The translations under genes were made by a program, and so were the position numbers. Shown piece after piece: positions 1 to 64,000 of a stretch of 64,000 nucleotides of DNA (position 1 is its first letter; the number at the start of each line of letters is the position of its first letter). Origin of the DNA: Tetracentron sinense (Eukaryota > Streptophyta > Magnoliopsida > Trochodendrales > Trochodendraceae); the NCBI GenBank assembly GCA_015143295.1, contig CM026554.1, positions 35,229,531-35,293,530 on the forward strand, written 5' to 3'. The notes beneath the pieces were generated by a model. The model did not search any database and was not told where the DNA came from. It worked only from the letters and a program-made list of their open reading frames with translations.

Positions 1-334
1 CAGTTGAGCATTCCATCAATGGCAGCAATCACGTGAGTGGCATGCTTCACTTGCCATGCGTTAGCATGCATGGGGTTCTGGCCACCAGGATGAACCCAAC
101 ATTAAGCACAAATGATATGCTTCCTGAGAATTGCAACCTAATAGATCAAAAGCATCGTCTGTTTCTCAAAAGAAAATTCACATTGTCCATTGACTAAACT
201 TGCACAATGTCGGACTTTTCCATAAAAGAATGGACCCTAAGTATACGTGATTGTCTAAATATTGTTGGATTATGGAAGCTCATCCAGTCACTTGATTATT
301 TTTCAATATCTTTTCTTTTAGGGAAGTTTAATTA
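1..334. other. No gene seen
   Basis: Mixed-composition sequence up to the first recognisable element. I see no convincing exon, repeat or RNA gene. The short open frame that begins at 207 runs into the MITE at 343 and has no recognisable domain. Confidence 0.5.
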
Positions 335-342
335 TCTATTAG

Positions 343-484
343 CTAGGAAGCACGAATACTTTGAAAATGGAAACGTACCCGTATCGCCATATCGGATACG
401 ACACTCTAAGGTAAAACTTAGCTATTTTTCATATCTTCTACCGTATCACCCGTATCTAAGAATCGCCGTATCAGTGCTTCCTAG
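343..484. mobile_element. hAT-type MITE, 142 bp, with 8-bp target duplication
   Basis: The element starts CTAGGAAGCAC and ends with the inverse, GTGCTTCCTAG. It is flanked on both sides by TCTATTAG (335-342 and 485-492), a perfect 8-bp target site duplication, which is the hallmark of the hAT superfamily. The interior carries several copies of CGTATC/GATACG, the word that also fills the ends of the large hAT element at 25528-27788. It has no coding capacity and must have been mobilised by an outside transposase. Confidence 0.85.
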
Positions 485-567
485 TCTATTAGTGTATGGA
501 TTGGGAGGAGTGAATATTGTTAAGATTTGTAGGTTTTGCTCTTAGAGAAATGATGGCCCAATCACAA

Positions 568-746
568 TTTTTTTTTTTTTGGTTCAAGATATACATTTAG
601 GCTGCAACGCCGGTTAGGTGTTAGTATCTATTCAGTTAATGGGCGGGTGGAGAGTATATACTAACTCCCACCCTCTCTGGATTGGAACCCGGTACCTCCC
701 CCTAAAGCAGGAGATACACTACCACTGGGACAAAGCCCTGGTGTGT
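568..746 (-). mobile_element. tRNA-derived SINE, minus strand, with near-perfect TSD
   Basis: Read on the minus strand, the element starts near 746 and ends in an A tail (the T-run at 568-580). Near its 5' end it has a box A-like stretch (GTCCCAGTGGTAG) followed by a box B (GGTTCCAATCC), the internal RNA polymerase III promoter of tRNA-derived SINEs. Flanking direct repeats CAATCACAA (559-567) and CAATCGCAA (747-755) differ at one base. The internal length of about 180 bp is normal for a plant SINE. Confidence 0.8.
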
Positions 747-755
747 CAATCGCAA

Positions 756-1468
756 CTTTCTAAAGTCTCATTGTGATTGCTTTTGGATGGACTTTTCGGG
801 CTACTTCCTGTGACTTATGGACCTTTAAAATTCAAAAGTTATTAAAAATAGCATTCATTCACACAAGCCAGAAAAGGGTGTCTCCTCCCATCGTGCAATC
901 ACGGCTCTCGCAAGAGCTACTCTAGTCAAGCTACCTGCCGGAGGTCATTCATTTCTCCACGGAAAGTCCCCACACACCTCCTTCATTTGTCTTCCTCATT
1001 TCTTCTCTAATTTTTTTTTTTGAAATTTCCTCTCATTCTTAAGATTTCATTGAAGAAAAACCCATCTTCCACCCATCGTGCCTGTTATTGCCGTTATTCT
1101 CTCCGGCACTAGTTTCTATTCTCACCGGCTAGAGCTCAAGTCATTCCCTAACTATTTTCAATTTAAACCCCTTTGGGGTTTAATGGAGAAGGATTTTTCT
1201 GATATTAGGTATTTTTTCTTGTTCTTTGGGCTAAATGGTGAAGGATTAACGGTGAAAGACGTTGTTTTATTTGTGCCTATTTTCTCATAGATGATAGGAA
1301 ACCTATGATGCCTTTAAATTTTGTTGGTAGCCTTTAGATGTATAAAAAAATTAAAATAAAACCATGATTGAAAAACTTGTCATTGACATTGCTTTCCCTT
1401 TTGTGGTTGGGTGGTCCATCAAGGGTTCACAGATGTTTCATTTTCAGTACAACTCACTCCCCTTGTTG
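756..1468. other. No gene seen
   Basis: Non-coding sequence between the SINE and the TIR element. It contains a T-rich stretch near 1010-1022. Open frames here are short, without recognisable domains or splice partners. Confidence 0.5.
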
Positions 1469-2592
1469 AGGCTTTGGATTGTCTCTAGCAAAGCCAGAAA
1501 CCTCCTCTTAGGGTTCTATACATCGTGTGCCGCATGGCACCGTTTTGGGCGCCAAAACGAAACCGAGAAATGAAAGAAACAAACATTAACATTTGCTAAC
1601 GTTTGATTTTAATAATTTTTATTTCAATATCAGGAACAACGCACATAGGAATCTCTACTGTTTGAACTTCCCATTTGGGGTTTTTTGTAGTTTTGGTCAC
1701 AGAGCCTTTCTTCTTCACCTCACCGTGCCACAACCAAGGTTTTGCGAGATCTTGAGGATTGGTGATGCAGATCTTCTCCTTCTCCACCCATCTTTCAGAT
1801 CTTGAGGATTTCGGCCAGAGCACCCACAGATTGTGACAACGACACCAAGAGACCATATCACCATTGTAGATCACATTTTGGGTTCGTGGCTGCCAGACCA
1901 TCAGGGCTTCTCAGATTTTCTTTGGGGTTTCTCCACTTTCGGCAACCACGAGAGGAGGGAAATCGAAGGTACCATCCTTCTTCTCCCCTTTGTTATTATT
2001 TTTTTTTTTTGGTTTCTTATCATGAGTTAGCTTATCCCCTTCCTTCTTTTCTATTTGAGGGTTTGATTTGGGGTTTTTTTTTAAATTTTAAATCCACCAA
2101 ATTATTTGGGGGTTTTGACTTGGTTTGAAGGAGGGTTTATTTTCAAAATTGTTGGTGGTTGAAACTTTGGGTTTTGTTTTGCTAATTTTGCCCCTTCTTT
2201 TCTTCAATCATAATACTCATTGACTACAGTTAAGAGTTATACACGGGTCATTTTTTGGTTCCGATTATTAAGTTTAGGGTTTAATTCTCCTATATTGACA
2301 GATTCCTATGTTTGCATGTTCTCAACAGGCAGAGGCTCCAGCTACTAGGTGTTTGTTGAATGCTCATTGCATCATAAGAGTACTCGAACTCCTTATTTTT
2401 AATGTTTGTTCCACTCATTTAGCTGGTGATTACTCAATGTTCTTTTAGATTGATCATCCCTTTTTTTTTCCATCCAATCTTCTTTTCTCTCTGTTGGCCA
2501 GTAATGGGATTTTGATTCTCTTAACAATAATTCCAATTTCGATTGGTGATGTAGTAAGTATGAACAGATAATACTTAACCCTGCAACACTAC
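1469..2592. mobile_element. TIR element, copy 1, lacking its right terminal repeat
   Basis: This 1.1-kb block matches the reverse complement of 11326-12498 along nearly its whole length. The left end has the terminal repeat GCTTTGGATTGTCTC followed by a small palindrome (CTAGCAAAGCCAG). The right end stops at the point where copy 2 passes into its other terminal repeat, so copy 1 has lost that end. A stretch around 1750-1980 and the junction near 2328 (CTCAACAG before GCAGAGGCTCC) look like exon/intron sequence, so capture of a host gene fragment, as in Pack-MULEs, is possible. I could not find a target duplication, so the superfamily is not settled. Confidence 0.7.
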
Positions 2593-3528
2593 TCAGATTA
2601 TAAACCAGCTTAACTAAAGGGTTGTGTCATTATAACACACAACTGATCTAGACTGAATTTTGGCCAAAAACTGTTGAGTTTGAAGTTGAAATTTATGATA
2701 TAATGCTGGAAGACATTTCTACAGTGCATGGATGACATCTCCTACTTAGGAAACCATTGATAATTATTGTGGCGGCTCATTTTCACATGGCGAGAATCTC
2801 TGGTAGTTCTAGGGTTGGGATAAGTTGGTTGATCAATTGCATGTTGACCTAAAACTGGAACAAATCATTATAATGCCTTGTCTAAAATGTTATAGAAACA
2901 TGAATTTGTATCCTGGAAAAAAAAAATAGAATCTCCATGGAAAAAAAATCTTATCTTCTTAGCTAATAAACATTTATTATAGTGGCCTAGTTTAATTAAT
3001 TAGAGAGGAATAGATACAGGGGTGGCGATTTCATTCACTCAATGTCCACGGATTTGGGTTTGGGTTGGGATTTGGACATGTGAACTGGCGGTTTGGTTTT
3101 GCTTGTGTAATTGGTGATTGTGTTTGAGTTGGGGTCCCAAACTTGACGTATCATAATATGAAACTCAATTGTTTCATTTGTTATCCCCTTAACTTTTTCG
3201 GAATTAGAGAATAATTATGCTAAATTTAGAGAATTTTTATTTATAAATTTACACCAAATATAGTAGATCAAGATAAGTTTGTTTCTTCAATAGCTTCCAT
3301 CTGATTTAGCCATCATTAATATTTTGTTTCTTTCAAACCGTGTTATTTGAATTTGGATTATAGAGTTGAAAATAAATGGATGATCTACTATATCTAATAT
3401 GATCCTAATAGAGTCTCAAGTTCAGGGAAGAGCACAATACACATTTCAGAGAGGCCAAATTTGTAATAGGGCTGAAAGCATTTATTTCAAGTGGGGTGGT
3501 AGGGTGGTTTATGCTGTAATACATTGAT
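2593..3528. other. No gene seen; leader of the FAR1-like pseudogene
   Basis: AT-rich sequence without a convincing exon. Its last part is the presumed upstream region of the decayed FAR1-like gene that begins at 3529. Confidence 0.5.
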
Positions 3529-6500
3529 ATGGAACATAATATATTGGGTAATCTTTGTGAAGAAGATAATAGTGGATTACGAGTATCACGCAGGTTATCA
3601 TTTGAGACAATAGAGGATGACTATAATTATGCTAGTGGATCTGGGTGCAACAATAAAGGTTCGACAAATGAAGATGATACACCAAATCCATAAATTGGAA
3701 TGGAATTTGAGTCAGATGATTAAACATATGATTTCTACAATGAATATGGGAGAAGTGCTAGCTTTAGTATTCGAAAGGATTGGAAAAAAAAAAGATAAAG
3801 CTGGTGTCATGAGACGTAGAAAACTTTGTTGTTCGCGAGAAGGTCTTAAGAAAGAAGATAAATGAGCAAACATTGAGAACCAACGAGATCCTACTATATG
3901 TGATTGTAAGGCTCACATTGTAATTGCTCTGCAGCCAAACGAACAATATAAGATAATTCAGAGTCAATTAAAACACAATCATCATTGTACACCTATGAAG
4001 TCTTAAATGTGTAGGTCATGGAGGAGAGTAGCTAAGGTTTAAGTTGTTGAAGCGAATATGGCAAGTAGTGTTGGTATAAACTCGAAGAAGACATATAACC
4101 TTATGACCGTAGAAGTGGGAGGACCCGAAAATGTTGGTTTTTTGCACATGGACATTAAAAATTATATTCGTTCCAGACGGATGAGATCAATGGAAATGGG
4201 AGATGCATGAGCAATATTACAGTGTTTTCAGAAGATGGTTGTAGAAGATCCAGGCTTTGTATATTCCTTACAACTTGATGCTGAAGATCAAATAACAAAC
4301 TTTTTTTGGGCTGATGACTCTAGAATGGTGAATGACTACAATGCATTTCGTGATGTGCTTGTTTTTTATACAACTTATAGGACAAATAATCAGACATGAC
4401 CATTTGTACCATTTGTAGGAGTTAATCATCATAAACAGTCAATTTTATTTGAAGCGACATTAATGTATGATGAAACAACTGCATCTTTCGAGTTGTTGTT
4501 TAAGGCTTTTTTTGGCTGCAATGTCTGATAAACAACCGAAAACCATTCTTACGGATCAAGACAAGACAATGGCCAACACAATCTGTTCAGTTTTACCAGA
4601 TACTAATCATTGTATATATGTGTGGCATATGTACCAAATGCAAGAAAGCATCTTAGTCATGCATTTAATAGTTCAAAGTCTTTCGTTGTAGATTTCAACA
4701 AGTTGATATAGGACTATGATGATGAAGAAGATTTTTTGAACGGGTGAGAGAACATGTTAGAAACATATAGTCTAAGAGGGAATACATGGTTCCAAAAGTT
4801 GTTTAGTGAAAAGGAGAAATTAATGGGCTTTGGTGTATAAAAGGACTATATTTTGCGCGGATATGAAAAACATCCAAAGAAGTGAAAGTGTGAATAGTGT
4901 ATTGAGAAAGTATTTAAATGGCACTATTACTTGTTGAAATTTTTTGAACATTTCGAGAAGGTGGTAAATGATAAAAGGGATGCGGAATTGAGAGCCGACT
5001 TCAAGATGACACAAAATGGAGTAGAAGTATATACGAATATTCCATTGTTGATCCGTGCAAGAAATTTCTACACCCCTAAAAATATTTAAATTATTTCAGG
5101 AAGAATATCGTATGAGACTAACATATCGTGTTAAATTGTCTGTCAAGTATGATACAATTGACACATTTACAGTAAGATGCCCAGAGAAAAAAAGAGAATA
5201 CACAGTTACATGTGACAAAAGTGGGTTCACTATCCATTGTAGTTGTAAGAAATTTGAATTCACTAGAATTTTGTGTGGTCATGCATTGCGAGTATTGTTC
5301 AGAATGGAAGTGCAGGAGATCCCCGATCAATACATGTTGAAGAGATAGAGTAAACATGCAAAGGTTGCAAGTTCAAGCATTGGCTCTAGAAGTTCATTAT
5401 TTGTGGGGGTGTAATTTTGTCAAAGTATTATAAGGTCTTAAGTCGCTTGTCTATGAAATTGAACACTAGGGCTGCTGAAAATAAACACTCTTTTAAAATT
5501 GCTATGGAAGGTTTATGTGCAACCACGTCGAATGTTGAATTTTTTTTTTTAAATTATCCATAAATGAGACTCAAAACCTTGAATCAGAAAAGATGGTTAG
5601 TAAAACACCCAAGGAAAATGATGATAATGAGATATCCAATCGAGTAAAGGGACTAGCAAAAAACGATCAAGGACATAAGGGAAGAGCAAGGATCCGAGTT
5701 GTTTGGAGAAGAGGAAAAAAATAAGACAGTCATCTAAGGTGCCTATCTACACCTTGCCACCCACTGGTCCCATTGTGCATTCGATGCCGACATGTCCGAG
5801 TGATCAAGGAATACAGGTACTTCAATTTGGTTTGCATTATAAATCAAAGTTAATTTATTGCCAAGTTTAAGTCTTATTAATTTTTAATTTTGATGTGCTA
5901 AATAGGGGTTCCAACAAAATGTTGGACCAAGTCAAATTACGAACTAACAAGTTTAACTGAATCAAGTGAACCTGTACATGCACCAACAAGCTCAGCTGAA
6001 TCAAGTGAAACCGTACATGTACGGACAAGCTCAGTTTAATCAAGTGAACCCTGCACTAACAAGCTCAGTTGAATTAAGTTCCACCATATACGTACCAACA
6101 GTTTCAAGGCCCTTCCAATGTCTTCTTTAATGTATGAGCAACCACAACTACACCACAACCAGAGCATGTATCAGCATTTGCAACAATCCATCTATGGGTC
6201 ATCTCAGGTAACTATTACGTTATTATGTTGATCAGTGTGTGTTGCAATCTTTAGGATTAGAAATAACTTTTGCACCTTCTATTAGCAGACAATTTATCCA
6301 TATGTGTGATTTTTATTCATCTTTGAAAACAAGTTATTAATGTACTTTACTTGTGGCTAGCAAAATCCTTAGCAGAAATGAGATCCAAGCATAGTAATAT
6401 CTGACAAAATATGACAATAAACAGGCCTTGAAACTTATCTCAGATCTCTTTTTGGTTATTTTTAGTGTCCTATCATTATCCATTATCTGACTGCATATCT

Positions 6501-7155
6501 ACTAAAAGAAAACCTAGTAATTCAGCAATATAAATCAAATTTACTAAAAACATAAATTTTCTTTTCAGGTTGTAAGCTTGTTTATCACTATACTCATCCA
6601 CAAGATGTTTAACATCTGACAAAATATAACTCATTCAGATTTGATATGTAAACTTCCTTGGAAAATAATCAACTGATCATTAAAAAGGCTGCTACCAAGC
6701 TAAAAAAAAACTAGCTGCAATAATGCTACATTTAGGGGGGCCAATGTAATGCACCAACATAACTCAAACAATGTCGAGTTACTCGTTTATTATGCTTAGA
6801 GTGGTTATTGTTTCATAAGTAAATATAAATTGAGTGTAGCTGTAAAGTGAATACCCCAACATTCAGATGGGTCGTAATTTCTCCTTTTTTTTTCCAACAG
6901 TAAGAAGCAAACTTAATGTTTAAAATAGAAATTGTTAGAAAGAGAACCTCCATGCTCACAACACACATTGATCTTTTCTTCTATAAGTGTGATTTGACAG
7001 ATAATTTAATGAAATACCCCCCGGGGAAGATGGGATTGTCAATTGGTCATCTCCTTATATGTTGTCTCTATATGTTGTAGGAATCACCACTTGGTGTGGG
7101 GAATAGCTCACAGGGAGAGTGTCAAGACCTTACCCCTCAAATGACAAATTGGTAA
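3529..7155 (+). pseudogene. FAR1/FHY3-like (MULE transposase-derived) gene, decayed
   Basis: FAR1/FHY3 proteins are transcription factors descended from Mutator-like transposases. The parts appear in family order. An acidic leader begins with ATG at 3529. A FAR1 DNA-binding region lies at about 3690-3990, with peptides such as YDFYNEYGRSASF, CSREGL, CDCKAHIVIAL and LKHNHH. A MULE transposase core lies at about 4300-4720 (FFWADDSRMV, ILTDQD). A SWIM zinc finger lies at about 5190-5300 (CSCKKFEF..CGHALRVL, the CxC..CxH pattern). A lysine-rich tail runs to a donor at 5816, followed by likely exons 5906-6207 and 7081-7155, the last ending in frame at TAA. Stop codons interrupt the frame from the leader onward (for example just before and after IGMEFESDD), and frameshifts follow through the transposase core, so it is not functional. 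Whether it was a domesticated host gene or a mobile MULE is open; I saw no terminal repeats. Confidence 0.85.
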
Positions 7156-7755
7156 CCACAACTCATATTTATTTTCAATTAATATATAAAAACCCCTTTA
7201 TTTGATGTTTCGAAGTAATCATAGTGAAAAGTTATGGTGATAGCTATGTTGCATGTTTGTGGTTCTGCAGTTATAATAATTGAATTGTTGCTCAAAGAAA
7301 GGGCTAGTAAGCCAGTTGAATCCAAGGCTATGACATGGGAGAAGGATTATGAGAGGGGAGGAAGATGAATGTGATTAGTACTACGTAGATGTGGTATGGG
7401 TTTTCAGGTTTTTGGTCTTTTGCAGGGCATCTCAATGAATCTGACATTGCTACTGATTAAACTTGTAAAGTATTAGTCCAAGGTTTAAAGATTACAGATT
7501 TACTGATATGCTATCACTGAGAACTTTTTAATGGTTTATTTATTGTTTATTAAAGTATGTTTGTATTGTTTGTATATTGTCAACATTTTCTGAATTGGGG
7601 TTGATTGGCCTTAGGTTATCAAGATGAGGATCTATAGGATTGTAAGCATGTAGTGGACTTTATTGTGTAGCCTCATGGTCTAATAGCTTTGTATGCATCT
7701 GAAATAGCAATAGAGAAATATTATGGTTTTATTTCTTATCTCTTTAATTCTATAC

Positions 7756-7761
<6 letters not shown>

Positions 7762-7789
<28 letters not shown>
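7762..7789. repeat. (TA)n microsatellite
   Basis: An uninterrupted alternating TA run of about 28 bp, in non-coding sequence after the FAR1-like pseudogene. Confidence 0.9.
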
Positions 7790-7799
7790 CTGAAATAGC

Positions 7800-8250
7800 A
7801 ATAGGCACTGCCATGAAGTTATTGGCTCTGGAGCAGTTGATGGCCTTGTTAACAGAGATGGGTGCATGAATTGGTTCATCGGTTATGGCCTTCTCATCAT
7901 TTGTTATTGCAAGCTCTTCAGTGACGCCTTCAGCACTTATTATGTCTTTGACTTCTGGCTACACTTTGACCGCCATAGTGTCTTCATCATTCATTATTAA
8001 GGGCTCGTTAGTAACGCCCTCAATATTTGGTGCTGCATCTACTGGCTCTACAATGCATTATTGAAATTTTGGTTGGTGACCTCTCCAGTTATGTACTTGA
8101 AAAAATAAAATAAAATAAAATAAAGAATAAATGATAATGGAGACAGTTGTTTCAGAAGGCTACCTTTGATGTGAGTTCTGTAGTGTTTGGTTGGACAGAC
8201 TCCATCTTAGGCATTTGATCTTCCATTTGTAATTTCTACGAAGACATGAT
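7800..8250 (-). pseudogene. Broken gene remnant with acidic imperfect repeats, function unknown
   Basis: On the minus strand a short exon near 8240-8163 reads MEDQMPKMESVQPNTTELTSK-like sequence and ends at a plausible GT donor. It follows an in-frame TAG that interrupts a longer version (MSS then stop). A second block, about 8060-7800, reads as acidic residues with two imperfect repeats (NIEGVTNEPLIMNDED and SAEGVTEELAITNDE). The reading is interrupted by at least one stop (after MAVKV). I do not recognise the family. It could instead be chance reading of a decayed repeat; the repeated peptide pattern is the main reason for listing it. Confidence 0.35.
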
Positions 8251-9112
8251 AATTTATGCATTGAGTGCAACTAGGACAAGTCAATGGTATATAACAGAAA
8301 ACATAGTACATAATACCGGCCATTACAGAATCCGCGATTTACTTTTAACTTAACACCTTATAACTCCTTTGTGATTGTGCATAATATATGAAATAAGACT
8401 TTCTGGCTTGTGAAAATTCCTTCCAACAAACTTACAACTTTCTGGCTTGTGAAAATTTCTGATCCACTGGTTGAAAGTAGTTCCAAAATAGGTTCATTTG
8501 GAAAGGCAAGAGTTTGCACCCCACTATCATTCTATATAGATGATATGGCTTCTAGTTACCACACTGAGTACCATAGTGGTTAAGCCTTAGGGTTCACAAT
8601 ATTTAATTTCTTAAAACTTTCTCATGTGTCCAAAGTAATGAGTTTTGTCATGGTTATTTGAGCTACTTTGCCTTTCCGATCTCTAAAGTACTAATATTAA
8701 GGGAAACTCCTTACTTGTCAAAATTACACAATAGTCACCAACATACTTGCAAGATTTTTAATTGAGGTAAAAGCTTATCTGTGGAAGCCTGTAATGGTGG
8801 AAGAAAGATAACATGTATTGGACACATGAGAAATAATGGAATTCACATGTTCCATCTTTTGAGTGAAATAGCTGACGCGAGTCTAGAATTTCCCTTACTA
8901 CATTAGAAGTAGATAGAATTATACATTTGCAAATCAAAATTATACATTTGCATCTGAGTTTTTGGGCTAAAAAGAAAAAGGAAAATTGTCTTATGCAGCT
9001 TTGCCTTCATCTTTGTCTTGCATTCAGATTCTAGCTAATTAACCTTCATCCCTCCATATAATAAAAAAAACAAATTTACTTAAGGAAATAGTCGTCCATA
9101 CACAATTCAAGC
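8251..9112. other. No gene seen
   Basis: AT-rich intergenic sequence. A short direct repeat (CTTTCTGGCTTGTGAAAAT) occurs twice near 8399 and 8440. Nothing else is recognisable. Confidence 0.5.
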
Positions 9113-9589
9113 CTAACGAAAGGCTACACTCCCTCCATAAAACAAAATAACAACAAAACCAATAACAAAACAATATAAAATCTGTTTAATAATAGCAAAT
9201 TTGGATTCCCTTTTTATAGACTGAATTTGAAAGCTGTTAAAATCCGATTCCATTCTTGCAATTCGCTCTTCTAAGCATTTGAATTCTAAGCACAAAACTT
9301 CATCCGTGATGCTAGATCTAGAGACAATAGAAGGTTGTCCCAATGGTTCTACACTTTCATTGCACCACTGAAATTTGTTACATTGTATGCCCTGGTAGAT
9401 CATATTAACAAGTCATCATTATTCGTTTTATAATGACTCCTAATTATAATTAATACATTAATAACTTACCATTTTTCTACCACATGTATAGAAGTCTCTC
9501 CAAGGATTGACAATAGTTTTTGATGTCTTTACCACGTAAGGAGCCCCACATTTACAAAAATATTGTTGGCCACGTCTGGTTATCACTCC
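9113..9589 (-). pseudogene. GRF-type zinc finger protein with C-terminal membrane segment, incomplete
   Basis: Two exons on the minus strand. Exon 1 (about 9589-9470) reads FCKCGAPYVVKTSKT, then NPWRDFYTCGRKM, and ends at a GTAAGT donor. Exon 2 (9391-9113, after a CAG acceptor) continues in the same phase with GIQCNKFQWCNE. Together they give the GRF zinc finger pattern: CxCG, then NPxRxFYxC, then C..F.W..E. Exon 2 then has a predicted coiled coil (EFKCLEERIARMESDF) and ends in a hydrophobic segment (YCFVIGFVVILFYGG), the usual layout of small plant GRF proteins. No ATG opens the frame: a TAA lies just upstream of exon 1 and a plausible start (MSDNQ-like) is out of frame. It therefore looks broken at the 5' end. 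GRF fingers bind nucleic acid; the role of these small membrane-tailed versions is not known to me. Confidence 0.65.
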
Positions 9590-11325
9590 TTATAGATGAA
9601 GATGCCATATTGCTACACTTGGAGAAAGTATTGACAGGAAAGCAAACAATTTATAACCACTGCTGCAAAATTTTCAACCAACCAGAATTCGTGGAAGCAC
9701 TGCAATCTACTTTGATAGACTACCCAATACTCTCTAAATATCAATTACAATTTAATTGTTCATAACCACAATTGTAACTGTTGAAACTACTGGAGTTATT
9801 ACGAGATTATTCTTGAGAAATTGTAGATTCAGAAACTTTCATGAAGATTCCCCCAAAGTTTTGGTCTAGTACTAGAACAAACACAGTCTTATTATCAACA
9901 ATCAACAAAACATTATCAGAGATCAACAAAGAGAGGATAAGTTCTAAAATCTACAATGATAAGCCTCGAGGCTGCAATTGCCGCCACAACGGACAGGTAG
10001 CTGAAGAAGCAGACATTAAGCCAATGCCAAAATTTCTGGAATGCAATCAGCTTATTCTTCTTGGCCATTAGGTACATGTGGTTTGCTATGATAAATGTTA
10101 AGAGGGAATGTGCTGGTGGCCCCTGTAAGGCTCATCAAGTCTCCGAGGAATGCACTTCCTTTAGATCTGAATGACAAGTTGTGGATCTGAATGACAAGTA
10201 TGGAACTATGAAGCACATCATAACATTGCCATTCCAATCCCAATTATAATAAAATAAAATTCTATCTTAAGTCCAAGTCACCTTCTACTTTACCTAAAAA
10301 CAAGTAATTCGTCGGTAAGAAGAGGGGAGAGACAATGGTTTTCTTTCTGTTTTTTCATTGCAGGTGTTGAGAAATTGTGAAAGGAGAGTGGGAAGTGGCA
10401 AAGACTTATGCTGGTGGTTTAGGGAGGGTGGGCCTATACAAGGGTAGGCAGCTCCTCAAGGTTCTATGACACCTCTACTTTACCTAAAAAACAAAATGAT
10501 AGTTGTATGTAAAGTACGTCTCTCTAAGCCAGAAAATGGTTTTTTTAGATATCAACCATTACAAACAAGCTCTCATTTAAATAAAAAAATTGGAACATTT
10601 CTAAGTCATAGACCACTATCACTCCTAGACCTGTGTATTCTCTCCCAATTGACCAAATCCACCTACCTATCAAAGGAGGTGGCACTAGAAAGATAGTAAT
10701 GTTGGGCATATCCAAAATCTTAGCCATTGAGGCGGCACTAGCCAATGTCAACTTTATACACAAATAGAAATTGAAATATAATGGTCTCCAACATCTCAAG
10801 AGAATTTTGAAAATGATAAGGTCAAAGTCCCCACCCTTCCAGTGCACTAATGAAAAGAGGCAAATCTGCCCCTCATGAGAGTTCAAGTCCTTCTATCACC
10901 TAAAAAGGATCCCGTTGACTTCCCATTGCTGTTCAAGGACACGAACAGTTTGAACTTTACATGAAGATTACTTTAGAACAAAATTCGCAAAACAACTATT
11001 ATAGAGATTTTAGATCAGTTGACAACATCCATTCAGCTAAAGTAATTGGTGATGATATCTAGAATTGAAATCTATAAACAAGCATGGATTTTTGTCTTAT
11101 TTGGAAATATAGAAATTGATTGCATGAGATTAATGAAGATAATTCCCAGATAGTGGACATTATTTTGAGAGACGAAGCATTATAGTAGTTAACCAAAAAA
11201 AAGGCATTATATTAGGAGACATACCATCTTGAATTGACAAAACAAATGCTGTAAAAATATATTATTCTAAAGAGTGTTGAAAACCCTAGTCAAACCCTTA
11301 AAGCTGACCAATGGGGTATTATACC
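9590..11325. other. No gene seen
   Basis: About 1.7 kb without a convincing coding region. Several short open frames lie on both strands, none with a recognisable domain. Confidence 0.45.
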
Positions 11326-12498
11326 AAGGCTTTGGATTGTCTCTGGCGAAGCCAGAAACCTCCTCTCGGGTAGTGTTGCAGGGTTAAGTATTATCTGTTC
11401 ATACTTACTGCATCACCAATTGAAATTAGAATTATTGTTAAGAGAATCAAAACCCCATTACTGGCCAACAAAGAGAAAAGAAGATTGGATGGAAAAAAAA
11501 GGGATGATCAATCTAAAAGAACATTGAGTAATCACCAGCTAAATGAGTGGAACAAACATTAAAAATAAGGAGTTTGAGTGCTCTTACGATGCAATGAGCA
11601 TTCAACAAACACCCAGTAGCTGGAGCCTCTGCTTGTTGAGAACATGCAAACATAGGAATCTATCAATATAGGAGAATTAAACCCTAAACTTAATACTCGG
11701 AACCAAAAAATGACCGTGTATAACTCTTAACTGCAATCAATGAGTATTATGATTGAAGAAAAGAAGGGGCAAAATTAGCAAAACAAAACCCTAAGTTTCA
11801 ACCACCAACAATTTTGAAAATAAACCCTCCTTCAAACCCCAAGTCAAAACCCCCAAATAGTCTGGTGGATTTAAAAAAAAGAACCCCCAAATCAAACCCT
11901 CAAATAGAAAAGAAGGAAGGGGATAAGCTAAATCACTGCAAGAAACAAAAAAATAATTTTTAAGGGGAGAAGAAGGATGATACCTTCGATTTCCCTCCTC
12001 TCGTGGTCGCCGGAAGTGGAGAAACCCCAAAGAAAATCTGTGAAGCCCCAGTGGCCTGGTAGCCACGAACCCCAAAATGTGATCTATAGTGGTGGTATGG
12101 TCTCCTGGTGTCGTCTTCACAATCCGTGGGTGCTCTGGCCGAAATCCTCAAGATTTGGAAGATGGGTGGAGAAGGGAAAGGAGAAGGAGAAGATCTGCAT
12201 CACCAATCCTCAAGATCTCGCAAAACCTTGGTTGTGGCATGGTGAGATGAAGAAGAAAGGCTCTATGACCAAAACAAAAAAAAACCCCAAATGGGAAGTT
12301 CAAACAGTAGAGATTCCTATGTGCATTTGTTCCCGATATTGAAATAAAAAATTATTAAAATCAAACGTTAGCAAACGTTAATGTTTGCTTCTTCCATTTC
12401 TCGGTTTCGTTTTGGCACCCAAAACGGTGCCACACGGCACACGATGTATGGAACCCCGAGAGGAGGTTTCTGGCTTTGCCAGAGACAATCCAAAACCC
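11326..12498. mobile_element. TIR element, copy 2, both terminal repeats present
   Basis: The element is bounded by terminal inverted repeats of about 44 bp (GGCTTTGGATTGTCTC... on the left, the inverse ...GAGACAATCCAAAACC on the right), and each contains a short palindrome (CTGGCGAAGCCAG). The interior is the inverse of 1469-2592. No long frame encodes a transposase, so it is non-autonomous. Long TIRs and possible exon-like cargo suggest a Pack-MULE, but I could not identify the 9-bp target duplication that would prove it. Confidence 0.75.
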
Positions 12499-12589
12499 CT
12501 TGTTGAAGGCTTTCAGTTCTTCTTTCTACTGTACTGCAACAAGAGTTCTTTGTTTGTATTTCAAAATGGGAAATGGAAAACGGACCCAA

Positions 12590-13230
12590 GGTGAGCTTAG
12601 AAGATGACCCCGAGACCTCATTAGACCATGCTCGCTTTTTATCACCTATCGACTGTGGATAGGATTCACTCACCCTTTAGGGTTAAGCAATCTAACCATG
12701 ATTTTTAAAAAGACAAAATTATTAATTTTAATTTAATTAAGTTTAACAATGGTTTAAGATATATTAAAAGGGACATAGGGACACTAAGGTCAGCTTAGAA
12801 GAGGACTCTCGGGTCCTCTTCTTAGGAATCTTTGGAAAATGCATAGCTTACCCGTAGTTGCATTTATGTTACGAAATGACCGAGCCTCATTGGCCCACGC
12901 CCCACTTTTTAACAGTCATCAACGTGGTTAAAATTCACTCACCCTAGAGTTAAGCAATCCAACATTGGTTTTTAGAAGAAAAAAAAAAATCTAAATCTAA
13001 ATCTTAACTTAAATTTAGTTAAGCTTAATCAGGGTCAAATTGTGGTTATAAGGGACACATTCCAGATCATGGTTAAAATCTTATCCTCAATGCACATTCC
13101 ACTATCCTACCTTTTGATACACTTTCCAAATCATGGTTAAAAATATGACCAATAATGTTTAAGGAATCTTAACCATAGTTAAAAGTTTAAAAAAATTGAC
13201 CGTGGTAAATTAATAAGTTACTCTTTGCCA
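12590..13230. repeat. Copies of the CCCTTAGGGTT-containing repeat module
   Basis: Two diverged plus-oriented copies (near 12650-12720 and 12900-13000) share the order: CACTCACCC(T)TAGGGTTAAGCAATC, then CTAACC.TGGTTTTT-like sequence, then an A-rich run and TTAACC.TAGTTAA-like blocks. The first copy follows GGTGAGCTTAGAAGA and a related GGTCAGCTTAGAAGA recurs at 12789. The same module recurs at about eight other places in this window. No target duplication or coding capacity was seen. Confidence 0.6.
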
Positions 13231-13880
13231 TGGAAAGTCAAACACACATTTTGACTTTTCATATTAGGAAGCTACTTCTTACAAGAACAAACAGAAAGAC
13301 AACTTTTTCTTTAAAATGACTTTTAGCTACTCTCCTAAAGAGTTACTTTTTCAGGAAGTTCTTCCCATGTGTCATTACTTTTACATGTTAACTTTAGAAT
13401 CAATTGAGGTCATAACTTTCTCTATAAAAAAAAATATTTTATAACCTCAAAAAAAATATATATATATTATTTATATTTTAACTTATTGAAATAATAGCAA
13501 TGCAATGACAGTTGTTATTACAGACAAGTATAGAGAATATAGATAAGTTGAAAGAATAGCATAACTTTTCTCTTTAGGTAGATTTGAATTTAAAATAGGA
13601 TAGTCTCGCCCCTCATCATTGACATGTGTCTTTTTTTTTTAACTGTAGTTACTAATTTTCATCATATATATTTTTTAAAACAAAGGTTAAAAATATCATG
13701 ACAAATCCAAGTTTAAGAAATCAAAATTTTTAAATGAAGAACTGATAATTTATAGTCGTTTTAAGATAAGTAGCGACTAAAGATAACTGGTAAAAAACAG
13801 GAACACTTGTAGCTCAAAAAAAAAAGCAAAAAAAAGAAAAGAAAACAAAAGAAAAAAAGCTTGGAAATCTGCTACTGGGC
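13231..13880. promoter_or_regulatory. Upstream region of the BPC gene
   Basis: AT-rich sequence before the BPC leader. It includes a long A-rich purine stretch (about 13817-13859) and a pyrimidine stretch (CCTTTCTCTTTCC, from 13929) just downstream. I cannot fix a TATA box or transcription start from sequence alone; the assignment as promoter rests on position. Confidence 0.35.
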
Positions 13881-14590
13881 TAGCATTTCTCATATTAATA
13901 TGTTGAGAAAAGTACAGTTTAGTTGCACCTCCTTTCTCTTTCCGTCCCAACAGGGGAAGAAGTCCTAAGAACTGTTTCACAACCTGCAAGTAAGTCTGCT
14001 TCTCTATTTCTAGAATCTAAATCTTTGTATCTCTTCCTAAAAAATAAATAAAAATTCAATGCATCTCCCGGATCCGTGATATTCATTTGCATTTGAATTT
14101 ATTCTATCAAATATGAAATTGTGATTCTGAAATTGTATTTTTTTTTCACCTTGTTTAGTGATCTAGGTTCATAACCCTAAAAGTTGAGTCTTTTCTTGGA
14201 AAAATGGGGAATGCAGATTGCCAGGGTTTCTTTCAGGGGATATTGGGTGGAGTGTTGAACATCCATATTAAATCTTACTTTTTAGGTATCGCTCTGTTTG
14301 TTTGTTGATCTGGATGGTTGATCGAATCTCTTTTTTATTTATTTATTTTTATTTTTTAAGAAGCCCATTGTTTTAGCCCTACATTTGATTATTCCCATGT
14401 TTGATTTCTGAGTTTCGATAAGTATGTTTTGTTAATATGTTCCAATTTCTGTAGATTTTTCTTAGTTCTGGTTTCTTTTCTGGGTGGGATTTGTAGGAAG
14501 TGCTTGCAGGAGCGCAATACGGTAGATGGGGTGAGTGAAGACAAAATAAATATTGTATCTTTTTGCCCTTGTTCTCCCTTTGCTCTTCTA
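13881..14590 (+). other. Probable 5' leader of the BPC gene with an intron
   Basis: A GTAAGT donor at 13990 (CTGCAA before it) and acceptors at 14454 (TTTCTGTAG) or 14496 (GGATTTGTAG), after long T-rich stretches, suggest a leader intron of about 470-510 bp. The BPC reading frame stays open upstream to an ATG at 14429, but that ATG would lie inside the proposed intron, so the start at 14591 is preferred. Confidence 0.5.
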
Positions 14591-15442
14591 ATGGATGAAG
14601 ATGGTGGATTGAATATCCGTAATTGGGGTTATTATGAACCGTCCCTTAAAGGGCACCTCGGTCTGCAGCACATGTCGACTATTACAGAGAGAGACACTAA
14701 ATCTCTTCTTTCTGGACGCAATTCTGCGATCATGGTTAGTAGCAATGGAGCTTTTCACCATTGGGATTGTGGGGTTTCGGAATCTTCAGTCCATATGGAG
14801 TACATGAAGGATAGTTGGATCAACCAGAGAGATAAGTTTCTACATGTGTTCCCGGGAAATCCCAATTTTGCTGTGCACTCTGAAGCTTCCGGAGCTCATG
14901 CCATGCAGATTCTACAATCACCTGATTCTTCAAAGGATGAAAGGGTGGCTCAAATAGAAGAGGCAAGCAGTAAACGGGATGATGTCCCTTTGAAGAAAAG
15001 GCCTGGTGGCCGTGCTCAAAAATCCCCGAAAACAAAGAAGACGAAGAGAATCCTGGGTGTGCCAAAGGATGAGAGCAAGTCATCTGTTCAACGAGCAAAG
15101 TCTGGGAAGAAGAACATGGGAGTTGTCATAAATGGGATTGATATGGATTTTTCAGGTATCCCAATCCCAGTTTGCTCATGCACTGGAACTCCTCAGCAGT
15201 GTTATCGATGGGGCTGTGGTGGGTGGCAATCGGCGTGTTGTACTACTAGTGTATCAATATATCCCTTGCCAACGAGTACCAAAAGGCGCGGTGCTAGGAT
15301 TGCTGGAAGGAAAATGAGTCAGGGAGCTTTTAAGAAGGTCTTGGAGAAACTTGCAGCCGAAGGTTATAGTCTTTCTAATCCGATTGATTTGAGGACTCAC
15401 TGGGCAAAACATGGTACTAACAAGTTCGTCACTATCAGGTAG
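14591..15442 (+). CDS. BPC: Class I BASIC PENTACYSTEINE (BBR/BPC) GAGA-binding transcription factor
   Basis: BPC proteins bind GA/CT-repeat DNA in the nucleus and regulate homeotic and developmental genes in plants, partly by recruiting Polycomb proteins. The protein is 283 aa. The start at 14591 gives MDEDGGLNIRNWGYYEP, the typical class I N-terminus. Residues about 130-175 are lysine/arginine-rich and probably hold the nuclear localisation signal. The C-terminal BPC domain (about 176-283) has the cysteine pattern VCSCTG..QQCYRWGCGGWQ then SACC (six cysteines, including the five conserved ones). It continues with SIYPLPTSTKRRGARI, GRKMSQGAFKKVLEKL, and RTHWAKHGTNKFVTIR at the end. Length and every conserved block match the class I family, with no internal break. 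One coding exon; probable leader intron upstream. Which paralogue (BPC1, 2 or 3 type) cannot be decided here. Confidence 0.95.
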   Translation: MDEDGGLNIRNWGYYEPSLKGHLGLQHMSTITERDTKSLLSGRNSAIMVSSNGAFHHWDCGVSESSVHMEYMKDSWINQRDKFLHVFPGNPNFAVHSEASGAHAMQILQSPDSSKDERVAQIEEASSKRDDVPLKKRPGGRAQKSPKTKKTKRILGVPKDESKSSVQRAKSGKKNMGVVINGIDMDFSGIPIPVCSCTGTPQQCYRWGCGGWQSACCTTSVSIYPLPTSTKRRGARIAGRKMSQGAFKKVLEKLAAEGYSLSNPIDLRTHWAKHGTNKFVTIR

Positions 15443-15814
15443 AGGTACAATGTGGATACCATAACTGGTGTCCCATTGCATTCGGTCTGTTTTTCCTGTA
15501 TATATATGTTTGTGTCCTATTGCAGAGGCTTCTCGGATAGTTTGTAAAATAATTTTCTCAGATATGTTACATGTTTTTGAAATTTAGACATCACGTTCAC
15601 TGGATATTGTTGTTGTTGCTGATAGTTTTAAGGGCTATCGATCTTATTTTGCTGCAGTATTTAGGAAATAGTGATGAGATTAGATTTATTGAATCCTCGT
15701 AGGATAATTTTCACCCATACATAATCTTATTGTGTCAAAGAACAGCTTTTGAACTGTCCCATGCCTACTTTTTTAATGGACGTGCCATTATAGTTATTTT
15801 GTGTGCTTAATTTC

Positions 15815-15820
15815 AATAAA
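15815..15820 (+). terminator. Candidate poly(A) signal AATAAA for the BPC gene
   Basis: AATAAA in TTTCAATAAAATCG, about 370 bases after the BPC stop codon, in a T-rich region. Plant poly(A) signals are loose, so an earlier site is possible. Confidence 0.4.
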
Positions 15821-16355
15821 ATCGTTTTATTAATTCAGTGCTCATACAAGTTGCTTTTCCATATTTGTTATATACCTGGTGGATCTATTTTAATGAAATT
15901 GTGCTCATTCCCACTGATTAATAATTTAATCATGCTTTTAGAGTTTAGAACTTTAGATACTTATGATTGTCATGGAAAATCTGGTAATTTAAAAATTTAC
16001 ATATCTTAGGTTCATGTTTAGTCACGGGGATGTATAATCGCATAAAGGAGTAGTTAATACCATAAGTAACCAATTCTGGTGTGTCATTTTGCAATGTCTC
16101 TAAGACTGCCGTTTACCAAAACCCTCATAAACTTAAATAAAACTACCGGTCAATATATCTTATTTCCTCAATTTTTCTATTTATGATAGAAAAAGAAAGT
16201 GTCTGAACATGGTTATTAAAGGCGTGGCCTCAGGTGCTTCAATTCTCTAGAGCTATTAGTTAATAGGACGGGAATTGCACAAATAATGTAGAAATATCAC
16301 AAATAATGTGGGATGTTGTTGAAGGGCTATTATGGGTGTTAGCGGTCAATTCTCT

Positions 16356-16357
<2 letters not shown>
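15821..16357. other. No gene seen
   Basis: Non-coding AT-rich sequence between the BPC 3' region and the G run. A short direct repeat around TCACAAATAATGT/GCACAAATAATGT lies near 16276-16310. Confidence 0.5.

Positions 16358-16392
<35 letters not shown>
16358..16392. repeat. Poly(G) run of 35 bases
   Basis: An uninterrupted run of 35 G on the plus strand, in otherwise AT-rich DNA. Such a long pure G tract is rare in plant genomes. It could be a real unstable homopolymer or a sequencing/assembly artefact. Confidence 0.9.
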
Positions 16393-16393
<1 letters not shown>

Positions 16394-16884
16394 GATGGGG
16401 GTCGTCGCCTTATTTTGGAATGGTGTTCAGTGAGAAGGGATTTTGATGAAGTTATGTAAATTTCTAAGGATATCGTAATATTAGTTATATAGCTCTTAGA
16501 TTTAAGGGGTGAGCAAGTCTGCCATATCTTATTCTGTAGTATGACACTTATACCCATACCATGGTAACATTGACTAAAGTGGTTAATATTAGTTTTGTGC
16601 ATATAGTTCCAATGTATCTTTCAAACATGGATACATCTTGAAAGTTGGAACTCGTACTAAGCATTGATGGTCTACAATTGGGATCCTATGATTCAAATTG
16701 AATCTTCACTTAATTTGAATCCCTTTTAAGATAAATACTATGATTTTCGTTCCAGTGCTACGATTTAGATTTGAAATCCTTTTATTTAATGATTTCAAGT
16801 GTCATTGCTTTAACTGAAACTTCTTCTATGTCATTATTAGTGCTATATTCTGGTCATTGGGGTTTGGCAAACACAAATCATGTT
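16393..16884. other. No gene seen
   Basis: AT-rich non-coding stretch between the G run and the hAT element; no recognisable repeat or exon. Confidence 0.5.
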
Positions 16885-16892
16885 CTACCGAC

Positions 16893-17679
16893 CATAGTCA
16901 CCAAGTACGGGTATTAAACGGCAATGACACATCCGGGAAGTACGGGTTTTAAACGGTAAAACACGGGAAAAGTATGGGGAATTAAAATATAATAATTAAT
17001 AATTAAAAAAAAATATAAACATAATATTGACTATCAATCACTTAAAAGCATCATTCATTAAAAGATTTCAATGATATTAAACATCAAAAAAAGAAATCAT
17101 AATTCATAATTAAAAGTTTTCAAATTCAAAGGTCATCAATCACCATTCAACATTCACCATTCATGATTCCAAAAACCACCACTTCTAGTAATTATTATAA
17201 AATTTGATGTTCACAAGGGCTATAATCACTAATCATAGAACCATATTTGATTCCACAAGCATGAATTGATTCACCGTTGAATTGTATTTGCTACTGGTAG
17301 AATCGAAGCTAGTCTCTCCTAAGCTCCTAGCTAAAGAGGAGAGAGAGAGACCGACTTATTGTTGCCGGAGGGCCAGAGCAGGGCGAGAGCTGAGAGGTGA
17401 GGCTCGAGAGTAGGGCGAGAGCTAAGAGGTGAGACTCGAGTGTAGAGAGGCTTTTGGCGTTTTGCCCTAACACGCTTCTCTTTAACTCTTAAGTCACGTT
17501 TTAGTTTTTATTTTATTTTTTATTGTTTTTTAAAATGAGATATATTAAAAGAGTTAAAAGCGTTTTATACGCGTTTAAAACTGAAAACGCGTTTTACCGT
17601 TTAAACGGACAAACTGTTTAAAACGGCAACCCCCTCCAAAAGTTTTGAACGCGATTTAAACGTGAACTTTGTGACTATG
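16893..17679. mobile_element. Non-autonomous hAT element, 787 bp, perfect 8-bp TSD
   Basis: Ends are CATAGTCACCAAGT on the left and the inverse of CATAGTCACAAAGT on the right. The 8-bp direct repeat CTACCGAC flanks it (16885-16892 and 17680-17687). Both subterminal regions are packed with TTTAAACGG/CCGTTTAAA-type words, likely transposase-binding sites. No transposase frame is present, so it depended on an autonomous relative. Confidence 0.9.
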
Positions 17680-17859
17680 CTACCGACTACCATTTTAATC
17701 TATTATGAGCCATATCTTTGGTTAGAGTGCAAGTGAAATTTCTTCGCCTTCTTCATTATTAATGCAATATCCTAACTATTTGAGGTCGACAACATGAATC
17801 TTGTTCTATCATTCTAGTTTATTAAGAGCCATATCTTCGGTTAGAGCATGTTTTTATCA

Positions 17860-18060
17860 AATCTTATTTTATATCTCCTTTTATGCCCTTTTTGGCTTTC
17901 TCCTCGACCTTTTAGAGCTTTCAACTTGTACCAATTCACTTCTCATCGGTGCCATCATTGGTCTTCGTTAAACGTATCCAAACCATCTCAATTAACTCTC
18001 CCTTAGTTTATCAGTATTAGACATACTCTCAGATTCTCTCAAATGTGCCTATTAAAAAAA
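17860..18060 (-). mobile_element. RTE-type LINE 3' fragment, minus strand
   Basis: Minus-strand translation gives the C-terminal signature of plant RTE reverse transcriptases (LRWFGYV, RRPMMAP, RSELVQVESSKRSR), interrupted by stops. It lies inverted relative to a second RTE fragment just downstream. This is a short, old, 5'-truncated copy. Confidence 0.6.
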
Positions 18061-18149
18061 TCTATGAAGGAGCACTAATTCAGATGAGAACAATTGGTGA
18101 TGAAACAAATCAGTTTCTTATGACAAATAAGTTTACATAACGGGCCAGC

Positions 18150-19010
18150 TATGAATCTGTATCTTCTTTCAATGGATGAATTGACGACTCATATTTAGGG
18201 GAGGTCTTTTTTTTGTATTTTATTTACAAATAACGTTGTATTGGTTGATGAAATTAGAGAAGGGGTAAATTCAAAGTAGAATTGTAGAGCGATATCTTGG
18301 AATCTAGAGAATTCAAGTTTAGATCAAGATAGCATAGATGAAATGCAATTTTAGTAATAACACAAAATAGAAGTGTGACGATGGTTAAGATTACTAATCA
18401 GGGTGGCCCCAAATCTCAATTATTCATGAGGATGGGGACATTGAGAAAGATGCTTATAGAATTAATGTTTAACTGTTAAAGGGGAGATGCGTTTTCATAT
18501 GTGAGCATTTCATTGTGATTAGACTAAGGGGAAAGTGTTATATGATTACAATGACCTCTCATACTTTTTTGGAGTGGAATATTAAGCGCTGAAGAAGCAA
18601 CAGAGTTAACTCATAGGATGACTGTTTCTAATATGGGAAAGCGGATATGATGAGTGGAAAAACTAGAAAATATAAGATAAAGAGTGAGCACAATTGAGAA
18701 ACTTTGGGAGCAACTCCAATGTGTAAACATAAGGGAGAAATTATTGAGATGGTTTGAACACGTTCAAAAAAGACAAATGTTACTAATTAGAAAGAGTGAG
18801 TTGGTACAAGTTAAAAGTTTTAAAAGGACGAGGGAAGGCTAAAAAGGAACGCAAAGTGGAGATAATGAGAAAAGATTTGATAAAACATGCTTTAACCGAA
18901 GATATGACTCTTGATATACAAAATGAAGGAACAAGATTCACGTTGCTGACCCCTAATAGATGGGATACAATATCCGCAAAGTAGGATGTACGTTACTAAT
19001 GTTATTGGCA
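18150..19010 (+). mobile_element. RTE-type LINE fragment (reverse transcriptase C-terminal part)
   Basis: Translated pieces in order resemble the plant RTE reverse transcriptase: YLLSMDELTTHI near 18160, a KCNFSN-like stretch near 18340, then LLRWFEHVQKRQ near 18740, ELVQVKSFKRTREG near 18800 and NKIHVADP near 18930. Several stops and shifts separate them, so the copy is dead. It is 5'-truncated. The open frame at 18796-18984 is a by-product of a shifted frame. Confidence 0.65.
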
Positions 19011-19226
19011 TGAAAAATTGCCTCGCTAAACAATGCAAAATGACATGCCTTACATGTTTCCACAAAAAAGGTGATAAAGATGTTCGAAAATATCTAGTAG
19101 TCAGTGGGTTATGAGTATTAGATAAGAAAAAGGGTACTGTGCAGATATTGTAGAACATTATACTCACCATAGACTACTTAAAGAATAGAGGTTGGAAGAT
19201 GGCTAACTAATGCTTCTTTTGCCTCT

Positions 19227-19515
19227 GGAAAGAGAGAAATGGTCGCTTATTTGACAACTCTTCCTCTCCTTTTCATCGTATCCTATCTTAGGTGCGTCAG
19301 TCGATTGTGGATTAGCGTTCTTCTCTCCATTTGGATCAAGAAGTGAGGGATTCCCTGCATCCATGAGTAGTCAGTTGGTGGTTCTAGTGGGTGGTTATGA
19401 TTCCCTCTTTCTTTAGTTTTCTGTTTTTTTATCTCTCTTGTTTTTAGTTTACATTTCTGTAAACTGTTGTTCTTTCTTTTTAATGAATCTGATTTACCGA
19501 TAAAAAAAAAAAGAA
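19227..19515 (+). mobile_element. L1 LINE 3'-end insertion with A tail and 15-bp TSD
   Basis: A 289-bp 5'-truncated LINE tail. It begins WKERNGRLFDN-like (the end of an L1 ORF2), runs through non-coding 3' sequence and ends in an A-rich tail (GATAAAAAAAAAAAG). The direct repeat GCTTCTTTTGCCTCT lies at 19212-19226 and again at 19516-19530, the target duplication made by target-primed reverse transcription. Confidence 0.85.
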
Positions 19516-19530
19516 GCTTCTTTTGCCTCT

Positions 19531-20940
19531 ATGAGGAGGGTAAATCATCCGTTTCATTTTTTTCATCCCAAAGGGATTTGGAGTCATTCTTATCTTGGTT
19601 GGGATTACAGGGATTTCATTTTCAATTGGACCTTGAACATAGTAACAAAGTTCTCGAATAATTCCCGAATTGTACCCGAACTATTCATTTTTTAAGGGGT
19701 GCCGTTTAAAAAGGCTTCTTTTTCCCGAACTAATGAATAATTCCCGAACTGACGAATTATTCGCGAATAATTCCCGAACAAACGAATTATTCCGAACTTA
19801 TGCCGATCTTATTCCGAATGAAGATTTCTCACAAATTATTCGTTCATGCTTATTCAGAATTCTAAAATAAAAATGAGGGTAAAATGAATTTTCTATTAGC
19901 AATAGAATTATTACTAATAACTCGAGACTTATTTCACACTGAGAAATCTTCATTTGATTGAAATCGCCAACTAATAGAAGAATGAGAAAACTCTATTCGA
20001 GTAAACTATTTTAGGATTTTGATTACATTTGATTGAATTGAGAGAAAAAAGATAATTTTGCAAGCTGGTTAGTCTGTTGAATTTCCATTGAACTAAGAGA
20101 AAATAAGATTTGTGTTATTTATTCTGAGCTATTTCAATATTTTGCTAAATAACTATGTTATGCCAAATAAATACACTCATATATTGTTTTTCTGATTTTA
20201 TCTATTCAGATTATTTTTCTAGTTTTTATATATTTTTTAATTGCTTATATAATTTGATTTACATATACAAACATGTAATCTAAATTATTCTTTTTTCTTA
20301 AATTACATAAAGCTTACTTAAGCCTTATTTAATTTTTTTCTTGAGTTTGCGAGTTTACATAATGCTTGTTTTTTAGAATTTGGAATAAATGTTAACATAG
20401 TAAGAGATGTCAATACATATAGATTGGTAGATGGATTAGTTGGCATCACGTTCTTATTTTTTATAATTATTAATTTTTATTTTTTTGAACTTATCCCGAA
20501 CTTAACCCGAATTTGCCGATTTTTTCCCTTTTTTTTCGAACTTAACCCCTGCCGAATAATTCCCGAATTCGAACTTTGTTACTATGACCTTGAAAGATGT
20601 GGATGATTCCTTTGGTCTTGTGTGAAGGTTTCTTCCGGATGCTATTTGTTGGGCTGTTTGGATAAATAGGAATAGACAAGTGTTCGATAATATCTCCCTC
20701 CTGCAGGCTATAATCCAAGATTGGGGTTTTCATTTCAAGCGCATGCTTTCTTGGTGCTCAATCCGAATGGAGTGTGATGAGTTGGGTCTTGTTTCTTCTT
20801 TAATTTTCGGTAGGAGCTTTTATTCTTTATTTTATGTTGCTTGTTTGTAGGTTGTTTGGTCTTTTTGAGCGATCATCAATTGGTGAACTTTCTCTTGCAT
20901 ACTATATTTTTATTTAAAATATTTATCACTTTAAGAAAAA
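19531..20940 (+). mobile_element. Older L1 LINE 3' fragment, split by an hAT element
   Basis: Sequence on both sides of the hAT element at 19638-20586 belongs to one L1 ORF2 C-terminal region. After the hAT come VWINRNRQVFDN-like and GFHFKRMLSWC-like peptides, followed by 3' non-coding sequence. The left part (IWSHSYLGWDYRDF-like) is less certain. The copy is truncated and has stops. Confidence 0.55.
19638..20586. mobile_element. Non-autonomous hAT element, 949 bp, perfect 8-bp TSD
   Basis: Ends are CATAGTAACAAAGTTC and its inverse GAACTTTGTTACTATG, flanked by ACCTTGAA on both sides (19630-19637 and 20587-20594). Both ends are filled with GAATAATTCCCGAA/CCCGAAC words. The terminal bases match those of the element at 16893-17679, so the two probably used related transposases. 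No transposase is encoded. Confidence 0.92.
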
Positions 20941-21266
20941 GAAGATAAGAATGAAAGAGATCTCAATGTTGAAAATGAGGGTAGGAGCGAAATTAATTAT
21001 GGTGATTAAATATATTTCTATTTTGGTTGTTCAAAATGTTAGGACATTGACTTGACTTGATGATTTTTGTTGGAAGTTTATTTAAGTCATATAGTTGATG
21101 AGAAGATAGTTTGTAGTCCGATAGTTGAGTAGCCAGAGTTGGATGGGAAGCAAGTTTACTTCATTGAAAAGTCTTAAGTCAATAGAAATTTTCTTTTAGT
21201 TAAATGCTTTGTTTGCATAATAAAGAAAGCTAATGTCATGGCAACGTCATGTAATTTTATATTTAG

Positions 21267-22148
21267 GGCTCGTTTGGATCACAAGAATTGAGGGGTGAGA
21301 ATTGGAATTAGAGGATAAGATTTTTAATTTCGTTGTTTGGATGCCCACATTTCATATAAATTCCAATTTATGTGGAAATTGAAACAATCTCAATTCTCTC
21401 AGTTCGTGGGAATTTCAACATCCACCCAGGAGGTGGATATTGTAATTTACACCAGCATGAGAATTGATAAATCTTTTATAAGCTGATGACTATCCCAATT
21501 TCTTGACCTTCCTAGATTATTTCGCATTTTAATTTTTTTTAAAAAAATCCTTTTTATAATTTATTTAAAAAATCCATTTTAAAAGTCCCATTTTTTTTAT
21601 TAAATAACTATCAAATAAATTTTATTTAATGAACTTTAATTAATTAATATTAAATAATTTGTAATATTTTTGAAAAAGAAATAAAATTTTAAATTTTTTT
21701 ATAAATTTTTATTTGACCTTAAATTTATTTTAAATTAGACTTCATAATATATTATGATTATTTGTCCTTATATTTTATTACAAAATAATAAGTTTCATCA
21801 TTGCGATATATAATAGTTCCCCATTAAATATCTATTTTATAGTTTTTCTATATATAATATACTTTTATTTAATAATTATAAAAATGAAAAGTGATATTTA
21901 TTGAAGTGAAATATGTAGTATACTACTAAATTTATTTATATAACTAGAAGTTTATAATATAATAAGAATGTTGATTTTTGGGCATCCAAATAGCGAACTT
22001 GAAATTTAGAGCTTATTTCCAGTATATTCGAAAATGTCAGACTATCAACATAATTTCAATACGTAGATTTTCTAATTCATAGATATTGCAATGCCTATGC
22101 ATTAGAATTCTCATAAAATGTTTCAGTTTTTGTGATCCAAAAAAACCC
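21267..22148. mobile_element. TIR element, 882 bp, non-autonomous
   Basis: The left end GGCTCGTTTGGATCACAA and right end (inverse GGGTTTTTTTGGATCACAA) form imperfect terminal inverted repeats. A second inverted pair lies inside (GTTTGGATGCCC near 21335, GGGCATCCAAAT near 21979). TAG flanks both sides (21264-21266, 22149-22151), a possible 3-bp duplication as in PIF/Harbinger elements, although that family prefers TTA/TAA. The interior is extremely AT-rich and non-coding. Confidence 0.65.
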
Positions 22149-22234
22149 TAGTGAAATGGACTAGAATTTGAAGATATTGGGATACTTATTTATCTTTATA
22201 CAATCTGTAATTTGTTTTTCAATTTTGGAAGAAT

Positions 22235-22251
22235 ACACACACGCGCGCGCG

Positions 22252-22296
<45 letters not shown>

Positions 22297-22297
22297 T
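22235..22297. repeat. Compound microsatellite (AC)n(GC)n(AC)n(AT)n
   Basis: An alternating purine-pyrimidine tract that passes from AC through GC to AC and AT. Such tracts can adopt Z-DNA and are highly mutable. It lies within the tandem repeat region, at the place where other units have a plain T-rich stretch. Confidence 0.95.
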
Positions 22298-22899
22298 CAA
22301 ATCCTATAATCTTAGATTTCATTTAAATATACCAAGTTTGTTTGCTTCATTGAGAAGTCTTAAAATATTGGGATACTTAAATATGTCTATAGTCTATACA
22401 ATCTTTAATTTTTTTTTTCCGATTTTGGAAGAATTTTTTTTCACTTCAAATCCTATAGTCTACAATTTAATTGTAATATAACAAGTTTGTTAGCTTTATT
22501 GAGAAGTCTTAAGTCAATAGCAATTTTCTATTAAGTTAAATTTTTTGTTTGCATAATAGAGAAATTTAAAGTAATGGAAGTGTTATGTAATTTTAATATC
22601 TTATGTTGTATTGGACCAGAATATGGTGTTATGTGATGGATTATTGAAGATATTGGGATAGTTATATATGTTATACAACTCTGTATCTTATTTTTTAATT
22701 TTGGAAGGATATTTTTATTTTGAAATGCTATAATATTCAATTTTATTGAAATATACCCCATTGGAATTTTAAACTTCAATTAGACTTTGAAAACACTGAT
22801 TTAATGTAAGATTTAAGCGTTGTGGAAATCTTAAGAGTACTTAGTTTCAGTCTAGTTTGGACATAGCAAAGTTTTTGAGTCAACTTGGTTTAGTTTTAT

Positions 22900-24530
22900 T
22901 CAATTTAAGTTATTAAACAAGAAGTTGATAAGAAACTAAAGCAAATCTTTGGTGTCTCTTTCGATGTTTTGTGGCGGCGTTTGGGCTGAGGATTAATCTG
23001 GCTAAGTGTGTTTGCATGAATTGGCTAGTTGTTTTGGAGGTAGAATTGGGGTATTGACTACGAGTTATCTGGGTCTACCTTTGGGAAGTGGTTTCAAAAC
23101 CAAGATCATATGGTAATCAGTCCTAGATCGCTTCTCCAAAAGACTATTTGTTGGGAAACCTCTCATCTTTCGAAAGGGGGACAGTTAACTCTTGAAGAGC
23201 TCCTTGTGTAGTCTGCCAATCTATTTCATGTCCCTTTTTACCATTTTTGTGTCTGTTGCGAAGAAGTTTGAAAAGATTCAACGTGACTTTCTTTGAAATG
23301 GTTTGGTTGACTCCAACAGGTATTATTTAGTTGAAAGGAACTCTATTTGTCGTCCAGTTGAATCTGGCAGCTTGGGTGTTAAACTGTTTATTAGTTTTAA
23401 CTCAGCATTATTAGGTAAGTGGCTCTAGTGATCTGGTGATGAAAGGCATAGCCTTTGGAGGCAGGTTATTTTAGCTAAATATGGGATTAAGTTGATTTGG
23501 GAATCGCATTAAATCAGGGGTTCTTATGGAGTGAGCTGTTGGAAGGCTATCATGGGTGCTAGAGATAAGTTATCTAAATCTATTAGATATCTCGTGGGTT
23601 GTGGCGAAGATGTTAAATTTTGGGATGATGTCTGGTGTGGTTAGTTGTCACTTAGGGAGGAGTTTGGAGGCTTGTACTCCATAGCATGGGTAAAAGACGC
23701 TCTAGTTGCGTCAAAGTTCGCATGCTTAGGTGACAACGGTGTGTAACTCCAATCTTAGGCGTAGCTTCAATGATTGGGAGTTGGAGGGCATTTCTCATTT
23801 TCTGGATAGAGTTGAGATGACTGTCATTCATCCTCTTATTGGGGACAAGAGAGTTTGGTCTTTAGATAGCAAGGGTCATTTTTTAGTGAGATCCTTCACT
23901 CTTAATTTGTGGGGTGGTTCTTTGCTTCTTTTTCTGTATAGGGCTGTGTGAAATCTTGGGGTTCCTTCCAACGTTTCTTTCTTTGGTCAACATCCTTGGA
24001 TCAGATAATCACTTATGAATTTAAAAAACAGATGGTGGGGGATGACTAATCGTTGTTTTATGTGCCTAGAGTCAGAGGAAACTGTGGATCACCTGCTGTT
24101 GCATTGTCCTTTTGCGTCAAAGGTATGAAGTCATTTTCTTGAGCATATGGGTGTGGCTTGGGTTTTTCTGTATTCCTTTCAGGGCTTCATATCTTGTTGG
24201 CTCTCAGTGAGGTTATAGGTCCTTATTTTCATATAGTGGGCTTACTTATCGGGTGCAATAGTGTGGTCGATTTGGAAATAGAGGAACCAAAGAGTTTTTG
24301 AAGATATAGCCTCTTCTGCTCAATGGATCAGCTCGAGCATTTGTCGTGGATTGGGGCTTAGTGAATAGGGATTTCTTGGATGTGGACCTCAACGCATTTT
24401 TGTGATTTAGTTGGGTTATGGGTCTCTTATTGGTTTGAAGGCCTTTTTGGGCTGTTCTCATTTCCTCTACCCTTTTTGTATCTAGTTTTCTACTATAATT
24501 TGGTTTTAGCAGCTGGGATCATGTTCTTCT
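22900..24530 (+). mobile_element. L1 LINE fragment: end of reverse transcriptase and zf-RVT region
   Basis: Plus-strand pieces follow the order of the C-terminal part of plant L1 ORF2: GLRINLAKC-like near 22985, LPLGSGFKTKI-like near 23080, QLTLEELLV-like near 23185, YFMSLFTIF near 23230, ALLGKWLW near 23410, FWDDVWCG near 23620, RSFNDWELEGISHF near 23770, and the zinc-binding zf-RVT box NRCFMCLESEETVDHLLLHCPF near 24050 (C-x2-C..H-x4-C). Stops and shifts are frequent. The 5' part including the RT catalytic core is missing, as is usual for a truncated LINE insertion. Confidence 0.8.
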
Positions 24531-24603
24531 AATCCCTTGTGCTTTCTTTTAGCTTGTACTTTTATACCTTCTCTTTTTATATATTCTCCTATTTACCAAA
24601 AAT

Positions 24604-24626
24604 TTATATATATATATATATATATT
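24604..24626. repeat. (TA)n microsatellite
   Basis: A short alternating TA run directly before the T-run (A tail) of the SINE at 24627-24722. Confidence 0.8.
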
Positions 24627-24722
24627 ATTTTTTTTTGGTGACGAGCGTGGAAGGGAATCGAACTCAAGACCTCCTTTTCTTGAGGCGTGGTTTTGGCCAG
24701 CACACCAACTCCCTGTTGGTTA
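24627..24722 (-). mobile_element. Short tRNA-derived SINE, minus strand
   Basis: On the minus strand it begins AACCAACAGGGAGTTGG, a box A-like head. It has a near-canonical box B (GAGTTCGATTCCC, around 24656-24668) and ends in an A tail (T-run at 24628-24636). At about 96 bp it is short for a SINE and may be truncated. No clear flanking duplication is visible in the AT-rich surroundings. Confidence 0.6.
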
Positions 24723-25475
24723 AAAAGATGAATAAATGGCCAACAGATGAAACTTTATAGACTCAATCTTAAGCATAAATATACATTTATAATTCATTAT
24801 ATTACTGATGCAAGCATATAGTACTCAAATGTGATAATCATGTTAAGTGACATGTATTGTTTGTTTGTCTGAGTTGTAATTTCTTGATAATATTTCTGTA
24901 TATTGTCAAAAAAATTTAACTATATTTTATCCTTTTTGTCAAGTAAAGGGTATGAAAGACCATTTTATTCTCTTTATTTTTCGATGATTATCCATGTTAA
25001 TTGTTATAGAAACTTGAAAAACTTATGAATGCACATTAAAGTTTATAAATAATTGAAATTAAATTTAGTTTCTAAACCTTTTTCAATTTGGAATTGTTGA
25101 GCTCAATGTCTTTACAGGACTGAAACAATATGTGAAGAGGAGATGAGTAGTTAAATAAATTTTAATTTATGAAATACTATTAGGAAATTATTTAATATTC
25201 TAGAAACCCCCTATTGGTATAATATACTAATAGTATAGTTATAATTTATAATAAGGTTAAGGCTAACCATACTCTAATTATAAAATTATAATAAGGTTAA
25301 TGCTAATAACACTTTTTAAAGCTAAGTATAATTATAATAAGGTTAATGCTAGTGACATATGTCTTTCCTTATTAAAGAAAGGAAGTTTAAGCGAGTGGAA
25401 CTAACATTATCCTTTTAAGTTAAAACTGAAAAACCCTCCAATTTACCAATTTTTTCAGTACACTTCGGTTAACTT
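24723..25475. other. No gene seen
   Basis: AT-rich sequence. Around 25247-25350 the phrase ATTATAATAAGGTTAA.GCTAA occurs three times in imperfect tandem. Nothing else is recognisable. Confidence 0.5.
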
Positions 25476-25527
25476 TGTTGGCCAGGTATTGACCCTAAAG
25501 GGAGGAGGGGTGAATAGGGTCTTTGAC

Positions 25528-27788
25528 CATAGTTCAAAATATCGATACGTATCGGCCGATACGGGCCGATACGTACCGGTTTTTCAGCCTACCGATATAG
25601 AGATACACTGGAAGAAAAAAAATGCAGCGTACCGATACGCACCGATACATGCGATACGCAGCTGTTTTACGGTTTTTTTTTTTTTTCCTTCAAGTATCGA
25701 CCGATACTGTTCTAAGGGAGAGATTTAAAAAAAAAGAGGGAGAGCTATTGATATTTCCAAGATTTTGGTCGAAATCTTTAAAAAGATTCGACACTGAGGA
25801 AAAAAAACCAAATTTTTTTCGTTTTTTTTTTATGCTGTGATTTTTTTTCGTGAAATCATATAGGGTTCACTTGTCTGTAACATAAAAATGAAAAAAGGAA
25901 AAAAAATCAAGGGTGGAGCAAGAAGGAAGAAAAGAGAAGAAAGGAGGAAGAAGAAGAGAGGAGGAAGGAAGAAGAACCTGTCGCCGACGCCGTCGCCATC
26001 ACCGTCGCCGTCGCCGTCGCCGTCGCCGAGGGTGAGTCTCCTCTTCCCCTCTTCTCTTCTCTTCTCTGTTTCTCTGTTCTTTTTTTTTTTTGATACTAAA
26101 TCTTTGATGTTACGAACGAATTAGTAAAGTGTAATGGTCTTTTACGAAAAAAGACCCTAATTATTAATTAATTACCAAAAGGTATTTATTTATAAATAGT
26201 TTTTTTTTTGAAAAAATTTTAAAGACCCCTCCCTTACATTACTATTATGCCTTTAAAATATTTCATAACCTCATAAATCCCCCTTAATAGTTCTTGAACT
26301 ATGGTTAATAAGTTTTAACCACTATGGCTAATTTTTTTTTCTAAAAATCAAGATTAGATGCTTTAACCTCAAGGGTTATTGAATCTTAACCATAATTAAA
26401 GGGAGTTAAAGGTAACATGTTAAATTTTTTTTTCCAAAAAACTAAGGTTTGATGCTTTAACCCTAAGGCCTAAGGGTTAGTGAATCTTAACCACAGTTAA
26501 AGGGAGGGACACATTAATTTTTTTATTTTTTATTTCTAAAAACAAATGTCGGATGCTTTAACTCTAAGGGTCAGTGAATCTTAATCATAGTCAAAGGGAG
26601 TTAAAAGGGGACACATCATTTTTGTATTTTTTTTCTAAAAACCAAGGTTAGATTGTTGAACCCTAAGGATTAGTGAATCTTAACCACAGTTACTAGGAGT
26701 TAAAAGGGACAGTCAATAGGTGTGATTGAACTCTCCCAAGGTTTTTTAAAAAATAATAATAATAGTAACCCTATTAAAAAAATCACACCCACTTGCCAAC
26801 GTGTCCCTTTTAACTCCTATTAACTGTGCTTAAGATTCATTAACCTTTGGGGTTCAACAATCTAACCTTGGTTTTTTTTTTAAAAAAAAAAAAAAATAAC
26901 CCTATTAAACTTGTAATCATCTAAATATCACTAAATAGATATAGAAGTCCTGCATGTTTACATTTTTTTCTTATCGATAAAAAGTAATTTCATTAAAAAA
27001 TGAGGATTCACAAATGGTGAATCATAAAGAGCCCAAACAAACAGTGTATAGACTAACAACTACCAAATAAAATTACAGTTATCCTGCTAGTTTACATATA
27101 AAAAAAAAATTGAACAAAAGCCCTGCTTGTTTACATAAAAAAAATAAAAAATTATATTTACATCCACTTCACAGTCAAATAAAATTACAGTCATCTTCGT
27201 TTGATGTTGATGTAGGGTCTTCGATAATTCAATAATTTCCTCATCTTCTCATATTGATTAAGTCCTGGGAAAACATCGAGCTTGTCAATTGCAGATAGAA
27301 ATAGGTTTGGAAACTAAATTGCTAAATTTCAATTAGTTATCAACTTTAATGTGTATTCATAAGTTCTTTAGATATCTAAAACAATTAAAATGGATAATCA
27401 TTGAAATGTTAAGTATAGATAACTTAAATTTTCTACTCTAAGTTGATATATACTAATGATCATTAATTCTATATTATATTTCTTATACTTGGTTGACTAT
27501 TGTTTGTATTTTCATGCATATTTATCAACGCGCACGTCTTTTTTAACTTATAAATTTTTTAACTCTCATATGTATGATTGTAAATGTAGTTGAAGGTTTT
27601 CATTTAATTTGTTTTTAGCTTATATTTGCATTAAAAGATGTTTTATGCAAGGTATCCAAGTTTTTCCTTGCGTATCCAAGCTTTTTTTAGCGTATCCTGA
27701 ATTCTTACGCCGTATCCAACCGATACGGTACCGATACGCCGATACGTATCCTATTTTGGGCTGACCGATACCGATATTTTGAACCATG
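25528..27788. mobile_element. hAT element, 2,261 bp, perfect 8-bp TSD
   Basis: The left end CATAGTTCAAAATATCG and right end (inverse CATGGTTCAAAATATCG) are terminal inverted repeats. TCTTTGAC flanks both sides (25520-25527 and 27789-27796). The first and last 150-200 bp are dense in CGATACG/CGTATCGG words. The interior contains a G/A-rich stretch followed by (CCGTCG)n at about 25900-26035 and a repeat array at 26290-26880. No transposase domain is recognisable, so it is probably non-autonomous despite its length. Confidence 0.9.
26290..26880. repeat. Array of the CCCTTAGGGTT repeat module: about four direct copies and one inverted copy
   Basis: The phrase AACC(C)TAAGGGTTAGTGAATCTTAACCA.AGTTAA (in pieces) recurs near 26370, 26470, 26565 and 26680 with a period of about 100-115 bp. 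An inverted copy follows at about 26800-26880 (AACTGTGCTTAAGATTCATTAACC). The array lies wholly inside the hAT element. Confidence 0.8.
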
Positions 27789-29660
27789 TCTTTGACAAAT
27801 TTAAAGTTTAGACACTTGGTCTTTTATGCGGAATTGAGATTTATGCAACTATTAAAATTAAGCAAAGCACAACAGAAAGTAAAGGAGTAGAGTAAGAGAT
27901 TCAAACACCAAGATTTGTTAACGAGGTTCGGCAGATCTAGCCTACTCCCCGCCTCAAGCTATTCTAGCTAGAGGGTTTACCACGATTCTTTAATCGCACA
28001 GACTTCTTCCTAGGTGAAGTCCAAACCAATACAACTTCTCTTGCAGGTCGAGATAGATCCTTTACAATCCCTCCTTCAGGCCGGGATGGAGCCTTTTCAC
28101 CACAAGAGCACAACCCTCTCTTGCTGATACGAAGCAACAACTTCAGTTGCAAGAATCCTAGATTCTTGACTATCTTTTACAGAGAAAGATTTGGACTTAC
28201 AATCCGTAGTAATGCTCCTAAACTGAGTTGGATTTGAGTTGAATAACACTCTTTAATCTCTAATAAAATCACCCAACAGTATGCGTTGAAAAGCTCAGAA
28301 AAATAGAGTATCTGAGATTTGGGGATTTTTCACTGAGAATGATGGGGATTTAGATTCAGGTGATTTTGGATTGAGCATTCATGTTTTATAATTCATACTA
28401 GATCTCTATTTATAGCTCACCAAATTTTATGGCCGTTGGAGGAGCATTTAGGAGCATTTAATGCAATCTTCCCGTTATAAATATAGCCGTTGGGAGCATT
28501 AATGATGCTATCGGGCATCCAGTCTACTGGATGAGAGCATCTAGTCGTCTGGATGATCGTAGAGGCCAGACGGTGATTCTGGGCTTTCATTCAGTCGACT
28601 GGATAAGAGTATCCAGTCGTCTAGATGGCTCTGCTCATCTCCAAACTCGTTTTTTACGCCTTTTAAAGATTTGAATGATTTCCAAATACCTTTGATTTAC
28701 TTTATAAAGATAATAATCAATGTTTTATGATCATTAAAACAAATTAGAATGATTTTTAAATGATCTATGAATGTTTCAAAAACTGGAAAATTGGTTCAGA
28801 GCCAAAATCATGATTTTAGCCTATCTAGTCGTCTGGATGGGAGCATCCAGTCGACTGGATGGTGCAAACTTTTGCACCCATCCATTTTTTAAAACTTTAA
28901 TGGTTTGATTCAATTCTAAAACCTTTTCCCTTTGATTATAAATATAGAAAACATCTTTTTAAGACCCTTTAAAATATATAACATGATTTTCCATTGATCT
29001 TAAGAATGATCAATAGGTGCACTAGATGAGTGAAAGCAAAGAGGCCAGAAATCAAAATTTTGGCCTATCCAGTCGTCTGGATGGCTCCATCCAGTCGACT
29101 GGATGGTGCAATATTTGCACAGATCTGATTTTATATAACCATTAAGATATGATTGAGTTCCAAGGTTTTGTACTTTAACTTTTTGAGGATTTTAAACTTA
29201 TTTTTAAGTCCTTAAACATATTTTTAATTTGGTCTTAAGGAACATAAGGTCATTCTAGGTAAATGAGCTTTTTCAACAACCAACCATTGATGCTTTTTTA
29301 CAATAAATCCTGAATTCTTTTTACTACCTAAAAGATAACCTTCTTGTGTCTTGGATCTTCAACAGATGTTCATTACTTGATATCTTCCAAGATGTCTTCT
29401 TCTTCTTTTTGTAGTTGAAGCTTCTTTTTGAATTTGACTTCTTTGCACTTCTTTCAATTCACTTTGATGACATATTCATGATTTTGAATTTGAATGGATA
29501 GCTAATGCCTTTGATCACTGTTTTCCATAATCACTTAAAGATGACATTAGAACTTTAAAAGTCATTTCATTATTTAAGGTATCATCAAAATCAATTAGGA
29601 TCCTTAGGTTGTAACCTTTCGGCTAACAAACTTCCACCTAAGTTCTATATTTTCCCAACA

Positions 29661-30310
29661 CTTTTTTATATTTTGGTCGAAGTTTTCCGAAGTTCACCAA
29701 AGTTTACCATGAAGTCCAGTATTTTTAAAGTACAAGTGCATTTCACTTCAAACACCATGGAAGTTGACTCAATACGGTCAACTTCGGCTGAATTGAGACA
29801 ATTTTTGATACCATGAAAAACACTGACCATAAACGATATGAGATTTGATTTAAATAGTCCAACATGTTGTACACGGTGCATCATATTCATTGATTCAGAC
29901 TTTCATTATAGGAGGCGATCTCTTTGACTAGATCCCAAAGATTCGAAAACTATTGATTGTCCTAACTGCCGATTCATGATTGCATAAGTGGGTCAGGTAC
30001 TCGTAGCATAGAAGTGGCTGTTGCAAACAAGTTTGGTCTTGTTCTAGAAAATGATGACGGGGGTGGGGTGGGGTTTGATATTAGAAAGCGGCAGCTGCAA
30101 CAGTGATTGAAGGTTTTTGAAACTTGCACTTGCAGTAAGGTTGTATAGGTAAAGAAGTTCTGCTCATTGACCCAAGAGCAGTGTGGCAAAATTCAATGTT
30201 CATACGATGTCTAACTAAACAGATTTTCATTATGTTAATATTCACTGTTCATACAACTAGAATTTCCATGTAAAGTGATTCTCTTTCATTTGTTGGAAAA
30301 TATTAAGGTT
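29661..30310. other. No gene seen
   Basis: Sequence next to the large LTR, possibly former interior of that element. Short open frames lie on the minus strand (29666-29890 and 29974-30189) without recognisable domains. Confidence 0.4.
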
Positions 30311-30349
30311 AAGAAAGAAGAAAGAAGAAAGAAGAAAGAAGAAAGAAAG
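30311..30349. repeat. (AAGAAAG)n purine microsatellite
   Basis: About five tandem copies of a 7-bp AAGAAAG unit, giving a 39-bp all-purine tract on the plus strand. Confidence 0.85.
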
Positions 30350-30950
30350 TAGCGATAGCTTTTGAGTTTTGACATACTAAAATCAAAATGGGTCGTGTCC
30401 AATCTTAATCTTATGCGAATTTCAGGTTATGCCCAATGCTAGGAAATCTTGATATTTTTTGGATGGGCAAGATTAAATAAAAAGTGATCACATATGTGAC
30501 ATATACATAACTACTCTTTGATGACCCAGGGATAGCCCACGATTTCGACATTCTGAATTTGTGACAATGTGCCAACGCCATGTTTGGATTTGATAGCTGC
30601 GAATAATTTTTGGAACCTTGACCTCATGTTTGATTGCTGCTTATAATTTCTGGAACCTTGACCTCATGCTTAGGTTGGATTTTTCTCTCATTTTAAATTG
30701 CAAAACAATTAATGATGTAAAATATGAATATCCCATTTTTTTAGATATAAAAATCTAGGCATGGCTCATGGGTCTTGGTTTTAATCCAATGCCGGTGTCA
30801 AGGCCACCAATTATCTTAAATGTTCGTAGTATCCATTACATCATTTCTGTTTCGTCGTTGGACTGCTCATTTTTTCATGATGCAAATCCTTTGGGACCTG
30901 CTCATCTTTTATCATGAGTACGACCAATTTTGGGTTATAAATAGAACAAT
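30350..30950. other. No gene seen; one short tandem duplication
   Basis: Non-coding. Near 30590-30668 the phrase ATTTTTGGAACCTTGACCTC/ATTTCTGGAACCTTGACCTC occurs twice about 46 bp apart. Confidence 0.5.
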
Positions 30951-31345
30951 CAAAGTTTTGTAATGGATTGTGATTGGACAAATACGGGTCTCTATTGCCC
31001 CATCTTTCTCACTCTTATGATATATGTATGTATTGTATATTCATTCCTCAAATTAGATAATGCTAATGAAGGTATGTATTGGATTTCTTTTGTATAGGTG
31101 ACCTATATAAGAGAATATATTAAAAGTATTGTATTAAGGTAATAAGGTGAATGAGATTCACTATATCTTTCAAAGTGTATCTCATCACAATATTAAATTA
31201 GCATCAATCATGGATATAATATATTTATCATTAGATTAGATTAGGTTTTATATGGAGGTCAATGTAATATCAACCCCAATGGAGGTCATTCTAATCATCT
31301 AAGTTTATCAATAAAACCATTTTCTATCATGGTACTAGAGTGGGT
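30951..31345 (+). mobile_element. Remnant of an LTR end with primer-binding site
   Basis: A T- and AT-rich stretch ending TTTTCTATCA is followed at once by TGGTACTAGAG, one short step from the tRNA-Met primer-binding consensus TGGTATCAGAG of plant copia elements. This looks like the 3' end of a 5' LTR plus PBS, plus orientation. No polyprotein is recognisable downstream. The left border of the LTR is not fixed. Confidence 0.45.
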
Positions 31346-32573
31346 TGATAACAACCTGCACTGACTGGCCAACACTCTAATCTATTTGCTGGTGGATAGT
31401 GTCGCTTGCCACCCATCTGGCCTAAACCTTTATTTTCTAGTTCTTTTTTTTCTCAAGATACCAAGTTGACTGATTATCAACTCAGACCTCTTTATCTTTT
31501 TTCTGCTATCTCAAATTCCTAATCCAAAGAAACAGCTGTGGTTTTCCCTTCTATTATCTCTCTCAATCTTTCTTTTTATTTCTACTTCTTACATCTAAAA
31601 AAAAATTGTAAGAGACCTTTGATGAAGCTTTTTTTTTCCTCTCTTAATCTTTGTTCATCTCAGACCCATTTGGGTTCCTTTGATATCTTAGGGTTTCTCT
31701 TACTCTCTATGCACCCTCCCCCAGTCCACGTAGGAGCAACAGTGCTCCTTTACATCAAGGGTTTCCTTTGGCTAATCTGACTGCACGTCTTCTCCTTCAG
31801 ACCGGTTTCAAAAAATTCAGATCCTATAGTTAAGGAGTCCAAATCTTTGGCATCCGCAGGAAGTATCCCTGGTACGAGTCAATTTAAATACTGGTCCAAA
31901 GACCACCTGCAGCCAGTTTAGCAGCTGAACCTAGTCTACAAATCTGAAGAGGAATGATGGGAAGGTGTTAGCCAATCTTAATTGAAGTTACATATAAGAA
32001 TGTCCTTGCAGTTGACGGCTTGAATCCAGGAATTCCTGCAGCTGAAGATGTCATTGATATTAGATGCATATGGAGACATATCATGGAAATTGAACGAAAT
32101 GCTGTAAAAAGTTGATGAAACATTGGATCTCATGGAGATTAAGGGAAATGTGTTATATACCTTCTCGAAATATGCTAGTTAGAGTCTTATACCTATCATT
32201 TATATAGGTTTCCACAATGCATTACTTCCTCTAATTGCAGATGCGCATATGTAAATATATATATGCAGATTGTATTGAGACAAATGAAAACATAATTTAT
32301 TAATTAAACATTCATTTGTAGGCAATTACACCATTTAAGATTAAGATTGCGTAAGGCAGTACACAAAAATTTAAGATTATAAGATGTGCAACATAGAGTA
32401 AAATAACATAATCTAAATTAATAGACATAGCAAATCTGTTTTTAGATTACGATCATGGTCCAATAACAAACATAATACGTTTTCACCCACTGTTCGCTCC
32501 CAAATACCACAAGCATATTCCATTAACTCTACTCTAATCACTACAATCATTGTTCTCGGTCTTCTTCTATCAT
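31346..32573. other. Coding-like stretches of unknown type after the LTR remnant
   Basis: At about 32000-32115 (+) a stretch reads VDGLNPGIPAAEDVIDIR then CIWRHIMEIERNAV, which has the look of a real helical protein segment. A short frame at 31538-31780 (+) is pyrimidine-rich and probably retroelement leader. I cannot name a family and see no complete gene. Confidence 0.3.
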
Positions 32574-32759
32574 GTTTTTTTAGGTAATGGAGGGTGTCCC
32601 AAACCCTTCGAGGCAAGGACTAGGTCCCTTCAAGTGTGCGCACCTACCCACTCGGAATTTTCCCTACGGACACCAGGGTAAGTCGAGGAGTGGGAGTTGA
32701 ACATAACCACATGGATCAAACTCGGGATGCTAGCCAATTGCACCAACCCTTGGTGGGTA
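32574..32759 (-). mobile_element. SINE, 186 bp, minus strand, perfect 14-bp TSD
   Basis: On the minus strand the element opens CCCACCAAGGGTTGGTGC with an A-box-like segment (GGTGCAATTGGCTAGC) and a B-box-like one (CGAGTTTGATCC), and ends in an A-rich tail (the T-run near 32575). The direct repeat TCTTCTTCTATCAT flanks it exactly (32560-32573 and 32760-32773). The perfect duplication suggests a fairly recent insertion. Confidence 0.88.
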
Positions 32760-32966
32760 TCTTCTTCTATCATTATTATGCCTGAGTGGCGTGAACTGGC
32801 TAAATGTTTGCTTCATGTGAGTTACTCTGCCACCACTTACCTTGAATCCATCGTATCTATGTTTTATCCCAAATCTATTTCCTTCAATTGGGTCACTATG
32901 TTGTCACCCAATATCATTTGGCATTCTTCTTGGTATTTGAGGTATGCGTTTTATGTAACCTATGAC

Positions 32967-33835
32967 CAATGTTTTAAAAGGCGTGTGAGGCTTGCCTTGA
33001 GGCTCACCTCGAGGCGAGACTTAAGGAAAACGCTTTGAGGCTTAAATCCCATGAGGCTCATGCCTCAAAGTGTGAGACTCACAAAAGGCACATGCCTCAT
33101 GCCTTGAGGCTCCCTTTATGTCTATGGATTGCGCCTCATACATTAATTAAAATTAGGGTTATAGCCACATAATTGAGACTAAAATGTCATTAAATAAATG
33201 TTATTTGTTCCAACTAATAACAAATAATATTTTATTTATTTCATATAAGGCATTGAAAATGATGATGATGATGATGATATTGTTTTCAACTAATACTTGA
33301 TTTATTATCTTTAATGTATTTAGGCTTTTAAAACAATTTGAGTCAAATTCACACTAATTTTCCTAGTAGACATTGCAAAAATTTGGAGCCATTGGTCTAC
33401 AATGTATTTCGTTACTTCCTTGTAATTTTTTTACTAAAATTCTAAATCCACTACATGAATTGATGATTGAACATCATCTTCACTATGTATATGAACAAAA
33501 AGACAAATCTAAATTCAGCATTTGCTTGCCTTTCTTATATTTATTTTTTTGATAGTTAAATAATTTATATAGTATTTCCACATGCCTGTACAATGTCCAC
33601 GAATATAAATATATGTATGTTTATATGTGTATATATATATATATATTATAATCTTTCATTATCTTTTTGAATTTTTTTGTAATTTTTCTTATATTTTATT
33701 TATTTGTTAAAATGATAGATCATGAGGCTTTCTTGTGACTTGTGAGGTCTCACGCCTCGAGGCTTATGCCTTATGTGCCTTACGCATCTTGAGGTCCTAA
33801 CACCTCGCCTCACGCCCTTGTGTTCTAAAACACTG
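32967..33835. mobile_element. hAT-like element, 869 bp, GAGGC-rich ends
   Basis: Terminal inverted repeats CAATGTTTTAAAA (left) and CAGTGTTTTAGAA (inverse of right end). Both subterminal regions are packed with TGAGGC/GCCTCA words (about 32985-33135 and 33720-33820), as in plant hAT elements. The 8-bp flanks agree at only five positions, so the duplication is decayed or the ends are shifted. A (GAT)n run lies near 33261. Non-coding. Confidence 0.7.
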
Positions 33836-34470
33836 CATGTCACACTTTAAAATTAGTATTCTATCCCTAATCTATTCTCTTTAATAGGTTAATTAAAATT
33901 ATTTCCAAAATTTTGATTATTTTATAGAATTAGTTTTTAATTAACATAAGGATTAGTCTATTTGTCTAATAGATCACCCATAGTTTAATCTCATATAATT
34001 ATTCTAAACCTAAATATATAATATGTAGGTTAAAATCTCTAACTTTGTTTTTTCCATTTTTTAAATTTCTTTTATCAAATATAATTATTTTCCACAAAAT
34101 ATGCTTAGTGTGGGGATCAGGATCCGCAAGATCACCCTTAGAACACTAACAACACTAACATAAATTAATTTGAACCTAAATGAGTAGTATAAATGGATTG
34201 AACTGACAATGTTTATGTATTTTTTGAAACTTTAAAAAATCCTAAAAAATGAGATGAAATCTCTTTGTTGAAGGTTATATGTCTGTGTACTTGGCCACAA
34301 TTCTATCGATCTATGATCTACTAACAACATTTGACCCTAAATGATTGATTTAATCCACTAAATTAATTTTTTTTTGAAAAAAACAAGCATCCCTCTGGGA
34401 ATAGTAGTTTGCCCTTTTGATTTGATCTCCACTAAGATTAAAGGGAAAATTTCGATCTCGATATTGTTGT
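33836..34470. other. No gene seen
   Basis: AT-rich sequence with nothing recognisable. Confidence 0.5.
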
Positions 34471-34699
34471 TTTTTTGAGGTTTAGGAGGATGGGTTTGAG
34501 GGGAATAAGGAGTTTACAAATGAAAATGACCCCTTTTATGAATATTCAAGGCATGTCAAAGCGTTTCTATCATTTCAATATGGAAAAATCTGTAACAATA
34601 CAAAGCGCATCGATATACTATATTTCTTACATTGCAAATGAGTTTCGTACTAGTAAGCTGAATTTACGATATGTTTCGACGGAGACGTATCAATACGCT

Positions 34700-34960
34700 C
34701 ATAATTATAAACCATGCCTAAGATGGTTTGGACACATTCAGCGAATCCAAATGACAACCATAGTGAGAGGTGAGTTGATGTAAGATGAATGTTTTAAAAG
34801 AGCAAGGGGAAGGCCAAAATGGTGTGGATGGTGCTAGTGTATAAAGATTTGAAATCACAGGTTTAGCAAAGTCATAGCTTTTACAAGGATGGAATGGCAA
34901 TACAAGATTCGCATTTTCAATCCCAGATATTTGGGTTAAGGCGTTGATGATGATGAGGGG
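34700..34960 (+). mobile_element. RTE-type LINE 3' end
   Basis: Translation gives CLRWFGHIQRIQMTTIVRGELM, then KRARGRPKW and later AFTRMEWQYKIRIFNPRYLG-like sequence (split here by shifts), the C-terminus of RTE reverse transcriptase. It is followed by TTGGGTTAAGGCGTTGATGA and a short GAT repeat, the simple-repeat tail typical of plant RTE. Truncated and broken. Confidence 0.65.
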
Positions 34961-34984
34961 GATTATGTATTGATAAGTATTACC

Positions 34985-35037
34985 ATAGCAAAATATTTGT
35001 ATTTGCCTTGAATGAGAAAATACAAATATTTTGCTAT
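34985..35037. repeat. Perfect 20-bp hairpin
   Basis: ATAGCAAAATATTTGTATTT is followed by a loop of about 12 bases and its exact inverse. It lies directly after the RTE tail. It could be a tiny foldback element; an RNA role is not supported by anything else. Confidence 0.8.
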
Positions 35038-35039
35038 TG

Positions 35040-36440
35040 CTAATATGGAAACATTTTATACATCTTATGGTTCCGTTCTGACTTTGGGTGATCTAGAGTG
35101 TCTCCCGTTAAACAATCCAAGTTCATATATTCTTTTATATTTATTTCCTTGCTGTTGAATTTCTCTTCTGAACAGTTTAAGGTATTATAGGTTTGTGCTG
35201 TAAAAATTTCCTTTCCATTGCATGATGACCATGCTTCTTTCTATTTGTATATACTTCACATGTTTAAGAGTCTAGGATATTTAATGTTGATTCTTGTGCA
35301 ACAGAGGGAAAAAATGGCCTGCTGATTTCTTCATTTGGGGAGTGAACATTTATAGATGCATGTCTCTAACCATCTTTGGCAGCACCGTTGATTCCCAGCT
35401 TTTTTTAGTATTTCTAACCAAGATTTGGGCCTGCCTTTCATTTTAAGCTCCAACTTATGTTCTTCATGAGAATATCCTCAAGACTTGCAATTAGTATCAG
35501 GGTCATCATTCAAATTGCTGGATTGAATTTGTTGTCGTATGTACTTTTACCTCGAGTCATTCTCTTGACAAACTTTTGTCAATTTCTTGAATATTCTTAG
35601 GCACAAAGCCACAAACTTATTTTAGGTTCACCTTGGTATCTACTCATTATGTTCATTTTGACATAAGCCGGGATTTGTACAGAACCCTTGTTACTCACTT
35701 TAAAATTTCCAGGTTGTGTTTTGAAAAGTAATTTGAAATTCTAGAATATCTTGCTTTCTGTTATATTTTAGAAGCGTCTTTTGGTATTCCTTAGATTACC
35801 AAATGTTGTATCTACAAAGAAGTTTGGGGTTCCTAGAGACTTCTTATACTCTCAACAAGACCTTTTGATGTTGTTTATGTGTCTCTTGGTATTCCTACGT
35901 AGAAGGTTTTCCATGAGTATTAAGTATGGAGGTTGTCCAGTTGATAAGATGAACATGTGGTCAAATTGAGTTGTATCTTTTAACAAAAATATTCAAGTAT
36001 GGCATTGCAACAACAATACTTTGGTTTTGAGTTCATGCTCAAATTTGCTCTCTTCTCCTTGCTCTTCCCGAACATTTTTTAGGTGGTTTATTTGTTGGAC
36101 ATTTTCATTGCAAAAAGTTCATGAAATGTTCCAAAATTTCATGAGGAGAAATTCAGGTCCTAGATGGCAGAACTGGCAAGAGGATGGGAATGGTGATGAG
36201 GGACTAGTATATGCTAAGATGGAAAATGGTGACAACCACCATTACAGGTACATAATTCTTGAGCTGTGTTGTGCACTAATTTCGCAACATTTTCAGGTGC
36301 TAGATATGTTGGGTGTCTAGTAGACATGTCATTGGTACACATTTCAGTTCCTTTTAACATGTCAAAGTGCCTGATGATCATATCAGTAGATACATTTTCC
36401 CGAGGATGGAGATTGTGAGAATATTTTTGAAATCTCGTGT
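35040..36440. other. Coding-like stretches, gene not identified
   Basis: A frame at 35781-35969 (+) reads KKFGVPRDFLYSQQDLLML. Another ends near 36247 (+) with RRNSGPRWQNWQEDGNGDEG, then KMENGDNHHYR before a plausible GT donor (CATTACAG then GTACAT). The second looks like a real exon. Neither matches a family I recognise, and no complete gene can be assembled. Confidence 0.3.
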
Positions 36441-36449
36441 TCTGACAGA

Positions 36450-36577
36450 AGCTATTGTTCTAGATAGATTGAATGTTGGAAAGGATTCATGAAGCTGGAG
36501 ATCGAATCACAGGAGCTATGGTTCTAGATAGATTGAATGGTGGAAAGGATTCATGAAGCTGGAGATCGAATCACAGG
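36450..36577. repeat. Tandem duplication of a 64-bp unit
   Basis: AGCTAT.GTTCTAGATAG... through GATCGAATCACAG occurs twice in direct order (36450-36513 and 36514-36577), with a few differences. The second copy runs into the left arm of the foldback element. Confidence 0.85.
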
Positions 36578-36902
36578 CAAAGGTGATTGAATTCAGGGAG
36601 AGTTCAATCATCCCCACAGGTCAACATGTGTCCCCTTTAATCCCTATTAACCGTGCTTAAGATTCTCCAACTCTTAGTGTTCAATAATCTAACCTTAGTT
36701 TTTTGGAAAAAAATATTTAACTCTAGTTGAGAATTTTTATCTCTTAGGACTAATATTTTTTCAAAAAACTAAGGTTAGATTATTGAACACTAAGGGTTAG
36801 AGAATCTTAAGCGCGGTGAATAGGGATTAAAGGGGACACATGCTGACCTGTGGGGGCGTTAAACTCTCCCTGAATTCAATCGCGATTGCCTGTGATTCGA
36901 TT
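36564..36902. mobile_element. Foldback element A, 339 bp
   Basis: Nearly the whole element is an inverted repeat. GATCGAATCACAGGCAA, GATTGAATTCAGGGAGAG, TGTCCCCTTTAATCCCTATT and AATAATCTAACCTTAGTTTT on the left return in inverse order on the right, around a short centre near 36730. The inner arms consist of the CCCTTAGGGTT repeat module. Non-coding. No target duplication was assigned. Confidence 0.8.
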
Positions 36903-37020
36903 TTATGAAGCTGGCCCTAAAGGGATCGAATCCTAGCCAATCGTGATTGAATTGGGGGAAAGTTCAATCACACCCACAGCTCGATTGCTTGTGATTCGAT
37001 CTCATGAAGCTGGCTCTAAA

Positions 37021-37362
37021 GAGATCGAATCCTAGCCAATTGCGATTGAATTGGGGGAAAGTTCAATCGCACCCACAGCTCATCACGTGTCCTTGTTAAT
37101 TTCTATTAACTGTGGTTAAGATTCACTAACCCTTAGGGTTCAATAATCTACCCTTGGTTTTGAGAAAAAAATATTATAAATGTTTTAACCTTGAGGGTTA
37201 AAATTTCTTAATCAGAGTTGAGTATTTTTTTAAAAAACCAAGGATAGATTATTGAAGTGAATCTTAACCATGATTAGTGAAAATTAACAAGGACACGTGT
37301 TGAACTGTGGGTGCAATTGAACTCTCCCCCAATTCAATCGTGATTGCCTGTGATTCGATCTC
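37021..37362. mobile_element. Foldback element B, 342 bp, related to element A
   Basis: The arms start GAGATCGAATC and carry GATTGAATTGGGGGA, GTTCAATCGCACCCAC, CACGTGTCC and TTAAGATTCACTAACCCTTA, repeated in inverse on the right side. It is the same family as 36564-36902, but diverged. Between the two lie extra partial arm modules (36903-37020). Confidence 0.8.
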
Positions 37363-37371
37363 GGCCCTAAA

Positions 37372-37416
37372 TAGTTGGGATAAGGCTTGGACATAGGTGT
37401 CAAAGTGATGATGATT
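37372..37416 (+). mobile_element. Short RTE LINE tail
   Basis: CCTAAATAGTTGGGATAAGGCTTGG (in pieces) with a following GATGATGA run resembles the terminal non-coding sequence of plant RTE elements. It is too short for certainty. Confidence 0.35.
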
Positions 37417-37918
37417 CCAAGAGAGTATTAGATCTTTATGATACTTTTGTGGTAACCTTCCGTGATTTGAATTTCATCTTCGAACATTTGAACTGAAAAC
37501 TTCCATCAATCCTGATTAAGCTCAAAGTAATTTTTATTAAATACAAAATTGAATGTTCTGCTCTCAAAGAGAAGCATGATGGCTATGCATGGAAGTTAAT
37601 ACATGGTCTCTTCTCGATCGGATATATAGACTTGACACATCTGAATAATCCATTAACACAATCAGCTTTGTCATTGGGGTCGAGGCATTGGCAATAACAT
37701 TTTCTTCAAGCTATAAGCTAGGTATAAGTAGTGGTCCCTAATCAAGCGGTGTTGAGCCATTGATTCAACTCAGTCTTAAGCATAAGCAAGTGAAGCAAAG
37801 TGATTGCGAGGCTAAACAATCAACCTATAAGGGTCCAGTTCTTTTGCTAAGACTTATAAAGTTAGACACTTTACACTTTTTCATGATAGTTTTTAAGAAA
37901 TTTGAGTCACTTTTTAAG
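37417..37918. other. No gene seen
   Basis: AT-rich sequence in front of the TRIM. A short open frame (from 37760) runs into the TRIM and has no domain. Confidence 0.5.
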
Positions 37919-37923
37919 GTTTC

Positions 37924-38304
37924 TGATAAATGTCTTGACCAATACTCCTCAAAAGACTGGTTTGATGAGGTGAGGAAGATCAATTTACTTATTAAAAGCA
38001 TGTAATATATTACCTCACTTCCGTGGTCGATGTCTTCAGCGACTCACTTTAGGGCGTGGCAATTCTCTAGATTTTTTTCCATAGCCCTCTCTAGGTAACC
38101 CTTTCGGCGGTGGCTTTCACTCTGAGGTGGGGTTTTTTTCCAACTTTTTTTCCGTAGCCCTCCTCAGGTAACCCTTTTTGTGACTTGAACTTGTGATGTG
38201 GTGTCTAACTCTGATACCAATGATAAGTGCCTTGACCAATACTCCTTAAAAGACGAGCTTGATGAGGTCTGGAAGATCAATTTACTTATTAATGGCCCAT
38301 AACA
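37924..38304 (-). mobile_element. TRIM retrotransposon, 381 bp, with 84-bp LTRs and 5-bp TSD
   Basis: Two direct repeats of 84 bp (37924-38007 and 38221-38304) flank a 213-bp interior. On the minus strand each LTR begins TGTTA- or TATTA-like and ends TATCA. Next to the 5' LTR (right side) lies TTGGTATCAGAG (38209-38220), the tRNA-Met primer-binding site. Next to the 3' LTR (left side) is a purine-rich tract. GTTTC flanks both ends (37919-37923 and 38305-38309). The LTRs differ at about 14 of 84 positions by eye, so the insertion is old. It encodes nothing, as is normal for a TRIM; structurally it looks whole. Confidence 0.88.
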
Positions 38305-38589
38305 GTTTCTAATAAGAATAATTCTTATCATAATCATATTTCAATCTATTTTTTATGAGATTTAAAATCATTCATTTTGCTGCATTTGAAGCCTATGAGA
38401 ATTGCAATCAAAGAGATGAAAAACACAAATAAATATATCTTAGTTCTAAAATGCAACGGACCCTAGGAATAGATTGTCGAGGTCTCATAATGCATTACTG
38501 GCACCAATTTTACTTCTATTTTGGAATTTTGTTTTATGATTGTCATGAAATCATAATTTCATATGGCTCTAAGGGAATGGGTTAAGGTC

Positions 38590-38700
38590 CACAGGTCAAC
38601 ACGTGTACCTCCTGATGCTCCTTAACTGTGGTTAAGGTTCACTAACCCTTACGGTTTCACCATGTAACCTTCCTTTTCAGGAAAAAAAATTTAATTAGAG
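38590..38700. repeat. Single copy of the CCCTTAGGGTT-type module
   Basis: AACTGTGGTTAAGGTTCACTAACCCTTACGG and the flanking GGTCAACACGTGTACC correspond to the outer and middle parts of the foldback arms at 36564-37362. No inverted partner is evident. Confidence 0.6.
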
Positions 38701-38766
38701 GAGTTACAGTTTCATAACCTGGGTTAAAAGGGCATTTAAATGGCTTTGTGAGTGGGCCTGAGGGTT

Positions 38767-38790
38767 TTGGTCTGGCGCTCGCCAGACCAA
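38767..38790. repeat. Perfect 10-bp hairpin
   Basis: TTGGTCTGGC, a 4-base loop GCTC, then GCCAGACCAA. It lies just after a repeat-module copy and may mark the end of that element. Confidence 0.75.
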
Positions 38791-38799
38791 ATCCAATCC

Positions 38800-39505
38800 C
38801 GTCTCTATGCAATTGGTGCCTGCCCAATCGGGTGTAGTGATTTTAGTCTAGGGCAGACTATTGAGAGATGAGAAAATATAGAACTTTGATTTACTTTTTT
38901 TTTTTTTGGGTTGAAATGTGACTATTAAGGAAGTAAACAAACTTATAGTTCACACGATGTTGGTTTTGATTGAAAGTCATTAACTTAGTATTGTAGAGAT
39001 GTGTGGAAATTTGAGATGTGTGGAAGTAGAATTTCAAATGGGCATAACTTTAGATTTGGGTGTCCGTTTAACCGTTATAATATATGGTTTTGGAGTGTAC
39101 CTACATGATGAATTTACTTAGAATTTCCATGCAATTCACTAATATGCTCGAGTATAAGTTTTGGAGTCAGTTTGAGAGTTTTTGGAGCAAATTTTAGTTT
39201 TAAAGGCATTTTTGAAAATTTGCCTCTTGAGTTATTCTTTTTTAGGGGTTTCTTTTGCATCTTAAACCATCAATACTTATGATCTTGGATGGTCAAGATC
39301 AACCTTAGGATTTAGTTTCTTGTTTAAAACTCTCTTTATGCATTGATAGACAATTTTGCAATATTCCCTAAGCTTAGTACAAGAGCAAACTCTCATTTTT
39401 CTTCCATCTTCTCTTTGTTGGTGTGATTTTGCCTATATTAGTGAGTTAAGTCGGGTTAAAGTGCATGTAATCATTACTTTGTAGTATATATTGCAATTGG
39501 AAAAT
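38800..39505. other. No gene seen
   Basis: AT-rich non-coding sequence with nothing recognisable. Confidence 0.5.
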
Positions 39506-39509
39506 AACC

Positions 39510-39910
39510 ACCTCCTCAGTCGCTAATGCGAGGAGGGGCGTCTCGACTCTTATTTTCTTGCCACGTGTCTCTTTTCTAACCCCATTTAATTGTGGTTAAG
39601 ATTCATCTACCCTTACCCTATGTTTGGTTGCTGAGAAAATTAGTGAAAACATGGAAAAGAAAAGAAAATTAGACAAAACACAGCTAAGAATTGTATTAGA
39701 AATATAAAATTTTCTTTTCTTTTCCATATTTTCACCTATTTTCTCGGCAACCAAACATAGCATTAGGGTTCACCCATCTACCTTTGGTTTTTAGAATTTT
39801 TTTAAAAACTAAACGGTTAAAAAACTAACCCGAGTTAATGGAGTTGAAGGGTGAGCTATGTGAGAGCGAGGAGCAATAGTTCGCTACGGGCCAATGGAGC
39901 GAACTATTGT
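39510..39910. repeat. Repeat-module copy interrupted by a Tourist-type MITE
   Basis: The module (TGTGGTTAAGATTCATCTACCC ... GGGTTCACCCATCTACC in pieces) is split by the MITE 39616-39762. On its left is a hairpin (CCTCCTC..GCGAGGAGG, near 39511), on its right another (CAATAGTTCGCT..AGCGAACTATTG, 39874-39909). These may be the borders of a small element. Confidence 0.6.
39616..39762. mobile_element. Tourist-type (PIF/Harbinger) MITE, 147 bp, TTA target duplication
   Basis: Terminal inverted repeats CCTATGTTTGGTTGC and the inverse of GCTATGTTTGGTTGC. TTA flanks both sides (39613-39615, 39763-39765), the PIF/Harbinger target preference. With the MITE and one TTA set aside the flanks read CCCTTAGGG, the intact core of the repeat module, which confirms the borders. 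Confidence 0.9.
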
Positions 39911-40004
39911 CATTGCAATTATAATTATGAATAATTCAAGGTATCCTATTGTAACAGTAAATGGTGAGAAATCTTTCCATAAGAAAAGTTGAAGTCCAAG
40001 CCCT

Positions 40005-40130
40005 AATACCCTGTTTGGTTGCCCAGAAAATATGGAAAAGAAGAGAAAAGGAAAGAAATCTTCTTCTTTTTTCGTGGTTTGGTTGTGTCTATAAAATTGA
40101 AGAGAAAGTTGTTTTTTTGGTTGGAAGGGT
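40005..40130. mobile_element. Possible Tourist-related fragment
   Basis: CCCTGTTTGGTTGCCCAGAAAATATGG near 40010 resembles the left end of the MITE at 39616-39762, but no clear right end was found. Confidence 0.3.
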
Positions 40131-40329
40131 ATCAAGGAACACACTAAACATACGTACACACTAAATATGTTTAGTGTGCACCGCTAAGGTGCCCTAAGAG
40201 TAAACCCATACACTTACTCCAAAATGGTCTGACTAATGAAGGAGTTGTGGACCCTTATACACATATTTTCTTTTGTTTGGTTGTTGACAGTCTTGAGACT
40301 ATGAAAATAGTCTATTTGTTATTTTTATT

Positions 40330-42640
40330 GAAAATTCGGTAAACCCCAAAAATTATTTTTTAGGTTGAGAACTCACAAATCTAAAGCGAGTTGCTAGGTC
40401 TTTCTAAGGTATACCTAACAAATTTTAATTTATGAAATTAAATTATTAAGTAAGAGAAGATAAACACAAATCACAATGCAAAGAGATTTTTTTACATGAA
40501 AACCTTAATGGGAAAAACCACGAGACCTCGCCTAGTAAATGGGATATCACTAAGAGTAAAAACAAATAAAGATTTACAAGACTCAAACTGTACTCAACCG
40601 GACTCGACACAACGATCTTCAGTACTCAGTCCTCCACGCCTTGATATGCAATCACGAACTCTCGCAAGACCTGCAATCTACCGCAGCAGCCTGTGCTTCT
40701 CTTAGAACTCCACGACCACGATCTCTTGATCAATCTCCATCAATGACAACTTCAGATTCCTCCAACCACAATATCATGATCCTCCTTAGATTGATCTCCT
40801 TCAAAAAAAGCTTCAGATTACTCTGACCAAGTGTTTTTACACAAGAACGAGTTGATGATTTAGTTAAACAATCAATCTATAGTGATTCTACAATGTTATA
40901 ATACAAGCAAAATGATGATCAATATAAAACTAAACTTGCGTCTCTAGAGAGGAGGAAAGAGGAGAAGAATTGGATCTCAACCAATTGGTATTGGGAAACC
41001 TTAGAACACTCAAAACAATCTCCACTCTCACAAACTAAAACCCTTAGTTCTTAGAACAATTAAGTTAAATATGAAAGCGAAAAACAGAGTTTTAAAGTGT
41101 TTAGAAGAGTTAAAAACGTGTTTAAACACTATTTGCGCGGTTACTATTCACTACCGCACGTAACCGTTCAAATGAAACTATTAATCAATTTACTAGTCCT
41201 TGATTACTATTCGTCAATTACTATTCATCGGCATTATTCACGACACTATTCACAACATTGCACATAGACCATTTTTAATGCATTTTGAACAAGAATACCA
41301 ATCCAAGAAACAAGCCACTAATCTCCTAAGGTAAGAGAGATTATTTTAAGTCAAATCCACCTAAGGATAACTAGGTATGTAGATCACTTACCATCCTAGA
41401 GGTGAGACGAAAGTGGCATCGAAATGATCTTCAGTTGTTCTTCTTCAGTCTTCATCTTCACGAACATGACGAACTTGCATGGCTAGGAAATAAGATGCAT
41501 GACTTGACATAGTTTTGACAATGGAATACACTAGACCAAATATGGACTTTACATTTATCAAAACATCTTCACTTAAATATGAAATTAAATACTTATCATC
41601 ACTATAAATCATTATAAATTTGCATCATATATCTTCATATAATATTAGTCATCTTTAAGAAGATCAAAATATTTTGAATACCATTTTCTATTATGTTTAC
41701 TGTATCAATACCTTACATATGAGCTCAAAATGATCTTTATGCAGCACACCACACAATACATTAAGATAATATGAAATTGATCGCCCGCATTATGGTCAAG
41801 TAGATTAACCTATCACAAGCATCATATCAAAATGAGTGTCATAACCTTTAAACTATAACATTTACGCACTTACAATTCATCTATTTAATGTCAATACGTC
41901 AAAAAATTGTATAGGTGGAATGTAAAAAGATAGTCTGATATTTAACATAAAAGCCAACTAGTCAAAATATTGCATCAATTATCTCAATAGTAACAAAATA
42001 TATAATATCAATCCTCCGCCCTCATAATGAACCACTTCAGTCATTCTTCAAGTGGGTAAAAGCACGGAAGATATTCGCTCTTGTCATTTGTCAGCTATAT
42101 AATCAAATGCTATTATCAAGAAAGAATGATCACATCCTTCAATCTTCATTATCTCTACATATAAATGGTCATAAATGATATTAGTGTTATCGAATAACTC
42201 AGAAATTTCTTGATCTTGCTTCAAAGTTCTTCAATCTTCTCAGCTATAATATTTGAAATTCAGATACTCTTCTTAATAAGCTTCGAGCTTAAAAATGTTG
42301 CAGCTCAAGAGGCAGACACTGATTGAGTAAGAGTATTGGTTAAATCATCACACATCTTCACCCTGAATCTCTTTATGGAGTGAAACAAACTCCTCAATGT
42401 TGTCAAAGTTTCTTACTTTTTCTTCCATTACGTGATCTCTTGTAGAGCATTTGCACCAATCCCAATGGCTTGATCCCATGCCACACAAATAAGAAGCTTA
42501 TCGTAATTATTGAAAGGATTTAGCTTAATTGTCTTGCCTCGAGGTGTGCCTATTTGTTGACATTACATATAAACATTATTATTATATGTGTAATCTTATA
42601 AGTAAAAGATAAATAAACAAATAAATAAAATTTAAAACTC
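40330..42640 (-). mobile_element. Degraded retroelement-like sequence
   Basis: On the minus strand it resembles the LTR and leader of a plant LTR retrotransposon: long AT-rich transcript-like sequence and, near 40480-40530, CCCATTAAGGTTTTCATGT-like sequence often seen in such LTRs. I found no matched LTR pair, primer-binding site or polyprotein, so family and borders are unknown. Confidence 0.3.
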
Positions 42641-42832
42641 ACATCTTGTTAGCAGGCTCGACATCGAACATCGAACATCGAATGTCTTGGGCATATCATT
42701 CCAAGAGAAACCACTATCTTTCCTCATAAGTTCTTATAACTACAAAATTCTTTAATTTCTTTAGGCGATTTTTAATGTGCCGAGTAGTGCAATTTATTTC
42801 AGACGCATCATTCATTGCTTTCCAAGCCACTG
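42641..42832 (-). pseudogene. Myb/SANT-like domain fragment
   Basis: The minus strand reads AMNDASEINCTTRHIKNRLKKLKNF, here given in short: TTRHIKNRLKKLKNF, then (shifted) LMRKDSGFSWNDMPKTFDV. This matches the end of the Myb/SANT-like domain found in plant L10-interacting-type proteins and in PIF/Harbinger accessory proteins (VKNRLK.LKK...SGFGWD...K.F). A frame change and a stop lie within it. A further piece near 42550-42400 (GTPRGKTIKLNPFNNYDK) may belong to the same gene. Confidence 0.45.
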
Positions 42833-43319
42833 TTTACACCCTTAAATTTTATCAACTTTAGACCCAATTATGCTAACAGTGCTAGAATTTCAATACTACA
42901 ATCGTCCATTTCTTGTCCATTTTCTGTCCATGAAAGCAGTTATGCTTGCACTGTTAGAACTTCAATACGACAATTGTCCCTTTCTTGAGTCCATGAAAGG
43001 TTCTTTGCCTTATCCTTCCTTAGAAGTTGTCTCCAATTGATCAATATTCATACCTAATATGTACATATATATAAACAATAAATAGATCCATTTTGAGAAT
43101 AAAATCGACATCACATAAGGGACAACACATAAGGCATCACGATTTAGGATGTAAGAGAAAATAATGTAATAACACAAACTCGTGCGAGTAAAATGTAGAA
43201 GAATGCAAAAATATCATAATGTTTAGAATTATTATAAACTTGAAAATTTATCACTATTCCAAATTAGAAAAGAATCTCCAAAATAGAATAATGCTCAAGA
43301 ACCAACATATAAATCTAAT
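42833..43319. other. No gene seen
   Basis: Non-coding. The phrase TTTCTTG(A)GTCCATGAAAG and GCACTGTTAGAA/CAGTGCTAGAA recur near 42880 and 42950, a short diverged duplication. Confidence 0.45.
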
Positions 43320-43620
43320 AGGTAAGGCAAGTCTTGATTCCATGATCTAGCTAAGAGATTTGATTAAGTTAGGGAAAGGTGTTAGGCACCCCTAAACTCC
43401 TACTAAGGGTGGTTATGTTACTTACGTACTCTCAAAAGTCTAGTTAGGCAATTAGAAAAATTATTTTGGAAACATTCAAATCATGTTATTTTTATGAAAA
43501 TGCTAAACAAGGCACATTATGAACATAGCAACAAATCAATGACAGAACGTGCGTAATTACTAGAGGAGTTGAACCCGAAAGGGTTGCCTATGTATACATC
43601 TTCATTGACTCATGCCACAT
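43320..43620. mobile_element. Retroelement-like fragment
   Basis: GGGAAAGGTGTTAGGCACCCC (in part) near 43373 and CCCGAAAGGGTTGCCTATGTA (in part) near 43571 are phrases I associate with LTR or leader sequence of plant LTR retrotransposons. No borders were found. Confidence 0.3.
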
Positions 43621-43630
43621 GTAGTTCGAA

Positions 43631-43950
43631 CAAGCATGCTAACCTGACTAATTTTTAAATTTTTTAGTATTTTATGGATGACCTAAACAATATAAACTAA
43701 TGTAGGGAGGAGCATATCAAGTCAAGTCTAACTATGGTAAAGGGAATCAAATTCTCAAAAAAAAATCAGGAAGAAAGATAATTTACAACAAGCATGCTAA
43801 CCTGACTAATTTTTAAATTTATATTTTTTAATATTTTATGGATGACCTAAACAATATAAACTAATGTAGGGATGAACATATAAAGGCAAGTCTAACTATG
43901 TTAAAGATAATCAAATTCTCAAAAAAACTCAGGAAGAAAGATAATTTACA
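43631..43950. repeat. Tandem duplication, two units of about 158-162 bp
   Basis: CAAGCATGCTAACCTGAC through AGAAAGATAATTTACA occurs twice in direct order (43631-43788, 43789-43950) with few differences, so the duplication is not ancient. Non-coding. Confidence 0.9.
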
Positions 43951-44201
43951 TAGACCGGTAGACCAAATGGCCCCAAACCAAGGACAGTTCAGTGTTTCAT
44001 GTAATTTTCACTGTTTCATGGAATTTTCTAGAAACTGTGTTAGTCAAACGACTAGATTGAATTAGGCTGAAATGGGCTAGTCGTTTATATCATAAACGAC
44101 AAGCTCAGACTGGACTATAAAGGTTGGTCCAAACGTACTATAAAGGACCAAGATACTGTTCCAAAACTTGATCCATATTTGGTCTTTCAGACTCTAAACT
44201 G

Positions 44202-44925
44202 TGTTAACTAGTTCGCTGGGTACTAGCGCGAACCACGAACTGGATCGAAGCGGTTCGGTTCGATCCAATTCGGTGGTTATGAGCGAATCGATAGGGTGCA
44301 AAACATTATTGGCAGGGTTTGGCGGGATTTCTAATCGGGTTGGCGGTAAGAATTCTCTTGTGGGAAGAGAATGAGATCTTTTAAAGGGATAAGCCTGTCT
44401 TTTCATATAATTATTATAAAACTCTCTTTCTTTGCACATTTGTTTATTCGAATGTAATTATTACAAACACAGAAGTACTCTCTCTCTCTCTTCCTTTGGT
44501 GCTGTTGTGATTAACGAAAAAAAAAAACTTTGATTACTTTATGTTATTTTTTTGGGCTTTTAGTTAAAGGATAAACTAAACACACACGTCATCGTAAAGG
44601 GTACCATAAGGGTAAAGTTAAACCCACTCATTTTTTAATGGAAAACATGACCCGTCCTCATTGGTTTACGTCTCACTTTTAAATACTCACAAACTGTAGT
44701 TAATATTCACTCACCCTTATGGTTAAGCAATCTAACCTTAGTTATATTTTATTAAAATTAGGATATATATAAGCGAATTAAACTAGCGAACCAAACAAAA
44801 AATCTAAGTGAACCGAAAAGCGAATTATCTCATCCTACCCCTAGTGAACCAGGTTCACTCTAGAGTGGCGAATTACGAATTGTGAACCCGAATTCGAATC
44901 GAGTGAACCGACGAACCAGGTAACA
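44202..44925. mobile_element. TIR element, 724 bp, GAACC/TTCG-rich ends (hAT-like)
   Basis: The left end TGTTAACTAGTTCGCTGG pairs with the inverse of the right end, TGTTACCTGGTTCGTCGG. Both ends are dense in GAACC/GGTTC and TTCG words. The interior contains (CT)n near 44479 and one copy of the CCCTTAGGGTT module (about 44690-44740). No 8-bp duplication is evident. Confidence 0.6.
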
Positions 44926-44929
44926 TTGG

Positions 44930-45942
44930 TTTGAACTATAAGTACTACATTTTGAGCTTAGAAAAATAAATGACTACTTTTTTTTCTAAAATTGAGAGGC
45001 CAAAAGGAGTCCAAATATCAAATTTTACTTAATTCTAAGCTCAATATATAGTCGAATCAGTTTTGAAAAGTATGTAAAGCTTATGCACAAACCGAGGCAA
45101 ATCAACGATGAATCTTAGTCCAATGAGAAATTGGCCTGGTCAAATCCATTCTCACTAAAATTTAGTTTATAAAATAGATCTGAGGCTAATCTAATTGGAT
45201 TAACATCCTCAAACCTTAGCAAATAAAATGATAAGAATGGAGTAAAAAAAAACCTAAGTTGAAATAAACCATATATGTATCAAATAAAATGAAGAATGAG
45301 TTTTTTTAAATCTAAGGTTCCTATCCCGAAACACATTGGATAGATCTACTACTCTAACTAGAGGCTCACAACAAAGTAAAGAAAAATGGAGGAATATAAG
45401 AAAGAGAAGTACTAAAATTATGAAGTGAAAAACTAGAAGAAATTTTACCTGAGATGGATGAAATGTCTCTAAAAGGCATTCTTACTCTCGTCTTTCTTTT
45501 CCTTCTTAACTTGAGGATTTTCTAAGAAATATTGATTTGGGGAAGATGATAAATTCTTAAGAGAGAAATAAGTTATTTCTCTTAGAAATTTTTGTTGGTG
45601 AGTGAAATGGGCAGAGGAGATAGGAATTTATAGGAGGGGAAGGAAGGAGAAACCCTTTTTTTCCAATGTGGGACTAAACTAAATAGGGATTAAGTGTCGT
45701 CCTTAAAATTGTTTGAGACCAAAATCCTTAGAATTTCTGAAATTGATTAGGTGTGTTTTTTTCCCAAAGGAATGAGCCTTCTAAAAGAAATGCTAGACCA
45801 AAAAAGGGCGTGAGTGTTTATACCATAATGACAAGCACATTTTTGGCAGTGGTCATTTATAAAAGACCATTGGGACCATTGGTTCCCCTTGTAACAGACT
45901 GAGACTCTATGCCCATGGTTAGTTATGTCTCGTGACAATTTT
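44930..45942. other. No gene seen
   Basis: About 1 kb of AT-rich non-coding sequence between the TIR element and the copia element. Confidence 0.5.
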
Positions 45943-46597
45943 TTTTAGGAAAATATATAGTAAAGAAGAATCAGAATGATCAAAGGCCTTGAGGCACAAA
46001 AAAATCGTTATCTTTAAAGTGATATTTGCCCTCACTCGAATAGAGTTTGCTAATAAGTTTAAAGCAAATCACTTCCAGGATATGAAAAAGTCTAGAAATC
46101 GACTGATAGCAATTCTAGAGATTTCCTAGAAATTCTCACAGAAACTGGAACTAAACAAAATGGAAAAAATAGAAGAATTTGAAAACTGAAGTAGTTTTTG
46201 CAATGAAATCACTGCATAAAACATGTAGGGGTGCAAATCCAAAAGTTGACTTTTGGATTAATCATGTCTGTTTGCTAATTTCTGAAAGGTTGCATCATTC
46301 CAATTAATGACTTACAAATAACTGTTTTACAGTTATTTACAAATTTCAGAAATTCAAAAAATGAAGTTAGATTATCAAGTGTGTCTCACCCACACTAAGT
46401 ATATGACTTACAGCTACATGATCGTGATCAAATGCGCAATACACGCTCAACGAGAAGTTCCAAGTACCACCAACTAATAGCACCACCAAAGTAACCACTA
46501 AGCACCCTACAGCCCATTGACCATTGCTCATTGCCGGATAACACTTTCCTTCTTTAATATTACAAGCTACCAAAACAAACATTTACTTAACTTAACA
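45943..46597 (-). repeat. 3' LTR of the copia element
   Basis: About 655 bp, matching 53157-54440 apart from the insertion there. On the minus strand it starts TGTTAAG directly after the polypurine tract. Confidence 0.88.
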
Positions 46598-46610
46598 ATC
46601 CCCCATTAGG
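46598..46610 (-). other. Polypurine tract of the copia element
   Basis: On the minus strand CCTAATGGGGGAT, directly before the 3' LTR: the priming site for plus-strand DNA synthesis. Confidence 0.8.
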
Positions 46611-47378
46611 TTGTAATATTAAAGTATCTATCTGTCTATTCGATTAAACCTTCAATTAGTGTAAAATTTTCAAAATTCTAACAAAGTTCCTGGTGGCCTT
46701 AGCTTAAACCAGGTCTCCTATATCTAAGAACCAGAAATTACACACGACTTTATCCAGTTTCCTTGAGAATTTCATCATTTTTTAGCACTTTTATGACCTT
46801 GTTCTACATCCCGGTTTCTTGAACATTTACAAAAGTAAACCCAGACTTTTGCTAGAAGCGGACCACTTCTATATTCATATAGGTGAAGTTCTACTAAGTG
46901 CCACTGTTACTCAAGACATAATTATTTAATATGAACTTTATTAAGAGTATGATACTCATCCTCTTACTTCGTAACAGTCAGCACTGATTCTTATTTAGAT
47001 GAGACTTAAATTTCAGTGCTAATTCAGTAATACAGTAATTTGTTATTACCCATAATTAAATCATTTGTCAGATAAATCAAACATAAGGTTGGGTTACCAT
47101 TACTGGCTACTATTTTCAAAGACTTTTAACCCCATCCCGGATGTTGCCCTTACCAATTCTCTTGTTAATCCTTTGGTAAAAGGATCTGCCAAGTTATTAC
47201 TTGAGGTTACATATACAATGATTCTTATACCATCCAAAATTAATTGTCTCACATACTCATGTCTTAAGCTAATGTGTCTACACTTTCCATTGTATACATT
47301 ACTATATGCTCTAGAAATGATTGCTTGACTATCGCAGTGCAAACAAATGGCGGGCACTGGTTGTGGCCACAACTCTAT

Positions 47379-49417
47379 GGTGGTGTTTGGTTAGACTTCC
47401 TAGAGAAGAAAAATACTTCCTTAGGAGTTACTTTGTAGAAAGTAACTCCTTAAGAAGTCTAAGAAAGTTATTTGATAGATAAAAAGCGTTTGGTTTGCAC
47501 ATTTGAAAAATAACTTTTAAAAATCCAAAAGTCAAATTTGCCTTTGGTTTGCACTTACAAGAAGTAACTTTTAATTTTTTTTTACATATGGTATAAAATT
47601 GATATATGATTATTTCCATATATCAACTCTTGTAGAATTTGTGATGCCCATAGATAACAGAGAAGATAAAAACATGTTTTACACTTGTGCATGCAATAGT
47701 AGATAATATATAAATTACTTCACCCGGTATTCATGATTTAAAACATGTAACCATTTAAAAATCTAAAACATACAACATTGGCGTACCATTTTATATGAAA
47801 CATCACACAGTATCAAGAAATAACCATTCATATTTAAGTTACAATTTTCTTGATAAGTATCATCCAATCAATTGATTATTTCTAGCATTTTATGTAACCC
47901 ATCACCAAAATTTCATTACAAATACCCACTATAGAGTTGACAACTAACAAATAAGGAGTACACGTGATGCCTACTGACATCTCAATAGAGCTTATGTGGC
48001 ATTGCAGTTCCCACCCTCGAACACTAATTAATTGAGTTACTAACTATTCTATTTAGCAATGTTGGACGAAGAAAGATGGGAAATGACAATGTTGCATCTA
48101 ACCTTGGTTTTTAGAAGAAAAAAGTATCAACCTTAGATTGATTATGCTTAACCACAGTTAAATAAGGCTCCAAAAGCCGCCATGTGTCCCTTTTAATACC
48201 CACTAATAGTGATTACTATTCACTCACCCCTAGCGTTCATGCATTTAGCCTTGGATTTTAGGAAAAAAAATATACAAAAATATTATTATGTTTAACCACA
48301 ATTAAAGGGGGCTCTTACAACCCACACACCACATGTCCTTTTTAGCACCCACTAACTGTGGTTAAGATTTACTCATCCCTTGGGTTCATGCATCTAACCT
48401 TGGTTTTTAGGAAAAAAATAATATTAACCTTAGATTGGTTATGTTTAACCACAGTTAAAAGAGGCTCTACAAGCCGCCACATATCCTTTTAACACCCACT
48501 AATAGTGGTTAATATTCACTCACCCCCTAGGGTTCATGCATCTAACCTTGGATTTAGAAAAAAATATAAAATAATATTAACCTTAGGTTGATGATGCTTA
48601 ACCATAGTTAAAAGGGACTTTACAAGCCGCCATGTGTCCCTCTTAACACTCACTAACTATAGTTAAGATTCACTCACCCTTAGGATTCATCCATCTAACC
48701 TTGTTTTTTAGATTTAAAAAAAAAAAAAAAACCTTAGGTCGATTAAACTTAACCTCAACTAAAGAGGGATAAATGGGACACATGGTGACTTATAGAGGCA
48801 TGTGTTCCGTCCAACCCATTAAAAAGGTTTAAAAAGTCATTTCTTAAGAAATTAACATCTGTTAACTTGCTTTTGGATGGAAGGGTGGATTTGCAATAGT
48901 TTTAAAAGTTAGTGCGGGGCATAATACAAAATCACAAAACACAAAGGGGTGGATTTACAAATAGCTGAAACCATAGGCGGTTTTAAAAAAAAAACCCAAA
49001 GAAGATAAACGTGGGATGACGAATGATGAAATGGTGAAGGAAGAGATGAGATCAATTGATTGGGAGGAATGCTAGACCTACTTCATTCTAGATGAGAGAG
49101 TGCTTCAATCATTGCAATTTGGACAAGTGATTATGGAGGGTGAGAGTAGGGCTAGCAATCCCATTGATATGATTTTTTGAGAACGAAACGTTCATACATT
49201 CGTTCCGTCAACTTCCCGCCAAAGTTGATATATGGACTTCCTGCAAAAGCGACCTCAACCAGCTTTGTGGGGAAATTGATATTTCGACTTTCACTAGTTT
49301 TTATTTTTTCGGGAAGTTAAAACCAACATAGTAAACCAAACACTTAAGTGGTCAACTTTTGACTTCCCAGAACTAGAAGTCCCTAAAAGTTACTAGGAAG
49401 TCTATCCAAACGCCACC
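47379..49417. mobile_element. TIR element of 2,039 bp inserted in the copia RNase H region (PIF/Harbinger-like)
   Basis: Terminal inverted repeats of 25 bp, GGTGGTGTTTGGTTAGACTT.. and the inverse of GGTGGCGTTTGGATAGACTT... TAT flanks both sides (47376-47378, 49418-49420). The GGnGnTGTTTGG-type end resembles PIF/Harbinger elements, although TAT is not their usual TTA/TAA target. Interior: no transposase recognised; contains an array of the CCCTTAGGGTT module (48080-48790). It is younger than the copia element it interrupts. Confidence 0.8.
48080..48790. repeat. Array of the CCCTTAGGGTT module, about 4-5 direct units of about 150 bp
   Basis: Each unit holds CATGTGTCC(C), AACACCCACTAA, GTGGTTAAGATTCACTCACC, CTTAGGGTTCATGCATCTAA, CCTTGG.TTTTAG, an A-rich run, CCTTAGATTGATTATG and TTAACCACAGTTAA-like sequence. 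CATGTGTCC-type marks fall near 48180, 48320, 48477 and 48629, and its inverse-like GACACATGG near 48778. Confidence 0.85.
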
Positions 49418-52400
49418 TATATCTAACATGTTTCTAAGCCATTTTGCTCTTTGCCTGTAGTTGCAAGTGCTATAAATTCAGATTTCATTGTAGAATGTGA
49501 AATGCACGTCTGTTTCTTGGAAGCCTAAGAAATTGCTCATCCACCAAATGTAAAAACCCAGCCTGAAGTGGACTTATTATCACTTGCACTAGTAATCCAA
49601 CTAGCATCGCAGTATCCTTCTAGTACTACTGGGAAACCACTATAGAATAGTCTCAATCCTATAGTTTTCTTCAAATATCCAAGTACTCTTCCAATTGCTT
49701 TCCAGTGATCTATACTTGGATTACTAGTGTACCTAGAAAGTTTGCATACTGCAAATGCAACTTTTGGCCTTGTATAGTGCATAGCGTACATCATGCTGCC
49801 AATTGCACTAGCATATTCAAGCTGTGCAATTGCTCTACCAGAATTTTCACTTAGATTCACACTAGAATCATAAGGATTATTTGCTTCTTTGATTCCTAGA
49901 TGTTTAAATCTATGAACCACCTTTTCAATATAATGCGGCTGACACAAAACATAACCCACATCTTATTTCTTTACTTTAATTCCTAAGATAGTATCAACTT
50001 CTTTCAAATCTTTTATTTAAAATTTTTAAGTTAGATACTTCTTAGTTTCCATTATTCCGTTCATATTGGTACCAAAAATTAGTAAGTCATCAACATATAA
50101 ACATATAATAACACCATATTCCCTAGTAAATTTGGAATAAATACATTTGTCAGCACTATTATGTTTAAAGTCATTTGATAAGATCACATAATCAAATTTC
50201 TTGTGCCACTGATTAGTGCTTGTTTTTAATCCATACAGAGACTTAACTAATATGTAGAATTTCTTTTCATTTCCAGGTAGAACAAACCCTTCTGGTTGTT
50301 CCATGTAAACTTCCTCATTGAGATCACCATTCAAAAATGATGTTTTTACATCCATTTGATGAACAAATAATTTATAAATAGATGTAAGGGCTATCAAAAC
50401 TTATATGGATGTAATTCTTGCTATTGGAGCATAAGTATCAAAGAATCTATGCCCTCCTTTTGTGGAAAACCTTTGGCAACCAACCTAGCCTTGAAGGTTT
50501 GAATTGACCCATCAATGCTATACTTTCTTCTAAATACCCCTTTACAACCAATAGGCTTAGATCCTGGAAGTAAATTAACTAAAACCAAAGTATTGTTTGG
50601 TAAGATCGAATCCATTTCATCATTTATAGCCTATTTCCAAAATGTTGCATCTCTTGAAGCCATTGCTTCAGTAAATGTTTTTGGAGCATCTTTTAAGTTC
50701 AATAGGATGAGTATTTTATTAAGAACAGTATCTCTACTTCCTTCTACAAGGAAGACTATAGCTTGAGAGGATATAAACCAGGACCCAAATTCTTTTCTTT
50801 TTTAACTCTTTACTTTTCCTAGCATCAGGTTGAACATCTAATGTATTTCTCTTAGTCATAAGAGACATGCTAGGATTAGTACTAAAGTTTGGTATTTCTG
50901 TCGATTCCACATAAATACTTGAATCATGACTAAATTTATTTTCAAAAAATTCAACCTCCCTTGATTCAACTATGACATTAGAGTTCAAATATAATAATCT
51001 ATATGCTTTGGATTTCTCTTCATAACCTACAAATACACCTTTTAAAGCTTTTGGTCCTAATTTTTTTCTCTTTGGATCAGGGACTCTATAAAAGGCTATA
51101 TATCCCCATGCTCTAAGATATTCTAATTTCGGTTTTCTACCTTTCCAAAGTTCATATGGAGATATTTTTGTCTTTTTAGAGGTTATTCTAGTATGTATAT
51201 GATAAGAAGAAAGTAATGTCTCTTCCCATAAATTAAAAGGTAACTTAGCATTTGTAAGCATGACATTTAACATTTCAACAAGTATCCTATTTTTTCTTTT
51301 AGCCAAACCATTTTGTTGAGGTGTATGAGGTGCATATTGCTGATGTACAATTCCATGTTCTTCACAGAAATTGGAGAATTCTCTTGGAAAATATTCTCCA
51401 CCTCTATCACTTCAAAGAACCTTGATTTGCTTTCCTTTTTGATTTTCAACTTCTGATTTAAAACTTTTAAGCATATCGAATGCCTCATCTTATTTCTAAT
51501 TAAATACACATGGGTGTATTTAGAGAAATTATCAACGAAGGTTATTAAATACCTTCTGCCTCCTCTAGTTAAAACACCATTTAGTTCACAAATATCAGAG
51601 TGAATTAAATCTAAAATTTCAGAATTTCTATTAGCAGCCTTAGGAAAAGGTTTCTTAGTCATTTTGGCTTGGATACAGACTTCACATTTATCACTATCAT
51701 CATGCATGTGTTCAAGAAATCAAACCATGCTTTGACATATATTTCAAAGATTTATAATTTAAATGTACTAAACGAGCATGCCATATAGAAAGAGATTCAA
51801 CGACATAAGCATAATGCAATTTTTTTTCATTAATACTAAGTTTGAACATTCCATTACTTGAATTCCCTTTCCAAAAAAAAAAAAACCAATTCTTAGGCAA
51901 AATCAAGTTAAAAACTTCTAAAACAGACTTTATGCCATTTTTACATGACAAATTTGCTGAGGTCAAATTATTTCTAACTTCTGGAACATGATATACATTC
52001 AACAATGTTAATTTCTTTCCAGAAGTAAATTGAAGGTCAATACTTCCTTTTCCCAAAACTTTTCTAGTGTTGTTGTTTCCCATAAGAATTTCTTCACCAT
52101 CTATTGCTTCTTTATAATTTTTGAACTGGTCTTTATTGTTGCACACATACACAGTAGCACCAGAATTTAACACCAGTCTGAAGTTTTCACTGAAGTTGCC
52201 ATATGCAGTTCAGTAATCATTCCAATCTACATTTCAGAAACAATGGCGACAAGTTCTTGGACATCATTTTCCACCAAATTTGTTGTATTTGAGTTGCTGT
52301 CATTCTAATTTTTCAAGAACTTGCACTCACAAATATAGTGGCCCTTTTTTCCACACTTAAAACAGGATCCACTTTTCTTGCTCTTGAATTAGCGGTGGCA

Positions 52401-53156
52401 TTCTTTTTGAAAGTATTTCCTTCTTTTTTTACTTTCAACCCTTTTGAGTCTTTTTTGATCTATTGTGATCCACATAATTAACATTAGAATTTGGTGAAAA
52501 CCCATCACGAATTCGATTCTCTTCTTCTTCAATTCGTATGTGTTTCTCAATTTTTTCTAATGTAAGTTCTTCTGTCATATGTAAAAGCTTTTCATGTAAT
52601 CATTCCAATTTAGTAGGAGTTTTGCAATGATTGCTCCCCCTTGGATAGATTCAGGAACCTTGACATTAAGATCACGAAGCTTACTGACCAAGACTTGAAG
52701 ATTATGAACTTGGTCCATAATTGAAACGTTATCAAACATCTTAAATTCAAAATATTTTAAAGTCGGAAACTTATCTATTCCAAGTTTTTCTGTCTTGTAT
52801 TTGATTTCCAGAGCATTCCATATCTCTCTTGTTGACTTGATTGGAGTGAAAAGATCATAGAGAGGATCAGAAAGTGTGTTCAAAATGTGGCCCCTGCATA
52901 CAAGTTCATCTTCCCCTCGTTTCTTTTTGTGTGCCTTGGTTTGATTAATATAATTATAACTTGGTTCAGGGAATGGTTGCAAATTTGGGTCCTGATCGGA
53001 CATAAGAAATCTTTAGTGCAGTAAGAAGGAAACTCATCTTGTCCTGCCAACGGGTAAAATTTGTTCTGTCAAATCTGTCCAACTTAACGAAGTCTTGATT
53101 CATGACTTTGAAGGTTGAGTTTGATCCTCCTTCCATTGCAACTATCACTTTAAAAT

Positions 53157-54440
53157 TGTTAGGAAAATATATAATAAAGAAGAAGAATCAGAATGATCAA
53201 AGGCCTTGAGGCACGAAAAAATCGTTATTTTTAAAGTGATATTTGCCCCCACTCGAATAGAGTTTGCTAATAGGTTTAAAGCAAATCACTTCTAGGATAC
53301 AACAAAGCCTAGAAATCCACAGATAGCAATTCTAGAGTTCATAGAAATTCTCACAGAAACTGGAATTAAACAGAAAATGGAAAGATAGAAGAATTCGAAA
53401 ACTGAAGTAGTTTTGCAATGAAATCATTGCTATTTATAAAACTTGTAGGGATGCAAATCCAAAATTTGTGACTTTTGGATTAATCATGTCTGTATGCTAA
53501 TTTTTAAAAGGTCGCATCATTTCAATTAATGACTATTACAAATAACTGGTTTTACAGTTATTTAGAAAATTTCAGAAATTCAAAAAATTTAGATTATCAA
53601 GTGTATCTCACCCACACTAAGCAACAACATGACCGTAATCAAACATGCAATACATGTGTGTGTGAATTTTTTGGAACATCCACGCGTCAGCTGCTCTGGT
53701 TTCTGGTTTACTGGTAGAAGGATGAAGGCGGAGGGTGTGCACCCTGTAATACACTCCGATGCCAAAGTTAGAATAGGTAGAAGATGATGTATAGTAAAGG
53801 TTGAAACAGTAGTAATCTTAGTAAAATTTCTTGATAGAGTTTGCGATCCTTAAGCACTGAAACTCTTAGAGTATATATAGGTTTTATTCTGTATGCCCAT
53901 AGATGCCCATAGATGGTCATGTATGACCATGCCACTTGCTTTATGATCATTACCAAATATGTCAGACAAATCTTGGGTCTTACGCATCACACGTGTGAGC
54001 CTACTATTTGTAAGGTCGGTTTGGGGTCAAAGATAGGCTAAGGTGACTAGCATTAAATGTTAAGACAATGCTTTTCACCTAACAAACAGAGTAAAAGGAT
54101 CGCCTCCCTGATTATTTCGTCTTGTAAGTAGGTTTCGTTGTTGACTTAAGATCGGGTCCGTTGTGAATGTGAACTCGGATAGAATAACCGTTGTCCTGAA
54201 GACAACGGATCCATTCTCAATTTGAATACGTGTCTTCCATCTGTTGACATAACAACGGAGATTAGCTCGTCGTCCAACACTTGATCATTTTAAGAATTTT
54301 ATCCATTACAACATGCTTAGCGAGAAGTGCAAAGTACTGCTAACTAATAGCCCCACCAAAGCACCACTAAGCGTCCTACAACGGATAACACTTTTCTCCT
54401 TTAATATTGCAAACTACCAAAACCAAGCATTTACTTAACA
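53157..54440 (-). repeat. 5' LTR of the copia element, enlarged by a nested solo LTR
   Basis: On the minus strand it runs from TGTTAAG at 54440 to CCTAACA at 53157. It corresponds to 45943-46597, with the extra block 53657-54310 inside. Confidence 0.85.
53657..54310 (-). mobile_element. Solo LTR, 654 bp, nested in the copia 5' LTR, 5-bp TSD
   Basis: ACATG flanks both sides (53652-53656 and 54311-54315). The element has TG..CA ends. On the minus strand a TATA-like CCTATATATACTC (near 53880) and TTGGCATCGGAGTG near the downstream end (53770) give it the look of a Ty3/gypsy-type LTR. Outside it the copia LTR sequence continues without loss. It is the product of LTR-LTR recombination of a later insertion. 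Confidence 0.85.
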
Positions 54441-54483
54441 TTTTTTAAGGGTTTTATATCTATTATTTATAAGATAAAGCTTT

Positions 54484-54614
54484 TGAGGCCTCCTTAGGGT
54501 CGACACCACCGAGACCATGCTCTAAGAGCATGAGATTTCAGGTGGGGCCTACCTTTTGAAATGGGCCCCACCTGAAATCCAATGCTTGGTGGTCTCGGCC
54601 CTAATGGAGTCTCA
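54484..54614. mobile_element. Foldback MITE, 131 bp
   Basis: TGAGGCCTCCTTAGGGTCG and the inverse of TGAGACTCCATTAGGGCCG form the ends. The arms continue CACCACCGAGACCATGC and ATTTCAGGTGGGGCC, paired with their inverses around a short centre. Non-coding. Confidence 0.75.
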
Positions 54615-54672
54615 GTAGCAAAGTTCTTATTTATATTATAAAAAACCGGACGAAAAATTGCTTGAAATGAGT

Positions 54673-54975
54673 GTCGTTTATATATAGGATAAACGACATA
54701 CTCAAAATAGACAAAACTTGGTTTCTCGGTTTGGAAAAAGATTACCTCTGGTGGCTGCCCAAGCTGGGCTCTCGGGCATCCACAAACTAGTGGGCAGGTG
54801 ATGTTTTAAAGGGGAAAGATATCAAATGGGGAGGAGTCAAAATCATGGGGAGAAAATGAAATGACTTCTCCCCTAAATTATCATCAGGTGCCCAATGTTT
54901 TGTGGATGCCCGAGCACCCAGCTCGGGCAGCCACCAGAGGTAATCTTTTTCCTTCTCGTTTATATTATAAACGAC
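54673..54975. repeat. TCGTTTATATnATAAACGA palindromes around a MITE
   Basis: A palindrome of the form TCGTTTATAT..ATAAACGA lies at 54673-54697 and again at 54956-54975, on either side of the MITE 54733-54952. A third copy lies at 44080-44100. Confidence 0.7.
54733..54952. mobile_element. MITE with 54-bp terminal inverted repeats, 220 bp
   Basis: GGAAAAAGATTACCTCTGG, TGGCTGCCCAAGCTGGG and CTCGGGCATCCACAAA on the left (54733-54786) return in inverse at 54899-54952 with a few differences. The middle is about 112 bp, non-coding. The superfamily is unclear because the flanks are themselves palindromic. Confidence 0.8.
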
Positions 54976-54979
54976 CCAT

Positions 54980-56303
54980 GTAGGTTTATATAAAAATAAA
55001 TAAGTAAAATTTCTTGAAAATATTTTTCACAATTTTTAAAGAATATTTTTCCTGACATAAAGTAATATTAGAAAATCATTCACAATTTTATTTTTTTGTT
55101 GGGGTGAATCATTTACAATAAAAAAAAAAAAACTCATTTTCCAACATATGACAAATACAAAAATTAAATTTTCTTTGAGAAATAATTCAATGCTCCTATT
55201 TTCCCTCCAAACACAGCCGTTGGGAAACATTATGAAAATAAAAACTTCCACCGTAATAATTTTCTTCATTTTTAGAAAAATTTTTTCTAAACTGTAAAGT
55301 AGTAGTGGAGAATTATTTATAGCAAAAGACTCATTCTCTAGTATGCCAACACAACATGTAATCTTTTTGGAATAAAATACTTTCATGCACCAATTTTTCC
55401 TCTAAACAAACGCAGCCTAGGAAAAGTTTTTCTTTGATGCGTGTACGCATGATGCTGCTAATCTGGACCGTCCATTGCCGATGTCTAGATGGCCCTGGAC
55501 AACCCTTACACCATTCCACGTATTGGACTAATTCTTTATGGAGGAGTTCTTGAAATTCGAAATTTTTTGTAATTTTTTTTTTTAAATCCGAGTTTTTTTT
55601 GTCACGTAGCAAAATGCTATTGGTGTTAAATTTGCCACCTGGGTAAAGCGTGATGTAGCAAACAAGTGGACCTCTTTTGAGACAGCCACTTCATCCACCA
55701 TCTGTAAGAAATCAATGGGGCTGAAACAAGTGAGTAGACAAACCCCAATTCAAGTTTCTGTGGGTCTTCTAATATTAACTTCAATTACAAGCATTTCATG
55801 AGTACGTCAATTTTCGAATCACGACCAAACTATAGGGCATGGCTATGTCCAATAAGGGGGCATAATGGGGACGAAAGATCACCTTCCATCTTGGTTAGAT
55901 AACGGATCTAACAAGAAATACTTGAATATGGGCAACAACCATTTGGTTACCTGGCCCTTTTTTTGAATTTCTTTAGAAGTAGGAAAGATAGTGATAGGAA
56001 GTTGAACACTACCGTTTAAAGGGTTATTAAAATAGTGAGTGTGTTAGAGTCATGAGAGATTTCTTTAACATTTTGGAGAGTGTGCTGGTTATGTCTGAGA
56101 GGGAGGTTTAATCAGAAAGTTTGGTGCATGAGAGCATGCAAAACCCTAAGCAAGCTGGTGATGTTGCATCTGAAAGAAAACCCAAGAGTGACCAATCTCC
56201 AAGCACCTCCCCGTACTGTTTATATGTAGTTCAGTCCATTAAGTGTTCATCTCATCAGTTCAAGAAAAAGAAAAAAAAGTTTAATTTATTCCATCAGATC
56301 AGA
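54980..56303. other. Upstream region of the TPX2-like gene
   Basis: AT-rich sequence without a recognisable repeat or gene up to the TPX2-like start. The reading frame of the first exon stays open upstream to an ATG at 56121, so an alternative longer N-terminus cannot be excluded. No TATA box was fixed. Confidence 0.4.
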
Positions 56304-57452
56304 ATGGGTAACTTTGACACCACATCTCCACCAAAGGTTATGAAGATAGTTGTTGTTCTTGTTCTTGATCTTCATTCTTCTTCTGAAGTAGGATGGTTTA
56401 CTAAATATTATCATTTTCTCATTGGTCTTTGAAGTATTTGAAGAATAATTCACACTCAGCTCCTCCAAGCATTCAATCTCAACAATCCTTCAGGAGCCAA
56501 TCCTCGGTAAGTAAGATTTAAATTCATTTGAACCTTGTATGATCAATTTATGTTTTGATGCTGCTTTCTTGAGTTCTCGCTTAGATATAAGAGACTATTA
56601 GTAGCTAATTAAAAACTTGAGATGTTTTAACAGTCCAGAGGAGAACTGAAAGAGAGAGCTCACGATAAATCTAAGGTGAATGAAATATATACAACTGAAC
56701 CTCTCTCTCTCTATGGAGAAAAAAAAAATATATTCATGTCCATCTGCAGGTTTCCCAGAAAGCTTCCCCTAAAGAACAGACGAAACCAATGGAAATCAAG
56801 CTTCACACCCAACTGAGAGCGGTTAAACGTGCAGGATTCAATGATTTAGTAAGTGTTGATGGAAAAGCTTGCTTCCATGCATAGATAGAAGCTTTTTGGT
56901 ATTTTACAGATCTTTCTCTAAACTAATCTACTCTGCAGGTTGCAATAAAACTAAATCAAATGGAACAACACAGGAAACTCCAAGAAAAATTGCAGAAGGT
57001 AAGATCTCTTCAAACATTCTTTCGCGCCATAGTATTTATGTAAACGAGTGCAATCTCACATAGATACTAAACCGGTTCAGATCATCGAGGACGAAGAGAT
57101 TAGAATGTTGAGAAAGGAACTGATTCCAAGAGCCCAACTGATGCCTTTATTTGATAGACCCTTCTTTCCACAAAGGTAAAACTAAGTTACAAAAATGCAT
57201 ATTACACATTGAAAGCTTCCTTTAATCTGTCAGCGTCAAGGTGTTCAAATACTGGTCCTCATGCATAAACATAGTCATCCGCTCTAATTAATTGCATTTT
57301 TTTTTCCTCCCTTCTCTAACAGATCAAACAGGCCTTTGACAGTTCCTCGAGAGCCAAGTTTCCAAATCTTGAGCAGCAAATGTTGGTGCTTCTCTAGTGA
57401 ACTCTACAGTTTTCAACAACCTCAGAACCGAGCTATGAAACTGATTAAGTGA
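56304..57452 (+). CDS. Small TPX2-domain microtubule-associated protein
   Basis: TPX2-domain proteins bind microtubules, in plants often shaping cortical arrays or spindles. Proposed exons: 56304-56336, 56435-56506, 56634-56675, 56750-56848, 56939-56998, 57081-57175, 57323-57452, with GT..AG introns and matching phases. They encode 176 aa. The TPX2 domain (about residues 66-134) reads KLHTQLRAVKRAGFNDL, VAIKLNQMEQHRKLQEKLQK, EIRMLRKELIPRAQLMP and LFDRPFFPQR, followed by PREPSFQIL. The helical middle is a charged coiled coil. Before it lies a serine/glutamine-rich segment (SAPPSIQSQQSFRSQSS). The short length and single domain match the small plant TPX2 proteins rather than full TPX2. Exon 1 is the least certain: its acceptor could lie a few codons on, and an upstream in-frame ATG exists at 56121. 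No coding break is seen in exons 2-7. Confidence 0.82.
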
Positions 57453-57599
57453 CCAAGGCCTAAGAAAACAAGTGTTGGAATATATACATGATGTTGATGC
57501 ATGGTATAAACATTGTAGAGAAATTGATGAGTTTAATAGTGTAGTAAGAGATAAGTAGTAGATCTTTAAACTTCATTGTATTGATGATTTTCTCGCCAA

Positions 57600-57605
57600 A
57601 ATAAA
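57600..57605 (+). terminator. Candidate poly(A) signal AATAAA for the TPX2-like gene
   Basis: AATAAA about 150 bases after the stop codon, followed by T-rich sequence. Spacing is normal for a plant 3' end. Confidence 0.5.
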
Positions 57606-57696
57606 GTGATTTTATTTCTTATTTTTTTCATCAAACAAATCATCTAGAGCCATTTGATTGATAGCTTAATATGGTGTTTTTTTTTTCTTTCTTATT

Positions 57697-57800
57697 ACAT
57701 AGCTTGAGAGAGAATCAAGCCTAAGTTGAAACCTCAAGAAGGAACTATACATAGCTTGAGAGAGAATCAAGCCTAAGTTGAAACCTCAAGAAGGAACTAT
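57697..57800. repeat. Perfect tandem duplication of a 52-bp unit
   Basis: ACATAGCTTGAGAGAG through AAGGAACTAT occurs twice head to tail with no difference (57697-57748 and 57749-57800). The identity implies a recent event, or an assembly duplication. Confidence 0.92.
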
Positions 57801-57810
57801 TGGAAGAAAA

Positions 57811-57948
57811 TGACTTTGAGACATGAGTTTTTGCTAACTTTGAGATAAAGTTATGTGGGTCCCACACACCTTTTTAGGTGGGACCAAGTGGGAATGTGTT
57901 CACCTCCATGTGGACTATAATCTCATGTGGTTAATCAAAGTCATTAAT
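57811..57948. mobile_element. Possible small MITE
   Basis: ATGACTTTGAGACATGAG at the left pairs imperfectly with the inverse of CTCATGTGGTTAATCAAAGTCAT at the right. An inner pair GGGTCCCACACACC..GGTGGGACC adds to the foldback. No clear target duplication. Confidence 0.45.
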
Positions 57949-57999
57949 AGGTGAATGAGAAATTCTATTTAAAGTGCGTCATTTGAACATGATATCAAT

Positions 58000-60900
58000 A
58001 GTAGTTGGTAACAATGAATAATCCCACATCGGATAAATATGAATCCTTTGTATGGTATAAATAAACAAGGATGAGATCTTTATGTTGGGCTCTTGGGGAC
58101 CCAAATTTTGGGAACGGGTGAGCCCATGCTCCACGGTTGAACCACCACAAACGCTAGTGCTGCTGCCGCTCGCACCGAGCTGGGCTTGGGCTTGAGGTTA
58201 AATTGTCTAATCTTATCTTTTTGGAGAAAATTTATTTAAAATTTTAAATTAATTTTCCGATTGTTACTGTTGGGTGGTTCAAATTAGTGAACCGGTTTGG
58301 TCTCACTTGCTCCGAAAAGGTGTCTTTCACTTGTTCCGAAAAGACATGAATTTGCTTTTAAATATAGTCCTCCTCCAGTTGTTTTAATATAAAGAAAATT
58401 CCGTTCTTTGCAATGCTCTTCATACATAGTAGTGTCTATTCTAGAGAGATATATTACATAGTTTTTGGTTCGCTGGATATTTAGATTGCAGTGCTTCTTC
58501 TGCCTGTGTAAAGATCATTTTATCCTGGGAGATAGACGTCCGAAGTTCTTAAGCCCTAGTGCGAGGGACAAAATCTATCTTAAGGAAAGAGTTCTACTCG
58601 ACTTGATCTATTCTGTTTTTCCAGAAATTCTGAAACCAGTGAGTTATTGTTTGTTTTCTTTCTTTAATTAATTATTGTTACATAAATAATGAGTATATAC
58701 ACTTAAGATTGAATAACAATCTTAAGACAGATTTCGATTTTCAATCTTTTTAGGCTTACTTTCTGTTACTGTTTTTCAATTTCTGAGTCTTGTATACTGT
58801 ATGTCAGAAATTGTGTCTACTGCAAATCAATCCGTCATTGCCCCTATTGTTATACATACTCCATTGCATCCAACTGTTCTTGTGAACCATAGAGAGAAGC
58901 CGAAGAAATTCAATGGAACAGAATTTAAGAGATGACAATAAAAGATGCTGATCTATCTTACAACTCTGAATCTGGCTAGGTTTCTCAGAAAAGATGCTCC
59001 TGCATTGAAGGAGGGAGCAAGTGGTTGCTGCTGTGAAGGCATGAAAAAATTCTGATTTCCTATACCGAAATTACATCCTCAATGGACTGGATTATACACT
59101 GTACAATGTTTACAGTCCTATTAAAACTGCAAAGGAACTCTAGGATTCCTTGGACATTAAATACAAGATAGAAGATGTCGATACGAAAATGTTGCCGGAA
59201 AATTTCTGGAATATGTGATGTCAGACTCCAAGACTGTTATCAATCAGGTTCAAGATCTCGAATTAATATTGCATGACATTCATGTAAAAAGTATGGTTTT
59301 AAGTGAATCTTTTCAGGTAGCCGCCATAATTGAAAAATTACCACCGGGCTGGAAAGATTTCAAGAACTATTTGAAGCATAAGCGCAAGGAGATGAAAATA
59401 GAGGAACTAATTGTGCGATTGAGGATCAAAGAGGATAACCAAAATTTTTGAAAGAAAAATGGAAAATTTCCAATGGAGTCCAAGGCAAATGTTATGGAAC
59501 ATGGGAATAAGCCTAATGGAGAAGGAGGCATTTCAGTGAGGGTTCTTCAAAAGGCTTTAAAGCTGGAGACAACAAACGATTCAAGTTCACCGGAAAATGT
59601 TTCAATTGTGATAAACCTGGGCATCGTGCTAAGGATCGCAAACACAAGCGTAAAAGCCAAGCAAGTTACAACAAGAAACCTGCTCAAGCAAATTTCACAG
59701 AAATGGACATGGTTTTAAATGGAGACTATAATATGGATCTTTCCTCTCTAGTGTTTGAGGCAAACCTCATTGACAATCCCAAAGAATGGTGGGTGGACAC
59801 TGGAGCGACTTGCCACATCTGTGTTGACAAGAAGATGTTCTCTTCATATCAAGTGGTGGAGAATGGAGAGCAACTCTTCATGGGTAACTCCTCAACTTCC
59901 AGAATTGAAGGATAAGGAAAGGTGGTGCTGAAAATGACTTCGGGCAAGGAACTTACGCTCAACAATGTGCTCCATGTATTAGACATCCGGAAAATTTAGT
60001 TTCATAATCATTGTTATGTAAGAATGGGTTTAGGCTAGCATTTGAATCAGAAAAATTTGTCCTCACTAAACATGGTGTGTGTGGGAAAGGGTTATATGAG
60101 CGATGGGCTCTTCAAATTGAATGTAATGACGGTTGTACCAGTTCATAATATGAATAAGATTGCATCTTCTAGTTACTTACTTGATTCTTCTAATGTATAG
60201 CATGGTAGATTAGGACATGTAAATTATGATTCTTTACGTAAGCTTATACACTTAGGATGTTTGCCTAAATGTAAATTTGATCAAAATCATAAGTCTGAAG
60301 TTTGTGTAGAAGCAAAGTTAACTAGAACTTCATTCCAATCAATTGAAAGAAATTCCGAACCTTTAGATTTAATTGACATAAATATATGTGATTTAAAATT
60401 TGTACAAACTAGAGGTGGGAAGAAATACTTTATTACTTTCATTGATGATTACTCTAGATTTTGTAAAGTATATCTTTTAAGGAGCAAGGATGAAGCATTA
60501 AATATGTTTAAATAGTACAAGGCCGAAGTTGAAAATCAACTTAACAGAAAAATTAAGGTTATAAGAAGTGATAGAGGTGGTGAATATGAAGCACCTTTTT
60601 GTGCTTTCTGCTCAGAATATGGTATCATACCCCAAACAACAGCACCTTACTCACCTCAGCAAAATGGTATTGTTGAACAGAAAAATAGAACCTTAAAAGT
60701 AATGATGAATGCTATGTTGATTAGTTCGGGATTACCTCAGAATTTGTAGGGGGAAGCAATTTTTTCTGTAAATTATATTCTAAATAAGATACCTCAAAAG
60801 GTAATCAACAAAACACCCTATGAGATATAGAATGGTAGATCACTTACTTTCAAATACTTAAAAGTGTGGGGGTGTTTGGCTAAAGTGGCTGTTCCTAGTC

Positions 60901-63900
60901 CTAAAACGACTAAGATCGGTCCTAAAACTGTTGATTGCATATTCATTGGTTATGCAAATAATAGTAGTGCATATCGATTCCTGATTCACAAATCTGAGAA
61001 TCCTGATATGCATGTAAATACTACTATTGAATCAAGGAATGCATATTTCTTGGAAAATATATTTCCTTATAAATCTGGACAAGAGTCTAGTTCTGTTAAA
61101 AGAACTAGGGATACTACTATGAGTAGTAATCAAGATATCGAAGGTAATAATGAAGAACTTAGACATAACAAACGTGCTATAAAGTCAAAATCTTTTGATC
61201 CAGATTTCCTAACATTTATGTTAGGAAATGAGCCTCAAACTTTTAAGGAAGCTATGTCAAGTCCCGATGCTCCTTTATGGAAAGAGGTTGTGAACAATGA
61301 AATTGAATCTATTTTGCATAATCATACATGGAAGTTGGTTGATTTCCCATTAGGATATAAACCTCTTAGATATAAATGGATATTCGAAAGGAAAATGAAA
61401 GCAGATGGTTCAATTGACAAGTACAAGGCATTACTTTTGGTCAAAGGATATAGTCAAAAGGAAGGACTAGATTACTTTGATACGTATTCTCTAGTGACGA
61501 GAATAACACCCATTCGAATGATGATAGCGATTGCTACATTAAAGAATCTTGAAATTCATCAAATGGATGCAAGATGACTTTCTTAAATGGTGATCTTAAT
61601 GAAGAAATCTACATGGAACAACCAAAAGGGTTCAGTGTTCCAGGACAAAGAAAGAAAGTCTGTAAACTTGTTAAATCACTTTACGGATTGAAACAAGCAC
61701 CGAAGCAATGACATGAAAAATTTGACAATATAATGATGTCAAATGGATTTAAAATCAACGAGTGTGACAAATGTGTTTATGTGAAAAACATAGATATATG
61801 ATATGTCATAATATGTCTTTATATGGATGACATGCTCATCATAGGGAGTAATATTCAAATGATCAAAACTATTAAGAAAATGTTGAACAAATAGTTTGAC
61901 ATGAAAGACATAGGAGTAGCAGATGTAATCTTGGGAATGAAAATTACCAAACATCTGAATGATATGTTTTATCTCAATCACATTATATTGAGAAAGTACT
62001 TGAAAATTTTAACAAGTACGACGATCGTCTACCAAAGACTCCAGTAAATGAAAATGTTCATTTACCCAAGAATTCTGGCAAAAACATATCTCAATTGGAG
62101 TATTTCAGAATCATAGGAAGCTTAATGTACGTGATAAATTGTACACGTCTAGATATAGCATACTCCATAAGTAAGCTGAATAGATATACTAGTAATCTAG
62201 GGGAAGACCACTGGAAAGCCATAATGAGGGTTCTTAGATATTCAAATTTTACCTTAAACTATGCGTTGTGCTACACTAGATATCCAGTAGTCTTTGAAAG
62301 ATATTGCGACGCAAATTGGATATCAGATACTAACGACTCAAAATCTAGAAGTGGATATATGTCTTTACATTGAGAGGTGCAGAATATCATAAAAATCTTC
62401 TAAGCAAATGTGTATAGCATGATCTATAATGGAATCTGAATTCATTGCTTTAGACAAAGTAGGAGAAGAAGCTGAATAACTTCAACAATTCTTAGAGGAT
62501 ATTCCAATGTGACAAAAACCTGTGTCTGCTATCTACATACACTGCGATAGTCAATTGGCGATAGGAAAAGCACAAAGTCACATCTATAACGGAAAGTCTA
62601 GACACATTCGTCGTAGACATAATATCGTTAGACACTTGCTTTCAAGTGGGGTAATTTTTATAGAATACTGTCGACACAAAATTTCGTGGACGAAATAATG
62701 ATGAACAAAATATTTTATTTATTTTCAGTTTGGTACAACTCTCAAGAAATCCTCTGATTAACAATCAGAAATTTCTAAAGTAGAAGATAAGGGCCGAGGC
62801 GTGATCTCGATCTTCTTTGAAAGTGTTGATGTAGCTTTTCCTTTCTTCCGGGCTTCGCGCTTAATCGGCTAGAAAGTGATTTTGGAGGAGAACTGGCTTC
62901 TTTGCAGCTTTGTCTTCTCCGGAATGATTTGATTTCTTTTCTTTGAAGGTTAGAGAATGCTTCTGAGTTCTCTTCTTTGGCTTCTTCTGAATTTCTCTCT
63001 CTGAATTTCTGAATCCTCCAAATCTCTAGCTTTTGGTCTTATTTATAGACTTTTAGAGATAAAGATCTCAAGAGTCCCACTCCATTTAGTGGTTTAAGGG
63101 ACTTAAGAGATTTTTATAAGCCTCACCCATTTAAAGATAAGGATTCCAAGAGTCCTACTTTATTTAGTGGTTTAAGGGACTTAGGACATTTTGATGGGCC
63201 CCACCCATCTTCTTGGGTATTGAGTCCACAATTAGGTTTTTTGTGTTGATGGATCGACCCATGTATCGAGTGTGTGACCCATTTAGATTTGGACTTGGGT
63301 TTCGAGTTTATGGGCTTTCTACTTCGTGCCCAGACCCGAGCCGTAAGAGGCTCATGCCTTGTCATTAGGCCCAATTTAAATGTATAGGGCTTTTTGAATG
63401 ATTTTAGGCTTTTTATACAATTTTACGGGTGTGTAGGGACCTTTGTGTAAAATTAAAAAAAATTTAGGATTCTACAAATACATAAGGTTAAAGGATAATA
63501 TTGCTGATCCTTTTTTTCAAAGGTTTATCAGGAGAGCAAATGAGTAACTCATCAAGGGGAATGAGGTTAAAATCTATTACTTACGAGTTTTCACAATGGT
63601 AACCCAACCTAGTTGATTGGAGATCCCAAGATCTAGGTTCAAAGGGACAACTAAGTTGTGTATGACTCAACTTGATCACTTAAGAGATAATATCTCTTAC
63701 CCATTTCTATAATGAGAAAGTAATGTCTGCATCGTGTTAGGATAAACTATGTTTTTAATGCCTCTTATATCTTAGAATTCCAAGTAGAATATAGAAGAAT
63801 ACTTTTAATAAGAATCACCTATGTGAGTGTGAACTGGGTCTGTTCTATGAGAATTGATTAGACTAAAACTTCTCTAGAGCACTCATGAATCCAAGACTTG

Positions 63901-64000
63901 TTCAGGGCCAAAATGAATACAATAATGAGACCTAAATTATGTTTGGAGATATCTTGTGTATATTCTATTGTCTTGGTTTACAACAACGGCTGAACAGTTC
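58000..64000 (+). mobile_element. Ty1/copia retrotransposon, plus strand, broken, running off the window
   Basis: The left LTR seems to begin near 58000 (GTTGGTAACAATG, then ATCCCACATCGG, TATA-like TATAAATA) and to end between 58640 and 58800. Parts follow in copia order: gag (about 58.8-59.6 kb, ending in a CCHC knuckle), protease (VDTGATCHIC near 59.8 kb), integrase (about 60.2-60.9 kb), reverse transcriptase (about 61.2-61.95 kb, with YMDDMLIIGSN) and RNase H (about 62.1-63.5 kb, split by a solo LTR). A 3' non-coding part fills 63.6 kb to the window end, so the right LTR is outside. The polyprotein is broken at about ten or more places and the copy is dead. Confidence 0.88.
62669..63476 (-). 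mobile_element. Solo LTR, 808 bp, nested in copia RNase H, perfect 5-bp TSD
   Basis: AATAC flanks both ends (62664-62668 and 63477-63481) and the element has TG..CA termini (TGTCGACA.. to ..TTCTACA). On the minus strand a TATA-like CTATAAATAAGACC (near 63050) stands in U3 position and the downstream part resembles the R/U5 of plant Ty3/gypsy LTRs. It lies within the RNase H region of the copia element, so it is younger than that element. Confidence 0.9.

Follow-up and report, generated by a model that had tools for sequence, protein, structure and literature searches.

CMITE, from the coral Acropora, is a piggyBac-related element of ~100 bp with TTAA target site duplications (TSDs), whose terminal inverted repeats (TIRs) differ around a common internal region of ~75 bp; its TIR family is reported to correlate with internal-region variants, with one exception, and tandem arrays to form (PMC2872659). 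The non-autonomous foldback Tetris of Drosophila virilis carries tandem repeats in its TIRs that can grow to satellite-like arrays, with repeats of 220 bp and arrays of kilobases (PMC4079207). Galileo, a member of the P superfamily, has long TIRs, tandem repeats in some subfamilies, several subfamilies and a structural dynamism that lies mainly in the TIRs, and a 7-bp TSD, transposase-bearing copies and chimeras are also reported for it (PMC3573991). MuTAnT (PMC4486113) and nematode Tm1 (PMC3169594) are named Mutator-like or Mutator/foldback.

The repeat family described here, from a 64-kb window (the whole stretch of DNA analysed) of Tetracentron sinense, bears a likeness to all of these. Unlike CMITE, its common part is an inverted-repeat arm and its TSDs are 9-10 bp; its tandem repeats have periods of 94-101 and 153 bp and ~four copies each, in contrast to Tetris; and neither the 7-bp TSD, the transposase-bearing copies nor the chimeras of Galileo were seen in it. 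Its 9-bp TSD, as in Mutator elements, is a likeness by description to MuTAnT and Tm1. The copies probably represent one old, decayed family of short non-autonomous foldback MITEs, moved by a Mutator-like transposase, with local tandem arrays, which looks like an unnamed addition to an established class of transposon and not a novel sort of mobile unit.

An nhmmer profile of the 86-bp half-module, built from 11 hand-picked half-modules, was searched against the 64-kb window and gave 44 rows. The 19 with E<1e-4 were counted; as one half-module is split in two, they amount to 18, spread over nine loci in the 64 kb, and seven of the 18 lie outside the profile seed set. The weakest counted match scored 20.6 bits, against 10.8 for the best in 20 shuffled windows, while the 21-mer TGTGGTTAAGATTCACTAACC occurs 14 times (at most three mismatches) against none in 100 shuffles, and the 17-mer CTTAGGGTTCAATAATC six times against 0.34 expected. 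The repeat is real and all copies are significantly homologous, so that a doubt raised in the first-pass annotation, that the similarity might not be significant, does not hold. The half-modules lie at the following positions (profile matches with E<1e-4):

12635, 12905
26338, 26431, 26533 and 26631 (all four minus strand), 26799
36625, 36758 (minus), 37084, 37228 (minus)
38600
39562 and 39759 (one split copy)
44671
48181, 48330, 48485, 48631

These matches cover each place at which the repeat had been reported, and include both plus- and minus-strand half-modules, as had been noted. The arrays likewise differ in period, with spacings of 94-101 bp in the 26.3-26.7 kb array and of 153 bp in that at 48.1-48.7 kb, while the 36.9-37.1 kb region has a junction duplication of 99 bp. 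The remaining 25 profile rows (at most 13.8 bits) were left out of the counts, although some around 13.0-13.2 kb and 48.1-48.8 kb may be arm remnants. An exact degenerate 25-mer from the core had no match in viral and bacterial/archaeal genome contigs, as expected for plant DNA, and an Rfam scan of the whole window at the gathering threshold gave none. In the open-access literature, the core and end strings led only to papers on cancer, chicken, dog mast cells and tetraploid cells, judged unrelated from titles and abstract starts, an existing family name being possible, and plant MITEs with differing TIRs around a conserved internal region were not found there.

The two best-preserved loci are type A foldback elements, in agreement with the two foldbacks proposed earlier, with long inverted repeats and TSDs:

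36562-36904, plus strand: type A foldback element, TIR GAGATCGAATCACAGGC..., TSD ATGAAGCTG of 9 bp (exact run of 10 bp if the border is shifted by one)
36625-36709 (plus) and 36758-36842 (minus): its half-modules
37021-37362, plus strand: second type A foldback element, TSD GGCTCTAAA/GGCCCTAAA
37084-37168 (plus) and 37228-37299 (minus): its half-modules
36883-37081: 99-bp tandem duplication (92%) spanning the junction of both elements

In both elements the half-modules lie inside inverted repeats of ~150 bp with the tip GAGATCGAATC, and the core is flanked on both sides by the outer inverted repeat. Because this outer repeat abuts the core symmetrically, the core of type A belongs to the TIR itself and did not insert into it. 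The 36562-36904 element folds back at -146.5 kcal/mol (z -29, 100 shuffles). Arms of 103-107 nt are 93% and 86% complementary within the 36.6 and 37.1 kb elements and 78-82% between them, the duplicated 59-nt piece reaching 85%; within elements, conservation of the core is 0.94 and 0.88, against 0.85 and 0.86 for the outer TIR. No ORFs of at least 90 aa are listed within 36562-37362.

The TSDs of both type A elements are best read as 9 bp. At 36.6 kb, the top end-scan row is 36563-36903, whose 11-bp repeat has a single mismatch, and the border is not fully fixed. At 37.1 kb, the two top rows are internal pairs (10-bp AATCGTGATT and 8-bp ATCGTGAT), interpreted as a palindrome within the TIR, and the chosen rows are the third and fourth; the TSD (GGCYCTAAA) is exact GGCCCTAAA if the left border is set at 36922, within the second 99-bp copy of the duplication. 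Two null windows of the end scan, probably overlapping the 36-37 kb locus, scored 34 and 38.

Type B copies occur at three loci:

12605-12792, plus strand: type B element, core at 12635 (E 2.5e-13), 5-bp TIR TGACC
12595-12604 and 12793-12802: its 10-bp TSD GCTTAGAAGA
12878-13058, plus strand: type B copy with its core at 12905, borders placed approximately by eye
44650-44745, plus strand: type B copy with its core at 44671 and no recognisable right part

The end/TSD score of the 12605-12792 element is 15, against 12 for the best of 15 random windows, and its direct repeat runs to 11 bp, a length found in 3% of 300 random windows. The left end of the 12878-13058 copy resembles those at 12605 and 44650, and its right end and TSD were looked for and not found. 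A GAACC-rich TIR element formerly placed near 44.2-44.9 kb could not be recovered: the highest score for inverted ends in that stretch is 11 (44193-44934), a pair extending to 45285 gives 12, and both lack a matching TSD.

Mutator TSDs measure ~9 bp (8-11), and at their own ends hAT elements have 8-bp and PIF/Harbinger elements 3-bp TSDs. Own TSDs of the family were accepted at three of the nine loci and are of Mutator-type length, namely 9 bp at 36562-36904 (10 if the border is moved by one), 9 bp at 37021-37362 and 10 bp at 12605-12792, and the elements at these loci are MITEs in being short (188, 343 and 342 bp), non-coding and bounded by TIR and TSD. The 36.6 and 37.1 kb elements are also foldbacks; the 12.6 kb element, with its 5-bp TIR, is not.

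Two tandem arrays lie inside larger elements of other kinds:

26330-26711, minus strand: four direct tandem half-modules, spacing 94-101 bp
26780-26897, plus strand: one half-module, 86% complementary to the 26619-26711 copy over 93 nt
25528-27788: element around the 26.3-26.9 kb array, TIR CATAGTTCAAAATATCG 18/20, TSD TCTTTGAC 8/8 (scored without a random control), which we take to be hAT-like from its TSD length
48093-48790, plus strand: tandem array with a 153-bp period, in which a shortened right arm follows each of four full half-modules
47379-49417: element around the 153-bp array, TIR 23/25, TSD TAT (scored without a random control), PIF-like
45942-46443 and 53156-53654: direct repeats, read as LTRs, of a surrounding Copia-like element

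At 26 kb, the last tandem half-module is followed by a partial type A outer end, to ~26737, and the half-module at 26780-26897 completes a foldback with the tandem left arm. The 48 kb array starts mid-unit at its left end, and its unit with the short right arm is not a foldback (fold z -2, with 5 of 200 shuffles equally good). The hAT element with an 8-bp TSD and the PIF-like TIR element of the first-pass annotation were thus both found again, each enclosing its array, the latter being inserted in the RNase H part of the Copia-like element; neither host was among the best 45 of 113 rows of a first scan for enclosing elements. Direct-repeat and end scans gave no convincing TSD around either array, and an 8-bp TTGATGTT pair with 5-bp ends around the 26 kb array, scoring 13 against 12.5 for the best of 15 random windows, is marginal and not claimed as a TSD.

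The remaining loci are single copies:

38590-38750, plus strand: single copy, core 38600-38685, borders approximate, set by eye
38763-38794: hairpin to the right of the 38.6 kb copy
39545-39856, plus strand: single copy interrupted by a nested MITE, with its core in two parts (39562-39615 and 39759-39796) and borders placed approximately by eye
39616-39762: MITE inside the module, tips CCCTATGTTTGGTTGC / TGCTATGTTTGGTTGC, TSD TTA, Tourist/PIF-like
39874-39909: hairpin to the right of the 39.6 kb copy

A type-A-like stretch, CCACAGGTCAAC, adjoins the core of the 38.6 kb copy, for which no TSD was found at 38590-38750; a tentative 9-bp repeat seen by eye (GGGTTAAGG/GGGTTTTGG, two mismatches) is not claimed. 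At 39.6 kb the nesting is reversed, the TTA-flanked Tourist-like MITE having inserted in the module. Direct repeats of 9 bp (ATTGCAATT) and 8 bp (GCGAGGAG) there were equalled in length in 12% and 24% of 300 random windows, and the combined end score of 11.5 falls below the best random window at 13.5; since both measures are at background, neither repeat is claimed as a TSD. The module element was also considered as a hAT or a PIF/Harbinger element and rejected as either: its own TSDs are 9 and 10 bp, the 8-bp TSD being that of the enclosing 25528-27788, and a 3-bp TSD is absent at the resolved loci, TTA belonging to the nested 39616-39762 and TAT to the enclosing 47379-49417.

Perfect or near-perfect hairpins stand 11-30 bp to the right of the core unit in three of the four single copies, and none on the left; their sequences are mutually unrelated. 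The foldback-MITE reading leaves these strong hairpins unaccounted for.

A core tree of 18 rows and 86 columns was compared with six label groups, named after the sequences were seen, D and E being single rows. The groups need five changes on the best tree, which is the minimum; shuffled labels average 10.9, with none of 200 shuffles as low. Separate loci are joined in group A (26 with 36 and 37 kb) and group B (12 with 44 kb); the array groups C and x26 are expected to cluster by location anyway. Branch support is 80/87 for A, 91/95 for B, 64/78 for C and 89/82 for x26, with none starred, and the F and R arms pair by element (100/99 and 90/96). The 38.6 kb copy falls outside group A despite its type-A-like stretch, on an unsupported branch, and the 26 kb array is split between group A and x26, a single clade not being rejected (p-AU 0.126). 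As the end types group with the fewest changes on the core tree, ends and core have mostly descended together, with moderate support. Compared by eye, the type A, B and C tips show no similarity.

The preferred foldback-MITE reading would run as follows. The arms contain the common 86-bp core, with the outermost 25-65 bp varying among subfamilies A, B and C, whose differing tips would derive from one tip, and the elements would have moved by cut-and-paste, served in trans by a Mutator-type enzyme. The arrays enclosed by the hAT-like and the PIF-like element would trace back to insertions, and arrays would have arisen by local tandem duplication, through unequal exchange or slippage, with separate breakpoints for each; the tandem structures do differ in period and breakpoints, as expected from separate local events. 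Paired arms may have been kept alike by intra-element conversion or by renewed inverted duplication. No transposase or autonomous partner was recognised within the window. A SWIM-domain ORF lies at 5052-5348 and is not tied to the foldback family; a GAGA-binding gene occupies 14405-15442.

It had been proposed that the core may be a mobile or satellite-like unit in its own right, spreading by jumps into many TIR elements or through capture by them. The arrays do sit in hAT-like and PIF-like elements and have different periods, the A, B and C tips look unlike by eye, and within type A elements conservation is somewhat higher in the core than in the outer TIR, but no convincing TSD was found at the core borders, where exact repeats of at least 7 bp up to 95 bp out yielded only CACGTGT at 37.1 kb; TSDs lie instead at the outer ends of three loci, the type A outer TIR adjoins the core symmetrically, and core subtype groups with end type, which together make such a unit unlikely. 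Like CACGTGT, the words of 2-4 bp at the core borders, such as TTAA, CATG and ACGT (best 45 of 113 rows), neither prove nor exclude a short TSD, because they are palindromes or close to it, which every inverted repeat will produce. Of the original proposal, the movement is supported, with own TSDs at three of nine loci and arrays inside otherwise unrelated DNA transposons; the separateness from TIR elements is not supported, the module being the inner part of its own long inverted repeats at the two best-preserved loci. The annotation's own counter-case, one TIR family with alternative ends, is nearly what was found, since core subtypes and end types fall together on the best tree in as few changes as possible, with moderate support, though the common ancestral tip is one that we infer.

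Recombination of long inverted repeats between copies of one family, giving swapped ends or centres and chimeras, is reported for Galileo (PMC3573991), and would suit arms homogenised within elements, the tandem repeats within one arm at 26 kb, and the 38.6 kb copy, which has only a short type A end piece beside a core outside group A. That copy is on an unsupported branch, however, no chimera has been demonstrated, and end type and core agree in A and B, the sole groups joining separate loci, so that we regard this account as rather improbable. The one-sided hairpins bear on two further proposals. A core acting as a transposition unit that changes ends, either by targeting palindromes in one orientation or by gaining new hairpin ends around a fixed core, and travelling in or beside several superfamilies, seems to us a doubtful idea with little probability. 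Helitrons have a 3' hairpin followed by CTRR, a 5' TC, no TIR and no TSD. A Helitron-like element that ends on the right in a hairpin and varies in its 3' terminators would fit hairpins to the right of the core in three of four single copies, with none to the left, and the internal tandem repeats, but is very improbable: by eye no CTRR follows any of the three hairpins and no common 5' TC end is seen, and two elements have clear TIRs and TSDs, absent from Helitrons. Helitron identity was rejected on these grounds.

As a foldback-MITE family with subfamilies that share an inner part and differ in their tips, the Tetracentron repeat would add a plant case to coral CMITE and to Tetris and Galileo of flies. 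It also has tandem arrays within a foldback arm, which is a proposed route from transposon to satellite DNA, and the association with hairpins, if it holds genome-wide, would point to a rule of target choice or end formation.

The repeat shared by nine loci of the window is a real, decayed foldback MITE family, whose 86-bp half-module, or core (consensus CATGTGTCCCTTTTAACTCCCATTAACTGTGGTTAAGATTCACTAACCCTTAGGGTTCAAGCATCTAACCTTGGTTTTTAGAAAAA), forms the inner arm of small foldback elements. The repeat, first described in the first-pass annotation, stands far above chance: a 21-mer given there occurs 14 times at up to three mismatches and never in 100 shuffles, and a profile built from 11 half-modules returned 44 rows, 19 with E below 1e-4 and thus counted as matches. 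The weakest of these scores 20.6 bits, whereas 20 shuffles of the window gave at best 10.8 bits. Rows beyond the E cut-off, 25 in number and none above 13.8 bits, were excluded from the half-module count. One half-module is broken into two matches, giving 18 in total, of which seven were not seeds (12635, 12905, 26338-26418, 37228-37299, 38600, 39562/39759 and 44671). All results on the family apply within the 64 kb window.

The half-module represents a single arm of an inverted repeat, with arms measuring 103 nt at 36.6 kb (93% complementary), 107 nt at 37.1 kb (86%) and 93 nt at 26.6-26.9 kb (86%). The strand at 36562-36904 has a predicted fold of -146.5 kcal/mol (z -29, 100 shuffles); the 153-bp units of the 48 kb array have a short right arm and fold weakly (z -2, equalled by 5 of 200 shuffles). 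TSD and TIR pairs were scanned around all nine loci, and three cases were accepted:

36562-36904, element of type A, a subfamily defined by its outer tips: tip GAGATCGAATCACAGGC, TSD ATGAAGCTG on both flanks
37021-37362, type A element: same tip, flanks GGCTCTAAA and GGCCCTAAA
12605-12792, element with TGACC tips: GCTTAGAAGA on each flank

Moving the border of 36562-36904 one base inward gives 10 exact bp of direct repeat, and the top-scoring TSD row there is 11 bp with one mismatch. Beside 37021-37362, exact GGCCCTAAA is present in the other copy of a 99-bp duplication, and a second scan placed GGCYCTAAA rows first; two internal pairs that outranked this TSD in the first scan (10-bp AATCGTGATT and 8-bp ATCGTGAT) both fall within the TIR, where its sequence is nearly palindromic, and were set aside. 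At 12605-12792, direct repeats of 11 bp at such close range turn up in 3% of 300 random windows, and the combined TSD/TIR score is 15, versus 12 for the best of 15 random windows. No TSD was accepted at the six other loci: neither the two arrays nor the copies at 12.9, 38.6 and 44.7 kb have a direct repeat of at least 7 bp nearby, repeats at 39.6 kb are at background level, and an outer 8-bp pair around the 26 kb array is marginal (score 13, versus 12.5 for the best random window) and is not claimed as a TSD. Both type A elements occupy adjacent sites in one target, of inferred sequence GATTCATGAAGCTGGCCCTAAATAGTTGGGATAAGGC, which we take to resemble a plant LINE 3' end. A 64-bp tandem duplication (36445-36577) adjoins the foldback and links LINE-like target to 15 bp from the start of the type A tip.

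Several copies are nested with other transposons:

25528-27788, hAT-like element surrounding the 26 kb array: TSD TCTTTGAC (8/8), TIR 18/20
47379-49417, PIF-like element surrounding the 48 kb array: TIR 23/25, TSD TAT
45942-53654, degenerate Copia-like element: direct repeats 45942-46443 and 53156-53654, 87% identical, read as LTRs
39616-39762, Tourist-like MITE inside the core at 39.6 kb: TSD TTA

The hAT-like and PIF-like hosts had been proposed from the sequence and were recovered with these ends; a GAACC-rich TIR element proposed alongside them found no confirmation in the end and TSD scan. Both host labels are putative, being assigned from TSD length, and TAT differs from the target usual for PIF. 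The PIF-like element sits within the RNase H region of the Copia-like element, and joining its flanks with one TSD restores an open frame across the insertion site. At 39.6 kb the nesting order is reversed, and with the MITE removed the joined core flanks agree with uninterrupted copies. An inverted repeat with two ~90-bp stretches per arm (24972-25157 and 27225-27413) has one arm inside the hAT-like element and the other outside. Two more hAT-like elements (16893-17679 and 19638-20586) carry CATAGT tips, are flanked by perfect 8-bp TSDs (CTACCGAC and ACCTTGAA), and hold no module match of E<1e-4.

The first-pass annotation read such nesting as a possible independent module spreading among unrelated TIR and foldback elements, which is probably not the case. 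In both type A elements an outer 60-bp inverted repeat adjoins the core symmetrically on both sides, so the core lies inside the TIR and was not dropped into it. The core tree (18 rows) points the same way: six label groups, named only after the sequences were seen and including two (D and E) of a single row, take 5 changes, the minimum possible, against a mean of 10.9 with shuffled labels (0 of 200 as low as 5). Groups A and B (B being the 12.6, 12.9 and 44.7 kb copies) each join copies from separate loci, while array rows group partly through being local. Support is moderate (A 80/87, B 91/95, C, the 48 kb array, 64/78, and x26, from the 26 kb array, 89/82); the 38.6 kb copy, whose core adjoins a short piece of type-A-like sequence, is set apart from group A by a weakly supported branch, and the 26 kb array is divided between A and x26, a one-clade constraint not being rejected (p-AU 0.126). 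Repeats at the core's own borders are palindromic words only (CACGTGT at 37.1 kb; TTAA, CATG and ACGT among the matches listed), of a kind that any inverted repeat yields. On the tree the two arms of an element group together (100/99 and 90/96), suggesting that one arm converts the other or that inverted duplication has recurred.

Arrays of different period had also been described, and three tandem structures bear this out: one arm is repeated at 94-101 bp, a whole unit in shortened form at 153 bp, and a stretch spanning an element junction at 99 bp. These appear to have arisen by separate local duplications and not as a single satellite; the 99-bp duplication would have copied the type A junction after both elements had inserted in neighbouring sites. 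Elsewhere, a 52-bp duplication (57696-57800) is perfect in two copies, a 1.1-kb sequence lies in two opposite-orientation copies (1470-2592 and 11370-12497, 92% identical), and a 35-G run (16358-16392) is possibly an assembly artefact. The window also holds a GAGA-binding protein gene (14405-15442, Pfam E 2e-99) and, from a domain scan (10 of 45 ORFs), a SWIM-domain ORF and pieces of two Copia-like elements, a content typical of plant DNA.

Strong hairpins of unrelated sequence lie directly right of three single copies:

12794-12825, right of the 12.6 kb copy
38763-38794, right of the 38.6 kb copy
39874-39909, right of the 39.6 kb copy

Three of the four single copies thus have a hairpin starting within 50 bp to the right (12.9 kb being the exception), and none has one ending within 50 bp to the left. 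Random draws reproduced the pattern in 0 of 20000 when hairpin loci numbered 10, 13 or 24 across the window and in 7 of 20000 under the loosest definition (48 loci). This test was chosen after the pattern was seen and used right borders set by eye; it covered the four single copies, omitting both arrays, the two type A elements and the 44.7 kb copy, whose right part is not recognisable. At 12.6 kb the hairpin may be target sequence, since the right TSD copy falls within it. The right-side hairpins are the one odd feature of the family.

No existing name for the family was found in the open-access literature; TSD length would place it in the Mutator superfamily. Three systems are comparable: coral CMITEs (PMC2872659) share an internal region under differing TIRs, show a correlation between TIR family and the variants of that region, and build tandem arrays; tandem repeats in the foldback arms of Tetris feed satellite arrays (PMC4079207); and Galileo subfamilies exchange parts (PMC3573991). 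The present family works like all three, and this decayed foldback MITE family is ordinary in kind.
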